Assembly: GCF_025602895.1 (NCBI RefSeq)
Contig: NW_026516260.1
Coordinates: 1 to 64,000, forward strand
Source of the DNA: Polychytrium aggregatum
Lineage: Eukaryota; Chytridiomycota; Chytridiomycetes; Polychytriales
Length of the DNA stretch: 64,000 nucleotides
Direction of reading: 5' to 3'
Part shown: one piece after another, positions 1-64,000 of the stretch
Position numbering within the stretch: position 1 is the stretch's first letter
Layout: the number at the start of each line of letters is the position of its first letter
Program-made: the position numbers and the translations under genes
Notes under the pieces: model-generated
Told to the model about the DNA's origin: nothing
The model's database searches: none
Seen by the model: the letters and a program-made list of their open reading frames with translations, nothing else

Positions 1-54
1 CCATGGTATCTGCAAGAGCACCAGAAGATCAACCACTACCGCAACCACTACGAG

Positions 55-120
55 GTGAGTGAGTGTGAGTGTGAGTGTGAGTGTGAGTGTGAGTGTGAGC
101 GGAGGTGAGTGTGGGAGTGT
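55..120 (+). repeat. GAGTGT hexamer array starting at a splice donor (intron 1, broken TTLL9 copy)
   Basis: The donor GTGAGT at 55-60 runs directly into repeated GAGTGT units. The counterpart in the intact gene lies at about 30738-30801 on the minus strand. Confidence 0.85.
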
Positions 121-1149
121 CTGAGTGAGTGATCAGTTGTGGGAGCCATGATCCAATCCATCCAGTCTCACCACTCTGGCACGCCGTCGACAACCACCAC
201 ATGTTGGTCCACACTGGCCGCCCACAGTCGACTATGTCTCCATCGTCCACTGACCACCCGCCTCGCTGACTACCCGCCTCGCTGACCACCTCGCCTCAGC
301 TCACCCGGAAGGACCTCCTGGTCAAAAACGTCAAGCGGATGATCAAGACCATGGAGAAAGAGTACGGAAAGACCGAGGCTGCAAAGTTCGAGTTCATCAC
401 CACGTCCTATGTGCTTCCCCAGGAGCACGCCCTGTTCCAGGAAGAGTTCAAGCGCAACCCCGGATCGGTGTGGATCATGAAACCCGTCGGCAAGGCACAG
501 GGCAAGGGAATCTTCCTCATCAACAAGATGTCGCAGATCAGCCAGTGGCGCAAGGACCCGAGGGTGCGGGGTGGATCGGACGGCGATGCACCCGAGGCTT
601 ACATTGTGCAGAAGTACATTGAGAACCCGTATCTGATCGGAGGTGAAGCCGATGGGTGGTGCTGGTGCTGGTGGTGCTGGTGCTGGTGGTGCTGGTGCTG
701 ATGTTGTGGGGTATTGTGGTGTTGATGTGGTGTTGATACTCCTGCTGCTGCTACTCATTTGTCGTCGGATGGCCCGGTCCATCCGAATCGACCACTGCAC
801 GGCGGTCGTGCTCGACTGACTGAGGCGGTCGCTGTCCACAGGGAAAAGTTTGACATCCGAGTGTATGTGCTGGTGACATCGTACTATCCCTTGGTGGTGT
901 ACATCCACCGCAACGGCTTTTGTCGCTTCTCCAACTACCAGTTCTCGATGAACTCAAAGGACATTTCGAACCTCTGTGAGTGGCGCTGTGGCTCTGACTC
1001 TGGGCTGCTCGGCTGCCCGGCTGTGACCTGATGCATGGCGTGTGTTGATGTGTGCTGTATATCTCGATGTGTGTCGTCCGTCTCGATCTGTTTCATGGCT
1101 TTTGTGTGCAACAGCTTGCACAATGTCGCCCACGATTGACTCGCCTCAT

Positions 1150-1340
1150 CACTCCACTCTCACACTCTCACACTCTCACACTCTCACACTCTCACACTCT
1201 CACACTCTCACACTCTCACACTCTCACACTCTCACACTCTCACACTCTCACACTCTCACACTCTCACACTCTCACACTCTCACACTCTCACACTCCCACA
1301 CTCTCACACTCTCACACTCTCACACTCTCACACTCCCACC
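1150..1340 (+). repeat. (CACTCTCA)n minisatellite in intron 3 of the broken TTLL9 copy
   Basis: An 8-bp unit repeated more than twenty times, with occasional CACTCCCA variants. It ends a few bases before the acceptor ...CCCCAG at 1344. The array is pyrimidine-rich on the coding strand. Confidence 0.93.
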
Positions 1341-2494
1341 CCAGATATCCACGCACAAAACGTCGCCATCCAAAAAGACCTCGCCGGCACTACGATGGCG
1401 ACAAGGTTGCAAGGGCTCCTGCGCAACTCAAGACCTATCTCACCAGCAAAGCACGGCACCGCCCGCCATCAACGAGCTCTTCACCGAGATGGAGGCGCTG
1501 GATTGTGCGCAGTCTGATGAGTGTCCAGAAGGTCATGATCAACGACAGCACTGCTTGAGCTGTGAGTAGCGGCCGGCGGTGCTGGTGCTGGTGGTTGTGG
1601 TGGTTGTGGTGGTGCTGGTGGCTGTGGTGGTGGTGGTGGTGTGCGGGCATGAGGGACTGACTGGGCTGCTTGAAGATCGTCTGGAAATTGGCGCAGATGT
1701 GCATGTCGGTGTGATGATCACCACCAACTGCAACCTGCACCATTCCATCAACCACCTGCACCACCACCCTGCACCACCACCTGCACCACCACCTGCACCA
1801 CCACCTGCACCACCACCTGCACCACCACCTGCACCATCCCATCACCACGCGCAACACCACCCCATCTGTCTCCAACCCAACATCCGCTCACCGCTCACCA
1901 CGCATCACCCACCGCATCCACAGATACGGATATGACATCCTCATCGACGACGCCCTCAGACCGTATGTGTTGGGCCTGATCCTGGGTCGACTTTGACTGC
2001 ACGCACGGACCCGCCACTCGCCGACCACCTGCTGACCATCATCATCACCGACACGATCACTAACATACCGACACCATCACTAACATACCGACATCACCGA
2101 CACTATCACTAACATCACCAACACCATCGACACCATCCGCCGATACCATGTCCGCCTCAAACCCACTCGCCTGTGCAACGCACATCCTCCCACCCTCTGC
2201 AGATGGCTGCTCGAGGTGAATGCGTCGCCGTCGCTCACGGCCGAGACCCAGTTCGACTACGACCTCAAGTATGCAAGCTCAACGACGCCTTTGATGTCAT
2301 TGACTTTGAGAAAAGGTCAGCGACGACAGGCGGCACATGGCGCCTGTGCCGGAGGTGTCTGTTGACCCAGCCGCCAATGTCGAGCAGCGGTGGCGGCTGG
2401 GGCCAGGCAGAGGCATGATGAGCTGGGGCCGAGTGCGGTTCCCACCGCCACCACCACCACGGCTGATCATCCCGCACCACCACGACTGATCATC

Positions 2495-2590
2495 CCGCAC
2501 CATCCGCACCATCCGCACCATCCGCACCATCCGCACCATCCGCACCATCCGCACCATCCGCACATCCGCACCATCCGCACCATCCGCACC
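2495..2590 (+). repeat. (CACCATCCG)n 9-bp array in intron 6 of the broken TTLL9 copy
   Basis: About ten tandem 9-bp units lie immediately upstream of the exon-7 acceptor at 2594. The intact copy has the same unit at 28185-28280 with a different continuity. Confidence 0.9.
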
Positions 2591-3072
2591 ACAGATACAC
2601 CAATGACAAGAAGCTCAGGACCCGTGTTGGCGGCTTTGATCTGGTTTACAACGACGGACCTGTCAAGCACGAGCGCACCAGCAGCTATGCCTCCTATCTC
2701 GGTGCGTGCGTGTGGTGGTTGTGGTGGTTGTGGTGTTGCAGAGCGAGCTGCGATGGCAGCGGCCATGACGAGGCAGACCGATCCAGTGACGGACGGTCGA
2801 TGATGTGACATGCATCCGCGACGGGCCCCATGGGTATCCATGAACACATCCACATTCATGGTCACGACTCTCTCCACGGAATCGCTCTCCCACTCCCACT
2901 CTCACATCCACTCCCACTCTCACTCCCACTCCCACTCCCACTCCTACTCCCACTCCCACTCTCTCACCGGCTTGCTCTCGCTCCAGGATGCTATCACCCA
3001 ATCAAGCGTGCTCCGCGCATCAAGAAGCGGCTCGGTGGTGGGGCGGGATCGGGTCCCACCGTCCCGAATTGA

Positions 3073-3392
3073 GTCACATCGATCTATGAGTCTTCAGCCA
3101 CCTCACCACCGAGTCATCCATTCGTTGCATGTACATCTGACAGCCCCAGGGATCTCTGTCAATAACCTAGAGTACAGACATCAAAACTAACTTGCCCTTC
3201 GGGCACTTCTATTCAATCAAACAATCCAGGCAGCTTTCACATAGAGTCATTGACCGAGATTATGGCGGAGTTGGCTGGGTTCCAGTTTTTATAAAACCAT
3301 AGAGGATACTCTTCAATATAGATTCCTTTCACTAGCGATATAATGTTCGTTGCGGTAAGTTTGCGCTTCTGAGCTTGTCTGGATGCTCATTC
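3073..3392. other. Gene-poor spacer between two convergent 3' ends
   Basis: A 320-bp AT-richer spacer between the TTLL9-like remnant (+) and the GH16 gene (-). It should hold both 3' untranslated regions. I see no further gene or repeat in it. Confidence 0.6.
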
Positions 3393-4886
3393 CTAAATGA
3401 AGACCATGGCCAGTGCACCCAAGAGTGTACCCAGCCCAAGGGTGGCACTCGACACGCTGGTCCTCAGGGCTCCCGAGGAAGACTTCTTTGTCGGGACGGC
3501 CGTGGGAGCTGAAAGGGGACTGGCCGAAGCAGCCAAGACGCCGGGCGGGCAGGTGATCGAAGAGTTTGTGAACGGATCGGCGGGGGCTGGGTTCAGGAAA
3601 GGGCTGAGTCAGACGATGCACTTGGTTCTGGACCATGAAGTGTCCACCCGAAAGTCCATAGACACTGCTTCCTTCCCTCTCCCTCGCTCTCGTCATATCT
3701 TGTATTGGATGATTGTGAGTCGCTGTCTCCGGCCACTCTACTTACCATTGTTCTTGTATTCCTTGATGGAATGAATGGCCCAGTAGGCATCGTTAAAACC
3801 CCCTGGCGTGGAGAGGACATACTGCTCACAGGTCAAGTCGGAAGGGCATCCTGAGTCGCCCCAGTTGCTGATGGGCCACTTGCCACAGAGCGCGGTGTTG
3901 ATGATCAGGCGCAGGTCTTGGAAGTGGTTCGAGGGACAGCAGCCAAAGTCAAAGCGCATCAGGGGAAGGCCCCAGGTATCGGGGTTGGGGTTCTCGGACA
4001 GAATGTCAGCGGGAATGTTGGGGCGGCTGAAGAAGTGGATGGCAAAGCCGTTGGTGTCCCAGTTGATGGTGTAGGCGCCGCCGCCGACGGCGTTGAACTG
4101 AGGACCAAAGGTCGAGGAATCGTTCACTTTGGTTGCACAGCCGTTGGAGAGCGCGGGGCTGGGAACGGGCGGGTCGTTGATGCCACAGGTCTGAGAGAGC
4201 GCCTGGCCGAGCTGGCTCGATCTGTCGGGCTCTCCGTAGCATCCTTGGGTGGTGGTATGGGGAGGCGAGTGACATGATGTGTTGATAATGTGAGCGTTAT
4301 GTGGATGGGTGAGTGAAATAGCACCGTCTGGGTTGGATGGACCCACCCCGGCTGCCTATCGGACCCACGCCGGACTGTGCTTCTCCGTGCAAGTCAGCAA
4401 CCTACCCGAGGAGGTGTGGATGACCATGTTGTTGTAGCTCATGGTGTTGACGCCTTCCATAAAGTCCAGCTCGCCCTGGTTGAGACCCTTGAACCACATG
4501 GCGGGCCAGGTTCCGCAGCCCGTCGGGGCGTGGCCAATGTCGGCGACGAGCAAGGTTCCAGAGTTGTAAACTTTGTTGGACTGAATGCGAACCGAGCTGC
4601 GCTTGCCGCCGCTGGGGACGACGGTGGAAGAGTCGACGGCCATGAAGGCACTGCCAGCGCCCTGGTTGAAGTAGATCAAGTTCGCCTTGGTAGCGTTGGC
4701 GCGCGAGATATACTGGTTGGTGGTGTTTGGGGTTGGATCCTTGGCGGTCATGAAGCTGAAGTTGTCGAAGAAGGTGAGGCCGGAGAACTCGGCGACCTTG
4801 GTGAAGCTGGCGGCGGCGACGAGCGAGGCAGCATGGGCATCGAGCAGCATCACGAGTGCAACGGCGAGGGCAGTCTTGGGCGCCAT
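3393..4886 (-). CDS. GPI-anchored GH16 endo-1,3(4)-beta-glucanase-like protein
   Basis: Three exons, 4406-4886, 3746-4243 and 3393-3586, join in phase to a 390-residue protein. The start ATG (MAPKTALAVALVML) opens a clear signal peptide; longer in-frame upstream sequence is less likely coding. The GH16 active-site motif is GELDFMEGV, with E139 and E144 as the expected nucleophile and acid/base and D141 between them. A tryptophan- and cysteine-containing core (WPAMWFKGLNQGELDF, FGCCPSNHF) follows. The last exon encodes a Ser/Thr/Pro-rich spacer and a hydrophobic tail (LGLGTLLGALAMVFI, stop), typical of a GPI signal. Family knowledge says such enzymes cut or remodel beta-glucans in the wall. 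Exact substrate (1,3, 1,3/1,4 or chitin-glucan transfer) is not decided by sequence. The terminal acceptor (GAACCCAG) was chosen because it alone keeps the phase and gives the GPI tail. Confidence 0.88.
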
Positions 4887-6604
4887 GGCGAATGAATAGC
4901 TGGGGCAGCAGATGCAGGGGCGGCAGATGCAGGACGAAGAGGACCCGCAGCCGGGGGCGACGGGCAGGGCAAACCAAGACCGACGGGGCGGACGCGCTGG
5001 GGTGCCGAGTGGGACAAGACGAAGCCGTTGTACAGGCGCGCGCCACGGCCACTGTTGTGTGGAGGCAATGTGCTGCTCTGTCAGCAAAGACATTATACAG
5101 CGCCGCATGGGGCTGTGCAGCCAGCAGAATGGGACTGCTGTGGGGTGTTGCCTCGCCACCAAACAGCAGCATGTGTGGGTGGAACTGCAGGGCACACAAC
5201 CATGTCACCAGACGCGACGGTGCGACGGGCGAGCCAAACTGCAAGCCCAAAACCGGGTGGGACCGGTGTCTGTGGCGGCGGATGCTGTTCGCCAGCAGCA
5301 TGTGTGGGTTGTGATGCTCCTGGCATCTGTCCAACGGCACAGATTGGCCGAGATGGGCGACGGATGCTGGTGCAGGGTGGGCCCGCACGACCGGATCAAC
5401 CAGCGCGACTGTTGGATGGGAGCGTGTGCTGGTGTCGCCCGTGGTTGATTGCGACTGCTGAATGCGGGCACTATCCGCGAAGCAGCAGAGGCACTCTGCA
5501 TCGCGAGCAGCATCATTCGCACGGATGGAACCGGTGCCGACAGGATCGCGCAGTCCTCACGGGCAATGACGCCAAGCAGCGCATCGACACTCAGCATCAA
5601 TCCAACGACACTCAGCATCAATCCAACGACACTTAGCACCAACGCAACATCTGCGCAGCATCGCTATCGGCGGCGCCCCCACCCCGCAGGCACGCGCATC
5701 CGCTCACAGGCATACACTCGTGCGCCCACTCCATGGGCGGCTCTCGTGGCACAGAACACAGCCGATCACGGCGACACACGGCACTGCGATGAGCACACAG
5801 CCGGGCGCCGCGCAGCCGCGTCTGTGCCTCCTCTGGACGCGCACTCACGCCTGGAAGCGCCCGAAATGGCAGCTGGCTGCGCCGCGCCAGAGTGCTGCCA
5901 GCTGCTGTGTCTGTAAGGGTGCTTGTGCGCGGCCGACGCGTCGGCGGCGTCGTGCGTGCAACGCCTTCCTTTTTCGTTGCACGGGCAACCGCGACGGGGG
6001 AGGAACGCGCAGGGCGGCTGAAGGCGCTTCTGCAGAAGCGCTTGTTGGGCGCCGATCGCCGGGACGGGCCCGGATCGACCAGGACTGACGCCGTCGAATC
6101 GCCGTCGAGAATAAGACTGGTGGCGATTGTGTCCTGCTCACTGGCTGGCTGGCTGGCTCGGTCTGTTTTCTGCCCTGTTCCTGCAGGTCTGTGCTCCATC
6201 GTGTGTCCTGCGTTTGTCGTCCATCTCGTGTTCCTGCGACTATTTCCTGTATTTGCCCTCTGTCCCTGGGTGTTGCCTCTCTGGGTGCTGCCTCTGCTCC
6301 GGTCGTCCGTTGCTCTTTTCTTTTCATCTCGCCTCTCCTTCGTCTTCGCTTCGGCCTTTCGTCGCCGTCCCATTATAAGCAACGCCCCTTCCTGGAGCCC
6401 CAGTTGCATTCCAAGTTACTCGCGCCTCGGCTCGGCATCCTCCCTGCGAGTTCCCCTCCCTCCTTGGCCCACCCGCCGTGGCTGGACGCTATTGCCTGCC
6501 GCTGACTCTCGATCGGCCCCGCGACGCTTGTTCCTCTACCTGCAGGCTACCTCGTCCTCCGCCTCCTGATCTGCATATTCCCTGCGTGTGATATCACAAG
6601 CCTC
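4887..6604. promoter_or_regulatory. Divergent intergenic region between GH16 (-) and cyclin (+)
   Basis: About 1.7 kb of GC-rich DNA upstream of both genes, with no ORF I would support. It holds a ~20-bp direct repeat (unit near CACTCAGCATCAATCCAACGA, about three copies, 5585-5640). A TATA-like ATTATAAG lies at 6372-6379, about 225 bp upstream of the cyclin ATG, in a pyrimidine-rich leader. Confidence 0.5.
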
Positions 6605-8756
6605 ATGAGTACTCCCAGCCGACCTTCCTACGAGGCCCTTCCTGGAGAAGGCGCTCCTCCCTCGACCTCCACGATGCAACGGCAGCCGCCTTCGAGCTCG
6701 GGGATTCCCAAACGAACTCTCTCGGTCATTCCCCAGTCCCGGTCGTCGTCGCTGGACTGCCTGGCCAAAGAAGGCGTCCTCTCGATTGCCATCGTTCCAC
6801 CCCTCAGCTCTAACGCTGGCTCCAAAAAGACAGCCTCGCCGACCTCATCGAAACCTATTGGAATACCCATTGCCAGTCTTTCTCTTTCCGACCTGCAAAT
6901 CACGACTTTCTCCACGGAAGGTAGGCAGCCTCCTGGATACAGTGGCGGCTCGATGTTGAGACAGTCGGAATCGCTGGTTGTCGTGGTTGTTGGATTTGTG
7001 GTTGTTAGATTTGTGGTTGTTAGATTTGTGGTTGTTAGATTTGTGGTTGTTGGATGTCTAGGGACGTTATTGCATCGCGATCAAAGTTGGGCAATCCCTC
7101 TGCCCCCCTCGGGCCTTCTTCTGTAGTGTTACCTCGGTGCATTCCGGCATCCGATTCTTACTCTGCACGCTCGATATCCACCTCCACTCACACCCACTCC
7201 TTCGTAATTCATCACCATTCCCGCTCTCACCAGCAACCACCCCGACAAACTCCCTCCCACTCCGGCCAAAGGATTCCTCCAGCACCATGGCGACCACCCC
7301 CACGGCCTCCACCCGCATCAAAGAGGCTGCCTCGACAACTCTCCATAACAAGTTCACTCCTGCCCTGACCAGCGCCCCCACGCTCAACCTGCCCCCGCTC
7401 ACTCTTCCCACTCCCCATCCGACCACATACCTCTCGGCCACCACCCCGGCGGTGGTCACGCCTGGATCCGTCAAGACCAGCCATGCCGCCTTTGGCACCA
7501 CCCCGACTGCCCCCATGCCCACCCGGCCCACCACTCCTTTGCATACTCTGGCTCGATCAAAGACTCCCGCTCTCGTCTCCTCGCCCGAGCATGCCGCCGC
7601 CGTCGCCCAGGCCACGCTCAGTCGCCCTGTTGCTGCCCCTCCCTCGCCCGTGTCATCGAGACCCACGACTCCCACGGCCCCGCCTCCCGCGGCTCCTGCT
7701 CCTGAAATCACCCCCGATCTGCCCGAGCTGATGGTGTACATGACCTATCGTCGTCTCCACCCCAACGCTGTCATCGCCAACGAGCAGTCCCTGCCTCAGC
7801 ATTACATGATGACCCAGGAGTCCATCCGATCCGTTCTCAAGATCACCCAGGTCTCCTTTCCCATCAGCGTCCTCTCGCTGCTCTATCTCTTCCGTCTCAA
7901 GGAGCCGTCGCAGACGGCCACAGAGTACGAGATCTTGACCAACTGTCTGATCCTGTCGCAAAAGTTCCTCGACGACAACCGATATACCAATCGCACGTGG
8001 GCCAAGGTCATCAGTCGCTCGCTCGAGGAGATCAACAGCGCCGAGATGGTCATCCTCAAGGATCTCAACTGGGACATCAACGTCTCCAAGTCCGAATACA
8101 CCTCCTTCTTGCGCACCATCCAAACCTTCAAGAAGGAACTCTCTGAGAAGCTCCCCGAGCTGCGCCCTGCGTTCAAGTCCTACCGAATGTCCATGTCCTC
8201 GACCCGACCCCGCAACCCTGCCTCGCAGCCACCTCCACCGCCGCTGCCGTCGCCCACTAGCTCCACGCCCGTCTCGGCGACGACTCCACAGGGTACCAAT
8301 TTCCCAGCCCCACCCAACAACGCCGTCGTCCTGCCTTCGAGTATGTCGGCGCTTTCGCACCAGCACAACACCCAGCACGCGCTGGAGCGATTCAGCCATG
8401 CCACCAGCGCCCCTTCTCTGAAGCGCTCCACCTCCGTCGACCGGGCCACGCGCAACCCCATCAGCGTCCCGAGCCTGAAGCGTTCGTTGTCTCGAGGCCA
8501 CGCCATCATCCCGAACTTCCTGAAAAGCAACAGCACCTCCGACGCAGTCGGCGCCCCCAACTCTGGAAACAGCTTTTGGACCCTCACTCGCAAGAAGAAA
8601 GAGTCCAAGGAGGAGCTGCATGCCGCGGCCGCCGCTCAGCCACCGATGCCCCATCCGTCGATTTTGCAGCAGCAACAGCAGCAGCAACAGCAACAGCAGC
8701 GTGCAATGACGCGAAACGCCGCCCCCGGAGTCATCGTCATTGGTGCTGACAACTAG
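6605..8756 (+). CDS. Pho80/PCL-family cyclin
   Basis: Two exons, 6605-6920 and 7234-8756, give 612 residues. Residues about 265-415 form a cyclin box of the Pho80/PCL type (PELMVYMTYRRLHPNAV, SLLYLFRLKEPSQT, LILSQKFLDDNRYTNRTWAK, LKDLNWDINVS). Such cyclins bind Pho85-type CDKs and act in G1, polarity or nutrient signalling. The flanks are long, Ser/Thr/Pro-rich and probably disordered; a polyglutamine run lies near the C-terminus (around 8668-8700). The intron holds four copies of a ~15-bp unit (TTGTGGTTGTTAGAT, 6978-7052). The acceptor at 7233 was chosen because it alone restores the cyclin frame from the phase-1 donor. If the first exon is not used, translation could begin at ATG 7287 instead. 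Confidence 0.88.
6978..7052 (+). repeat. 15-bp direct repeat inside the cyclin intron
   Basis: About four or five near-identical TTTGTGGTTGTTAGA units lie within the single intron, a G/T-rich array downstream of the donor much like those in the TTLL9-like introns. Confidence 0.85.
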
Positions 8757-9813
8757 TCCACGATTCTGTGCCGTCGCTGTCATGCCCATCCCCATGCTTC
8801 CCTCCCAAGGGTGATGGATGTGGCTCCTGCTGTCGTCCCTGTCACTTTTGCCGTTTGATTCCACTTTCCACCCTCGGCTCGGTGGCCTCGGCCCCGCCTC
8901 TCCATGTACTTTCTGTCCCCACTCCTTCTACGCTGCATTTTGTCGACGCTGTCAGTCCCGAGGATCGACGACCAAGTCTCGTCTCGTCTCGCCTCCGTGT
9001 TGACTCGATGCAACATCTCACTGTCCCTCACTCCGTTCACCTCCCGCGTCTCCCTTCCGTTTGCTTGATCGCCTTTCCTCCTAGAGTATGCGTCGTCTGA
9101 GTTCACGCCTGTCTCTCCGTAGCTCATATGATCTCATCCTGTACTATTATTTATCAAGATTACTATTCAGTGCCAGCTCGCCCTTTTCCCCGATTCGTGA
9201 CCCTCGTTTTCTTCTTACCTTGCCATTCCCTCGTTGCCTTTCCGCCCCTTCTACACGACTAATTTCTTATTGTTGTTTGTTGCTGGAATCTCTGCAGTGC
9301 CGAGTGCCCGCTCCCCTCCGCTCCCTTTCCGTATTCCTCTTCTCGCCCGCTGCCCACCCTCCCCTTCTACCTTTTGACTTCCCCCCCCCTTTCTTTTTCT
9401 TCTTCCAGCGTGTTGTGGTTTTTGTACACACATATACACGCAGCTTGGCTCCAGAACCAGTGATGTTTGTCGCCGGATCCAGCAGGGCCACTAGACCCAG
9501 GATGTGATTTTGATATGATTTGATGTACAAATGAAAGAGGAAGAACCGATTTTTATTGGTACGGAGCAATGCCTTGTGTTCCTTGGTCTTTCCTCCCTGT
9601 CGGTAGGGCGGACAGGGCGACAGGCTCCAAGCGGAGGGTATGATATCGAAGCACTTCGATTGGGTGATTGGTCGGTTGATTGGCTGATTGGCTGGTTGAT
9701 TGGCTGATTGGCTGGTTGATTGGCTGATTGGCTGGCTGCAATCCATCCGGTCATGGCACATCTCGCGGACTGCCCAGACAGCGATGACCTCCTCGAAGCC
9801 AACGCAGCCTCCT
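8757..9813. other. Convergent 3' flank with a 20-bp repeat
   Basis: Pyrimidine-rich 3' region of the cyclin gene followed by the 3' flank of the FHA gene. At 9660-9738 the unit TTGGCTGATTGGCTGGTTGA is repeated about three to four times. No gene seen. Confidence 0.6.
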
Positions 9814-12800
9814 TCAGTTGAAGGACGAGGTCACTGCGGCAATGAAGCACACCGCCGAGAGCACCAACTGCGAATTCTCACAGTCTTCGGTCTCGAGGTA
9901 GTAGGTGACCTTGGAGTCCATCATGCTCTTCTTGAGCAAGTGTCGACCGCCACACTCCCCAAAGAAGCGCTGTTCGCGCGAGTTTGGGTGTTTGATGATG
10001 ATGATGTACTTGCCGAGCGAAAAGTCGCCTGTGCAGCAGTAGATGGGTGCCCCCGGGTAGTTCGGGCTGATCTGGATCTTGAGTTGGTTCACGTATTCGA
10101 GGTGGGCGATCGTCACGCCCGCGGTTTGGATGACGTACCTTGCGGGATAGAGGCTGTGTGTTTTCGGGTTGTTGATGTCAAAGTCGCTGTTATAGAGCTC
10201 GAGGTATTCGGTGGCCGAGAATTGGGGTCGGGTGTCGCGGATGGTCAAGAGCCTTTCCGCCGGGAAACGAGTCAGCGATGATGCCGTCGTGCCCTGGGCC
10301 CTGTTGCTTCTGCCTCCTCCCCTCGCTCGTCCGCACTTGCAAGTCCTCTATCGACACCGGCAGCTTCTACTCGGCGCCTACCTCTTTGTCTCCCACTTTT
10401 TCAGGTTCACCACAACCGCTGAAGCACCTGTCCGTGTCGATATCTGGACTTTCTTAACCTTGCCGCTCGTACCAGACGAGATGACGCCGATGACAAACTG
10501 CTGCTTCTGCGTGACCTTCATGAACGACACATGCTTGCGGGTCACCGGTCGCGGGGGCTCTGATGCAGCCTCGGACTTTGCTGGCGAGCCCTGAAGAGTC
10601 GATTCGTTGCTTGCGGCGCGCTTGCGCATTTCCTCTTCCTTTTTCTTGGTTTCGTTGGCGAGTCGTTTGAGGAGAGCACTGCAGCCCGAAACAACGATGC
10701 CGTCAATCAACGGAACAGAGCATGCTCGGGTCGAATGGCTTGCTAGATCGTTCACAGGTGCCTTGGACCAACACGGACTCAACAATCGCAAGGACCGCTT
10801 CACTTACGTCGCAGCTAACCCAGAGTCCTCGCTGTGTGTGTACCATCCAGGATGAGTCGCATCAGTCACATATTCACGAATAAACCGGCCTCGCTTCGAT
10901 GGGACTTACAGCTTATTCTCCTCTGCCTTGGACCGGAGGAGTTCCAGCGCCTCCATCTGTCGGCGGTTCGGAACAATAATCACCTGCATCTTGATGCACT
11001 GGTGTCTGGCTGTGTCGCAAAGAAACCCACCATACAAGCAGCCTTGGTCAGTTCTATATTCGCGGTGCTGCCTAAAACTGTGGCTTCTAGCAGTTTCTAT
11101 CGCATCCATCTCGATCTGCTTCAATGATGCGCCCATCCGTCGCCCTTTGAGCAGCGCGATCAGCCGGGGAGGGGCAATCTGCACTTACGCTCGATAAATG
11201 GCACGCCCTTGCTGGTGTCCCACTCTTTGCAGTAGTCCTTGCCGAGTTGGATGTAGTCGCCGGACTTGATCTCAACGTCGCCGCTCTTTTGGCCGACATC
11301 GCTGATGCGAGTTCCGTTGTGGAAAGTGCCGGCGTTGCTGCCCATGTCGCGAATAAAGACCTATCGATATTGCAGATATCATATCAACAGCACACGCCAA
11401 TGCCCCCCGTATTTGGGTTTTGTTTGGTTGTTTTTACCGGGGAGATAGAGTGAGGAAGTTGTGTTTCCGATGCGATGTCCGGTTGGTTGTGTTTCGCGAT
11501 GTATTATCCGGGATCGGTTGTTTCGGTGCACGTTGGCGGTTCGTTGCGAGCGGGTTGTTGTCCAGATAGGGCGATTGGGAGAGTTGATTCCGCGCATCGT
11601 GATTGCGATAAAAGATACACAGCTCTGTCAGGATCCAGGCACTCCTACACGCCTGCACATGTGTGGTTTGAATAGTCAACACTCGCCCGCATATGCCCTC
11701 CCCCAGCCAACCATACATGAGAGCGCCGCAGGCAAGGGTTCGACAGAAACTCGACTTTACCCTTCCGTCCTTTTCCCAGATCTGCAAATGGACCCGGGAC
11801 ACGACCTGCGACTTGAACACTTTGAAGTATTGCGAGTTGTTGGCGTTGTGTCGGCCGAGGGTGAAGCAAGTCGTAAGAACCAGATGGCAGAGCTCAAATG
11901 TGTTGTTGAGGGGCAGCAGGATGATCTGCGGGGAATCTGCGACCAGGTCGTCGTTCGAGCTGAAGATCGACAAGAGCGAGGAGCTGGAGTGCAGCTTTCC
12001 AATGGGGTCGTTGGTAACCTTGCTGGTGAACGGGTTGGGTCTCATTATTGTGCTCGCAATCGAAGATTCGTGGGCGTGGCGGTGTGGAAGTGTTGCCGAG
12101 TTGGGTTCGTCAGGGGACTCGGAGTCGCTGTCTTTGTCGCCCTGGTTGCGCTCGGACATGTATATACCCGCAGATGCATCCCCGCGATCAGGCATGAAGA
12201 AATCTCTGGGCTTTATCGCGGCTCCGAGGCCTACTGTTTCGACGCCGGGTGGGTGCGATGCTTCATTGCCTGGTCGAGCTCCCGGGATTTGTTTCAGAGA
12301 GAGCTGCTGTTGCTCCGACCGGTCACTCGTGCCAACACCTGGGTCGTCCTTTGCGTTGCTAGACACATCTCCAAGCGTCGCTACCGTGGACCGGATTCCA
12401 AACTCCAGAGTGCCTGACTCAATACGGACGTCGGCTAGTCTTGCATCGGCAGGTTTCGAAGGGATCTCTTGGTTCGGTAGTAGCACGACGGTCTCCTTCA
12501 AAGCTGATTTGGCCTGATTTTTGATTTCAGCTATGTCGGTAATCGGTCCAAGCGCCACAGCGACTTTTGGTTCAATTGGACGCATACAGCCGTCACGACG
12601 CCGAAAGTGAGTTGGCTACATACCGATGCCGATCCAGCCCCTGATCCAGCCCCCGAACCAGCCCCCTGATCCAGCCCCATACCCCCACGACTGGCTGCGA
12701 TTTGCATAGCGAGACACTCGCCAGCACATACCTTCGCTGCCACTGCGGGCTTTGCGAGTCACATGGGATTGCTCTAGGTCCTCGGTTGACTTTTGATCTT

Positions 12801-15592
12801 CATTTGAATCGGCGCCGTGTATCCCTTGGCTTGCTGCCGATGCACTCTTCATGATGCCCTGCGCTTTAAATCCAGCGGATGACTGGCTTTCCTTGTCTCT
12901 GGCACTAGCACTAGCACTAGCACTGGTGCTGCCTTCGGATGGCTCTCGGCTCTCGGCCCGTCGCTTTGGCGTCACCGGCCGAGGAATCGTGGCGCTTATC
13001 TTGGCACTCTTCATTTCAAACATCTGGGCTGCATTCTTGACCGATAACTGCCCACCAAGCCCGATTGCTACATTCTCTCCGTCAGATGTGAGAGCCTCTG
13101 AGGCGTTGAGGCTGGTGTTTTTGTCTTGGTCTTCCGTCGGTCCGTGCGACTCGACTGAGCGGATGGCCTTGTTTGATGTGGCCTCCCGCTCCTTGGCCAT
13201 GTACAAATGTATTTGCTCATCAGGTAGCTGCCGAAGCTTGGAGGGCTTGATGTTGCCTTCGGTGGTGGTATTCGGTAAGACATTGGATGATGCTTTGCCC
13301 GCTGGCTTGGTTGCACTAGTGGGATTGAATGGACTTCGGAGCCCGCTGGTTTCGGCTGGCGCATCCTTGTGCTGAGCGATCGTGCCCTTGGGTGGACTCT
13401 CGCCACTTGTCTCGACTTTGCCAGGCTCGATATGCGAAAGCAAGTGATGTGCCAACGCAACGTACTCGTTGAGGACATCGTCTCTGCCCAGCGACTCCTG
13501 TTGGCTTTGTGAGCCGGAATTCAGTCGTGACCGCATTGCGACATCGTGCTTGGATGCGTCGGAATGGGAATCCGTCGGAGGTGTTTCCAGACCGGCGAGA
13601 CGATACAAACTGCTCATCGACCCAACCCCATGCACCACTGGCATATCGCTGATCTGAGCCGGAACGATCGACTCTTGGCTTGGCCGCTCGGTTCCAACTG
13701 AATGACCGCTGGACGCTGGCGCTGGCGCTGCCGACCGGCGCGGAGAACCGACCTGGCGCCTGAGACCATCGGCGACAGCTCGGTTGTCTTCAGCTCGAGA
13801 CGCCGCGCTGCTATCCAAGTTGAGCGACGTCTCGCTGTGGGCCTCCTGCGAAACAGCCAAAAGCAATTGGCAATTAGGGAGGGCCTGATCTGTCATTTCC
13901 GAAATGCCGCTGGGTTTCTTGGGAGATCATTGCAAGGATAAGCAAGGGAGGCCTGCGGGCGATCCGGAAAGTCACTCGATGGGCGGTGGACTCGGCAGGC
14001 ACCCAACGTACCTTGGACGGTGAAAGTCGCTCAAAGTCACCTGTGACATTTGTTGCGGACCGCGGCATAGCGACCTTTTGCTTGAGCTCGTGATGAAAGA
14101 GTTGCTGGATATGCTGCAGCTGTTCGTGAAAGTCGTGATGGGTGTGTTCGTGCCTTGTCGGGTCCGGGGTGACCGGGCTAGGTGTCGACGGTGGAACGAG
14201 CCGGTTGCCGTGGGAGCCAACGACGTCCGTCGAGTCTGCAGCAAGATGCGGAGTCGATTCAAAGTGTGCCTCGATGCTAATGTTGTGCGTGGGCGAGGAA
14301 GCCTTGGATTCGGAAAGTAGACTCTCGATGCTCTTGGCCTTGCCCAGCTCTCCCTCCCCTTTGGCCGGCGGGTTCTTGGAGAGCTTGCGCTGTGCCTGCT
14401 CCGAGTCCTCCACCTTGGAAGTGCGCGAATAGAACGACGAGAACAGCGCCCGGGCCATGTCGACCGAGTCGAGCTTCTCCTTGGATCCCTTGCTACTGTC
14501 GAGCTTTTCCTTGGAGCCCTTGCTGTTGTCGAGCTTTTCCTTGGAGCCTTTACTACTTTCGCGCTTCTCCTTGAGCTTACTACTGGAGCCTTCGACTTTG
14601 TCCCTGGGCTTGGGCTCGTCTTTGCTCCGGATGCTCCTGGGTGAAGACTTTTCCGACCCCGAGGCAGAGTGGCCCTTCTTATCCCAGAACCACGGGAGAT
14701 GGTGCGACTTGGACTCGGTCTCGCTGGCAGAGGACTTGAGGACGTGCTCTTGCACGAGCTGAGCGGCCTTGCTGTCCTTTTGCTTCATCTGTTCTTGGAA
14801 CTGCTTGATCGGAACCAGCTCAACGCCACTGGCGAGGAACTTTGGCGAGGCCTGCGCCAGCGGTGGATGGGGCTTCACTGGCTGTTCTGGGGGAGCTGGA
14901 AGATTGACGCTCCTGAGAAACACCGACCCAGGACTCTGCAGTATGGGCGACTCGACCACGGGCCCGTCGGGGTCTGTGGGCTCCCACCACTCGTTTTGCG
15001 GCCACCGCTGGTCGAGATCGGCGGCGCTGCCGACAAGGCTCTCGGAATCCATATCGATGTCGACGCCGTCGTCGTCGTCGTCGTCGGGCACCGGGACCCC
15101 GCTCAAGATGCGCGAAATAGACTCCATCGTGACGGTGCCGTCGTCCTCCATGACCGAGGACATGGCCTCGACCTTTCTCGCCTTGTCGAGGTAGTTGGTG
15201 ACCGAGACTCGCACAACCGTGAGGATTTTGAGGGTGTTGAAAGGGAAGTTGACCTCATGGCTCCGGAGGTCGGTGCAGCCCGTGACGACGTCGGCAATGA
15301 TGTCGCTGAGAGTCTCGACAAAAGGGTTGATGTCGGTCTGGAAACCGCCTATCTGCTCCTCGAGCTGAAAGCACTCTTCTTGGATAGTGGCCCATTGCTC
15401 CGCCAGGGTGGTGCCGGCGTGTGGATGCCGATAGGCCGTTCCCACGTTCACCAGCCGTGTCGAGCCCGCCGACTGGCCCGCGTGGATGCGGCAAATGTCC
15501 TGAAAAATCTGAACCAGAACCTGAGCGTCCTGGGCGATCCTGTCGGGCAGCGAGCCCGCAGGGCCGGCCAGAGGCGGCGGCGGACGGAACAT
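9814..15592 (-). CDS. Large FHA-domain protein (about 1512 aa)
   Basis: Seven exons in consistent phase: 14012-15592, 12732-13845, 11761-12563, 11189-11360, 10910-11042, 10382-10678, 9814-10252. The N-terminal third is an unrecognised helical region followed by acidic and Lys/Ser-rich linkers, including three copies of a ten-residue unit ending SKEKLDS (near 14470-14580). A forkhead-associated domain spans exons 3-5: FTLGRHNANN, VVSRVHLQIWEKDGR, VFIRDMGSNAGTFHNGTR and SGDYIQLGKDY. The GRH arginine, the SRVH serine/histidine and the NGT asparagine are the usual phosphothreonine-binding positions. The FHA core resembles Dma1-type domains, but I see no RING finger. Exons 6-7 add a Lys/Glu-rich helix and a ~150-residue folded-looking tail (YNSDFDINNPKTHSLYP, YIIIIKHPNSREQRFFG) that I do not recognise. 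The exon 2/3 junction (acceptor CCAAAAG) is the weakest; a split into two genes is not excluded. Confidence 0.72.
14470..14580 (-). repeat. 30-bp coding repeat in the FHA gene
   Basis: Three 30-bp units encode a Lys/Ser-rich decapeptide (core KGSKEKLDS). It is in frame and the copies differ only slightly. Confidence 0.85.
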
Positions 15593-16390
15593 GCTCGGCA
15601 GCGAAAAGCAGCAAGCTTGGGCCTTGGAGATGTGAATCGATGCTTGCGCGGTACTGGAAGAGACGGCCTTCTTGGCAAAGTCAAGGTTGCGGGCGGCTCA
15701 GCCATAGTGTTAAGCGAGTACCCAATCACCGCTGCTGACGACATTCATTGTTTTGTTTGGCAAAGATGCCGGCCAGGCCACCGCACCCAACGAACGACCA
15801 TCGGAAGCTGATTGCATCGGTTGCAACAACAGCGGCAACAACAGCGGCAACAACAGCGGCAACGCAGTCAGCCCTGCTCACATCGTGCCCCAGCTTGCGC
15901 GACTGAGATGGCCAATGAACGACCGCTGGTTGGCCGGATCAAGGCTATCAAGTGTCAAGCACATCCGTCTGGTGAGGGAGGCATATTGGGACATCCCAGC
16001 AGGGCCCTGAACGCATTCGGATGAATAGTGGCCCAGGCCAGACATGCCAGTCGGCATCAGACAGACACTAGCGAGGCGAGCCCGTCGCATGCAGTTGACT
16101 GTTTGTCGACTGTTTGTCGACTGTTTGTCGGCGGTGGAAGGTGGCCCAAGAAGGTTTTGGAGCGACACCTGGCTTGTAGTGTGTTTGGACATGAACCCAG
16201 ACCAAGGCAAATATTTCCGCTGGCATGGTCGAAGCGACCGAGTCGACTTTTCGCTGGAGATGGCGCAGAATATTCCGGCAGACAGCACAGGGGGTCTTTA
16301 AGGACCGGGAGTCGCCCATCGAGGAGCCCCATCATCAGCACCTCCAACCAGGCATCCTCGCTTCGTGAACCGCTCGATCCTCAAGAAACC
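15593..16390. promoter_or_regulatory. Divergent region between the FHA gene and CDA-A
   Basis: About 800 bp. It contains three copies of a CAACAACAGCGG-like 12-mer (15826-15862) and three copies of CTGTTTGTCGA (16098-16130). No convincing gene. Confidence 0.55.
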
Positions 16391-18834
16391 ATGCTCCTTC
16401 TGGCACCCGCTGTCCTCACCCTCCTCGGTGTCGCCACGGCGACAAGACTCCCGCATCAAGCCAGCAACTCCCATGGCTTGGCCAAGCGTGCCACCCTCCA
16501 GATTCCTCCTCCGATGCCTGCTCGTGAGTTGTGCGGGAGATGTCGCTGTCCCTCGGGATGTCTCACCATCGCATCTGATCCACCTCGCTGTTGTCTCATC
16601 GCATCCGATCTGCATCCAATCGACCAGAGTGGCCCTCGATCGACCAGACCAACTTCATCACCGGCAATCTGCTGACCGATCCTCTTGTGCAAGAGTGAGT
16701 CGCTGTCGCTGTGCTGTCTCGCAGCAGTGTGCCAATGCGGTGTGGTGCGGTGCGGTGTGGTGCGGTGCGGTGTGGTGTGAGTGCGGGTGATCTGGTGTGG
16801 GAAACATGACATGATGTGATCTGGTGGTGATGCGGTGACTTGCTTGCCGTCACCCTGTATCCCACACCCATCTCTGTTCTCCTGTTCCGTCATTTGGTTC
16901 TCTCTCCATCGGGCCGATTCGAGTTGCTAACCGGACTGTGATCGATGCGATTGCGATTGCGATCGGGTCTGGCTGTGGTCGGTCAGTGCCCTTGCCTATG
17001 TCCAGTCGGTGGTTCCAGCCTCGCTGTTGAACATCCCTCCGTCAACCTTCGTCAGCGGAGCCACAGTGAAGTACAACTCAGATGGTACGGAGTGAGACTG
17101 TGGCGAGTGGGCTGTGGGTTGATCGCTTCCAGCAGGCAGCAACGGACTGGGCCTGGGTCGGCCATGGCCGGCCAGGCTTCCCGGCACGCTCTCGATGTCG
17201 GCTCTGGCTGGTATCAGCCATGATCGACCATGATTGACTTTGCCCAAGTGTGCCCGAGTGTGTTTGATCATGATGTTGCCACACCGCGATGCTCACACCA
17301 CCATTCCCACACTATTGCTCCATCGCACCGACACCACCACACCGACACTCTCGCACAGTCAATGCCAACTGCTACTGGCCATACAACCTCTGTGTCCGCA
17401 CTGCCGCTGGAAACGGCTATCAGGCCGATGTCTACACCTGCCCTCAGCCCGGCACCTGGGGAATCTCCTTTGACGACGGACCCACTGTCGATCCCGTCAC
17501 CCACGACGACTCGGCCGCCATCCGTGCCCAGCTCGACAAGATGAACATCAAGGGAACCTTCTTTGTGGTTGGATCGAACGTCATTCAGAACCCCCAGATT
17601 GTCCTGGACGAGTACAACGACGGCCACCAGATCGGCGTCCACACCTGGACACATCATCCGCTCACAGCTTGCACCAACGAGCAGATCGTTGCCGAGATCA
17701 AGTACGCCGAAGCAGCCATCTACAACGCCACCGGACAGGTTCCGAACTTTTTCCGTCCTCCCTATGGCGACATTGACGACCGAGTGCGTGCCATTGCAAA
17801 CGCTCTTGGATATACCGTCACGATTTGGAGTCAAGACGATCTTGCGGCCGACCAAGACACCACTAGTGCTGCGATCGGCCAGAGCTTGATCAACAGCGCC
17901 ACTTCGACCTGGCTGTCCAACTCGTCTGCCAGCTTTGTGTCGCTCAGCCACGACATCACACCGTTCACCAGCAGCGTCATCCTCGGGATTCTTCAGTATG
18001 TCGACGCCAACCGTGCAAGCATCAAGCTGAATATCCAAGCCGTCGGTACATGTGTCAATCAGCCCTGGTACCGATCCGGATCTAGTGGAGGCGGCTCCGT
18101 TCAACCCAGCGGAGGTATTCAGCCCAGCGGAGGTATTCAGCCCAGCGGAGGTGTGCCACCCGGTGGTAGTGTGCAGCCCAGTGGAGGTGTTCAACCCACA
18201 GGAGGTGTTCAACCCACGGGAGGTGTTCAACCCACTGGTGGAGTCCAACCCACTGGTGGAGTTCGGCCCACTGGTGGAGTCCAACCCACTGGTGGAGTCC
18301 GGCCCACTGGTGGAGTTCGGCCCACTGGTGGTGTTCGGCCCACCGGCGGTGTTCAGCCCACTGGTGGTGTGCAGCCTGGTGGTGGTGATCAGCCCGGAGG
18401 AGGTGGTCAACCTTCAGGTTCGTCTGGCTCCCTCCCCCACCACATGGCGATTTGAACTGATCTCCATCCCGTAACGAGAACAGCTTTGTGGGATATTCTT
18501 TTTCGTATGGCAGCCCCGACGCCGTATCTTTACGTGCTCGGCCTTTTCCTTTATACACTGAACCACGATGCACAAATCATCACAATCTAACACCATCATC
18601 TTTGACACAGGTTCGACTCAAGCCACCGCTACCTCCACGGCCTCCTCGACGACACCCTCTGCTTCCGGTGCTGCGACTGTTGGCCCAAGCTCTGGCTCCG
18701 CCTCTGGATCCTCTTCGGCAAGCAATACTCCCAAAGCCCTCGCTTCCGGCGCCACTGCGATGACCACTCCTCTTGCGTCGCTGCTCACCGCTGCTGTGGT
18801 CGGCGCCGTGATGGCAATTGGCTTCCGTGTCTAA
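16391..18834 (+). CDS. Chitin deacetylase CDA-A (CE4), with hexapeptide-repeat stalk and GPI tail
   Basis: Five exons, 16391-16523, 16628-16694, 16987-17084, 17359-18417 and 18611-18834, give 526 residues. After a signal peptide (LLLAPAVLTLLGVATA) and a short pro-like segment with PPPMP, the NodB/CE4 domain carries all five motifs: SFDDGP (D138, D139), HTWTHH (H194, H198), RPPYGDIDDR (R232), a TIW...DD strand and SLSHD (H297). The aspartate and two histidines should bind the catalytic metal. CE4 chitin deacetylases turn chitin into chitosan at the cell surface. Unlike its four paralogues it has a stalk of about 18 tandem GG(V/I)(Q/R)P(T/S) units and an extra intron before the Ser-rich GPI-type tail (LLTAAVVGAVMAIGFRV). 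The exon-4 donor (GTTCGT) is weak; read through, the protein would end at 18455 without the GPI tail. Confidence 0.88.
16738..16782 (+). repeat. Short GCGGTGTGGT array in CDA-A intron 2
   Basis: Repeated TGCGGTG/TGGTGCGG units in the second intron. The same array, same length, recurs in CDA-C at 23378-23422. Confidence 0.8.
18087..18400 (+). repeat. 18-bp coding repeat (hexapeptide stalk) in CDA-A
   Basis: About 18 tandem 18-bp units encode GGVQPT-like hexapeptides. The repeat stays in frame throughout and is absent from CDA-B, -C, -D and -E. Confidence 0.92.
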
Positions 18835-19950
18835 GCTCTATTGCTTCGGCAGCCCTAGTTGCTCGATACCGCATTAATAGTGACATTTGGAGAAGAGGAG
18901 TTGTCGTTCTCGACTATACCCGCCATGCGATCTCGACTGGAGCGCTTGTAAAATTGAACGAGACACCCTGCGTTTGTCGCTTTTGCTTCTGAGTGAATAC
19001 AATATACGTTCATCATCCATGATGACCACATATCCCATGGCTCCGGGGAGGGGGCGCATCACCAGCGGCATCGGATGCGCAATATATCGACAGGCAGAGT
19101 CCATCGGCATGCAGAGTATATCGGGAGCAAGGGCAGCGTGGCTGACTCTCGATGAGACCGACGATGGCCACTGTTAGCGGATCATAGCCCTTTTCCTCAA
19201 ACCAATATCTCGCCTATGCTATGTCAAGAACGAAACGGGACAGCGCCCGACCACGATCCTCCTGGTCCGTTCGTCTGTCCGCACCCCCCCCCACTTCGTT
19301 TGACGGCAGCGACAGACCCCAGCCGCGTGAGCATCGGTGTCTCGCACCCACAAAGGCCCCTTTGCTTCGCCAAGATTCGCCCATTCCATTTTGTTGATCC
19401 CTCCTTGTTTGGCCTTTCTGTCGTGCAAGCATGTGTGCGCCTGTGCTCTCGCTTTCCTTCCAGCTTGCTCGGCCCCTTGCTCGGCTCCCTGCCCCTCCCC
19501 ACCGGCAAGACGGCCGCGTCCTGTCGCCCAGACGCAAATGTTTGGCGTCGGTGCCAGGCACAGCGCGTCCGCGTCGCGGTTCGGCCGACCCCTGTGCGCG
19601 CTCCGCCGCGTGCCGCGTCAGCGCGTTGCTGCGCGGCCAGGCGGGGGGCACAGCGCCACCGTGCGGGTGCGGGCCGCGGCAAGCAAGGCAGCGAGGCAAG
19701 GCAGGGAGGCAAGACAGCGGGCCGGCGCACTGTTGGTGTGGCTGGGTTCAGTGGAATGTTCCACTCGATATGTTGCCGAGCGAGGCCGCCGCCGCCGAAC
19801 GTGGGTCGCCCTTTTAAATACGCCGGCAATCCGCCTCTTCGTCGCGACATCGCCCTCATTCGCTTCTGGCCTTCGCGACCTGTCTTCGCTTTCTATCCAA
19901 GCCCCGCAGCTCCCTCTTCCATCCATCGCACAAACCTAATCTCTGCACAT
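18835..19950. promoter_or_regulatory. Intergenic region and promoter upstream of CDA-B
   Basis: About 1.1 kb, GC-rich in its second half. Long overlapping ORFs here have no recognisable domain and look like composition artefacts. A TATA-like TTTAAATA lies at 19813-19820, about 130 bp before the CDA-B ATG. Confidence 0.5.
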
Positions 19951-21800
19951 ATGCATACCTCTGCTCTTCGACCCTGGGCTCTGGCCCTCGTGGCCCTGGC
20001 TCCTCTCTCGAGCGCCGCTCCTGCTGGGCACGACCTGGCTGCTCTGAACACTGGCGGCCACTTGGCCGTCAACCTCGACGCCTCGGCGCCTTCGCTTCAG
20101 ATCCCTCCCCCGATGCCTCAGGGTAAGCCTGCGTTAGCACAGTCGCATCGGTGCCGTCGTCGCAAACACCTCGCACATGAGCACATGGCTTTGCGCTGGC
20201 GGTGTTTGTCCTGACCCCTCTCCCCTGCGTCTCCCCTCAATCACATCTTGGCGATTGGTCCCCCTTCCAGCCTGGCCTCCCGTCGATCAGCTGCATTTCA
20301 TTCCCGATTCGTTCCTCACGGACCCGCTGGTTCAAAAGTAAGCGTCTTGCTGCGGCTCGTCCCAGATTTCAGCGTGGTCGCTGCTTGGTGTTGAAGAACG
20401 CCGACACTCGCTCCCTACTCTTGTCGACTGCTTCGAATTTCCCGCCTGACTCGACCTCTGTTATTAGTGCCCTGGCTTATGTGCAGGCCGTCGTCCCAGC
20501 CAATCTGCTCAATCTCCCTGTGTCGACCTACATCAGTGGTCCCACCGTCAACTACACTGCCGATCGTGAGTTTCTTCCACAATCCCTCCAGTGTCCACTT
20601 CGCATCCCTCGGGTCGGGCTCGCTGTGTTGGAGAGGGGAGGGCAGGCTGTGGGCCATTCCTGCGTCTGGTCCGGCGCCGGGCCGCTTGCCTGGTCGGCAG
20701 ATCGGTCTCTGTCTTGTCCTCGACGCCGTCCCTGCGACGCCACCCTTGCGTGTGGCGGCCATGGGCTGTGTGGGCCGCTGCACCGCATCCTTGTCGAACG
20801 ATATATGCCATGCCCAATGCTTAAACCCAAACCACACACCATCTAACCCGCTCAATCCTCTCAACATGCTCTGTCGCTCGTCTGGACTTGGTCCGCAGCC
20901 GTCGCCAACTGCTACTGGCCCAAGACCCAGTGCGTCCGCACCACCGCCACTGCAAACTACCAGGCCGATGTTATTCAGTGCCCTCAGCAGAGCACCTGGG
21001 GCCTCGCCTTTGACGACGGACCAACCAACGACACCGTCAACCACTACGACTCCATCTCCATTCGCCAGCAGCTCGACAAGATGAACATCAAGGCCACCTT
21101 CTTCATCGTCGGCACCAACCTCATCATTCGCCCGAACATTGTCCTGGACGAGTACAACGACGGCCACCAGATCGGCGTCCACACCTGGACCCACCACCCG
21201 CTCACCGCTTGCACCAATGCCCAGATCGTGGCCGAGATCAAGTACACCGAGGCCCTGATCTACCAGACCATTGGCAAGGTGCCCAACTTCTTCCGTCCTC
21301 CCTATGGCGACATTGACGACCGTGTCCGTGCCATCCTGAGCGCCCTTGGCTACACCATCACCATCTGGAACAAGGATGACTTTGCCGCCGACCAGGCCAC
21401 CACCTCGGCCACGATTGAGAAGGGCCTGGTCAACAACGTCACCTCGCAGTGGCTCCTCCCCAATCAGCCTGGATTCGTCTCCCTCAGCCACGACATTACC
21501 CCGTTCACCAGCGAGGTTGTCCTTGATTACCTCAAGTACATTGACACAAACCGCGCAAGCATCCCCCTGACCATCGAGCCCGTCGGAACCTGTGTCAACA
21601 TTCCATGGTACCGCGCCAACTCGACTATCGTCGCTTCGTCCACCACTTCCTCCGGAGCTTCCGCCACAGCCACCAATGGCAATGGCAGCGGCTCGCTGAA
21701 CAAGTCTGGCGCTGCTTCGGTTAGCGCCATGACGGCCAACACCATTGCTGCTGTCTTTGGAACCGTTGCTCTCGGCCTCGTTGTCATGCTTGCCCAGTAA
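19951..21800 (+). CDS. Chitin deacetylase CDA-B (CE4)
   Basis: Four exons, 19951-20122, 20271-20337, 20468-20565 and 20899-21800, give 412 residues. It has a signal peptide (MHTSALRPWALALVALAPL), the shared PPPMP and DPLVQ segments, then a complete CE4 domain: AFDDGP, HTWTHH, RPPYGDIDDR, TIWNKDD and SLSHD. The C-terminus is a Ser/Thr/Ala-rich spacer and a hydrophobic GPI-type tail (TIAAVFGTVALGLVVMLA). Exons 2 and 3 are 67 and 98 nt with the same phases as in the other four paralogues. It is the most divergent of the A-D array (for example QSTWGLAFDDGP) and shows no sign of recent conversion with its neighbours except for a short identical run around the DEYNDGHQIGVHTWTHH block. Expected role: surface chitin deacetylation. 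Confidence 0.92.
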
Positions 21801-23024
21801 TGCCGCGGGGAAAAGAGAGGAACGAAGAAACCAGGCAGCTTGCATGCACGCTTGCCCTCCACACACATATTTAAGCTTTTTATCTCCGGGGACCCTACTC
21901 TCTAAGCCATGATGCATTGGTTTGTTGTTGGGTTTGCACTTGATTATTGGCGGCTGCCAGCCCGTTTCATTTCCTGGTCGTTATTTTTACTGGGCCGGCC
22001 TTGGGCTTCCCCTCCCCCTTCCCCTCCCTTCCGAACCCTGCCTTGGCACTACTCTAGAATCGATGATTTTCATTCGTTTTGCTTTACTATTTTTTGATAC
22101 TGGTGAGGGTTTTCCGTTTCGCCTTCTCCGATCTTCACGGTCTTTATTTGGGCATATGCAAGTGTGTTCCGACACGTCTCGTCTGGGCTCGTCGCCCATC
22201 GGGTCGTTGCGAGAGACGATACGATGCTTGCCGAGCCGAAAAGCAAACACTACACTCAATCCTCATATTCATATTCATATTCGTATTCATGAATCGATTT
22301 GACCTTCCACAACGAACATTGCGGGTCCCTTGGGACTGCGGTGTTGGGTCTCGGGTCTCGGGTCTCGGGCGGTGCAAGGATGAGCAAGACCCCCTGGTCG
22401 TATGGCTCAGCGACGGGCCACATGTCTGCTGGTGCAGTCGGTGGCGAGGCCAAGGAGCCGGACGAGACGGTGGTGGTGGAGGAGACTTTGCGGCTCTCCA
22501 TGATGCATGCAGACCGAGGCGGGGGCGATTCATCGCGAACGGCATGTCGCCTGCTGGGCAGCTGGTCGTCATCGAGGCGAACCGATGCAACGGGATCCGG
22601 GCTGGGTGTGCCCCGTGAGCCTGTCCAAGGTCCACTCCAGGCCGGGGAGATGGCCTCTCCGATCACCCGCCCGCCCGAGACGATAGGCGGTGGGGCGGTG
22701 GCAAGCAAGGAGCAAGAAGGGCGCAAGACGGATGCAAGGCCGGCGGAGCTGGGTTTCCAAGGACCCAACCAGATGCGAGCGACTTTTGGCTTTGCTTCGA
22801 CTCCTCAGAGCCCTTCGGGCTGGCGGAGGATTGAACCTCGGGTGGGCCTGTCTCCACTGTGAGACGACCAGGCATTGCGGGGCAGGCTGGTCTCCCAGGG
22901 GATGCAGCTCTGTGTCATGGAGTGGGCCTATAAATCGATATGGAGCAGCTCCATCAGCTTCTTGGGCCAAACCTTTCATGAACAGGAGCCCAGATCGCCC
23001 TCGACCACAAAACGAATCAACGAC
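21801..23024. promoter_or_regulatory. Intergenic region and promoter upstream of CDA-C
   Basis: About 1.2 kb. Only GC-skewed ORFs without recognisable domains. A good TATA box (TATAAAT) lies at 22929-22935, about 95 bp upstream of the CDA-C start. Confidence 0.55.
22929..22935 (+). promoter_or_regulatory. TATA box of CDA-C
   Basis: TATAAAT, 90 bp before the CDA-C ATG at 23025. Position and sequence fit a core promoter; not tested. Confidence 0.5.
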
Positions 23025-24984
23025 ATGCCATCTCAAGCTGCCGTTTCCGTATTCACCATTCTCCTCGGTGCTGCCACGGCGACAAGACTCCCGCATCAAG
23101 CCAGCAACTCCCATGGCTTGGCCAAGCGTGCCACCCTCCAGATTCCTCCTCCGATGCCTGCTCGTGAGTTGTACGGGAGATGTCGCTGTTCCTCGGGATG
23201 TCTCACCATCGCATCTGATCCACCTCGCTGTTGTCTCATCGCATCCGATCTGCATCCAATCGACCAGAGTGGCCCTCGATCGACCAGACCAACTTCATCA
23301 CCGGCAATCTGCTGACCGATCCTCTTGTGCAAGAGTGAGTCGCTGTCGCTGTGCTGTCTCGCAGCAGTGTGCCAATGCGGTGTGGTGCGGTGCGGTGTGG
23401 TGCGGTGCGGTGTGGTGTGAGTGCGGGTGATCTGGTGTGGGAAACATGACATGATGTGATCTGGTGGTGATGCGGTGACTTGCTTGCCGTCACCCTGTAT
23501 CCCACACCCATCTCTGTTCTCCTGTTCCGTCATTTGGTTCTCTCTCCATCGGGCCGATTCGAGTTGCTAACCGGACTGTGATCGATGCGATTGCGATTGC
23601 GATCGGGTCTGGCTGTGGTCGGTCAGTGCCCTTGCCTATGTCCAGTCGGTGGTTCCAGCCTCGCTGTTGAACATCCCTCCGTCAACCTTCGTCAGCGGAG
23701 CCACAGTGAAGTACAACTCAGATGGTACGGAGTGAGACTGTGGCGAGTGGGCTGTGGGTTGATCGCTTCCAGCAGGCAGCAACGGACTGGGCCTGGGTCG
23801 GCCATGGCCGGCCAGGCTTCCCGGCACGCTCTCGATGTCGGCTCTGGCTGGTATCAGCCATGATCGACCATGATTGACTTTGCCCGAGTGTGCCCGAGTG
23901 TGTTTGATCATGATGTTGCCACACCGCGATGCTCACACCACCATTCCCACACTATTGCTCCATCGCACCGACACCACCACACCGACACTCTCGCACAGTC
24001 AATGCCAATTGCTACTGGCCATACAACCTCTGTGTCCGCACTGCCGCTGGAAACGGCTATCAGGCCGATGTCTACACCTGCCCTCAGCCCGGCACCTGGG
24101 GAATCTCCTTTGACGACGGACCCACTGTCGATCCCGTCACCCACGACGACTCGGCCGCCATCCGTGCCCAGCTCGACAAGATGAACATCAAGGGAACCTT
24201 CTTTGTGGTTGGATCGAACGTCATCCAGAACCCCCAGATTGTCCTGGACGAGTACAACGACGGCCACCAGATCGGCGTCCACACCTGGACACATCATCCC
24301 CTTACCTCGTGCACCAACGAGCAGATCGTCGCCGAGCTCAAGTATGCCGAAGCAGCCATCTACAACGCCACCGGACAGGTTCCAAACTTTTTCCGTCCTC
24401 CCTATGGCGACATTGACGACCGAGTGCGTGCCATTGCAAACGCTCTTGGATATACCGTCACGATTTGGAGTCAAGACGATCTTGCGGCCGACCAAGACAC
24501 CACTAGTGCTGCGATCGGCCAGAGCTTGATCAACAGCGCCACTTCGACCTGGCTGTCCAACTCGTCTGCCAGCTTTGTGTCGCTCAGCCACGACATCACA
24601 CCGTTCACCAGCAGCGTCATCCTCGGGATTCTTCAGTATGTCGACGCCAACCGTGCAAGCATCAAGCTGAACATTGAGCCCGTTGGCACCTGCGTGAACA
24701 AACCTTGGTTTCGCTCCGGGGCCGGAGGGAGTCCAGGCGGCACCAACACCGGCCGCACCAGCAGCCCAACCACCGCGGGGCTGCCGTATTTCGCTTCGAC
24801 ACAGGCCGCTCCGGTCGTAACGACAACAGGCAGCAGCCCGGCGGCTCCGCCGACGTATCCAACCGCACTGGCGCTCGCTCCTAAATCGGCCTCCCATGCA
24901 CCGACACGGCTTCTCGAACCTGGGCATGCGTCGTCGATTCTTCTGCTCGGTCTTTCGCTGGGGCTTGTGATCTGCTGGCTGTGA
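23025..24984 (+). CDS. Chitin deacetylase CDA-C (CE4)
   Basis: Four exons, 23025-23163, 23268-23334, 23627-23724 and 23999-24984, give 429 residues: a signal peptide (MPSQAAVSVFTILLGAATA), a complete CE4 domain (SFDDGP, HTWTHH, RPPYGDIDDR, TIWSQDD, SLSHD), a Pro/Ser/Thr linker and a GPI-type tail (SSILLLGLSLGLVICWL). From about 23073 it is almost identical to CDA-A, at a constant offset of 6640 bp and introns included. Two stretches (24299-24350 and from about 24668) instead follow CDA-D. It lacks CDA-A's hexapeptide stalk and final intron. The stop codon overlaps a donor-like GTGAGT, so an alternatively spliced extension is conceivable but no partner exon was found. Confidence 0.92.
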
Positions 24985-25528
24985 GTACCTCGTTCCCGTG
25001 GCAAGGCCGGCGTGGGGCTGTGTTTACCCATCCAGCCGAACAGACAGGGCCGCCGTTGTCTCCACTCGGTGGCGGGCCCTTTGTCGAATGACTGAGGATG
25101 TGCAGCGGACAAGCGGACACAAACCTTGCCGCGACTGGGCTCCAAACGGAGGCCGGCGGATGATGGCGCCTTGTGCGGCGATGGCCATCTTAAGGGTGTC
25201 CGCGGGACGCAAACTCGACGCCGCCACTGTCCCAGGCGCGTTGCGGGCTTCGGGGGGCTGTGTCGTTGTCTCTTTGTGCTCCTGCCATCCAATAAAACCC
25301 TCTGGGCATCAACAAACAGCAAATCGCCGTCCACGGCCGCGGACAGGCGCAGACAACGGTCATACGCGCCTCCACCACGTATAAAGCCGACGGCTTTGGC
25401 GCAGGTCCTTTCCCACCATCGCTCGCTCGTTCGTTCGCTCCATCGTCCTTTGGGCCCCAAGTCGCCTCATCCGTTGTTTCCCAAGCCCCGTCTTTAGCTG
25501 CTCCCCGTTCACAGGTTCATCAACAAAA
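24985..25528. promoter_or_regulatory. Intergenic region and promoter upstream of CDA-D
   Basis: A 544-bp spacer with no supported gene. TATAAAG at 25380-25386, about 145 bp before the CDA-D ATG, followed by a pyrimidine-rich leader. Confidence 0.55.
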
Positions 25529-27118
25529 ATGCGTTCCCTCACCATCCTCTGCCTCCTCGGCGCCACCCAGACTGCCTACGGCATCGGTATCGATCTCAGC
25601 CAGATCTACAAGAACGGCTTCAGGGTGTTTGCTGCCGATGCCAACCCCACAAGCAGCGCCGTGTCCCCTGTTACCACCTCGGCTGCCCCCGCTCCTGCGT
25701 CCACTGGCCGCCCTGCTCTGCAGCTCCCTCCCCCGATGCCCAAGAGTAAGCCAGCACCCGCTGTCCTGCTCTGCTGCCCATCCTGTAGTTGTGGGCCTGG
25801 TGTGGCATCTGTTTGGCCTGCTGACTCGAGCTGACCCTCGTTTGTTACTGCAGAGTGGCCCTCGGTTGACCAGACCAACTTCATCACCGGTGATCTCCTC
25901 AAGGATCCCCTCGTGCAAGAGTGAGTCACTCGCTTGTCGCGTTTACACACGTCTACTAGTCCACGTTGCCAATCGAGATGGTCACAATCAGATTTCTAAC
26001 CCCTGTGCTGTGATCTACCAGTGCCCTCGCCTATGTCCAATCTGTCGTTCCCGCCTCGCTGTTGAGCATTGCACCTTCGACCTACGTCAGTGGATCGACT
26101 GTCAAGTACACTGCTGATGGTAAGCAGGGCCACTGTCCACTGAATCGGCCTTGGCTGCTAAGAATCGGCATCCCGAACTAACTTGCTCGTCCTTCTGCTC
26201 ACAGCCAACGCCAATTGCTACTGGCCCAGCAACCTCTGCGTTCGCGCTGCCGCTGGAAACGGCTATCAGGCCGATGTCTACACCTGCCCTCAGCCCGGCA
26301 CCTGGGGAATCTCCTTTGACGACGGACCCACTGTCGATCCCGTCACCCACGACGACTCGGCCGCCATCCGTGCCCAGCTCGACAAGATGAACATCAAGGG
26401 AACCTTCTTTGTGGTTGGATCGAACGTCATTCAGAACCCCCAGATTGTCCTGGACGAGTACAACGACGGCCACCAGATCGGCGTCCACACCTGGACACAC
26501 CATCCCCTTACCTCGTGCACCAACGAGCAGATCGTCGCCGAGCTCAAGTATGCCGAGGCCATCGTCTACAACGCCACCGGACAGATCCCTTACTTCTTCC
26601 GTCCTCCCTATGGCGACATTGACGACCGAGTGCGTGCCATTGCAAACGCTCTTGGCTACAGCGTCACCATCTGGGACAAGGATGATCTTGCCGCCGATCA
26701 AACCACTACCTCTGTCTCCGTCGCCAACAAGCTCATCAACACTGCCACCTCGACCTGGTTCACCAACTACACGGCCGGTTTCATTTCCCTCAGCCACGAC
26801 ATCGACCCCTTCACCAGCGGCGTCATCCTCAGTATTCTCCAGTATGTCGACGCCAACCGTGCCACCATCAAGCTGAACATTGAACCCGTTGGCACCTGCG
26901 TGAACAAGCCTTGGTTCCGCCCTCTCAAGAACGCTACCGCGACTACGACTACCTCTGTTTCGGCTTCGTCGACCGCCGCTGCCTCCGCTTCTTCCTCTCC
27001 CTCTCCCACTAATGGCTCCAACCTTGTCTCTGGCTCCGCCTCGACCTTCAAGGGTCTTGGTCTCCAGCTCGTCTCGGCTGCCGCTGCTCTGGCTTTTGGT
27101 GTCGCTATGAACTTCTAG
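25529..27118 (+). CDS. Chitin deacetylase CDA-D (CE4)
   Basis: Four exons, 25529-25745, 25854-25920, 26022-26119 and 26205-27118, give 431 residues. Signal peptide MRSLTILCLLGATQTAYG, a longer Ser/Ala/Pro pro-region than its siblings, PPPMP, then the CE4 domain with SFDDGP, HTWTHH, RPPYGDIDDR, TIWDKDD and SLSHD. It ends in a Ser/Thr/Ala-rich spacer and GPI-type tail (LVSAAAALAFGVAMNF). The introns differ wholly from those of CDA-A and CDA-C. Yet the first ~270 nt of the catalytic exon are essentially identical to CDA-A at synonymous sites too, which suggests conversion limited to that block. Expected role: chitin to chitosan conversion at the wall. Confidence 0.93.
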
Positions 27119-27708
27119 ACTCATTACCCCGACAAATCCCCCCTACCTTCTAATGTGCACTCATCGTTCATCCATCGTATTTATTCCTACCCAGCTATAA
27201 AACAAGTTGTGGTACTCCGCTTTTTATTTTTCTCGTCCCCTCACCCCAATTTTCTTCACACCGACCTAACTTGATTTGTGCATGACAAATAAGACTCTAT
27301 TCTGGACAATGAATAAACGCAGCTTTGACTGCAGCAATGCTTCACGACACTTGATTGCGCACGGATGTTATCGACCTCGGTGATGGGTGCTGGCCCAGAA
27401 ACCTGACGGGGGGCGGCGGCGCTTGGTGGGTGGGCGAGAGTGGGGAGATGAGCAATTTTTTGGAGCGAAGAGGCAAGGCGTTTGTGCGATCCCGATGGCG
27501 TTTCAAGAGCCCCCACCCCAACGCCCCTCTCGCCTCCATGCGAGGGATACTTGGCCAACGCCGAGCTCAGGCCAGCGGATCGTCCTCCCATAACGAGTCT
27601 CAAGGAAGCCAGCGGCGCGGTTGAAACAATTGAAAATTGGTGTCGAGACGGATCACACCATCGTGCCCAACGATCCACCACCACCAGGATGGCGACGACG
27701 GGTGGGGC
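27119..27708. other. Spacer between CDA-D and the intact TTLL9-like gene (convergent 3' ends)
   Basis: AT-rich 3' flank of CDA-D (AATAAA-like motifs near 27310), then GC-rich DNA up to the sharp edge of the inverted duplication at 27708. No gene seen. Confidence 0.55.
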
Positions 27709-30700
27709 TCAATTCGGGACGGTGGGACCCGATCCCGCCCCACCACCGAGCCGCTTCTTGATGCGCGGAGCACGCTTGATTGGGTGATAGCATCCTGGAG
27801 CGAGAGCAAGCCGGTGAGAGAGTGGGAGTGGGAGTGGGAGTGGGAGTGGGAGTGAGAGTGGGAGTGGATGTGAGAGTGGGAGTGGGAGAGCGATTCCGTG
27901 GAGAGAGTCGTGACCATGAATGTGGATGTGTTCATGGATACCCATGGGGCCCGTCGCGGATGCATGTCACATCATCGACCGTCCGTCACTGGATCGGTCT
28001 GCCTCGTCATGGCCGCTGCCATCGCAGCTCGCTCTGCAACACCACAACCACCACAACCACCACACGCACGCACCGAGATAGGAGGCATAGCTGCTGGTGC
28101 GCTCGTGCTTGACAGGTCCGTCGTTGTAAACCAGATCAAAGCCGCCAACACGGGTCCTGAGCTTCTTGTCATTGGTGTATCTGTGGTGCGGATGGTGCGG
28201 ATGGTGCGGATGGTGCGGATGGTGCGGATGGTGCGGATGGTGCGGATGGTGCGGATGGTGCGGATGGTGCGGATGGTGCGGGATGATCAGTCGTGGTGGT
28301 GCGGGATGATCAGCCGTGGTGGTGGTGGCGGTGGGAACCGCACTCGGCCCCAGCTCATCATGCCTCTGCCTGGCCCAGCCGCCACCGCTGCTCGACATTG
28401 GCGGCTGGGTCAACAGACACCTCCGGCACAGGCGCCATGTGCCGCCTGTCGTCGCTGACCTTTTCTCAAAGTCAATGACATCAAAGGCGTCGTTGAGCAT
28501 TGCATACTTGAGGTCGTAGTCGAACTGGGTCTCGGCCGTGAGCGACGGCGACGCATTCACCTCGAGCAGCCATCTGCAGAGGGTGGGAGGATGTGCGTTG
28601 CACAGGCGAGTGGGTTGAGGCGGACATGGTATCGGCGGATGGTGTCGATGGTGTTGGTGATGTTAGTGATAGTGTCGGTGATGTCGGTATGTTAGTGATG
28701 GTGTCGGTATGTTAGTGATCGTGTCGGTGATGGATGATGGTCAGCAGGTGGTCGGCGAGTGGCGGGTCCGTGCGTGCAGTCAAAGTCGACCCAGGATCAG
28801 GCCCAACACATACGGTCTGAGGGCGTCGTCGATGAGGATGTCATATCCGTATCTGTGGATGCGGTGGGTGATGCGTGGTGAGCGGTGAGCGGATGTTGGG
28901 TTGGAGACAGATGGGGTGGTGTTGCGCGTGGTGATGGGATGGTGCAGGTGGTGGTGCAGGTGGTGGTGCAGGTGGTGGTGCAGGTGGTGGTGCAGGTGGT
29001 GGTGCAGGTGGTGGTGCAGGTGGTGATGGAATGGTGCAGGTTGCAGTTGGTGGTGATCATCACACCGACATCCACATCTGCGCCAATTTCCAGACGATCT
29101 TCAAGCAGCCCAGTCAGTCCTCATGCCCGCACCACCACCACCACCACAGCCACCAGCACCACCACAACCACCACAACCACCAGCACCAGCACCGCCGGCC
29201 GCTACTCACAGCTCAAAGCAGTGCTTGTCGTTGATCATGACCTTCTGGACACTCATCAGACTGCGCACAATCAGCGCCTCCATCTCGGTGAAGAGCTCGT
29301 TGATGGCGGCGGTGCCGTGCTTGCTGGTGAGATAGGTCTTGAGGTTGCGCAGGAGCCACTTGCAACCCTTGTCGCCATCGTAGTGCGGCGAGGTCTTTTG
29401 GATGGCGACGTTTGTGGCGTGGATATCTGGGGTGGGAGTGTGAGAGTGTGAGAGTGTGAGAGTGTGAGAGTGTGGGAGTGTGAGAGTGTGAGAGTGTGAG
29501 AGTGTGAGAGTGTGAGAGTGTGAGAGTGTGAGAGTGTGAGAGTGTGAGAGTGTGAGAGTGTGAGAGTGTGAGAGTGTGAGAGTGTGAGAGTGTGAGAGTG
29601 TGAGAGTGTGAGAGTGTGAGAGTGTGAGAGTGTGAGAGTGGAGTGATGGAGGCGAGTCAATCGTGGGCGACATTGTGCAAGCTGTTGCACACAAAAGCCA
29701 TGAAACAGATCGAGACGGACGACACACATCGAGATATACAGCACACATCAACACACGCCATGCATCAGGTCACAGCCGGGCAGCCGAGCAGCCCAGAGTC
29801 AGAGCCACAGCGCCACTCACAGAGGTTCGAAATGTCCTTTGAGTTCATCGAGAACTGGTAGTTGGAGAAGCGACAAAAGCCGTTGCGGTGGATGTACACC
29901 ACCAAGGGATAGTACGATGTCACCAGCACATACACTCGGATGTCAAACTTTTTCCCTGTGGACAGCGACGCCTCAGTCAGTCGAGCACGACCGCCGTGCA
30001 GTGGTCGATTCGGATGGACCGGGCCATCCGACGACAAATGAGTAGCAGCAGCAGGAGTATCAACACCACATCAACACCACAATACCCCACAACATCAGCA
30101 CCAGCACCACCAGCACCAGCACCACCAGCACCAGCACCACCAGCACCAGCACCACCAGCACCAGCACCACCAGCACCAGCACCACCAGCACCAGCACCAC
30201 CCCTCGGCCTCACCTCCGATCAGATACGGGTTCTCAATGTACTTCTGCACAATGTAAGCCTCGGGTGCATCGCCGTCCGATCCACCCCGCACCCTCGGGT
30301 CCTTGCGCCACTGGCTGATCTGCGACATCTTGTTGATGAGGAAGATTCCCTTGCCCTGTGCCTTGCCGACGGGTTTCATGATCCACACCGATCCGGGGTT
30401 GCGCTTGAACTCTTCCTGGAACAGGGCGTGCTCCTGGGGAAGCACATAGGACGTGGTGATGAACTCGAACTTTGCAGCCTCGGTCTTTCCGTACTCTTTC
30501 TCCATGGTCTTGATCATCCGCTTGACGTTTTTGACCAGGAGGTCCTTCCGGGTGAGCTGAGGCGAGGTGGTCAGCGAGGCGGGTAGTCAGCGAGGCGGGT
30601 GGTCAGTGGACGATGGAGACACAGTCGACTGTGGGCGGCCAGTGTGGACCAACATGTGGTGGTTGTCGACGGCGTGCCAGAGTGGTGAGACTGGATGGAT

Positions 30701-32313
30701 TGGATCATGGCTCCCACAACTGATCACTCACTCAGACACTCCCACACTCACCTCCGCTCACACTCACACTCACACTCACACTCACACTCACACTCACTCA
30801 CCTCGTAGTGGTTGCGGTAGTGGTTGATCTTCTGGTGCTCTTGCAGATACACATGGTCAAAGGTCTCGTGTACCCAGTGCACATCTGCCCAGAAAAAGTC
30901 CCAGTCCATCTCAGAGTCGCCTTCGCGCCACGACCGATCCCGCATCACATCGTACACTGTGTTGCGGAGCGACGTCCGGAACTTGATCTGGATGGCTGCC
31001 GCTGGTGTGGCCGAGGCCGGGGCCGTCCCCGTGGCCGTGGGGGGAGGCACCGGTGTCGCTGCAGGGCCGCCTGTGGTCGGCACACCGTTGGTGGATGCAG
31101 CACCCGTTGTCGCTGTCGCCGTCGTTGCTAATGTCGTTGCCAATGTCGAGCCGGTGATCGATGCCTGGCCGTTGGGCGATGGTGTCCCGTTGGTGGATGC
31201 CTCGCCTGCAACAGACGGCGGGTCGGCGACAGAGAGTGATGTCCGCATTGTCGTCCCGGCCACAGACGACGAGGTGGGAGGGACTGGTCCGGAGCGAGTG
31301 ACTGGTCGAGGCGATCCGGCCATGGACGAAGGCGACCCAGTGCTTGACGACAACGATGACAGCGATGACAGCGATGACAGCGATGACGGAAGCAGCGACA
31401 GCGGCAGCAGCGACGACGAGATCAGCGATGACGACAAGAGTGTCGACGGACCCTCCAGCAACAGCGACGACGATGGCGAGCCGAGACTGAGACTCGAGAG
31501 CGACATGAGGTTGGGCTGGTGCGGGTCACTGGCAGCGGCGAGGGGAGTTGTGGTGAGGGGAGTTGTGATGGGGGGAGTTGTGATGGGGAGAGTTGTGATG
31601 GGGAGAGTTGTGATGGGGAGAGTTGTGATGAGGGAAGCAACCACAGCTGGAGAGGAAATGGAGGCTGCTGCTTCGGCGAAGGTGGATGCCGTGGGAAGTG
31701 ACACCGATGAGTTGGTGTTGGTGTTGGTGTTGGTGTTGGTGTTGGTGTTGGTGTTGGTGTTGGTGTTGGTGTTGGTGTTGGTGTTGGTGTTGGTGTTGGT
31801 GTTGGTGTTGGTGTTGGTGTTGGTGTTGGTGTTGGTGTTGGTGTTGGTGTTGGTGTTGGTGTTGGGAGTGATCCTGGTGGAGATTGCGCTGTCTGCTCCT
31901 GCACTGTCTGCTCCTGCACTGTCTGCTCCTGCACTGTCTGCTCCTGCACTGTCTGCTCCTGCACTGTCTGCTCCTGCGGTGCCTTGGGTGGCATTCTCGC
32001 CTCCATCCTCGATGGTCGTTGGATTCACTGGCGATCCAGCCACCGAGATCGGGGACGAGGCTGTCCTGATGCCAACCACAGACGACGGAATCAGAGGCGG
32101 AATCGGCTTTGCCGACATGGTGGCGGCCGGGGTCGGGCGACCGAAGGGCCTGGCCGAAGGAGGCGACTGAGACAGCGACTGGGACAGCGACTGAGACAGC
32201 GACTGGGAGCGGGAGTGCGAGCGAGACAGGGACCGGGACTGCGACAGCGAGCGGGAGTGTGGACGGGAGAGCGATGGGAGGATGGGAGGATGTGGCTGGA
32301 AAGCCGGAAGCAT
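27709..32313 (-). CDS. TTLL9-like tubulin polyglutamylase with very long low-complexity N-terminus
   Basis: Eight exons, 30802-32313, 30214-30556, 29821-29955, 29210-29426, 28814-28852, 28460-28573, 28074-28180 and 27709-27794, join in phase to 850 residues. From about residue 435 it follows animal TTLL9 closely: [94 protein letters not shown] and [13 protein letters not shown]. These are the TTL ATP-grasp motifs. TTLL9 adds glutamate chains to tubulin, notably in axonemes. The first ~430 residues are simple sequence: Ser/Arg runs, about six AGADS units, a ~50-residue Thr-Asn run and PITTL units. An upstream exon (32617-32699, encoding MSNMNNTNNTNN) could splice in phase to 32383 and extend the N-terminus. 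Introns are packed with minisatellites. Confidence 0.87.
28185..28280 (-). repeat. 9-bp array in TTLL9-like intron 6
   Basis: About ten GTGCGGATG units (plus-strand reading) directly beside the exon-7 acceptor at 28181. Confidence 0.9.
28938..29038 (-). repeat. 12-bp array in TTLL9-like intron 4
   Basis: Tandem CAGGTGGTGGTG units (plus-strand reading). A second G/T-rich motif cluster (GGTGGTTGT-like on the coding strand) lies at the donor end of the same intron, about 29120-29200. Confidence 0.88.
29436..29640 (-). repeat. 8-bp (TGAGAGTG)n minisatellite in TTLL9-like intron 3
   Basis: About 25 units of an 8-mer, slightly more than in the other arm, ending about ten bases from the exon-4 acceptor. 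Confidence 0.93.
30094..30200 (-). repeat. 15-bp array in TTLL9-like intron 2
   Basis: About seven copies of CACCAGCACCAGCAC (plus-strand reading) just downstream of the exon-2 donor; the other arm has about three. Confidence 0.92.
31543..31632 (-). repeat. 15-bp coding repeat (PITTL units) in TTLL9-like exon 1
   Basis: Six imperfect GGGGAGAGTTGTGAT units encode PITTL-type pentapeptides. Confidence 0.85.
31711..31866 (-). repeat. (GTTGGT)n hexamer encoding a Thr-Asn run
   Basis: About 26 perfect GTTGGT/GTGTTG units. On the coding strand they read ACCAAC, giving an unbroken Thr-Asn dipeptide run of about 50 residues. Confidence 0.95.
31889..31980 (-). repeat. 15-bp coding repeat (AGADS units) in TTLL9-like exon 1
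   Basis: Six units of CTGTCTGCTCCTGCA, encoding AGADS pentapeptides in frame. Confidence 0.93.
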
Positions 32314-33722
32314 TGGGATGGACGGAGCTGGCTGCTGTGGTGGCTGTGACGGTCTCGGAGAGGGCTTGGATCCAGACTCGATACTGATGGCGTTTGGTGG
32401 GAATCGGCATGGATCGGAATCGCGGCAGCAATGTCGAGGACCGAGAGATCAGCATTGAGCATCGACCATCGACCATCGACCATCGACCATCGAGAGCCAT
32501 GAGGGCGAGCCATATTCCGTGGTGCACATCGCATCACTCCATCGTATCGCCCACGTCCCATCACTCCAACCCCACCAGTCCTGCCCCATCATCCACATCC
32601 CATCACTCATGCTCACTTGCTCGAGCCCGACGCGGCGGCGGATGAGTTGCTCGTGCTGCTTGCATTGTTCGTGTTGTTCGTGTTGTTCATGTTGCTCATA
32701 TTTCCCGCGTTGTTGGCTTGTCTGGTGTGGGCGATGCTGAGGGATACTTGCTGGTTGGTGGTGCTGGCTGTTGGCCCGGTGCTGGTGGCCTGCTCGGTTG
32801 GTGGCTGCGACGCGCGGATATCCAGGTGAGATCTCCCAGTGGGTTCCAAGTGGGTTCCAAGTGGGTTCCAAGTGGATGGGCCACGATGCGGCAACTCGGC
32901 CTGACAGCGTGCAAGAGGCCAAGTGAGATCGGCAATGTCGATGAGGCGGAAGTCGACGAGGCTGGTGGATGCGGATGCTGTCGATGGCCATCCAATCACA
33001 CCGACCGAGCGACGGCGATTTGGCTCATGTGCTGTGCAGTGGAATCGCCCACTCGCCCGTCCATCGCCTTGCCCACTGCCTTGCCCACCGCCTTGCCCAC
33101 CGCCTTTCGCACTGCCTTGCACACCACCCCGTCCATCGACATGGCCATCGACTTCATGGACATGGCCTTGGATCCTGTTCTGTGGCTGTGCCGTCACGTG
33201 GCGTGGCAGCGGACCAGCCAGATCAAATCGCCATCAATGTCCCAGATCCGCCTGCTCGATTGATCTGCCTGCTTGACCGATCTGCCTGCTCGATCGATCT
33301 GCTTGGCCCGGTTGGTTTCCGAGTGTCCAGCGAGTCTCCGAGTGCCCGGTTCGTCTCCAAGTCTTCAATTCCCTCAGTTGGCCGCCGAGTCGAGCTGCAT
33401 TGGCATTGCGCCTGTCTGGGCTCATCGACACCAACCCACCATCAATCCAACACCCACCACAATCCAACACCCACCACAATCCAACACCCACCACAATCCA
33501 ACACCCACCACAATCCAACACCCACCACAATCCAACACCCACCACAATCCAACACCCACCACAATCCAACACCCACCACAATCCAACACCCACCACAATC
33601 CAACACCCACCACAATCCAACACCCACCACAATCCAACACCCACCACAATCCAACACCCACCACAATCCAACACCCACCACAATCCAACACCCATCACAA
33701 TCCACCACAATCCACCAGCACC
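32314..33722. promoter_or_regulatory. Divergent region between the TTLL9-like gene (-) and the PPR gene (+)
   Basis: About 1.4 kb of repeat-rich DNA: a GACCATC/CATCGAC 7-mer run at 32458-32495, a triple GTGGGTTCCAA run near 32842-32872 and the 17-bp array at 33434-33716. A minus-strand ORF with an Asn/Thr-rich end and a good donor (32611-32617) may be an upstream exon of the TTLL9-like gene; I list it only as an option there. Confidence 0.5.
33434..33716 (+). repeat. 17-bp tandem array ending at the PPR gene start
   Basis: About 16 near-perfect AATCCAACACCCACCAC units. The array ends a few bases before the ATG at 33723. Because 17 is not a multiple of three, it reads through all frames and is unlikely to be coding. 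Confidence 0.95.
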
Positions 33723-36324
33723 ATGCTGCCGCCCTGTCTGATCCGGGCCGCGGGCCGCCCATCCACAATCCTCCGTCGCCAGGCACCCACGATCTTCAGG
33801 GCCCTTCCTGCGTCCCAGATGCTCTCCACTCGCATGGTTGCTGCCGACCCCGCAGACACACTCATGCCTCCCTCCTCGTGGCCGCCAGCGATTCCACGGC
33901 GATGGATGTCCTCTGGCCGACCAGGCTCCCGCAACAACGATCGTGGTCCAAGCAATGACCGCAACAACGACCGCCGCAACAACGACCGCCGCAACAACGA
34001 CCGCCGCAACAACGACCGCCGCAACAGCGACCGCCGCAACAGCGACCACCCCAGCAACGACCGCGATCGCAGCTTCCGATCCTCACGCTCTCCATCGGCA
34101 TCTGGTCCCAGCACCCGCCCCACATCCCGCTTCGGCTCCAGCTCCAGACCCAGCTCTGGTGAAAAGAACACCAAACAGAGCCATGGGACTCACTCGACAC
34201 AGCGACCGTGGTCCAAGGAGCCAAGAACAGCCGAGACACACTCGAAGCACTCGCCAAAGACCCTCTCGCCGTCTCTCTCGAGACCATCAGTGCAAGCGTC
34301 GCAAGCGTTGCAGACACCGCTCGATCCGCATCAGGCCGGCCGGCCAGCAGGGCGACTCGAGTGGCACTCGGACCCAAAGAACCTCGGTACCCGGCTGAAG
34401 GCACTGATCCGGTCGGGCCAGATCGACGAAGCCTGGGACCTGATCGATCGACACACGGGGGCGACCAACGACGTTGTGTTTGCCGAGGCGATCCAGGCGT
34501 TCAAGGACCACGGCCACTACGGAGATGCGATCGAGGCCTTCAAGCTGGTGAGTCTTGTGTGGCGGCAGAGTCGAGCGAGGATGATCCAGCATGATGATCC
34601 AGGGCGGGAACGGCGTGAGCTGTGAGGCATTTCTCGGCATCGATTGGAATGTCTCGGCATCGATCGGCATCGGTCGACGACAGCGCTGCACACCCCAACT
34701 CAGGCAAACGGATCTCGACGTTGTTGGTCATGCGGGCTCGCTGGCAGTGGTCTGGCTCATGGATGCAGGTTCATGGTCGGCGGTGGGCGAGAGGATATGG
34801 CCCCGTCCTGGCTGGCGCTGACATTGTCTCGGCTCGCATTCTCTCTCGGATCCTTCCTCCTATTTCGTCGACTCCACTTTGGTGCACTTTCAGATGAAAC
34901 GCCGCAAGATCGTCCCCACGCCCAGTGCATACACTGGCTTGATCAACGGAGCATTCAAAGCGGTCACCCGTCCCGATGTGCTCCCAAGTGATCGCAGCCG
35001 CATTTTGCAGCAAATCAACGCCGTCTGGGAGGACCTGCCCAATCCCTCGACTATCCATGCCAACGCAATGCTCAAGCTCTGCGTCCCCTGTGCTTACGAG
35101 GGTGGCTGGAAAGTCGCCATCGACATCTTTGACGGCATGATGCTCTGGACTCGCGATGAGCTTCAAGACATTGACTCAGGTGCCTACAACAGCCAAGAGC
35201 CCACGTTCTCCTACCCTCCTCCCGACTCCATCTCGTTCTCGACTATGCTGCAACTGTGTGGTGCGTTCTTTCCCTCGTCAAAAGGGTACTCCATGGGACT
35301 CCGCATCATGAACGACCTTGAAAACATCCTCGACGAGCCACCGCAAGGCATTCGCAAGCTCGAGATCACAAATATCTACCACGGCATCCAAATGGACTCC
35401 CACATCGCGGCTTCCTTTCTGCTCCTCTGTGCCAAGTCCGGACATCCCGAAGCATATCGCAATGCGCAAGTCGTGATCCAAAAGTACCTCGATCTTCCCT
35501 CGCAACTCGACCCCGACGCGGCGAACAAGACGATCCTGGACGAATGGAGTGAGCCTCATCGCGAAAAGCTCCTGCTCACTCCAACTCTGATGTTTGCCCT
35601 CCTTCGTTTGGCCTCGGCGACGGGGAATGGGTGCCTCGGGCTCGTCTGGTTCGATATCTTCCAGCGACGCAAGCTCGAGTGCGATGACGGTATCCTGAAC
35701 CTCGCGATCATGCTCTGTGCTGAGCAAGGACGCTTCGGTCGAGCGGCCGAGCTCAATCAACATACGCAGTCCAGGAGCCACGCCCAAAACTCCATCCGAA
35801 TTGCGTCCCTGGCTGTGGCCCTCGCCAAACAGGAAACGCCGACCGCACCGCTGAGCCGCAAGTGGCTGCAGTCAGCCAGCGACGCATTTAAGAGCGCACA
35901 GAAAACCGAGGACAAGTCGGGCAGCACCCGAGCTGTTCCCTATCTCACCACAGCGGTGTTTCGTCAGTACATCGAGCTGCTGATGGCTTACAACGAACGT
36001 GCGGCCGCAGCCGCAGTCGTTGAGCGGTACGGACAGCACATTCTGATGATCTCACGACGCAGCCTGGACAACTACAAGGCCGAGCCAGGCCGAGCGCAGA
36101 GGATGGCGATGCAAAGCGGTCTCGAGCAGACCATGGAATGCCTCCAATTGTGCAAAGTGGTGCTTCAAGGATGTCTTGCGGACGCCGATGTGCGCCCTGA
36201 CCGGCGGCAGGAAGCCGAGGCCATGATCGACAACATCAACAGCGTCCTCCTTGGCTGGAAGAGCTGCATGCATGCCGAGAACTCCCGTCGAGCAGCGCAG
36301 ACAAATACACATCGCCCGGAGTGA
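33723..36324 (+). CDS. Mitochondrial pentatricopeptide-repeat (PPR) protein
   Basis: Two exons, 33723-34547 and 34894-36324, give 751 residues. The intron lies inside a PPR motif: joined, it reads YGDAIEAFKLMKRRKIVPTP followed by SAYTGLINGAF, a textbook PPR helix pair. Further helical pairs follow (TIHANAMLKLC, SISFSTMLQLC, ILNLAIMLCAEQGRFGRAAE). The N-terminus is Arg/Ser/Pro-rich without acidic residues (MLPPCLIRAAGRPSTILRRQ), as expected for a mitochondrial targeting peptide. Residues about 80-115 contain tandem RNNDR pentapeptides (33955-34040). PPR proteins bind organelle RNA for processing, stability or translation; the target transcript cannot be told from sequence. An upstream in-frame extension through the 17-bp repeat lacks a believable start. 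Confidence 0.82.
33955..34042 (+). repeat. 15-bp coding repeat (RNNDR) in the PPR gene
   Basis: About six CGCAACAACGACCGC units in frame, encoding an Arg/Asn/Asp-rich disordered segment after the presumed targeting peptide. Confidence 0.92.
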
Positions 36325-37295
36325 GCTGCGATCTGTGTGTGAAGATGTCCCTATCGAAATAAGTTTGCCGCATCCACCCAAAACCCTGCCTCCGGGATGG
36401 GCCGACATTGCCCCACCATCCAGATCGGGTCGGCCAGATCGGGTCGGCCAGACCGTGCTGCGCCCGTGGCCAGATCGGCGCGGGTCGTGCGCACCCGCTT
36501 GTTGCCTCCCCCCACCATCCACACCTGCACCAAAACGAGCCTGTTGGCGGCGTTGCTGTGATTCTGCCGATTGATGCCTCTGTCTGGATGGCATCGGCAA
36601 CAGTCCTTGCCTGGTGCGATTCGGGCATCGCTCATGGACGCACGAGCAGCCGCGATCTTCCCCGAATACCCGTCGCTGTCTTGCTGTCTCTATCTCCGAC
36701 GTTTCAAATCCGCGCTTGCGCCTTTCTAATCGGATCATGTCGGCTTTGCCTGTGGACGTCGCGCAGATCGCATTCGCAGACGAAGCGCGGCCCATCGGTG
36801 CTTGTCCAGCCCACCGCCCCTCGCTGTCCGCCTCCACCACGTTCGTTGTCCATCCAACCGAGATTGTCTGTGGCCGCGGAGACAGCGCCCAGACTCGCCG
36901 CTGTTTCTTCGCATCCCCTTGCATTAATGCGATTGCCATGGGCTTCCTTGGCTTCCTTGGCTTCTCACGGCCACGGGCTTGTCCGTTGACGCCACACCCG
37001 CAAACAGGACCACCCATTGTCTGGGTGGTCCTGTTTGCGCCTGTGCGTTGGGCGATACAGCACTGTCTATGCGTCGTTTGCCTTGCCTCCCACCGACGAG
37101 GCCTTGTTGCCGGAGGAACCGGCTCTCGTATCGGCAAGTGCGGCACGGCCACCTTCCGGCTGGTTGTCTGGGCGCCCAGATGCCCGATGAGGAAGACGGC
37201 CACGGGCATATATGAGCACCATCTCCCCGCAGGCGAGCGTTGGTCGGGGTCAATCCGCCTGCTTCTGTGCTCGCTTCTGCCGAACGGCTCCAGAA
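36325..37295. promoter_or_regulatory. Intergenic region and promoter upstream of CDA-E
   Basis: About 970 bp. Contains repeated GATCGGGTCGGCCA units (36418-36452) and a perfect 18-bp hairpin (36999-37039). A TATA-like CATATATG lies at 37207-37214, about 85 bp upstream of the CDA-E ATG. ORFs crossing the region carry no recognisable domain. Confidence 0.5.
36999..37039. repeat. Perfect 18-bp inverted repeat with 5-nt loop
   Basis: CGCAAACAGGACCACCCA is followed by TTGTC and then its exact reverse complement. Intergenic, upstream of CDA-E. Confidence 0.97.
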
Positions 37296-39027
37296 ATGAT
37301 GTCCTCGTTCTCTGTCTGGCGCGCTGCTGCCTTCGTCCTCGCCGTGGGATCGCTCGCCGAGGGGCGTCCTCTCCAGGGCTTTGACATTGCCCGAGTGCCG
37401 ATCGGAGGCTTCCATCTCGCCGCCGCGCCGTCGACCCTCCAGCTGCCACCGCCGATGCCCGCACGTAAGTTGCATGGTAGATCTGTCAGCACATCGGCCT
37501 GTGAGTTCGCGAGTACTCGGGACACGAAATACCAAGCATCGCCCTCCAGCAGTGCCCGCTGGCAACGAGCGACATGTACTGCGCTTGCCAGCGGGCACTG
37601 CTCTCGGAGCAACGCCAATCTCGCTCCTACGCCGTGCGGCCGTTTGCCGGACAAGATATCTCCCAGAACTACCGGTTATCACGTGTGCCTAATGTTCTGC
37701 CGTCTTGCCGCGCGCCTTGTCTCGCAGAATGGCCATCGACCGATCGAACCGTGCTCATCACTGGGGCGCTGCTGGCCGATCCCCTCGTGCAAGAGTAAGT
37801 CCCGGCGTAATTTCCGCCCCTCTGCTCGCCCGTGAGTCACTGACATTTGCTGCCCCGAGCTGTTGTCTCATCCTTTCTCACCCCCACCCAGTGCGCTGAA
37901 GTATGTCAACCAAGTTGTGCCCGCTGAGCTGCTGAATGTGCCGCCCTCGACCTACATCATGGACTCGACCGTGACCTACAATGCCGATGGTAGGCGCCTG
38001 AATTCGGTTGCTCACAGCATGGCTATTCAGCGCCCCTAGTCGCTGTTGCATCGCTCCACCCATATTCCTGCGCTCTTGGCTAGTATCGTCTATCTGACCA
38101 ACTCCGGCATCCCTTCTCCCCTTCCCAGCGGTAAAATATTGCTACTACCCTGCAGATCAGTGTTTGAGAACCACAAACACCACCAACTACTTCAGCGACA
38201 TCTCCTCGTGTCCGGCCGATTACACCTGGGGCCTCACATTCGATGATGGCCCTTCCGTCGACAACGTCACCCACAAAGACACGACTGCCATCATGGGGAT
38301 GCTCGATGCCATGCAGGCCAAGGCCACCTTCTTTGTCCTTGGCTTTGAAATGATCCAGAACCCCCAGGTTGTCCTGGACGAGTACAACCGTGGCCACCAG
38401 ATCGGCGTCCACACCTGGACCCACCACCCCCTCACGGCGCTCTCCAACGAGCAGATCGTCGCCGAGATCAAGTACACCGAGGCCCTGATCTACAAGACCA
38501 TCGGCAAAGTTTCGCTCTTCATGAGACCTCCCTATGGCGATATGGACGACCGAGTGCGTGCCATTGTCAGCGCCCTCGGCTACACCGCTACCGTCTGGAA
38601 CCAAGACGACACCGCTGCCGACCAGGTCACGACGACCGAGAGCATTGCCACCAAGCTTGTCGGTCTGGCCACCGGCTCCTGGTTCTCGGGCAAGAACGGC
38701 TTTATCTCCCTCAGCCACGATCGCCTTCCCTTCACGAGCGATGTCGTCATGCAGATCATGAAGTACTACCAGCAGAACAAGGCCACGATCAAGTACAAGA
38801 TCGCTCCCGTGGGCGACTGCGTCGGCATGCAGTGGTACCGCAACCTCCCTGCTGCTGCGGTGACCACGACCACCACGACTAGCAGCGCCCCGTCGTCGAC
38901 TGCTGCGGCTGTTCCTACGGCTCCAGTCCAGGGCAGCTTCAGTAGCGACGCCAGCACCCTGATGCGAGCCCCGTGGACAACTCTCGTCACTTTGGCCGTC
39001 TTTATGATGGTCTCCATCCGCAACTAA
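37296..39027 (+). CDS. Chitin deacetylase CDA-E (CE4)
   Basis: Four exons, 37296-37464, 37728-37794, 37892-37989 and 38129-39027, give 410 residues. Signal peptide MMSSFSVWRAAAFVLAVGSL; two adjacent ATGs make the exact start uncertain by one residue. The CE4 motifs are complete: TFDDGP, HTWTHH, RPPYGDMDDR, TVWNQDD and SLSHD. A Thr/Ser/Ala linker and hydrophobic tail (PWTTLVTLAVFMMVSI) suggest GPI anchoring, though the tail ends IRN and is less typical. Exons 2 and 3 are again 67 and 98 nt. It lies 10 kb from the A-D array, beyond the TTLL9-like and PPR genes, and is more divergent, so it is probably an older dispersal. Intron 1 contains a long perfect hairpin (37549-37603). Confidence 0.92.
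37549..37603. repeat. Perfect 18-bp inverted repeat in CDA-E intron 1
   Basis: AGCAGTGCCCGCTGGCAA, a 19-nt loop, then its exact reverse complement. Confidence 0.96.
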
Positions 39028-39652
39028 GGCAGCAAGCAAGCGGGCAGTGCCCGTTGTCACTGCGGCAACCACGGCTCTCAGTTCCGATGATCTGCAGGCC
39101 GCATGGTCTCAGCTGTGCAACTGCTTCCCGTCTTGGCTGGCAATCAACGTTTTCTAGTGGGTTTTGGGTATGCTCTTGAGCAGATCCAGCCGTTGTCCTG
39201 CGACAAAGATCGACTGGTGCACCGGCTTCACATTTCGCGAAGCTTTGGTATCCCTATACTGGAGCACGGCGCGAGTATTCGAGCATTCGGACAGCTCAGT
39301 CGCCCTCGACACAGGCACGGCTCCATCTTGCCTAGAAGCTATGAGGCCGCTGCGACACCAACCTTTTCAAGAACCTCGTTTCTTTGATGGCACAACCCTT
39401 TGCTGGCCATCATCACCATTAGCGTGAGGCATCAAAACTATGCACCCAATTATGATTTGCCGTTCGTTTCTTTCGATCGTAGAGATACACAGACACACAA
39501 GCACACAAACACCACAAACCCATATACGCACACAATATTTTTCATAGAATCGCCACTTTTTATTCAAGAAACGTAACGGAGACATCTTGCTTCTATCGTT
39601 AATGGCTGCTGTTTTCCGGATCCCGAATACACATCCATATATAATCGTCGAG
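39028..39652. other. Convergent 3' spacer
   Basis: 3' flanks of CDA-E (+) and the LRR gene (-); AT-rich near 39430-39640. No gene or repeat of note. Confidence 0.6.
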
Positions 39653-41583
39653 CTACTGTTTGGGGAGAATCGCCTCGTATTCCTGGATCGAATCAGAGAC
39701 AGTTGGTAGGTTTCACTCTGTGAGCCCTTGCACTCCTCCAGTTCCGTCGAGCAAATCAAGGCATATCAGGGCAAACCAAGGCGTATCAGGGCAAACCAAG
39801 ACAGCAAAGCGCTCTACACATCTGCCGATTCACTCACCAAAGTCTTCATGAAAGTCCACAGTTCCTTGACACCGCCTGCCTTCAGTTTGTCCACAATGGT
39901 TTGGTGAAGAGGGTTTGCGGCCAGACGCAATACGGAGCCATCCAAAGAGAGGGGCACATTTGCTAAGGACACGATCACAATGTACCACGAAGGCAAGCGT
40001 CAGTGAGAGAGGGTGTGAATGAATACCGACCCTGATAATCGGAAGTGACACTGACAATCGGGAGCGACGCTGACAATCAGTGGCGAGGCGACGGACTCGG
40101 TCTCATCTCCATGGAGCCAACGACGCACCAAGCTCCTTTGGCAGTGTCTTGATTCTGTTTCCCTGGGCCAACAGTGACTTGAGCTGTGAGAGCTTGCCCA
40201 TCTCCGGCGGGAGCTGCTCGATTTCATTATCACGGACAACCAACTATGTTGAGGCCATATCGAAAAGCGATGATCGTCAATGCGTCAGCATGAAATTGAT
40301 CGGGGATAAAGCGAGCCCTCGTCGGTGATAACCAAGATGAGCGGCAAGGACAGGCAGAGGTGATGGTGGCAGGCTTGTTTGCCCATTTGGCAAAGTGAAT
40401 GTTCTTTGCCATGTTGGATGGCAAAGAACATTCTCGGATAACACACCGTTTGGAGAGAGTGCAGATTGCCGATTTCTTTGGGCAAAGTCTTGAGTTGATT
40501 ATCGGCAAGATGAAGCTCCTTGAGGGTGGCTGGAGGACGCAGCATGGTTAACCACAATGAAGCGGTTAAGGAAGGCACGAATGGTGGAGGCCCGACTTCA
40601 GCACCATAGCGAATGCGAATTGCTGGATGTGCGTCAATGGGCCCAGTCAATTACGGATCCTGAATATGCCTCTTTGTCCGGTATGCACATACTCAGAAAC
40701 CCAAAGTTGGACGAAATCTCTTTGATAAAGTTGCACGAAACATCGAGGTACTGTAAGGCAGGACAGCATCCAAACCCCGACGGCAGCTCCTCGAGCGAGT
40801 TGTTGCTGTTGATGATGGAGGGTTTTCGTTTCATTGCCATTGTTTGGGTTGCGACCGCGTGTGTCATTTTGTTATTGAAACAGCCGATCCCCGTTGCATT
40901 CGTATTGCAATCGGCGTAAATCCAGATCGTGGTGATATCGGTTGGCGATACCATCGGGGTAGTGCTTCATCCCACGTACCATCCTCAAGCACTTGACATG
41001 AACGCGGAGATCCCCTCCGCGCACTCACCTCACACACAGCCGCTTCAGATTTGGAAGGGTGCTGATCTTTTGTGGGAGATACGAGATTTGGTTTGCGTAG
41101 AGAGTGAAGCTGGTCAGCTTGGAAAGTCTTGTGATCTCGGTGGTGAGAACTGGTTATGTGCGATAGCGGTGAATATCGATTCGTTCGCAGGACGATGAAT
41201 CGACGAGTAGCGTGAGTTTGAGATGGAGAGGAGTGTCGCGTCGGCGGTGATTTGGTTGCATGCGAGCCTGCCCAGTTGGCAAAGGTTTAGTCAGGGGCGT
41301 ACCATTCAGCCTGTTGTGCGATAGGTTCAGCCGTGTGAGCCATGTCAAGTTCCCTGGATGCACAATTCCAACGACAGCGAGAGCCAAGTCAGCGTTAGTT
41401 TGAGCGGTACATCAACGATGTGGCCCAGTCGTCCGTTCTCGACACCAGCATCCGCGGCTCGGACATGAGGCATCGCATACAAAGCTCTGGCGGAATCTCC
41501 TTCAGCCCTCGGTCGTCGAGATCCAGAAAATCATCATGCGCCTCTTGGGTGTCGGTGATGGTGGCCTTGACGGACTTTCCCAT
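39653..41583 (-). CDS. Short leucine-rich-repeat protein, LRRC57-like
   Basis: Eight small exons in perfect phase, 41481-41583, 41303-41353, 41029-41149, 40693-40805, 40447-40529, 40129-40243, 39838-39962 and 39653-39682, give 246 residues. It is made almost wholly of LRRs: DLDDRGLKEIPPEL, LTRLNLSHNRLN, LTSFTLYANQISYLPQKI, LCVSNNSLEELPSGF, LQYLDVSCNFIKEI, LKELHLADNQLKTLPKEI, LVVRDNEIEQLPPEM. Most introns interrupt repeats at similar positions. Length and the MGKS start, an N-myristoylation-like motif, resemble animal LRRC57 (about 239 aa, starting MGNS); this is recognition by eye, not a search. Such proteins are scaffolds without known catalytic activity; the partner cannot be inferred. Intron 5 holds a perfect 16-bp hairpin (40397-40433). 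Confidence 0.86.
40397..40433. repeat. Perfect 16-bp inverted repeat in LRR-gene intron 5
   Basis: GAATGTTCTTTGCCAT, loop GTTGG, then the exact reverse complement. It lies about 14 bp inside the intron from the exon-5 donor. Confidence 0.96.
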
Positions 41584-42295
41584 CGCAGCGCTTATCAGCT
41601 GGAATTCTAACAAATGTCCGGGACGACGGATGCGCAAGAGAGCAGTTTGAGGATTCACCGCATGCCAGACGAAGGGCAGAGAAAGTCGCGGCAGAGGAAA
41701 GGGGTGTTCAAATGGCGAAGGTGGAACTCGCGCTGGCGCCAATCAGATGCTGAACCGAGCACATAGATCCATCCTCTCAATGTTGACTGGCATCGCCCTG
41801 AGCCGCTACATTGTCCTGACGCCGGCAGCAATAGTGACCAGAGCGAATGAGCCTGAGATGCACAGTGATCAGCAAACCGAAGCTCAGTTCGCGCAGATGG
41901 CTAAGCAGCCTGGGAGCTTTGGCTTGCGGAAGTACACTCACACCCTCTGACTTTCGAGCAGCATGTATCGACTGGACGGAGTGCTTTAGGGGGACGATAG
42001 TGGTATGCTACTGTATACAGCAGATGCAACTGCGAGAAGGGTCCATGGTACGGGCTCTGATGCCAAGATGCGACGGGAAGAGGTCGGCGTCTGGAATCTG
42101 CAGTATAGCGATATATCCAGACAGCGGCGAAGGAGGGAGGAGGGGGAAGCTAGGGAGGGACAAAGCGAAATGAAAGCTGAAAGGCGAATGGTGCAAAAAT
42201 GGAACAAGGTGGATAGGCATGCTATGAGACAATTACAGTATCGATGCAGGGAGGAAGGTGTAATACACTCAAGACATATCGAGGAGGAGAGGCAC
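41584..42295. other. Spacer between the LRR gene start and the carrier 3' end
   Basis: About 700 bp containing the LRR promoter and the carrier 3' flank. A purine-rich stretch lies at 42120-42300. No gene seen. Confidence 0.55.
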
Positions 42296-43864
42296 TCAGT
42301 GCTTGGAGGCAGCGAGGGCAGTAACGTTCTCGGTCGACCACAGAGCACCGGCTTCAGTAAGCCACCGGTAAGCGCTTTCGTAAACCTGGAAGGACGGTAT
42401 TGATGAAAGCGTATCAGTGGCTGCAGTGGGCAAAGAAAGATGGCAGCCGCCTGAGAGAAGTTCTGGAAACCGGATCACTCACCATGAAGCTGATTCCTTG
42501 GCCGGGAGCAACCCGCAGGACCCGCGGAATAACACCCTTGTAAAACGCTCGCCAGCCCTCGTTTCGATAGATTCCCGCTGTCACGTTTACGAAGCGCTGC
42601 CAGCCCTTCTCGTTGGATGGGTTCTTCTGGATGCGTGTCTTGATGGTATCGATGGGGTTGTTGAAGAGCGGGCCACAGGCACCAGAGACGATGCCGGCAA
42701 GCAGGGTCTGGTACTGGGGGAGGTTGCCGTTGCGGTCGGGCTGCATCTCGGTGAGGTTCTTCTTGATGAACTGATACACAGTGAAGTTGACGCCCTGGTT
42801 GGTGGCTGGAGGAAGGGAGTTCAGAGGAGTCAGGGGCGGCGTCAATGGGCTTCGACAAGCATCAGGGCACAGACAGTCGCTGCACAACCAGAGGAACATT
42901 CAAGTGCATATGCTCAGAAGCACGACGTACCTTGGCGGAGAGCAGTCAAGCCGAGGCCCTTGTATAACGAGCCGACGCCCTCTTCCCGGATCATCACCAG
43001 TGCACAGTGGAGGGCATTCTTGTACTTGGGAACGTCGAGCGGGTCCATCATGGAGTTGCGCTGCGCCTGGAGGCGGATCTTGATGACATCCATTGGAGTG
43101 ACGACCAGCACAGATTCGGTGATTCCAGCGCCCAATCCAGCTGTGGATCCAAGAGGAATGCAGACCGAGAGTCAGCCATCAAGAGCCGCACCGCAACAAG
43201 GACTGGTCCAGGGGGAGCCCAAAATCAAGCTGCAGGACGGCGAGAAGAATGCATACCAAGGAAGATGCCGCCAGTGTTGGTCTTGCCGTTCTTGTCAGCC
43301 AGGAGCTGCTTGTACTGCTCAAAGGAAGTGAAGCGGATGCCAATCTTGGGGATGATGCCGGTCATCACAGCACCAAGGCCCTTGTAGAGTGCAAAGAACC
43401 CCTCGTTCTGGACGATCCGGGCCCCGACACCGATAAACGAGTTGGGGCCAAACTGAAAGCGACGGGCACGCATTGGACGGAGGGGAGGACGGGCGAACAC
43501 CGAACGAGTGAACGAGTGAACGTGGGAAGCGGGTCGTTAGGACGGACACCATGAGAGGAGATGGCAGAAGTTCCAGGGCCGCAGCGGATGGGTACCGCAT
43601 CGCCACGAAGAAGGAACGGCGGGAGAGAGACTGACTTACGCTGGAGAGAAATCCGGCAGGCCGCAGGGGTACTTGGGCCGAAGCAGCGCTGCCGGGGAAC
43701 TTGGATGCTCGCTCGCCTCTCAGCTGCAGCCGGACCTTGATGGTGTCGAGGGGATGGCAAATGAGCGCCTCGGCCGAACCAGCGATACCGCCAGCCAGCA
43801 GGTGGGTGGCGACGCTCTTCTGCTTCGGCTTTGGGGCGGCGACCTCGGGCTTTGCAGAGGACAT
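42296..43864 (-). CDS. SFC1: Mitochondrial succinate/fumarate carrier (SFC1/ACR1-like)
   Basis: Five exons, 43640-43864, 43257-43452, 42931-43140, 42483-42805 and 42296-42385, give 347 residues. Three mitochondrial-carrier repeats are visible through their signatures PLDTIKVRLQ, PMDVIKIRLQ and PIDTIKTRIQ. Between them GFFALYKGLGAVMTGIIPK, ATNQGVNFTVYQFIKK and RVAPGQGISFMVYESAY match the yeast succinate-fumarate exchanger closely. The family swaps cytosolic succinate for matrix fumarate across the inner membrane and is needed for gluconeogenesis from acetate or ethanol. Exon 1 ends at a strong GTAAGT donor after FLSS; an earlier GTACCC is in phase but weaker. The C-terminal extension after the sixth helix is short (ALAASKH). 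Confidence 0.92.
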
Positions 43865-45493
43865 GGTGCGGTGCAGCGCAGTGCGGTGTGTGGGAGGGGG
43901 TTATGAGCGCGTGGCAGGGGATGCTTCGATGGCAGAGCGAGAGAGCGGCCGGGCTCAGCAGCAGAGAGGAGCGAGAATGGGATGGAATGGAACTAGCGGT
44001 GATCCAGGCGAGAGGACTGCTTTATACGCCGCAAGACCGGCGGGTCGCAGCACGGGGATTTACGGAACCGCCAGGGTGAATCATATGAGCGCATGGGCCG
44101 GCAGCAGCGACGCTGAAGGATTACCCGGGAGGCAGCAAATGGTCACTCGGCAGCCTTGCCACAAGTCACTATAGCGGGCAAGGGCCTTGGGGAGGTGGCG
44201 AGGAGCGTTGTCGCCCGGGCCTGAGGAGGGTATTCCTTTCCCGCGGACCTTGTCGCCGAACCAACAGTGACCTGCAGACCAGGCCAGGAGAACCCAATGT
44301 GACCCGCGGACGCATACACAACAGGGCGAGGCGACAGCAACAGCACATGGCAGCGCCCCGTGCTGGGCGATCGCAGTGAGGATGAGGCAGACTGCGTCGA
44401 CACCGACGCCGCCGCCTGGAAGTGCACCCGTCGCTCTGCAAATGTAATCATCGAGATGGAAATGTAAGCGCTGCCTCGAAAATGTAATCGTTGCTTGCAA
44501 ATGCCGCCGCTGCCCAGAGCCTTGGCGGCCGTCAACGTTCTCACGGCCCAAGGCCCCTGACAAAAGCATAACCGTTTCAATCGGCCACACCAGACAGCAT
44601 CCACAACAACGACGCAGCAACGCTGCGAGCACCCCACGCGCCATGCCGCCCGGCCTTGTCCTGTGGCGTATCGGCCTTGCATATGTCCGCCAACAGCGCG
44701 CGTGATCCGGACCTTGGGCTGTCCCACGGCCCGCCAATCGCATGCCGCCGCCGCCGTCCGCCGCCGCGGATTGGACGGCCATCATCCATGTCACATCACG
44801 CGACGGCGGAGCTTGTCCTTGTCGCGGCGGCCGGTGACACCGTATGGCTGGAGTGTGGCTGGCAGACAGGTGGCTGGCCGCAGCGTGGCTGGGGTGCGAG
44901 CCAAATGCACGGCTGTTCCAGAGCCATCGCAAAGGCCCCATCCTGCTGGGCAGAGGGGTGGGTCGCTGGTGCACCCACCCTCGATAAGCTCGGCAACCAG
45001 ATGCTGTCCTGGCTGCCCTGGCTGTCCTGGCTGTCCTTCCCTTGCTTCTCACCGTCTCCGCCTGGCTTCCTCGCCGCCTCCGACCGCCTCGGTCTTCCGT
45101 TGACATGCCTGCTTTTCACATGGCCGGCAGCGATCCTCCCGGCCATGTCCTGGACTCATGAGGGCGCGGCATGTCTGCCACCCGCCAGAGACACAGCTCC
45201 GCCACGAGTTTCACATGCAACGATAGGCACATGTCCCCCGCCCGCATCGGATGCATTTGGAGCCGGCGGCGACTCCGTTCCGACATGGCCGGCGACGAAC
45301 CCAGGGTCCCTGGCAAAGCCATCTGCAGCAACGATGCCCATCCTCCCTCCAACAACAACAATCCCATCCCACACCGAGTGGTCGTTGATACACCGTGTTT
45401 GTTCAGGACATGCATAAGCGAACGCATAGGTCCTATCAGATTTAGCCCCCGCCCCGCTCTACTCCCCCAGTCACCACACCCAATCGCCAAGAC
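43865..45493. promoter_or_regulatory. Intergenic region: SFC1 promoter side and BUB1 3' flank
   Basis: About 1.6 kb. Degenerate AAATGTAATC units recur about every 30 bp at 44434-44500 and 9-bp GGCTGTCCT units at 45003-45040. A long GC-rich plus-strand ORF (44656-45417) has no domain and I do not call it a gene. Confidence 0.5.
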
Positions 45494-48400
45494 TCAGTTC
45501 TTCTTCTTGAGATCGTCCCGGAGCGCCTTGAGCATCGATCGGATGCGCTTGCCGCTCTTGGACGAGTTCTCTTGCAGCCACGTCTCCATGTCCTTGCGCA
45601 GGCCGCGGATCTTGCGCACAACCGGAAAGATCCGCTCGTACTCTGGGTAGTCCAGTGTCTCGCACTGGAGATTGCTGTCGCTCACATCCGGTCCGATGCT
45701 CGGTAGGCTTGCCCGTCGATCTTGGATTTGGCGCAGCAGCCACTCGTTGTGAGCCCCCGAGTTCAGCAGCAGGTCAAACAGCGGCTTCCAATGCGGAGCC
45801 CAGTACCGCCGGAAGTGCGATCCGGCGACCTTGATCGTAGGCCGGTCGTAGCTGCGGCCCTGTTCCTCGGCCACCTCCATGTACTTGCCAAAGAGGAGCA
45901 CGTGAATGCATCCGCCCGCACCGTACCAGTCGGCATCGTACTTCCAGGGCATGCCGTTGCGCACCTCCCAGCTCTCGATGCTTGGGTCTGCTTTGGCGTT
46001 CCGGTTGCCTGTGCCGATGATTGCCGACTCGTAGCTGTCCATCGGGTCAAAAGCAAATGCTTGGTCTTCTGGGAACAGCCCCAGGTCGATGCCGGTTCCC
46101 CAGTCGATGAGCTTGATGCCCATGCGGCTCCACTCGTGCGAGCCATCCGGCCGGTAGACCGGATCCCACTCGTCCATGTTGCGCACCGATTGCAGCCGCA
46201 GCAGGATGTTGTCGGGCTTGATGTCGCCATGGACCATACCGGCTGCATGAACTACTTCGATCGTCCGCAGGATCTCGATCGCAAAGAACGTTGCCAGGTG
46301 CTCCTCGAGCCCCTGGCCGCCCTGGCGGTTGACGCAGTCCAGGATGCTCCCCTGGTTGATGTACTCCATCCGGAAGACCGACTCGTCCTGAAAGGCATGC
46401 AGCGAGATTGGCGCCACAACCGAGCTCAGGATTCGCTCTGGCAGTCGTTGGCGGAGCGTCTTGAGGTTGTAAAACTCCATTGGTGATGGAGGCGACTGGA
46501 TTTTAATCGCAGAGAACGGTGTCGGCTGCTCGAAGCTGTGGTCGGCATCGCTTGGCGAGCTGCCCCGAGGCGCGGAGGCGCTGGAAACCAGGTAAACCAC
46601 GCCGTAGCCTCCCTCGCCCAGCTTCTTGACACATTGCAACTCCTCGGCGTTTGGCAGCTCCAGGGCCCTCTTGGAGTGCACAAGACCGTCGAGCGAGCGG
46701 CGCAGCTGCTGCGACTCTGCTCTCCGGCAATCGTGCAGGTCGTCCCAGGTGACCAGGGTTTCTTGGAGAAAGTTCAACATCAGCAGCTGAACGCGGGCCG
46801 TGCGTGGATCGCAGGGATTCTCGACCGAGACATAATCGTAAGCATCCGCGTCGTCGGGATGGGCACCTCGAGCACCAAACCGTTCGGATGCAGACAGACT
46901 AACTCTTGTGCCGAGCGATTGTCGAGGAATGGAGCTGTGCGTTTGCTCGAACTCGTTCAGCAACGATAGCTTGGTCATGTCCTGATCGAGCGAAGGTGCG
47001 ATCGAGCAGCGTTCGCTCCTGGAAGCTTCGTCCTGCTGTTGCTGTCGTTGTTGCTGTCGTTGTTGCTGTCGTTGTTGCTGCTGCTGGAGCACAATCGTGT
47101 CAAGGACTTTGTTGGAGCCCAAGGAATCTTGCCAAAGCCCATCGTCCTCGTCATCTCCATCGCTCTTGCGCACAGCGTCGTCGTCGTCACCCCCAGTATT
47201 GAAGGTAATTTCGTCGTGACTATGACTGTGTGTGCGTGTGATGGTGCTCATCGTCAGGTTGAAGGGCGCTGTGCCCTCTTCCGGACCAAAGATTCGGCTG
47301 CTGCGGACAGTGCTGGAGTTGGCTCCGAGGATACTGACTTCGGCAATCGGGGTCATTGTGCCCACATATGCAGATTCCCGAGGGCGACGGCGGAGCGACT
47401 GGAGCGGGGTCTTGGCAGTCTCATGGAGCGGCGATGCACCGTCGTCATCCAGGTTTTGGTAGAGCATTGGTTGCTGCTGCAACATGGGTTCCTGAGACCC
47501 GCCGCGTTGCTGGAGTGGAGAGCCGCTCGAATCAGCACTAGTGTGTCTGGCCTGGAGCACGGTGCCAAAGGCTCGTCTGAAACCAGCGGGTTTGGATGTG
47601 GAGGCCACATTGTTTTCGTCAAAGGGATGGTCGTGCGGCTGAAGGTGTTGCTGGGGCGAGGAGTACACTTCAGGAAAGACCTTTCGATCCGAGCGATACT
47701 CGGGGCTTGCGCAGCTTTCGTTCGCCGACTGAGGGTCCGAGTATGCCACGAAGGGCAGCGAAGATCGCGACGAGCCGCCGCTGTCTCTCTTCGCCTGGCC
47801 CGAGAAGGACGATCGTCCAGTCTCTGGCGGCGAGGGGCGATCGGTCGCAGGCACGAGTGATCTTCGGCCTGCGCCAAACTGGCGAGCCGCCATCGGAATA
47901 ACCTCGGTGTCGTCCTTGCAAATCTGAAACTGGCTTGCGGCAGGGCGGTAGACCTGTGCCGAGATGGTCTCGTCTTCGGAATCATGCAAGTACTCGCGCT
48001 CGGATTCGTTATCGGCCTGATCGAATGTAGTGGACATGCCGTGGCCCGCGTGCTCGCTGGCTGCGCTAGCGTGTGGCAATCCCAGCTCGACCGGTGGGCC
48101 GTTGAACATCTCCATGACATCGTCCAGGGCCGCGCGGGTGTTGATTGTGGGTGAGGAAATGACCGAGGACTTGAGCTTGGGCCGGGTCCGCGCAATCGTG
48201 TCATCGATGGTGCCGTATGTCTGGAACGAAATCTGGACCACAGGCGAGTCCAGAAGCGGAGCCTCAAAGCTCTTCATCTCCGCGAATGGCGACTCGTGTC
48301 GCTGGTCCAGAGGTGTTCGCGGAGTCGCTGCCATGCGAGCCGATGCCTTCTTGGGGGTGAAAAGCTGCTGGATTGGATCGGGCTTGGGCGGCTCCACCGT

Positions 48401-50382
48401 GTATTGTGTGGCGCGAAGCTCCTCCATACTGATCCAGTTCTGGCTCGCTTCGTCGCAAAAGAGCTCCAGGTTGGTTGTCATGACCTCTGGGGGCTTTTCG
48501 GAACGGCCCGCTGGTTTGCTGGGCTCGCCGGACTTGTCTGCAGCTCCATTCGCGGCTGGCCTACTGCCGCCGGACAACGCTGATGCCGCTGGCTTGTTGG
48601 CTTTAGGCAGTCGAATGTAGGAAACAGAGATCGAACACAACAAGTGCGGTCAAGTATCAGGTTAGAATCGCTGGATCGCATGAGAGGACTATAGTGCGCC
48701 ACCTGACACCCAGGAGCGCATAATGAAACCAAATGGAGTATCCGAGGACGGGGTTTGCGTCTAGGCCGCTGATGTCTCAATTGTGTGTGGGAGGGAGTTC
48801 CAGTGACCAGCAAACTCTATCCGCGAGCACGATCGCAACAACCCTGGAACTTCATCACTTACGAGCTGCTTTGGCAGGGACGCTGCTGTCGGCTTCGGAG
48901 CTCATGGACTCGTCGATGCAATCGATCAGTGCATCTGCAAGATGGGGGAGTCGGTTCGTAGGCGGTGAGTTTCGTGGCGCACCTCAACATCGCTGCCTGC
49001 AAGATAGTGACGGCGGTTTGTCATGCAGCACCGCATCGACAGGGGGGTGTAACGACATGGCACAACCGACTACTTGCCTTTGGGTGCAGTGGCAGCAACC
49101 GGAGCCAGGGGCTTACGCATAAAGCCAGCAGCTGCTGGTTTGGGTGCACTTTCGTTCTGTTCGTCCTGCTAGATGCCAAAATCGAACAGCATAACGCCGC
49201 ACGTTCAGGATGTGGCTCGAAACTGACTCTGCGGACCACGCCGTACGAAATATACCGATGATCCTACCTCCTCGTCATCCTGGAAGACCTCGATCTTGGC
49301 GCTGGACGGGGCGGGCTTTAGCTTCTGTGGGAGGGTGGATCCTTTCCATTTGCTTGACTCTCGGTAGTTTTCCTTTGTGATCGAGCGCTTGGCGCCGTAG
49401 TCGTCCCATGCATTGGATGACTCGGCCGAGGGCAACAAGACGCGGTCTCGTCCGTGGTCGTCATCATCGGGTTGATCTTCATAGACCTGTAGTCTCTGAT
49501 TCGACGCCCCTGTGCGATCGGCAGCAGACTGGGCTGATCTACTTGGACCAAGGGCAGCCCGGTTGCCCTGGGAGCCAAGAGTCGGGCGGTGCTGAGTGTT
49601 GCGAGGCTGAACGACTTCTGCATCCTCGTGGAGGACAGTAAGCGACGGGCGGGCGATGGAGTCGTCAGCGATGCCCTGGGACTTTTCAAACTCTGCCTGG
49701 GCGGCGTGCTCATTCTTGCGATGAACAAACTCGGCATAAAGCCGCTTCAGCCGGTCCAGGGGCTGGGCGCTGCGCCGGATGCCGGTGGTGTAAATGGCGT
49801 CGGCATCGTCCCATCTGAGGCGACAAGGATGTTGCGGCATTCGTCAGCACTGTGGATTGAGCTCGCGGGACGACGTTCTCGAGACAGGTTGCGGCATGGA
49901 CGGAGAACTCACCTCTTCTCGCTCTCGAGGAGCAGAGCGTACTTTTCGTAAAACAGAGTAAAGACCAGACCAATCTTGTTGACACTGAGGTACTTGAACA
50001 TGCCGTGCGGGTCAGAGGAGTGCTCAACAGCCATCATCCAGATGTTGAGGTACCGGATGTCGTTCTGGTAGCGTGGGTCCTTGCGAAAGAGCCGCACAGC
50101 ATTCTCGATCGCAGCCATGAGGTGTGTGGTGCCCGAGGCATAGTTCTCGTTGAGCCACTGGATGTACTTGAGATGCGGCTCAAAGGGGTCGTCCAGGTCG
50201 GCAGGCGCGGCAGCGAGCTCTTGCTCCATCTGAGCCCGACGGGCCTCGAGCTTGATTTTGGCTGCGGTTGGGTCTTCACCGAATCCGCCAAGCGCGGCGG
50301 CTCTTCGGCCCTGCCTGAGCGGACGGATGTTTTCTTTCTGTCCCTGGAAGGACTCCATCGACACGGCCTCTGCAGGCTCCAT
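45494..50382 (-). CDS. BUB1: MadBub / BUB1-family spindle-checkpoint kinase
   Basis: Five exons, 49913-50382, 49268-49814, 49117-49168, 48863-48934 and 45494-48600, give 1415 residues. In order: KEN box 1 (K16-E17-N18); the Mad3/BUB1 TPR region (DPFEPHLKYIQWLNENY, NDIRYLNIWMMAVEH, DADAIYTTGIRRSAQPLDR); ABBA-like LQVYED (265-270); KEN box 2 (304-306); ABBA-like IEVFQD (331-336); a long disordered middle with a glutamine/arginine-rich run (47035-47085); and a C-terminal kinase with GEGGYG (from G1042), AIKI, HGDIKPDN (D1173) and IDWGTGIDL (D1213, DWG in place of DFG). BUB1 kinases phosphorylate histone H2A at kinetochores; KEN/ABBA modules, as in Mad3/BUBR1, bind Cdc20 and the APC/C. Both sets occur here. 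Exons 3 and 4 are short, and their splice sites were chosen by phase. Confidence 0.9.
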
Positions 50383-50697
50383 CGCTGTCGCAAGGGCGGG
50401 TGTCGGCGGTGTGTTGGTGGCAACGGGTCTGTGGAAACCGGCGATGCCGATCGGGTGATGGGAGGAGAGGGTTCATGCCGAATCAATGATTGCCTTTCTG
50501 GGCAGTGATTGCTGGCTGGATCAATCCAACTGGAGCCGTCCTCGAGCCGGACCGAGCCGGACCGAGTCGGATCGAGCCGGATCGTTATCGCCGCTGATGC
50601 CACAAACCTGCAGCCATGGGCCAGCGCCTCACCAGCGCCTCACCAGCCATCATCGGCCTTTGCGCTTCCGCTCTCGCTTGCGTATGTACCCGTCGCC
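50383..50697. promoter_or_regulatory. Divergent promoter between BUB1 and the BAR-SH3 gene
   Basis: Only 315 bp separate the two start codons. A short repeated GAGCCGGACC motif lies at 50540-50580. No TATA box stands out. Confidence 0.55.
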
Positions 50698-52165
50698 ATG
50701 AGTCTGAAGGGCATACAGAAGGCGTTCGCACGCCTGCCGCAGATGATCAGCTCCCAGATGGGCCACTCCGAGGCCACGCAGGACGCCGAGTATCACGAGC
50801 TCGAAGAGCGCTTCAAGCAGCTCGACGCGCTGATCCGCAAGATCAACGACGATACCCGCAAGTTCAAGGACTCGCTCACCTCCGCGCTGGGCTTCGAGGA
50901 GAATGTAGCAAAGACCATGGTAGAGCTCTACGAGCCCATCACAGGACGTCGCTCGTCGGCCACCGAGCACGAAGCCGCCCAGTCTGTCGGCGACAGCAAA
51001 TCCGGCCTGGTAAGCGAATGCAGCACGACGACGGGCTATTGGAAAAATGGCGCACACACACGGCTCACAGCACCACATTCGACCTTTGGTGCTGTCGCCA
51101 TGACTTGCAGCCCTGGCTTCTGCAGCCCTGGCTTCTGCGGCCCTGGCTTCGTGTTTGCTGATGGTGCCTTGTGCGTCCTTGCAGATCGCGCATTCCCCTG
51201 AATCCGCCGAGTCTCTCCAGCGGGTGCAGGACCTGGCTGCTGCCCTGGCCCAGGTGCGACAGGAGATCACACCCGAGCTCGATCGACTGGAGCGGCTCAT
51301 CATCGGCCCTGCAGCTGACTACGTCCAGATGTTTGACGAGGTGAAAAAGTTCATGAAGAAGCGGGACCACAAGATGCTCGATTACGACCGCCATCGCGAC
51401 GCCGTCAAGCGCCTGACGGCCTCGGAGCGGGATGTGAGCGCCGAGAAGAAGCTGGCCCGGGCCGAAGCCGACCTGGAGGAGGCCACCAGGCTCTACAACA
51501 ACCTCCACACCACGCTTATGCAGGAGCTGCCGCACTTTTTCGCGCTGGCCATCCACTTTATCAACCCTTCCTTCAAGGCGCTCTACTGGTGCCAGTACAG
51601 GTACTACCACATTGTCACGAGCGCCTTCGAGGGACTGAATGTTCCCCACCATCTCAAGAGCTCGCTGACCGTCCTGGAGGCTTTTGAGCCGATGGAGCAG
51701 CAGCAGATCGAGCTGCTGGGCACCCTCAGTATCCCACGTCTGCGCAAGGTCAAGAGCGCAACCTCCGCTGAGCTTGTACCGCCCGCATCCGCCGCCGCTG
51801 GAGCCGCAGGGGATGCCCGCGCGCCCTCGACAGCCTCGGCGGGATTGGCGAGATATGCCACGGCCCCGAAATCGACGTTCCCGGGCTCGCCCTCCGAATC
51901 CAACCCATGGAGCCAGCCGAACAGCGGCCACTACACGGCCTCTCCTTCCGCCGCCGCTCCGCCGCCTCGTCCTCCCCGCGGGCCTGCGGCGAATTATGTG
52001 ACTGCCCTGTATGACTACCAGGCCCAGGCAAACGGCGACCTGTCTTTCAGCAAAGGCGACCGCATCGAGCTGATTGAGCGGACCGAGTTTGCCAACGACT
52101 GGTGGAAAGGACGCCTGAACGGCAACACGGGAGTGTTCCCCGGCAACTACGTCCAGGAGTTGTAA
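50698..52165 (+). CDS. Rvs167/amphiphysin-like BAR-SH3 protein
   Basis: Two exons, 50698-51009 and 51185-52165, give 430 residues. Residues about 1-250 form an N-BAR/BAR helical domain (MSLKGIQKAFARLPQMI, LDYDRHRDAVKRLTA, SFKALYWCQYRYYHIV). A Ser/Pro/Ala linker follows, then a C-terminal SH3 domain from about residue 370: YVTALYDYQAQANGDLSF, GDRIELIERTE, NDWWKGRLNGNTGVFPGNYV. All SH3 ligand-binding landmarks (ALYDY, WW, the P and Y of PGNYV) are present. Family knowledge: Rvs167-like proteins sense and form membrane tubules at endocytic sites and link to actin. The intron between SGL and IAHSP lies in the BAR helices and keeps phase 0. Confidence 0.92.
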
Positions 52166-52505
52166 AGCGCTTTGAATACACTTGGACCAGCACCATAGAT
52201 GGGTCCCAGAGACAGGCGGCCGATGTGGGGCAGGGCCTCGGCTACAACCCCGTCCGTGCTTCTGCATCCTCAGATGCATTCGTTTGGCCGCTCATTTGGC
52301 CGTTCATTTGGTCACCCATCCGTCCGACGGGGTGAGAATCCAGCCACTTTGCCCAGAAAGGAAGGTGGGATGCTGCGCAGCGCCAGGCTTCTCGGCGAGA
52401 CCCCTGGTGCCGAGGACCGATCTCGGCGAGAAGGGTCTCGTCATGTCTGGCTGTTTCTGGGCCAATGCCCTCGTCCACCATCCATCTCACCGCACCGCTC
52501 CGCTC
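52166..52505. other. Short intergenic spacer
   Basis: 340 bp between the BAR-SH3 stop and the next start. A small CATTTGGCCG-type triple repeat at 52275-52310. An in-frame upstream ATG at 52443 could extend the next gene. Confidence 0.5.
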
Positions 52506-54545
52506 ATGACTGCCGCAGAAACAGAGTTCCGAAAGTTTGCCGTCGGCCGGATCAACAGCCTCGTCTCAAGGGGCTTCATTGTCCGTCAAGACTATCCGAT
52601 TTCGTTCTCAGGAATCGCTGACGATCTTGCCATCCCCGACCGGGCACACATCGACGAGTCCTATGCTGCAACCCCGTTCTCCAACGAATACACCACAGTT
52701 GTGATCTCGGTACTGGAGGAGAGAGATGGTAAGAGGATAGCCATTGGTCGATACCGCCAGCGTGAACTTGGGCCATCCAACCTGATCGCCGCATGGGCAT
52801 TCGGATCCAGACTGGCTCACAAATCCGGTTCACTTTGCTCGCCGATCCTGCTTCAGTGCGCTCAACGATCGACATCTGCAGGAGCTTGCTGTGTGACAGG
52901 CTATACCCTTCCAGGTACGTTCGTATCGGCTCGTATAATATGGGCTTCGTAGGATCGGCCATCAGCGAAGGTCCAGATCATTGATGCATCAGCTCCCCCT
53001 CCCTTGACAGGGTGGTTATCGAAGGTATATTGGATCTGCTGGCCAAGCCATCCAATCTCTCTGCCGATCGGGCAAAGCGGCACCACATCTCAACGGAGAT
53101 GGTCCTGGACTGTTTCCACGTCCTTTCTCAAACGCTTGAGCTCCATGGTGTTGTTCCCTTCCGGAGCATATGGGAACTCGAGACAGAGTCGTCGTTCTGG
53201 CACCTGGCCGGATCGTTCGACAAACTGGTGGGCAGCGACATGGCCGCCGAGGTACGATGTCCGGTGAAGTGGGAGGGTGTTTTGTCAATGTATGCGGGAG
53301 AATTTGGATGGCGCACAGCCTGGCCTACAAACTCTGCGCCTGCCAGTGCTTAGCGACAACTCGACTGCCCGAGATCTGGGTGGCATTTCCCTCGTGTCGC
53401 TGCTCGCTGATTCTGGCTCTCGATTTCCTCTTGAATCGCCATCGATCAACATTACCGCACCCCAATTTCCTTGCACAAACGCCTTCGGGTGATGCCAAAG
53501 CATGAGCGGGGCCTCGAAGGGCTGAGTTTCCTCGGCGATCTTTTGCTGGACGATATTGCCATGAACCATGGTGCGTCTCGAGCATGCAGCATAAGCGATA
53601 GCCAACACCAAAGCGCCGCCGCTCTGAAGCATTAACCGACCGCTGGCTTCCAACAGACGATCCTGGGCAGTCGCTGCTGGCCTACTTTCTTCGGGGCCCG
53701 AGCTCGCATCCATGCAAGTCCATCGAACGCATCATGGAAATGATCGAACCTTGGCTGGCGAGCACGAGCCCCACTGTTCGACGGCTGGGTCACCAGTGGC
53801 TCTGGGCGGTAGGCAGCTCTGTCGACGTTGCAGGCATTCACTTTCACACGCCCGCCCGAGTCGTTCTATCGCTCACAAGACGTGCTCGACGATCCCTGTT
53901 GTCGGCTAGCTCTCAGAACTTGCACTCTGCGATTGTGTGTCGCTGAAGACCCTCGAGACCTCTATCCTCCGATTTCTCAAGATCAACATCTCAACGCCAG
54001 AGAAGCACTTTGAATTCCTCCAGGTCTGCGGCTCGCGAGCGAAACAGTATCTTGGCACGCTGCATTACACTCTGTCGTGGATGAATGTCAAAGCCATGCC
54101 AACACCTTGTTCCTGTCTTCCCTCCTTCCAGAGTATCCTGTCTCCAGTACTCAAGGCCACCCTTGCCGACACCCTGATTATTCAAAGCGGACGATTTGCA
54201 TCGGATGTCAGTGGCAAGCTCAGCCAGCCGCTTTCCATCCAGAAGTACGTCCAGGTGCATCTGCGGGCGCAGGCCTTTGGCAACGAGCCCGAGCAGGCAC
54301 TCAAGTTTGCCCGGCTGCTCACCACCCTGCTCGAGGGGCTGACGGCCCTCCACCTGGACGACCCCATCTGGCTCCGCGAAAACACATCGGCACTGAACAG
54401 CCTCAAGACACAGCTGAAGGAATACACCAAATCACGGCGGAGCAATCGGGTCTCGGCACTGAGCGCCCAACTCGACATTCTGGACTGGATGGGGACAGCA
54501 ATCGTGCAGCGAATGCTGGAGAGCTCGCAAGCCGCAACGGCCTGA
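52506..54545 (+). CDS. Unrecognised multi-exon helical protein
   Basis: Exons that join in phase: 52811-52914, 53011-53251, 53501-53570, 53657-53808 and 53910-54545. A first exon from ATG 52506 (MTAAETEFRKFAVGRINSLV) clearly belongs, but its donor is unresolved: the strong GTAAGA at 52729 is out of phase with the next acceptor, while a weaker GTACTG at about 52710 fits. The product, roughly 450-480 residues, is rich in amphipathic helices (ILDLLAKPSNLSADRAKR, IERIMEMIEPWLASTSPTV, ALKFARLLTTLLEGLTAL) and could be an alpha-solenoid. No signal peptide, membrane segment or catalytic motif is visible. A 45-nt stretch at about 54087-54131 may be a further in-frame intron. I do not recognise the family. 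Confidence 0.6.
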
Positions 54546-54925
54546 GCGCCGCATGGCATTCGATCTATGTGCGATCCGGCTCGCCGAGGCTCTGGATCGT
54601 TGCTGCGGCGCCTCTATGAAGCAAGCATACAGCGCATTGAAAATAGTGGAACACAACGATGCGAGCGCCGATCGACGCCGATCAGTCATGTAACATTACA
54701 TCCGCAAGCCATCCGCATGCTGGGGTGTCCTGGTTCAATGTGGGCACGCTGTAATATATGCGCACCGATTCCAGCGTCCAAGAATGCACCCATGGAGATG
54801 TGCACCGACTCTCTTTGCCTGCGATGCTTCCGCCACGGCAACCGCTATGTGAGAGCGAGACGCAGGACAATTTCCATTTCTCGGCTCTCGCCAGTCTTTG
54901 CTGGGCCAGCCGCGTTCTGCCCAAC
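54546..54925. promoter_or_regulatory. Spacer upstream of APC4
   Basis: 380 bp, presumably the APC4 promoter. No repeat or gene of note. Confidence 0.5.
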
Positions 54926-57900
54926 ATGGATCCTGAATCTGCCCCGCTTCCCTTCCGCCGAGGCGATGGCCAGTACAGCCTCGTCCAGGCAGACGACTCG
55001 ATCGATCTGCTGGAGCCCTCGCCGGTCGTCGATCTGGTGGCCCTCAGCACCGCCCGCGGCGATCTGGTCTGTGTCCGATCGTGGGAGTGGGCTCGCATCT
55101 GGAGCCAGAGCTGCCCTTATCGCCCGAGATCGATGGCATGGCGGCCCGACGGTATGTGGCCCTCCCTGGCGTTGCTTGGCTGGCTCGACGATCCTCCGGT
55201 GGTTTCTGGATGCCTCAGTTGATCCGTTTCCTCCATCATCGGCGGTATTCCCCACCCGCCAGGCAAGCTGCTCGCCGTCGGCTTTGAGAACGGAGCGATC
55301 CAGCTGCGAGACTCGGAGACAGGCGAGGTCAAGTTTACATGTGCCTCGTCCAAACAGCCGATTGTCGGCCTGTGTTGGGCAGAAGATTGCCTGGCCCCGC
55401 AGCAGGTACGGTGCTGCCTGATCTGCAAAGGGCAGCAGTGGGCCTGCCCTTGATCATTTGCGATTTGCAACAACCAGTCGCTCACCCCCCTCGCTCACGT
55501 TCCGACTGTCAATGCTGAACTTGCACTTCTGCACCATCATACTCTCGACGGCGACCATGGCGTCAGTCGGTCTGGGGCAATGTCGCCTATCGAGAGTTCT
55601 CGGGATTCCTGCCGCCACTTCCAACCCTCCCGAACTGGTGAGCTTCCTCGGAGCACGGTGCAGGATCATTCATCCAGATCTGGAATCCGTGGGCATGTCG
55701 GATCGTCACTCTAACATGCCGACTCGTCGGTGATGGATTTGTTTGTCATGCCACAGCGAGTCGATCGTTGGCGATATCTTTGTATCGGACACAGCCGCCG
55801 CGCTGAATCTGCTGGTATCCATCGACGATGGGGGCCAGATCCAAGTCAGGTCAGGCCGGTCATGAGACGAGTACTGGCAAGCCCGGAACGATCATGAACC
55901 AAGCGCTGAATGTGTTCTGTCATCTGGTCACCAACATATCGCCTCTGATCGCAGAGCCTTTGGTGTCTACACTGTCGCAGAGCTCATGCTCCCGCCCGAG
56001 GGTTCCGACAATGCCCAGGCAAGTCCAGCACAGTCTCTGCAGCCGATTGTGACGGAACCCTGGGATTTACGCAGTTTTATACTTCTCAGGATTGTCGTTT
56101 GTATGTGACCCCGGATTTGGCCCATATTGTGGTGTCGTCGCAGCAGGCCGACGCATTTTCGCTGGCGATTTACAGCGGTGCTATGCTGCGTCCCAAGGCA
56201 GCCGATCTCCAGTTTGTCTCGCGATGCTGGATCACCTTCAAGTATCTGCTGAGTTATATCGAGGAAGTCATGATAAAAATGAAGGCCGAGGCCAAGGCAG
56301 TATACAGACTCGAGCTGCAGCAGCACGACAAATTCGCCGATCTCCTCGAGGAATGCGAAAGTATGGCGGAGTCACTCATGGTGCCGATCAGAAAAGCCCA
56401 CCCTCCTTGGCGCCAATGCCACTGTCTCGACTGGAGGGGGAGCACTGTCTCCATTGGCCTTCTTGAGCTTGGCAGTCGATGTGATCGATGGATGCAAAGT
56501 CGATACGAACGTTGGCGAGCTAGTCGGAGTGGAGGCGGGGATTTGCGGACAGCACAGGGCCTGAATCGGAGTAGATGTCGGTATGGACTACTTTTGCTGA
56601 CACCTCGAACGGCCAGTCTCGTCGACCCCGCAGATGGAGTACATGAATCTACTCGAGTTTGGGATCGTGGGCGATGGCATCAAGCAATTCGTGGACCGAA
56701 TGGGGCTGCCGGTAAGCCATCGATTCTACGCTGCCGTCGGGGAGTTAAGACTGTTCGATGTCGACGTTGAATGCTGGGTGGTGGCACGTCTGGGGTGTTC
56801 GCGGACGCTGACAGGTACATATCCAATCGATGCGAATGGGCGGCTGCAGGGCATTCGTCGGTGGAAGCAGGCCGCCGAGGTCGCCTATACGAACTTTGGA
56901 AACTTGGCGCAGAAACACCTCGTCCCCGTCTGCGAGCGGATATTCACGCTGGCCACACGTCTGCAAGTGTTCGATAAGCGGTAGGCGCGAGGGAACCCCG
57001 AAAGCGTGCGTCTGATGGTGATGCACTATTCAGGTCGAGTGGAGGCTCGAATTGAGCGTAGTAAACAGCTACGACGAGGTCGCTGTGTTCGACCCAAGTC
57101 TTTCTGATTGATCGATCCTGCATCTACCAGCGAAAGCACCGTCGTTGAGTTTTGGGAGGACTCCAATTTCAAGGAGACCAACAACATCATCGAGCTGTCC
57201 AGCCGACTGATGGTGCTGGCCACCAAGTGCCTCTTTCGAGCCAAGAAGCGCCATCTGGAGTTCAAGGACTTTATTTTCTGGATCAACTCTTGTAAGCCTG
57301 CATCCCGTAGCAGCCCGTGCCCGAGCCTCGTTTCCGAGACTTTATAGAGCCTTGACGGCAATCTAACCACGTTTGCGCGGATCTGTCGAACTTGGTCCGG
57401 ACTTAGTTTTGCACATCAAGCTGCGGGACGAGACTGCCGATATGCATGTCGATGACAAGGAGCCCCCACTGTTCGACAAGGAGATCGATGGAGTTTGCGC
57501 CCATGTGAACGATCAGTGCTCTTTGGTGATCCTCGATGCTTTTGATGCGAGTGCATATCCATCGGACACACAAGATGGTTCTTCAGGGCTCGGTGATAGC
57601 TTCCCGGCAATCCTCAAGGGGCTCTCGGCCGCGCTCGACCGATTCTTTTCTGGGAAAAACAACATGCTAACTGCAAGCATGGGCCGTGTGTTTGAGCGCC
57701 AGCTTGCTCATAACTCGAACCAAACGAATAGCTCCGGGTGCAGGACCTCAGGAATCCGATTCCGCGAGTCGCTGGTGAGTCCCTCACCCTCCTCTGCAAG
57801 CAGGATGACACCACTTCCGCTGTTTCTCCACCAATGCACTCATCTCCATTTGCAAGCGATCGACTCGCTAGTCTATCTGTTTCTGACCAAATGACGCTGC

Positions 57901-58643
57901 GTCATCGCACACCAGACCAGTCGCTCGATTTCGTGGTCGACTGCGGTATTCGACGGACCCGCGTGTAAGTTGATCGAACAATCGAGTCGATTCTTTGGAT
58001 GCATTCTCTCATCGCGCACGCCCGGCTCACCCAAGATCACTCTGCGGTCAGTTCATGTGGGAAAGCTTGGCGTCGGAGCTAGTCTATCAGCAACATCATG
58101 CCTCGTACAAGTCGACCCAGCATCATGCACCACCGACGTATCCCACAAGATCCTGGATTGGGACTTTTGGGACGACCACACGATAGTTGCGCTGATAGGC
58201 GAGGAGGCAGCCCAAGCAAAGGATGAAGGTAATGCCCATACGCAGCTGTACATGCCAGCACATCGGATTCTGGGCACAACCTCTAACGCCGCATTTACCA
58301 TGACGTGGAATTCCGCCAACAGCAAGCGCAAAGGGTCGAACAATGATGGCCAGTTTGCGCATTGAGCCAGAGTCGCTCGCAGATGGACTACCCAAGGTAG
58401 GCTGACTCAAGAGCATCGCCAGCCCCTGTTCGACGGTGCCCGCCATGTCGACTTGACCCACTGAACCAGCTTGTCTGGGCTCGACCTGGACAAACCCAAT
58501 CGCAGGTACTCGCACTGGACCGAGTCCGGGAGCTGGACGACGATGCGACAAGCTTGCGCATCCAGGCTAGCAAAAATACCTTGTATTTGGTGCAATCCGA
58601 GCGGCGAACGATCGCGGCCTACTCTCTGGACGAAGACGAGTGA
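54926..58643 (+). CDS. APC4: Anaphase-promoting complex subunit 4 (APC4)
   Basis: A gene of a dozen or more exons. Well-supported exons: 54926-55151, 55263-55405, 55478-55637, 55955-56018, 56634-56711, 56850-56980, 57131-57291, 57407-57774 and 58506-58643 (stop). Others near 55756-55849, 56090-56370, 57880-57960 and 58040-58230 have uncertain edges. The N-terminus is the APC4 WD40 start (VVDLVALSTARGDLVCVRSW, LLAVGFENGAIQLRDSETGE). The central four-helix APC4 domain follows (EYMNLLEFGIVGDGIKQFVD, GIRRWKQAAEVAYTNFGNLA, RAKKRHLEFKDFIFWINS), then the C-terminal part (ILDWDFWDDHTIVALI). APC4 is a platform scaffold of the APC/C ubiquitin ligase that triggers anaphase. The intron after 56018 begins with GC rather than GT. 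The gene lies 4.5 kb from BUB1, whose product restrains the APC/C. Confidence 0.85.
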
Positions 58644-58923
58644 TTCGACAGCACACTCGAGACAGAATAGATCCCACGTCGTTATCAGCGACGAATGTCG
58701 TTTGCTCCTCAGCCGCCGCTGTTGTCGCTGAGGATAGCGATTGTCATCTTGCCTATGGTGTGCATCCGCCCGGATCATCGCCCATCGTCCAGTTCACCGC
58801 AGTACAGCGACACAAAGGTTGGATTTGGGTATTAGATGATAGATGAGGGTGTGTATATTCAGGAACCAGAAAAATGGCCACCGGTCTCAAAACGGTATTG
58901 TAGAGAAGAAACAAGGCAGCCAG

Positions 58924-59337
58924 TCATGGGCTCGACATCATTTTCCGCTTGCCAGCAACCGCAAAGATCCCCATGACTGTCGCCAGGATAACCACGGCGA
59001 CAACCCCAGGCATCTTGCGACGCATCCGCCGACTCCAGCACAAAAACCCCATCAGCAGCCCAAATAGTCTTCCGCACCGGCTTCTCCACAGGTTCACGAG
59101 ACGGCTCCTCCGCAGCACCGGCAACCGGCTCCTCAGCGAGACCGGCACTGGCCGTGCGGCCTCGGCTTCGATGGGGTTGCCGTGAGCAGGAGCACCGCTG
59201 GTGCGACCGATTGCGGCATTATGGCCGACAGAGGGACTCGTGCTCTGTGTTGTGCCTCGCCGCTGGACTCGCTCGTAGCTTGTTGTTCCACTGAACTCAT
59301 GACCCAAGTCAAAAGTCAGGATGGTGGTCGAGACCAT
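58924..59337 (-). CDS. Possible small tail-anchored membrane protein (uncertain)
   Basis: An open frame from ATG 59337 (or 59439, overlapping YOS1) ends with a convincing transmembrane tail, MPGVVAVVILATVMGIFAVAG, followed by lysine/arginine. The region upstream is rich in arginine, and a neighbouring frame there looks more protein-like (AEEPSREPVEKPVRKTIW), so an unseen intron or a different start is likely. No family recognised. It directly follows YOS1 on the same strand. Treat as hypothetical. Confidence 0.3.
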   Translation of the reverse strand: MVSTTILTFDLGHEFSGTTSYERVQRRGTTQSTSPSVGHNAAIGRTSGAPAHGNPIEAEAARPVPVSLRSRLPVLRRSRLVNLWRSRCGRLFGLLMGFLCWSRRMRRKMPGVVAVVILATVMGIFAVAGKRKMMSSP

Positions 59338-59419
59338 GTAGGCAATGATGAGACATGCGAGCGCAAGCAGCAGAGACGAGGACGAGTGGGAGAAGCGGGT
59401 GGAGGGGAAGCCATAGGGC

Positions 59420-60037
59420 TTATCCAAATATGAGTTCATAGATAATGACGAGGACGTTGATGCCGATGAGAGGGACTGATGGGCCGATGGGTGAACGAGA
59501 GAGCAGAAGGTGTCAGCGGAGCAGGGTCGAGGCTGCCGAGTGCACCCACGACAGGAGCGGTGCAGGACAACCTGACAGGCGACTTACATCGGAGCAACGT
59601 GCGGACCGCAGAGATGAGATTGACGACTTTGGATCGGAGCGAGATGCTGTTTGGGTCAAACTGGTTTTGTGACTGGACCTGGCCCAGGCCGACTAGCTCC
59701 CGGATAACCGAGTCAGCAGGGCAATTTAGAATGAGGCCCGAGCCGCAGCGAGGAGAAGCGCATTTGCATTAGATGCTGCTGAGCGAAGCGGGTGTGTCGT
59801 CGCTGCCGCTGAGGCCATGAGCTCTGCTCGGGACGCTGTGGGCCAAGTCCGAGGACTAGCAAAAGTCCTCCAGGACGGAGCATGATGGCGGTAATCAGCA
59901 GTGCGAGCAAGAGAGATTAGGAAGTTCGGAGCAGTACCTTTGGCAAGGAAACGCTCTTCGTGCAGGACAGCAACAGCGTTGATGAGGAGCAGCACAGCGT
60001 AGAAAAGTTGTCCAAAAGTAGAGCCAATAAAGGCCAT
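59420..60037 (-). CDS. YOS1: YOS1 / IER3IP1-like ER-Golgi transport protein
   Basis: Three exons, 59938-60037, 59588-59692 and 59420-59475, join in phase to 86 residues, the usual size of the family. The N-terminal membrane helix reads MAFIGSTFGQLFYAVLLLIN and is followed by the family signature AVLHEERFLAK. Then come SLRSKVVNLISAVRTLLR and the C-terminal helix FPLIGINVLVIIYELIFG. Yeast Yos1 is a membrane subunit of the Yip1-Yif1-Yos1 complex needed for COPII vesicle budding and ER-Golgi transport. No single exon is long enough to look like a gene on its own, so this gene is easily missed. Confidence 0.93.
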
Positions 60038-60654
60038 AGTAGTTCGGCAGCGGAAAGGGCGACGAAGGGAGCAGCTGTCGGTGGGAAGGCGGGTGCAGAC
60101 CAAGCGCTGAGGCCACAGGTGGACGGGATGGCAGGCGCGGAGACGGCGGCTGGAGCAGAGGCCCGGGAATGTCTTGGTTTGTGCTGGAGGTGCTGGCGAG
60201 ATGCAGGCGAAAGCGAAAGAGGGGCGCACAAGCGGCCGGAGCCAGAGACAGGACGGGCGAGGGCGGTGCGGCCGGCGAGGGACGTCTCGGCGAGAAGAGC
60301 GCTCTCGCTCGCGGTCCCGTGGCTGTGGCGGTGCGCCGGTTTCATCAACGTGGTGATTTGATCAGTGTTGTGGTGATCATCAGCGACAGAAATGGGCAGC
60401 GAGACTGTATTCAGGGACCAAGAATGCCAGATCCAATGCTGGTGTCGGAAGCGGCACTCGTAAAGGCTCATGGACAGATATGTCCCAAGGCCGGTGGCGA
60501 CCGTCCAAAGGGCGCAAATGCGCCATGTTCTGCGCGAGCTGTACGCTCTCCTGGCCATGGTAAATGGGAGATGGGCGAGGCCTTGGTTCGGGCGACGACG
60601 ACAGCGACAGGGTGTCCCGCTTCATTGCGCGAGCTGTATGTATTCAACACAGCA
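60038..60654. promoter_or_regulatory. YOS1 promoter and 3' flank of the BUD21-like gene
   Basis: About 600 bp. A plus-strand ORF through it (60169-60780) is antisense to the BUD21-like last exon and has no domain, so I reject it as a gene. Confidence 0.5.
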
Positions 60655-61925
60655 CTACGAGGACGCCTTCTTCGCAGCAAAGAACACAGCAGCAGCATGT
60701 TTCTGTCGGCGCTTCGACAGATCGGCGACGCTCGTCGTCCTCTTCACTCGACCGCCGTAGAGATGCTGATGTCGGAATGAAAGCGCCTCCTCAGCAAGCG
60801 GGCGGGCTTTCTTCTTCTGTGCATTCAGAGCCACAACCTTGAATCCTCTGCTCCGTTCATCGCGTCCGTGTTTTTCGCAGCGAGTTGCAATGATGCGATC
60901 GACAACAGATGGTGAAGCAGATCAGCATTGAGTAGGCGACCGTCCAAGGCACCCGCCATGAGAGCAAAGCAGCAGACCATCGGACTCGCGCCTTCGTATG
61001 CATTCAACAGCCCGAGAGCAGGGCGGATGTCCGGGATTTCACGCCTTTTCGTACCTGACGATGCGCTCGTCCTGCAATTGTTTCTTTTGGCGCCGTTGAT
61101 CCTGAGTCGCCAAGCGGGTATGCGTGCCAGAGGGATGTGTGGTCGCTGGCCTGCAGTTGAGCACCGAGATGCCGTTAGCTCAGTGACGGCGACGCCCTCT
61201 TTTGAATCCGTCTGCAGCACTTTGGCACCGTCCTTTGTGGTTGTATTTTGGCAGCCATTACCTCTCGATTTCGGCTTCCTCGAGGATCTCGATTGGTAGC
61301 ATACGGGCCTTCTCGAGCAAGCGCTCCTTCTTCGTCGCTGCTTGCTGCTTCAGCTTGTCGCTCCGCTCTTTCCGCAGTCTCTTCTCCTCGACCTTTCGTC
61401 TTTGTAGAAAGAAAGCCAAGAGAGGATTAGCACTCGGCGTCGGAGCATGCCGATCCAGAGCTGATGTCCTTTGCCACAGCATCACGGTCAAGCGGTGGCC
61501 TCGCCCAGTGGGGAGCTGTGGTTATGTGGATCTACACACGCTGGTATTTGGTCTGTGATCGTGCTGCATATTCAGCAGACGCCTGCTTTCCCGAAATGCA
61601 GCAACACCATTTGCCCCAGCCATCCATCACCGAGTCTTGAAGTCTCGCTCCGGGACGCTTACTGTTTCTCGAGCTCACTCGCCAGTTGCTGTTCCCTCAG
61701 CGCCTGCTCTTTGGTCGACTTGATGGAGACCGCCTCGGGCGCCTCGCCGTCCGACTCATCGTCGTCGGATGAGTAGACGACAGCGTCCGAGTCCATTTCC
61801 TCGGGCTCGGGTTCTGGATCCGGCACAGTCTCGAATGACTCCTCGTCCTCCTCGCTAAGCTCCGGAGCCACCACCTTGGGCTTGGCGGGGGCCTTGGTCT
61901 TTTTCGATATCTTGGACTTGCCCAT
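60655..61925 (-). CDS. BUD21/UTP16-like U3 snoRNA-associated protein
   Basis: Clear exons: 61663-61925, 61262-61399, 61055-61101 and 60655-60847 (stop). Between the second and third a small exon must exist to reconcile the phases (2 out, 0 in); I could not fix it. The product (roughly 215-230 residues) has a lysine-rich start (MGKSKISKKTKAPAK), an acidic stretch (ELSEEDEESFETVPDPEPEP) and the family core VSIKSTKEQALREQQLASEL, RKERSDKLKQQAATKKERLL and EKARMLPIEILEEAE. It ends with the conserved tail ARPLAEEALSFRHQHLYGGR and VKRTTSVADLSKR. This fits the U3 snoRNA-associated family, part of the nucleolar small-subunit processome. The bipartite basic/acidic layout fits a nucleolar protein. Confidence 0.76.
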
Positions 61926-62394
61926 GCTCGCAGCGCTCTGTGTCAATGTCGGTGTCGAGCCGGCGTCGATATGTGGGTGCAGTTGGGCGTGCCTGAGCCG
62001 GAGCCAGAGCCAGAAAAATGCGGCAAGAAAAAATCTCAGCCGACTGCGCACGCGCTGTACGTAAGCGGCCGGCGTCACCCAAGCGACCCTGGCCATGCGA
62101 ATTGGGTGGCCAAACCATGCCAAAGGAATGTGCTCAGACGAGGAGACGGATCCACGCTGCAGCATTCCTCTGCCACGAGGACCGGTGTGCTAAAGGAGGT
62201 CTATGAATGGATATGTATTCAAGATCCAGAAAGACTACTGCTCTCAAGAGGCGGGGCCATCTGCTTCGTTTCGGGCATGCATTCCCGGTGCGGAGCCGTT
62301 GTCTCCACACCGCTCTCGGGCATTGGCTTCGAGTTAGTATGAATCAGTCAAGAGGTGCGCGTGGTGGGGGAGAAACACCAGCGTTTCTGCAGCC

Positions 62395-64000
62395 TCACCG
62401 CCGGCGCTGGCTCAGGATCAGGGGAACGTCGTCGTCACAGCTGGCTGCAGATGACTGCGACCCCAGATAGGCCCCCCGTGGCCGAGGCGGGCCGTATATC
62501 GACGCTGGGGCCGGCACCGGCACCAGAACCGGCGGCAGCATAGACGTTGGAATGGGCATGGTGTGCGGAAAGACCGCATAGTCGCCGATCCCCATTCCGC
62601 CAGAGTTTGGTGCAGTTTGGATCATAGCTGATGTCTGCAGCGGATATCGATGGCCTGCAGGAACGCCTTGCCCATACGGATACACACCGCTTTGATGTGG
62701 ACCGCCCAAGGGAAGGTGCTGTGTTCTGGAGAACGACATTTCCGAGGGTGGGTACCCGGGCGGACCCGCCGTCGTCGAGCGCAGACGCTGTGCCGAGCTA
62801 CTGGTCTGATGCGAGTGCTCGCTGGAGCCGGACTTGATGATTGTGCGGGGATCGACCAGGACGCGCTTCCGGTTCTGCTGGTCGATAGCCATCTGCTCAA
62901 GCAGTGTTCGCTGGGGAATAGGCGGCAGGTGGCTCCATTCGCTGCCACATCGACTCTCAGTATCAGGAAACACCGATTCGGCTTTCGAGCGGGCTGAGCG
63001 GGTACTTCTGGCCGACTTGGATCGCTGGAGAGGGACACCGTTGTCAACCAGAGGGACGTGACGAGTCTGGATGTCTGTCGCATGCCCAGGAGGATCGCCG
63101 TGCTCGGACCGGGATCGTGCTCTCGGTGGGCCGGTGCGAGAGCTTTGAGTGCCGCTGCGCTTCAGCTTAGTGCCGTCCAACTGATCAGACTTTCCTGTGG
63201 CTGCTCGTGAAGCATTCCGAACGGAGCCTGCTCCTCCGGGTTTGTGGGAATGCGCGGGTTTGGGGACAGCAACCGCCGGAACCGGACCAGGATCGACGAG
63301 CGACCGACTGAGAGGCCGACGGGATACGTCGGCTGGAGCATCTTGCAAATCCAACGGAGAATCCGAAGAATCATCGCCTTGCGAAGAGCTGGACCCGGCC
63401 GACGACACAGCAGGCTCGTTCACGAGCAGCCTCGACTTGCCCGAGGCCGAAGATTTGGTTGCGGCGATCTTGGGAAACACAGCCGAGAGAGCCAACGATG
63501 GCGCAGATGTCACGGCGCTGGGTCTTCCAGTCGCCGGCCGGCTCGGTTCGTCGCCTGGCTGCTCGGGATCTCGACCGGGACCAGGAGGCCGACGCTCAGA
63601 TCGATCCGAGTTCTTGTGCTGGCGGCGAATCCACAGGGCGCCCGCCACTGCAAGAGCAACGACGCCCAAGGTCGATGCAGCTACAATGATGGCCAGCTTC
63701 GAGACTTGGCCAAAGGGCCCCAGATCGATCAGATCTGGGGTCGATGATGAGGGCGATGCCGCTTGCGACGACGCAAGATCTGTGGGTATCGGTGCAACCG
63801 CACCCGAGACGGTCGAGTTGGCCGACGAGGGTTTGGTGCCTGTTGATTTGTCGCTCACCGTCGAGGCACACTTGCCGCCGAGCGGGGTTGACAGTTGCAA
63901 GACGGCAGGATACTGCGTTCTCGGGCTAGTGTCGATTCGAAACGAAACCTGCGAGCCAGAGCAATTCCATGAAGAAAACGCTATGCTGGAGGCATCTAGG
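62395..64000 (-). CDS. Single-pass membrane protein with long disordered cytoplasmic tail (5' end outside window)
   Basis: The frame is open from the stop at 62395 to the right edge, so the start lies outside. Visible parts: a cysteine-containing extracellular segment (SSWNCSGSQVSFRIDTSPR, LGGKCAS), a Ser/Thr-rich stalk, one transmembrane helix (LAIIVAASTLGVVALAVAGA) followed by the stop-transfer sequence LWIRRQHK, then about 400 residues rich in Ser, Pro and Arg. The layout resembles fungal wall-stress sensors of the WSC/MID2 kind, but no WSC domain lies within the window, so that is only a suggestion. Confidence 0.7.
   Translation of the reverse strand, partial: LDASSIAFSSWNCSGSQVSFRIDTSPRTQYPAVLQLSTPLGGKCASTVSDKSTGTKPSSANSTVSGAVAPIPTDLASSQAASPSSSTPDLIDLGPFGQVSKLAIIVAASTLGVVALAVAGALWIRRQHKNSDRSERRPPGPGRDPEQPGDEPSRPATGRPSAVTSAPSLALSAVFPKIAATKSSASGKSRLLVNEPAVSSAGSSSSQGDDSSDSPLDLQDAPADVSRRPLSRSLVDPGPVPAVAVPKPAHSHKPGGAGSVRNASRAATGKSDQLDGTKLKRSGTQSSRTGPPRARSRSEHGDPPGHATDIQTRHVPLVDNGVPLQRSKSARSTRSARSKAESVFPDTESRCGSEWSHLPPIPQRTLLEQMAIDQQNRKRVLVDPRTIIKSGSSEHSHQTSSSAQRLRSTTAGPPGYPPSEMSFSRTQHLPLGGPHQSGVYPYGQGVPAGHRYPLQTSAMIQTAPNSGGMGIGDYAVFPHTMPIPTSMLPPVLVPVPAPASIYGPPRPRGAYLGSQSSAASCDDDVPLILSQRRR

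Follow-up and report, generated by a model that had tools for sequence, protein, structure and literature searches.

The stretch analysed here (the window, 64,000 nucleotides of a Polychytrium aggregatum contig referred to as C373) carries a gene-bearing spacer enclosed by two inverted arms, each made up of a predicted tubulin-tyrosine ligase-like (TTLL) family gene together with the upstream region and exon 1 of a PPR-like gene. The whole analysis covers assembled contigs from one assembly of one strain, among them C135 and C194. The fungus is probably diploid, and C135 is taken as the other haplotype (haplotype A) relative to C373 and C194 (haplotype B). The features of the window are listed below, where CDA-A to CDA-D denote predicted chitin deacetylases (CE4 polysaccharide deacetylases).

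1..3073, plus strand: left arm, inner part only, an error-rich contig end with most of the TTLL-family gene (contig comparison)
3074..27707, no strand: spacer between the arms, 24,634 bp in C373 against 17,994 bp in C135
4359..5204, minus strand: ORF with a GH16-type beta-glucanase match over ORF residues 142-268 (PDB phmmer, 3wdt, E 1.5e-22)
7062..8753, plus strand: ORF with a cyclin domain
11241..11372, minus strand: FHA domain fragment, one stop within the matched stretch
16421..18452, plus strand: CDA-A, containing the first direct repeat (16421-18079)
20268..21797, plus strand: CDA-B
23061..24981, plus strand: CDA-C, containing the second direct repeat (23061-24719)
25851..27115, plus strand: CDA-D
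27708..34872, minus strand: right arm, complete, 7,165 bp (contig comparison)
27709..32313, minus strand: predicted TTLL-family gene, right copy (hand-made splice model, Pfam, PDB)
30993-30802, 30556-30214, 29955-29821, 29426-29210, 28852-28814, 28573-28460, 28180-28074 and 27794-27709, minus strand: TTLL catalytic exons, right copy (hand-made splice model)
33434..33708, plus strand: 17-bp tandem array inside the arm, immediately 5' of the PPR-like start codon
33723..34547, plus strand: PPR-like exon 1, inside the arm, common to the left and right PPR-like genes (hand-made splice model)
34894..36324, plus strand: PPR-like exon 2, 476 aa, right flank only

An earlier note on this DNA had described 1-3073 and 27708-30856 as near-identical reverse complements, which is what BLASTN returned (3168 columns, 96.0% identity, 12 mismatches and 114 gap columns), and had seen the homology break one base past the TTLL stop codon, where the same inner edge was found here. 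Its outer limit at 30856 does not hold, this being merely the position with which position 1 of the window pairs; the right arm actually reaches 34872. The suspicions that the arm might be longer and that position 1 might be a contig end both proved correct: position 1 is the first base of C373 and lies inside the left arm, so that about 3.9-4.0 kb of that arm are absent from this contig. The sequence preceding position 1, i.e., the missing outer part, is present in C194 (13897-17785) and C135 (13891-17877), and the two haplotype B arms sit on separate contigs, the left being read in C194 and the right in C373. Since both arms, of 7.0 kb each, occur in C135 (698,648 bp) flanked by unique sequence, the inverted repeat is very likely real and not an assembly join, a choice that the note had left to be checked.

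A false inverted join, or a collapse of the arms into one consensus, would find some encouragement in the contig ends at the locus, as C373 begins within the arm and C194 stops in CDA-A, with error-rich sequence, and in the 99.85% identity (1 mismatch, 7 gap columns) of the two C135 arms over their outer 5.3 kb. All 12 of the 1-base indels private to C373 in a three-way comparison fall within 1-3000 of the window, and part of the 4% difference between the arms is contig-end error and tandem-repeat length. However, C135 passes through both arms into different flanks, which encode different PPR-like bodies, and the haplotype B arms still have haplotype B alleles in common despite lying on two contigs, whereas cross-correction would be expected to mix all four arms and not to sort them by haplotype. 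An artefact of this kind is highly improbable.

Membership of the arm gene, called TTLL9-like in the earlier note, in the TTLL family is predicted from the Pfam TTL domain, which spans the catalytic core of the spliced model (E 7.2e-86), and from its best solved relative, TTLL6 (PDB, E 4.9e-44). The earliest in-frame Met of the right copy, at 32313, is the putative start, and the N-terminal region is of low complexity. Over the 410-aa catalytic core, the four arms scored (C135L, C135R, C194L and C373R) are 100% identical, the error-rich C373L being left unscored. At the outer edge, 34872 falls within intron 1 of the PPR-like gene, whose exon 1 encodes 275 aa in haplotype B and 255 aa in haplotype A. 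The left exon 1 was considered as an orphan and rejected as such, for a diverged exon 2, open over 561 aa, is present in the left flank; in C194 its frame shifts near residue 520, probably through contig error. The left and right bodies are about 30-33% identical (30% over 398 aa, E 7e-64) and their third codon positions are 30% identical, that is, saturated. Whole-genome searches found no further homologue of either body, each being the only homologue found of the other. As for their nature, PPR_2 (Pfam) scored below cut-off on the right body, and no Pfam match was obtained on the left body or on exon 1. The predicted structure (mean pLDDT 80) consists of helical repeats, and its eight Foldseek matches at E <= 0.001, five of them designed or synthetic PPR proteins (best 5i9h, E 8.8e-05), have TM values of only 0.2-0.5 and rmsd above 10. 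For the PPR-like pair, the degree of divergence suggests a duplication far older than that of the arms would imply. This juxtaposition of near-identical arms with apparently ancient, strongly diverged paralogous gene bodies is the main point that lies beyond the view of the earlier note.

Identity between the arms is very high, noncoding DNA included, with 6 substitutions over 7 kb between C194L and C373R, plus repeat-length indels. Among the four arms compared, 13 of the 16 two-against-two differences group by haplotype, two by side and one crosswise, the grouping seen at SNP 29072; one test of these events took 15 of the 16, excluding a 45-bp haplotype-grouped indel at 28259, where C135R is poorly aligned. 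Ten of the 13 haplotype-grouped events lie within tandem arrays, sequence more prone to parallel change; the other three are SNPs outside arrays (31106, 30674 and 29425), and C373L is concordant at the two of these that it covers. At five of the 14 arrays measured, lengths are equal in the arms of each haplotype and unequal between haplotypes (80/80/140/140, 92/92/70/70, 90/90/105/105, 125/125/110/110 and 48/48/60/60), two further arrays agree near-exactly within haplotype, one is invariant and six are off the haplotype pattern. In the outer part (34026-29425), arms within a haplotype are closer than allelic arms. No such closeness is seen in haplotype A over the inner 1.3 kb, where the right arm stands alone and the two arms differ at 16 aligned columns, many of them within one misaligned array. 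Grouping by haplotype implies at least one transfer between arms after the haplotypes split, as otherwise grouping by side would be expected of differences that predate the haplotypes, and parallel changes would be needed for the observed pattern. All events could stem from one tract per haplotype, so that we infer, rather than observe, recurrent transfer.

The explanation that probably accounts for these observations is an old inverted duplication whose arms have been homogenised by gene conversion. The ancestral unit would have been a head-to-head pair, with the PPR-like gene facing outward and the TTLL-family gene inward, the latter presumably part of the original duplication, and this pair would have been duplicated in inverted orientation long ago. 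Non-allelic gene conversion, the likely copying mechanism, would then have kept the two 7-kb arms alike across PPR exon 1, the sequence upstream of it and the TTLL gene in full, introns as well as exons, halting wherever divergence was too great for the copies to pair, i.e., at the PPR intron 1/exon 2 border outward and at the TTLL stop codon inward. Because conversion would span exon 1 but not the bodies, two PPR-like genes with very different bodies would come to share one exon 1.

The transfer could instead have come after one recent 7-kb copying event, in which, of an old inverted pair of PPR-like paralogues, the left member had been broken and was mended with the right one as template; copying would have continued across exon 1 and the TTLL gene up to the point of rejoining, thereby adding a second TTLL gene with no long homogenisation. 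Mirrored homology is indeed absent past the PPR-like genes (no ORF matches at E <= 0.001 between C135:1-12180 and 47325-80000), blastn matched nothing between the two 4-kb stretches that adjoin the arms on the inside, and a small inverted tRNA pair in Saccharomyces likewise grew by gene addition (PMC9731477). Nevertheless, the haplotype-grouped alleles in both arms require at least one later transfer even so, and an inner edge one base past a stop codon would be more in line with decay that reached as far as conserved coding sequence than with an end placed at random. Such an event is rather unlikely.

Occasional crossovers between the arms could invert the spacer, so flipping is possible. An active flip/flop system, with spacer orientation polymorphic or switched, would be in keeping with 7-kb near-identical inverted arms 18-25 kb apart, and inversion would break no gene, because each arm contains its TTLL gene in full and exon 1 would remain connected with the PPR-like body in the flank. 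Repeated flipping is described in PMC9731477 for the yeast counterpart, whose 4.2-kb arms lie 24 kb apart. Yet all four flank-arm-spacer passages (two on the left, in C135 and C194, and two on the right, in C135 and C373) share one orientation, so that no flipped spacer was seen in four junction passages on three contigs of one strain, and the polymorphic inversion contemplated earlier is unsupported so far. An active system at this locus is improbable.

What differs between the haplotypes is CDA copy number, not spacer orientation. As to the spacer genes named earlier, all four CDA genes (each with a Polysacc_deac_1, i.e., polysaccharide deacetylase, match) and the cyclin were recovered; the GH16-type gene was recovered through PDB phmmer only, its ORF giving no Pfam match and PF00722 none on C373, and the FHA gene amounts to a fragment with an internal stop. 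Recombination between direct-repeat paralogues changes copy number and is an ordinary process. Here the two direct repeats are 98% identical, CDA-B is absent from C135:1-80000, where nothing is closer than 75% relatives, and C135 carries a chimeric CDA copy. The 6,640-bp difference in spacer length (24.6 kb against 18.0 kb) is a CDA copy-number change by recombination between the direct repeats, in this case nested inside an inverted repeat, and it illustrates ordinary turnover of cell-wall genes between haplotypes.

In programmed inversion switches, such as those of mating-type switching yeasts, inversion alters the expression or identity of a border gene; in the present locus the upstream region and exon 1 are the same in either arm. 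FLNA-EMD is an example of a human inversion mediated by inverted repeats. Mammalian inversions of this class (PMC3961182) have in common with this locus long inverted arms, conversion and potential recurrent inversion, but here the setting is fungal, no flipping was seen and parts of diverged genes lie in the arms. Y-chromosome palindromes likewise have gene-bearing arms kept identical by arm-to-arm conversion (PMC6790999), although the spacer is long here (18-25 kb) and nothing points to a sex chromosome. The closest parallel is the Saccharomyces chromosome XIV flip/flop region, for which PMC9731477 describes 4.2-kb inverted repeats (IRL/IRR) of polymorphic orientation whose arms cluster within strain, read as concerted evolution by gene conversion. 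Both are fungal, with two protein genes per arm, a spacer of about 24 kb and arms near-identical in noncoding DNA too; there, however, the arm starts at a tRNA gene and orientation is polymorphic, whereas here the arms measure 7 kb, orientation is single and the outer edge cuts a gene, leaving two diverged genes with a common exon 1. A search of papers outside subscription found none on this locus or on inverted-repeat conversion in chytrids.

If homogenisation by conversion is correct, the locus would be an example, from a fungus that apparently lies outside the budding yeasts, in which a long inverted repeat is maintained in this way, and would illustrate how two diverged genes can acquire the same first exon through conversion. 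It has a built-in yardstick, in that the same gene is near-identical within the arm but has reached saturation immediately beyond it, which makes the limits of conversion (where and why it halted) directly testable. A broader proposal, which we regard as doubtful, is that a long-lived conversion domain makes the two PPR-like (RNA-binding-type) genes share a promoter and an N-terminal, probably mitochondrial-targeting exon and preserves two identical TTLL genes, with crossovers in the arms toggling the chitin-remodelling cluster in wild populations.

Finally, C135 and C194 begin at the same base. A telomere was considered there, but no telomeric repeat was seen in the first 600 bases or in any tandem array of C135:1-10000; two short weak matches aside, this starting stretch is otherwise found only on C343, from base 1908.

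The inverted repeat is real and larger than the earlier note gave. The reverse-complement match between 1-3073 and 27708-30856 was recovered again by BLASTN, and contig C373 (NW_026516260.1) does begin at position 1, where a contig end had been suspected. In a search of the assembly (64.7 Mb, 418 contigs) in which 40 of 104 candidates were scored, the TTLL arm was matched at least five times (both window copies, C194:17786-20883 and twice on C135), the remaining matches being short and of repeat type. The entire structure of flank, arm, spacer, arm and flank is present on C135 (698,648 bp), and from it the right arm of the window can be delimited:

C135 13891-20879, left arm
C135 20880-38873, spacer
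C135 38874-45875, right arm
window 27708-34872, right arm

The suggestion that the arm might be longer was thus correct, and the left arm continues on C194 and C135, which hold the 3.9-4.0 kb lost from the window through the contig end. Taken as a whole, the earlier reading of the locus stands as to the repeat itself; its extent was too small and it was partly misread. A short contig, C343, duplicates the left flank together with the arm's outermost 341 bp. C135 and C194 share their exact first base, 13.9 kb from the left arm; this start sequence occurs elsewhere in the genome search only on C343, short weak matches aside, and no telomeric repeat was seen there. The left flank also carries a 212-bp inverted pair, 97% identical (C135 7923-8133 and 10217-10427), found on C194 too.

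Relatives of the chitin deacetylase (CDA) genes fall on paired contigs (C398/C246, C364/C74 and C375/C48), suggesting that the assembly contains the two haplotypes of a diploid. C194 overlaps C373 over 17 kb. In alignment with C135, C373 has all 12 of its private single-base indels in its first 3 kb, and C194 has 19 of 21 at window position 10000 or beyond, in its last 7 kb. Between 3 and 10 kb these two contigs are separated by a single indel and not one SNP, and C135 shows a few private SNPs. C194 and C373 are treated as parts of one haplotype (B), rough at their ends; C135 is treated as the other (A). Because private indels cluster at this rough end of C373, the left-arm sequence of the window is error-rich, part of the left-arm differences noted earlier is probably not real, and gene models in 1-3000 are unreliable.

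Each arm contains a gene of the TTL family (Pfam TTL, E 7.2e-86), whose closest solved relatives are TTLL6 and TTLL7; its frame is intact and its 410-aa core is identical in all four arms read. Divergent from it lies exon 1 of a PPR-like gene, and the arm edge falls in intron 1, so that the second exons lie outside the repeat:

right PPR-like exon 2, 476 aa
left PPR-like exon 2 (read outward), 561 aa

With hand-placed splice sites, the spliced frames are open from the start codon across both exons in all four genes tested (C373R, C135R, C135L, C194L, the final letter giving the arm); exon 1 encodes 275 aa in either gene of haplotype B and 255 aa in either gene of haplotype A. The left body of C194 shifts frame near residue 520 of 561, giving a different end. 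The putative PPR assignment draws on a sub-threshold Pfam match, in the right body only, and on a helical-repeat model for which the best PDB hits were PPR proteins, at low to modest TM-scores. Exon 1 opens with 38 residues that include six R/K and no D/E, which suggests mitochondrial targeting.

Over 398 aa the two bodies are 30% identical (E 7e-64), and at third codon positions also 30%; besides the query and its allelic or redundant copies, whole-genome searches with either body recovered only its counterpart. Such saturated bodies beside nearly identical arms cannot have a single divergence age. We prefer an old duplication that would have included the TTLL gene, with arms since kept alike by conversion. 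A recent 7-kb copy joining two old inverted PPR-like paralogues, followed by at least one later transfer, is less favoured; it stays a live rival because an ORF comparison gave no mirrored homology farther out than the PPR-like genes, and blastn gave none within 4 kb of either inner edge.

Transfer between arms is addressed by the four-arm alignment, in which 16 events divide the arms two against two: 13 by haplotype, two by side and one crosswise. A binomial test on 15 of them (12, 2 and 1), omitting a 45-bp indel at 28259 because C135R aligns poorly there, gives p = 0.0003 against equal thirds, a value that overstates independence since the events are linked. With the 8-mer and CTCCCA arrays also dropped, nine group by haplotype and one crosswise. 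The haplotype pattern is found in three SNPs outside arrays, and among 14 tandem arrays measured lengths are exactly haplotype-matched in both arms in five, nearly so in two, invariant in one and otherwise different in six. The duplication and its edges are common to the two haplotypes; the pattern therefore requires that sequence passed from arm to arm later than the haplotype split, unless changes arose repeatedly in parallel. The 12 haplotype-grouped events used cover about 4.6 kb (34026-29425), and one tract per haplotype could be enough for them; further tracts are conjectural. Near the inner edge the haplotype A arms are less alike: their last 1.3 kb has 16 aligned mismatches, many of these within a single array. 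Left and right also remain distinguishable, in both haplotypes, by a 6-bp indel at 27836. Many arrays lie in TTLL introns and upstream of the PPR-like gene (e.g., window 29432-29640 and 33434-33708); others, within coding sequence, alter protein length between haplotypes.

The locus belongs to a known kind, the homogenised inverted repeat; what is unusual is that it has an edge within a gene. Salzberg et al. (PMC9731477) describe a closely similar yeast locus, with homogenised 4.2-kb arms, a 24-kb region and repeated flips; they propose that conversion is responsible and that inversion arises from rare crossovers. In its homogenisation, the locus studied here behaves as the yeast one does. Here, in contrast to those flips, a single orientation is found: the passage from left flank through arm to spacer (C135, C194) and that from spacer through arm to right flank (C135, C373) agree in all four instances, with no sign of a flipped spacer in this assembly. 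The possibly polymorphic inversion suggested earlier is so far not supported, and on these contigs the locus does not fall in the flipping class; an inversion system is possible, if unproven.

The spacers do differ in CDA copy number, that of C135 being 6,640 bp shorter than the window's. CDA-A and CDA-C each carry a copy of a direct repeat, of which C135 has one copy:

window 16421-18079, direct repeat (CDA-A)
window 23061-24719, direct repeat (CDA-C)
C135 34227-35885, single copy

The upstream flank of the C135 copy is that of CDA-A (386 of 388 differing columns) and its downstream flank that of CDA-C (420/420). Of the 16 informative columns inside the repeat up to 17744, 11 are A-like and five scattered ones C-like; all 17 from 18032 on are C-like, so that the main switch lies between these positions. 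The C135 copy is an A/C chimera, an ordinary recombination product between the two direct repeats; C135:1-80000 lacks CDA-B and one more copy. Beyond the right arm, the window holds a further CDA-like gene (38124-38748), with about 54-58% protein identity to the spacer CDAs in best ORF matches.
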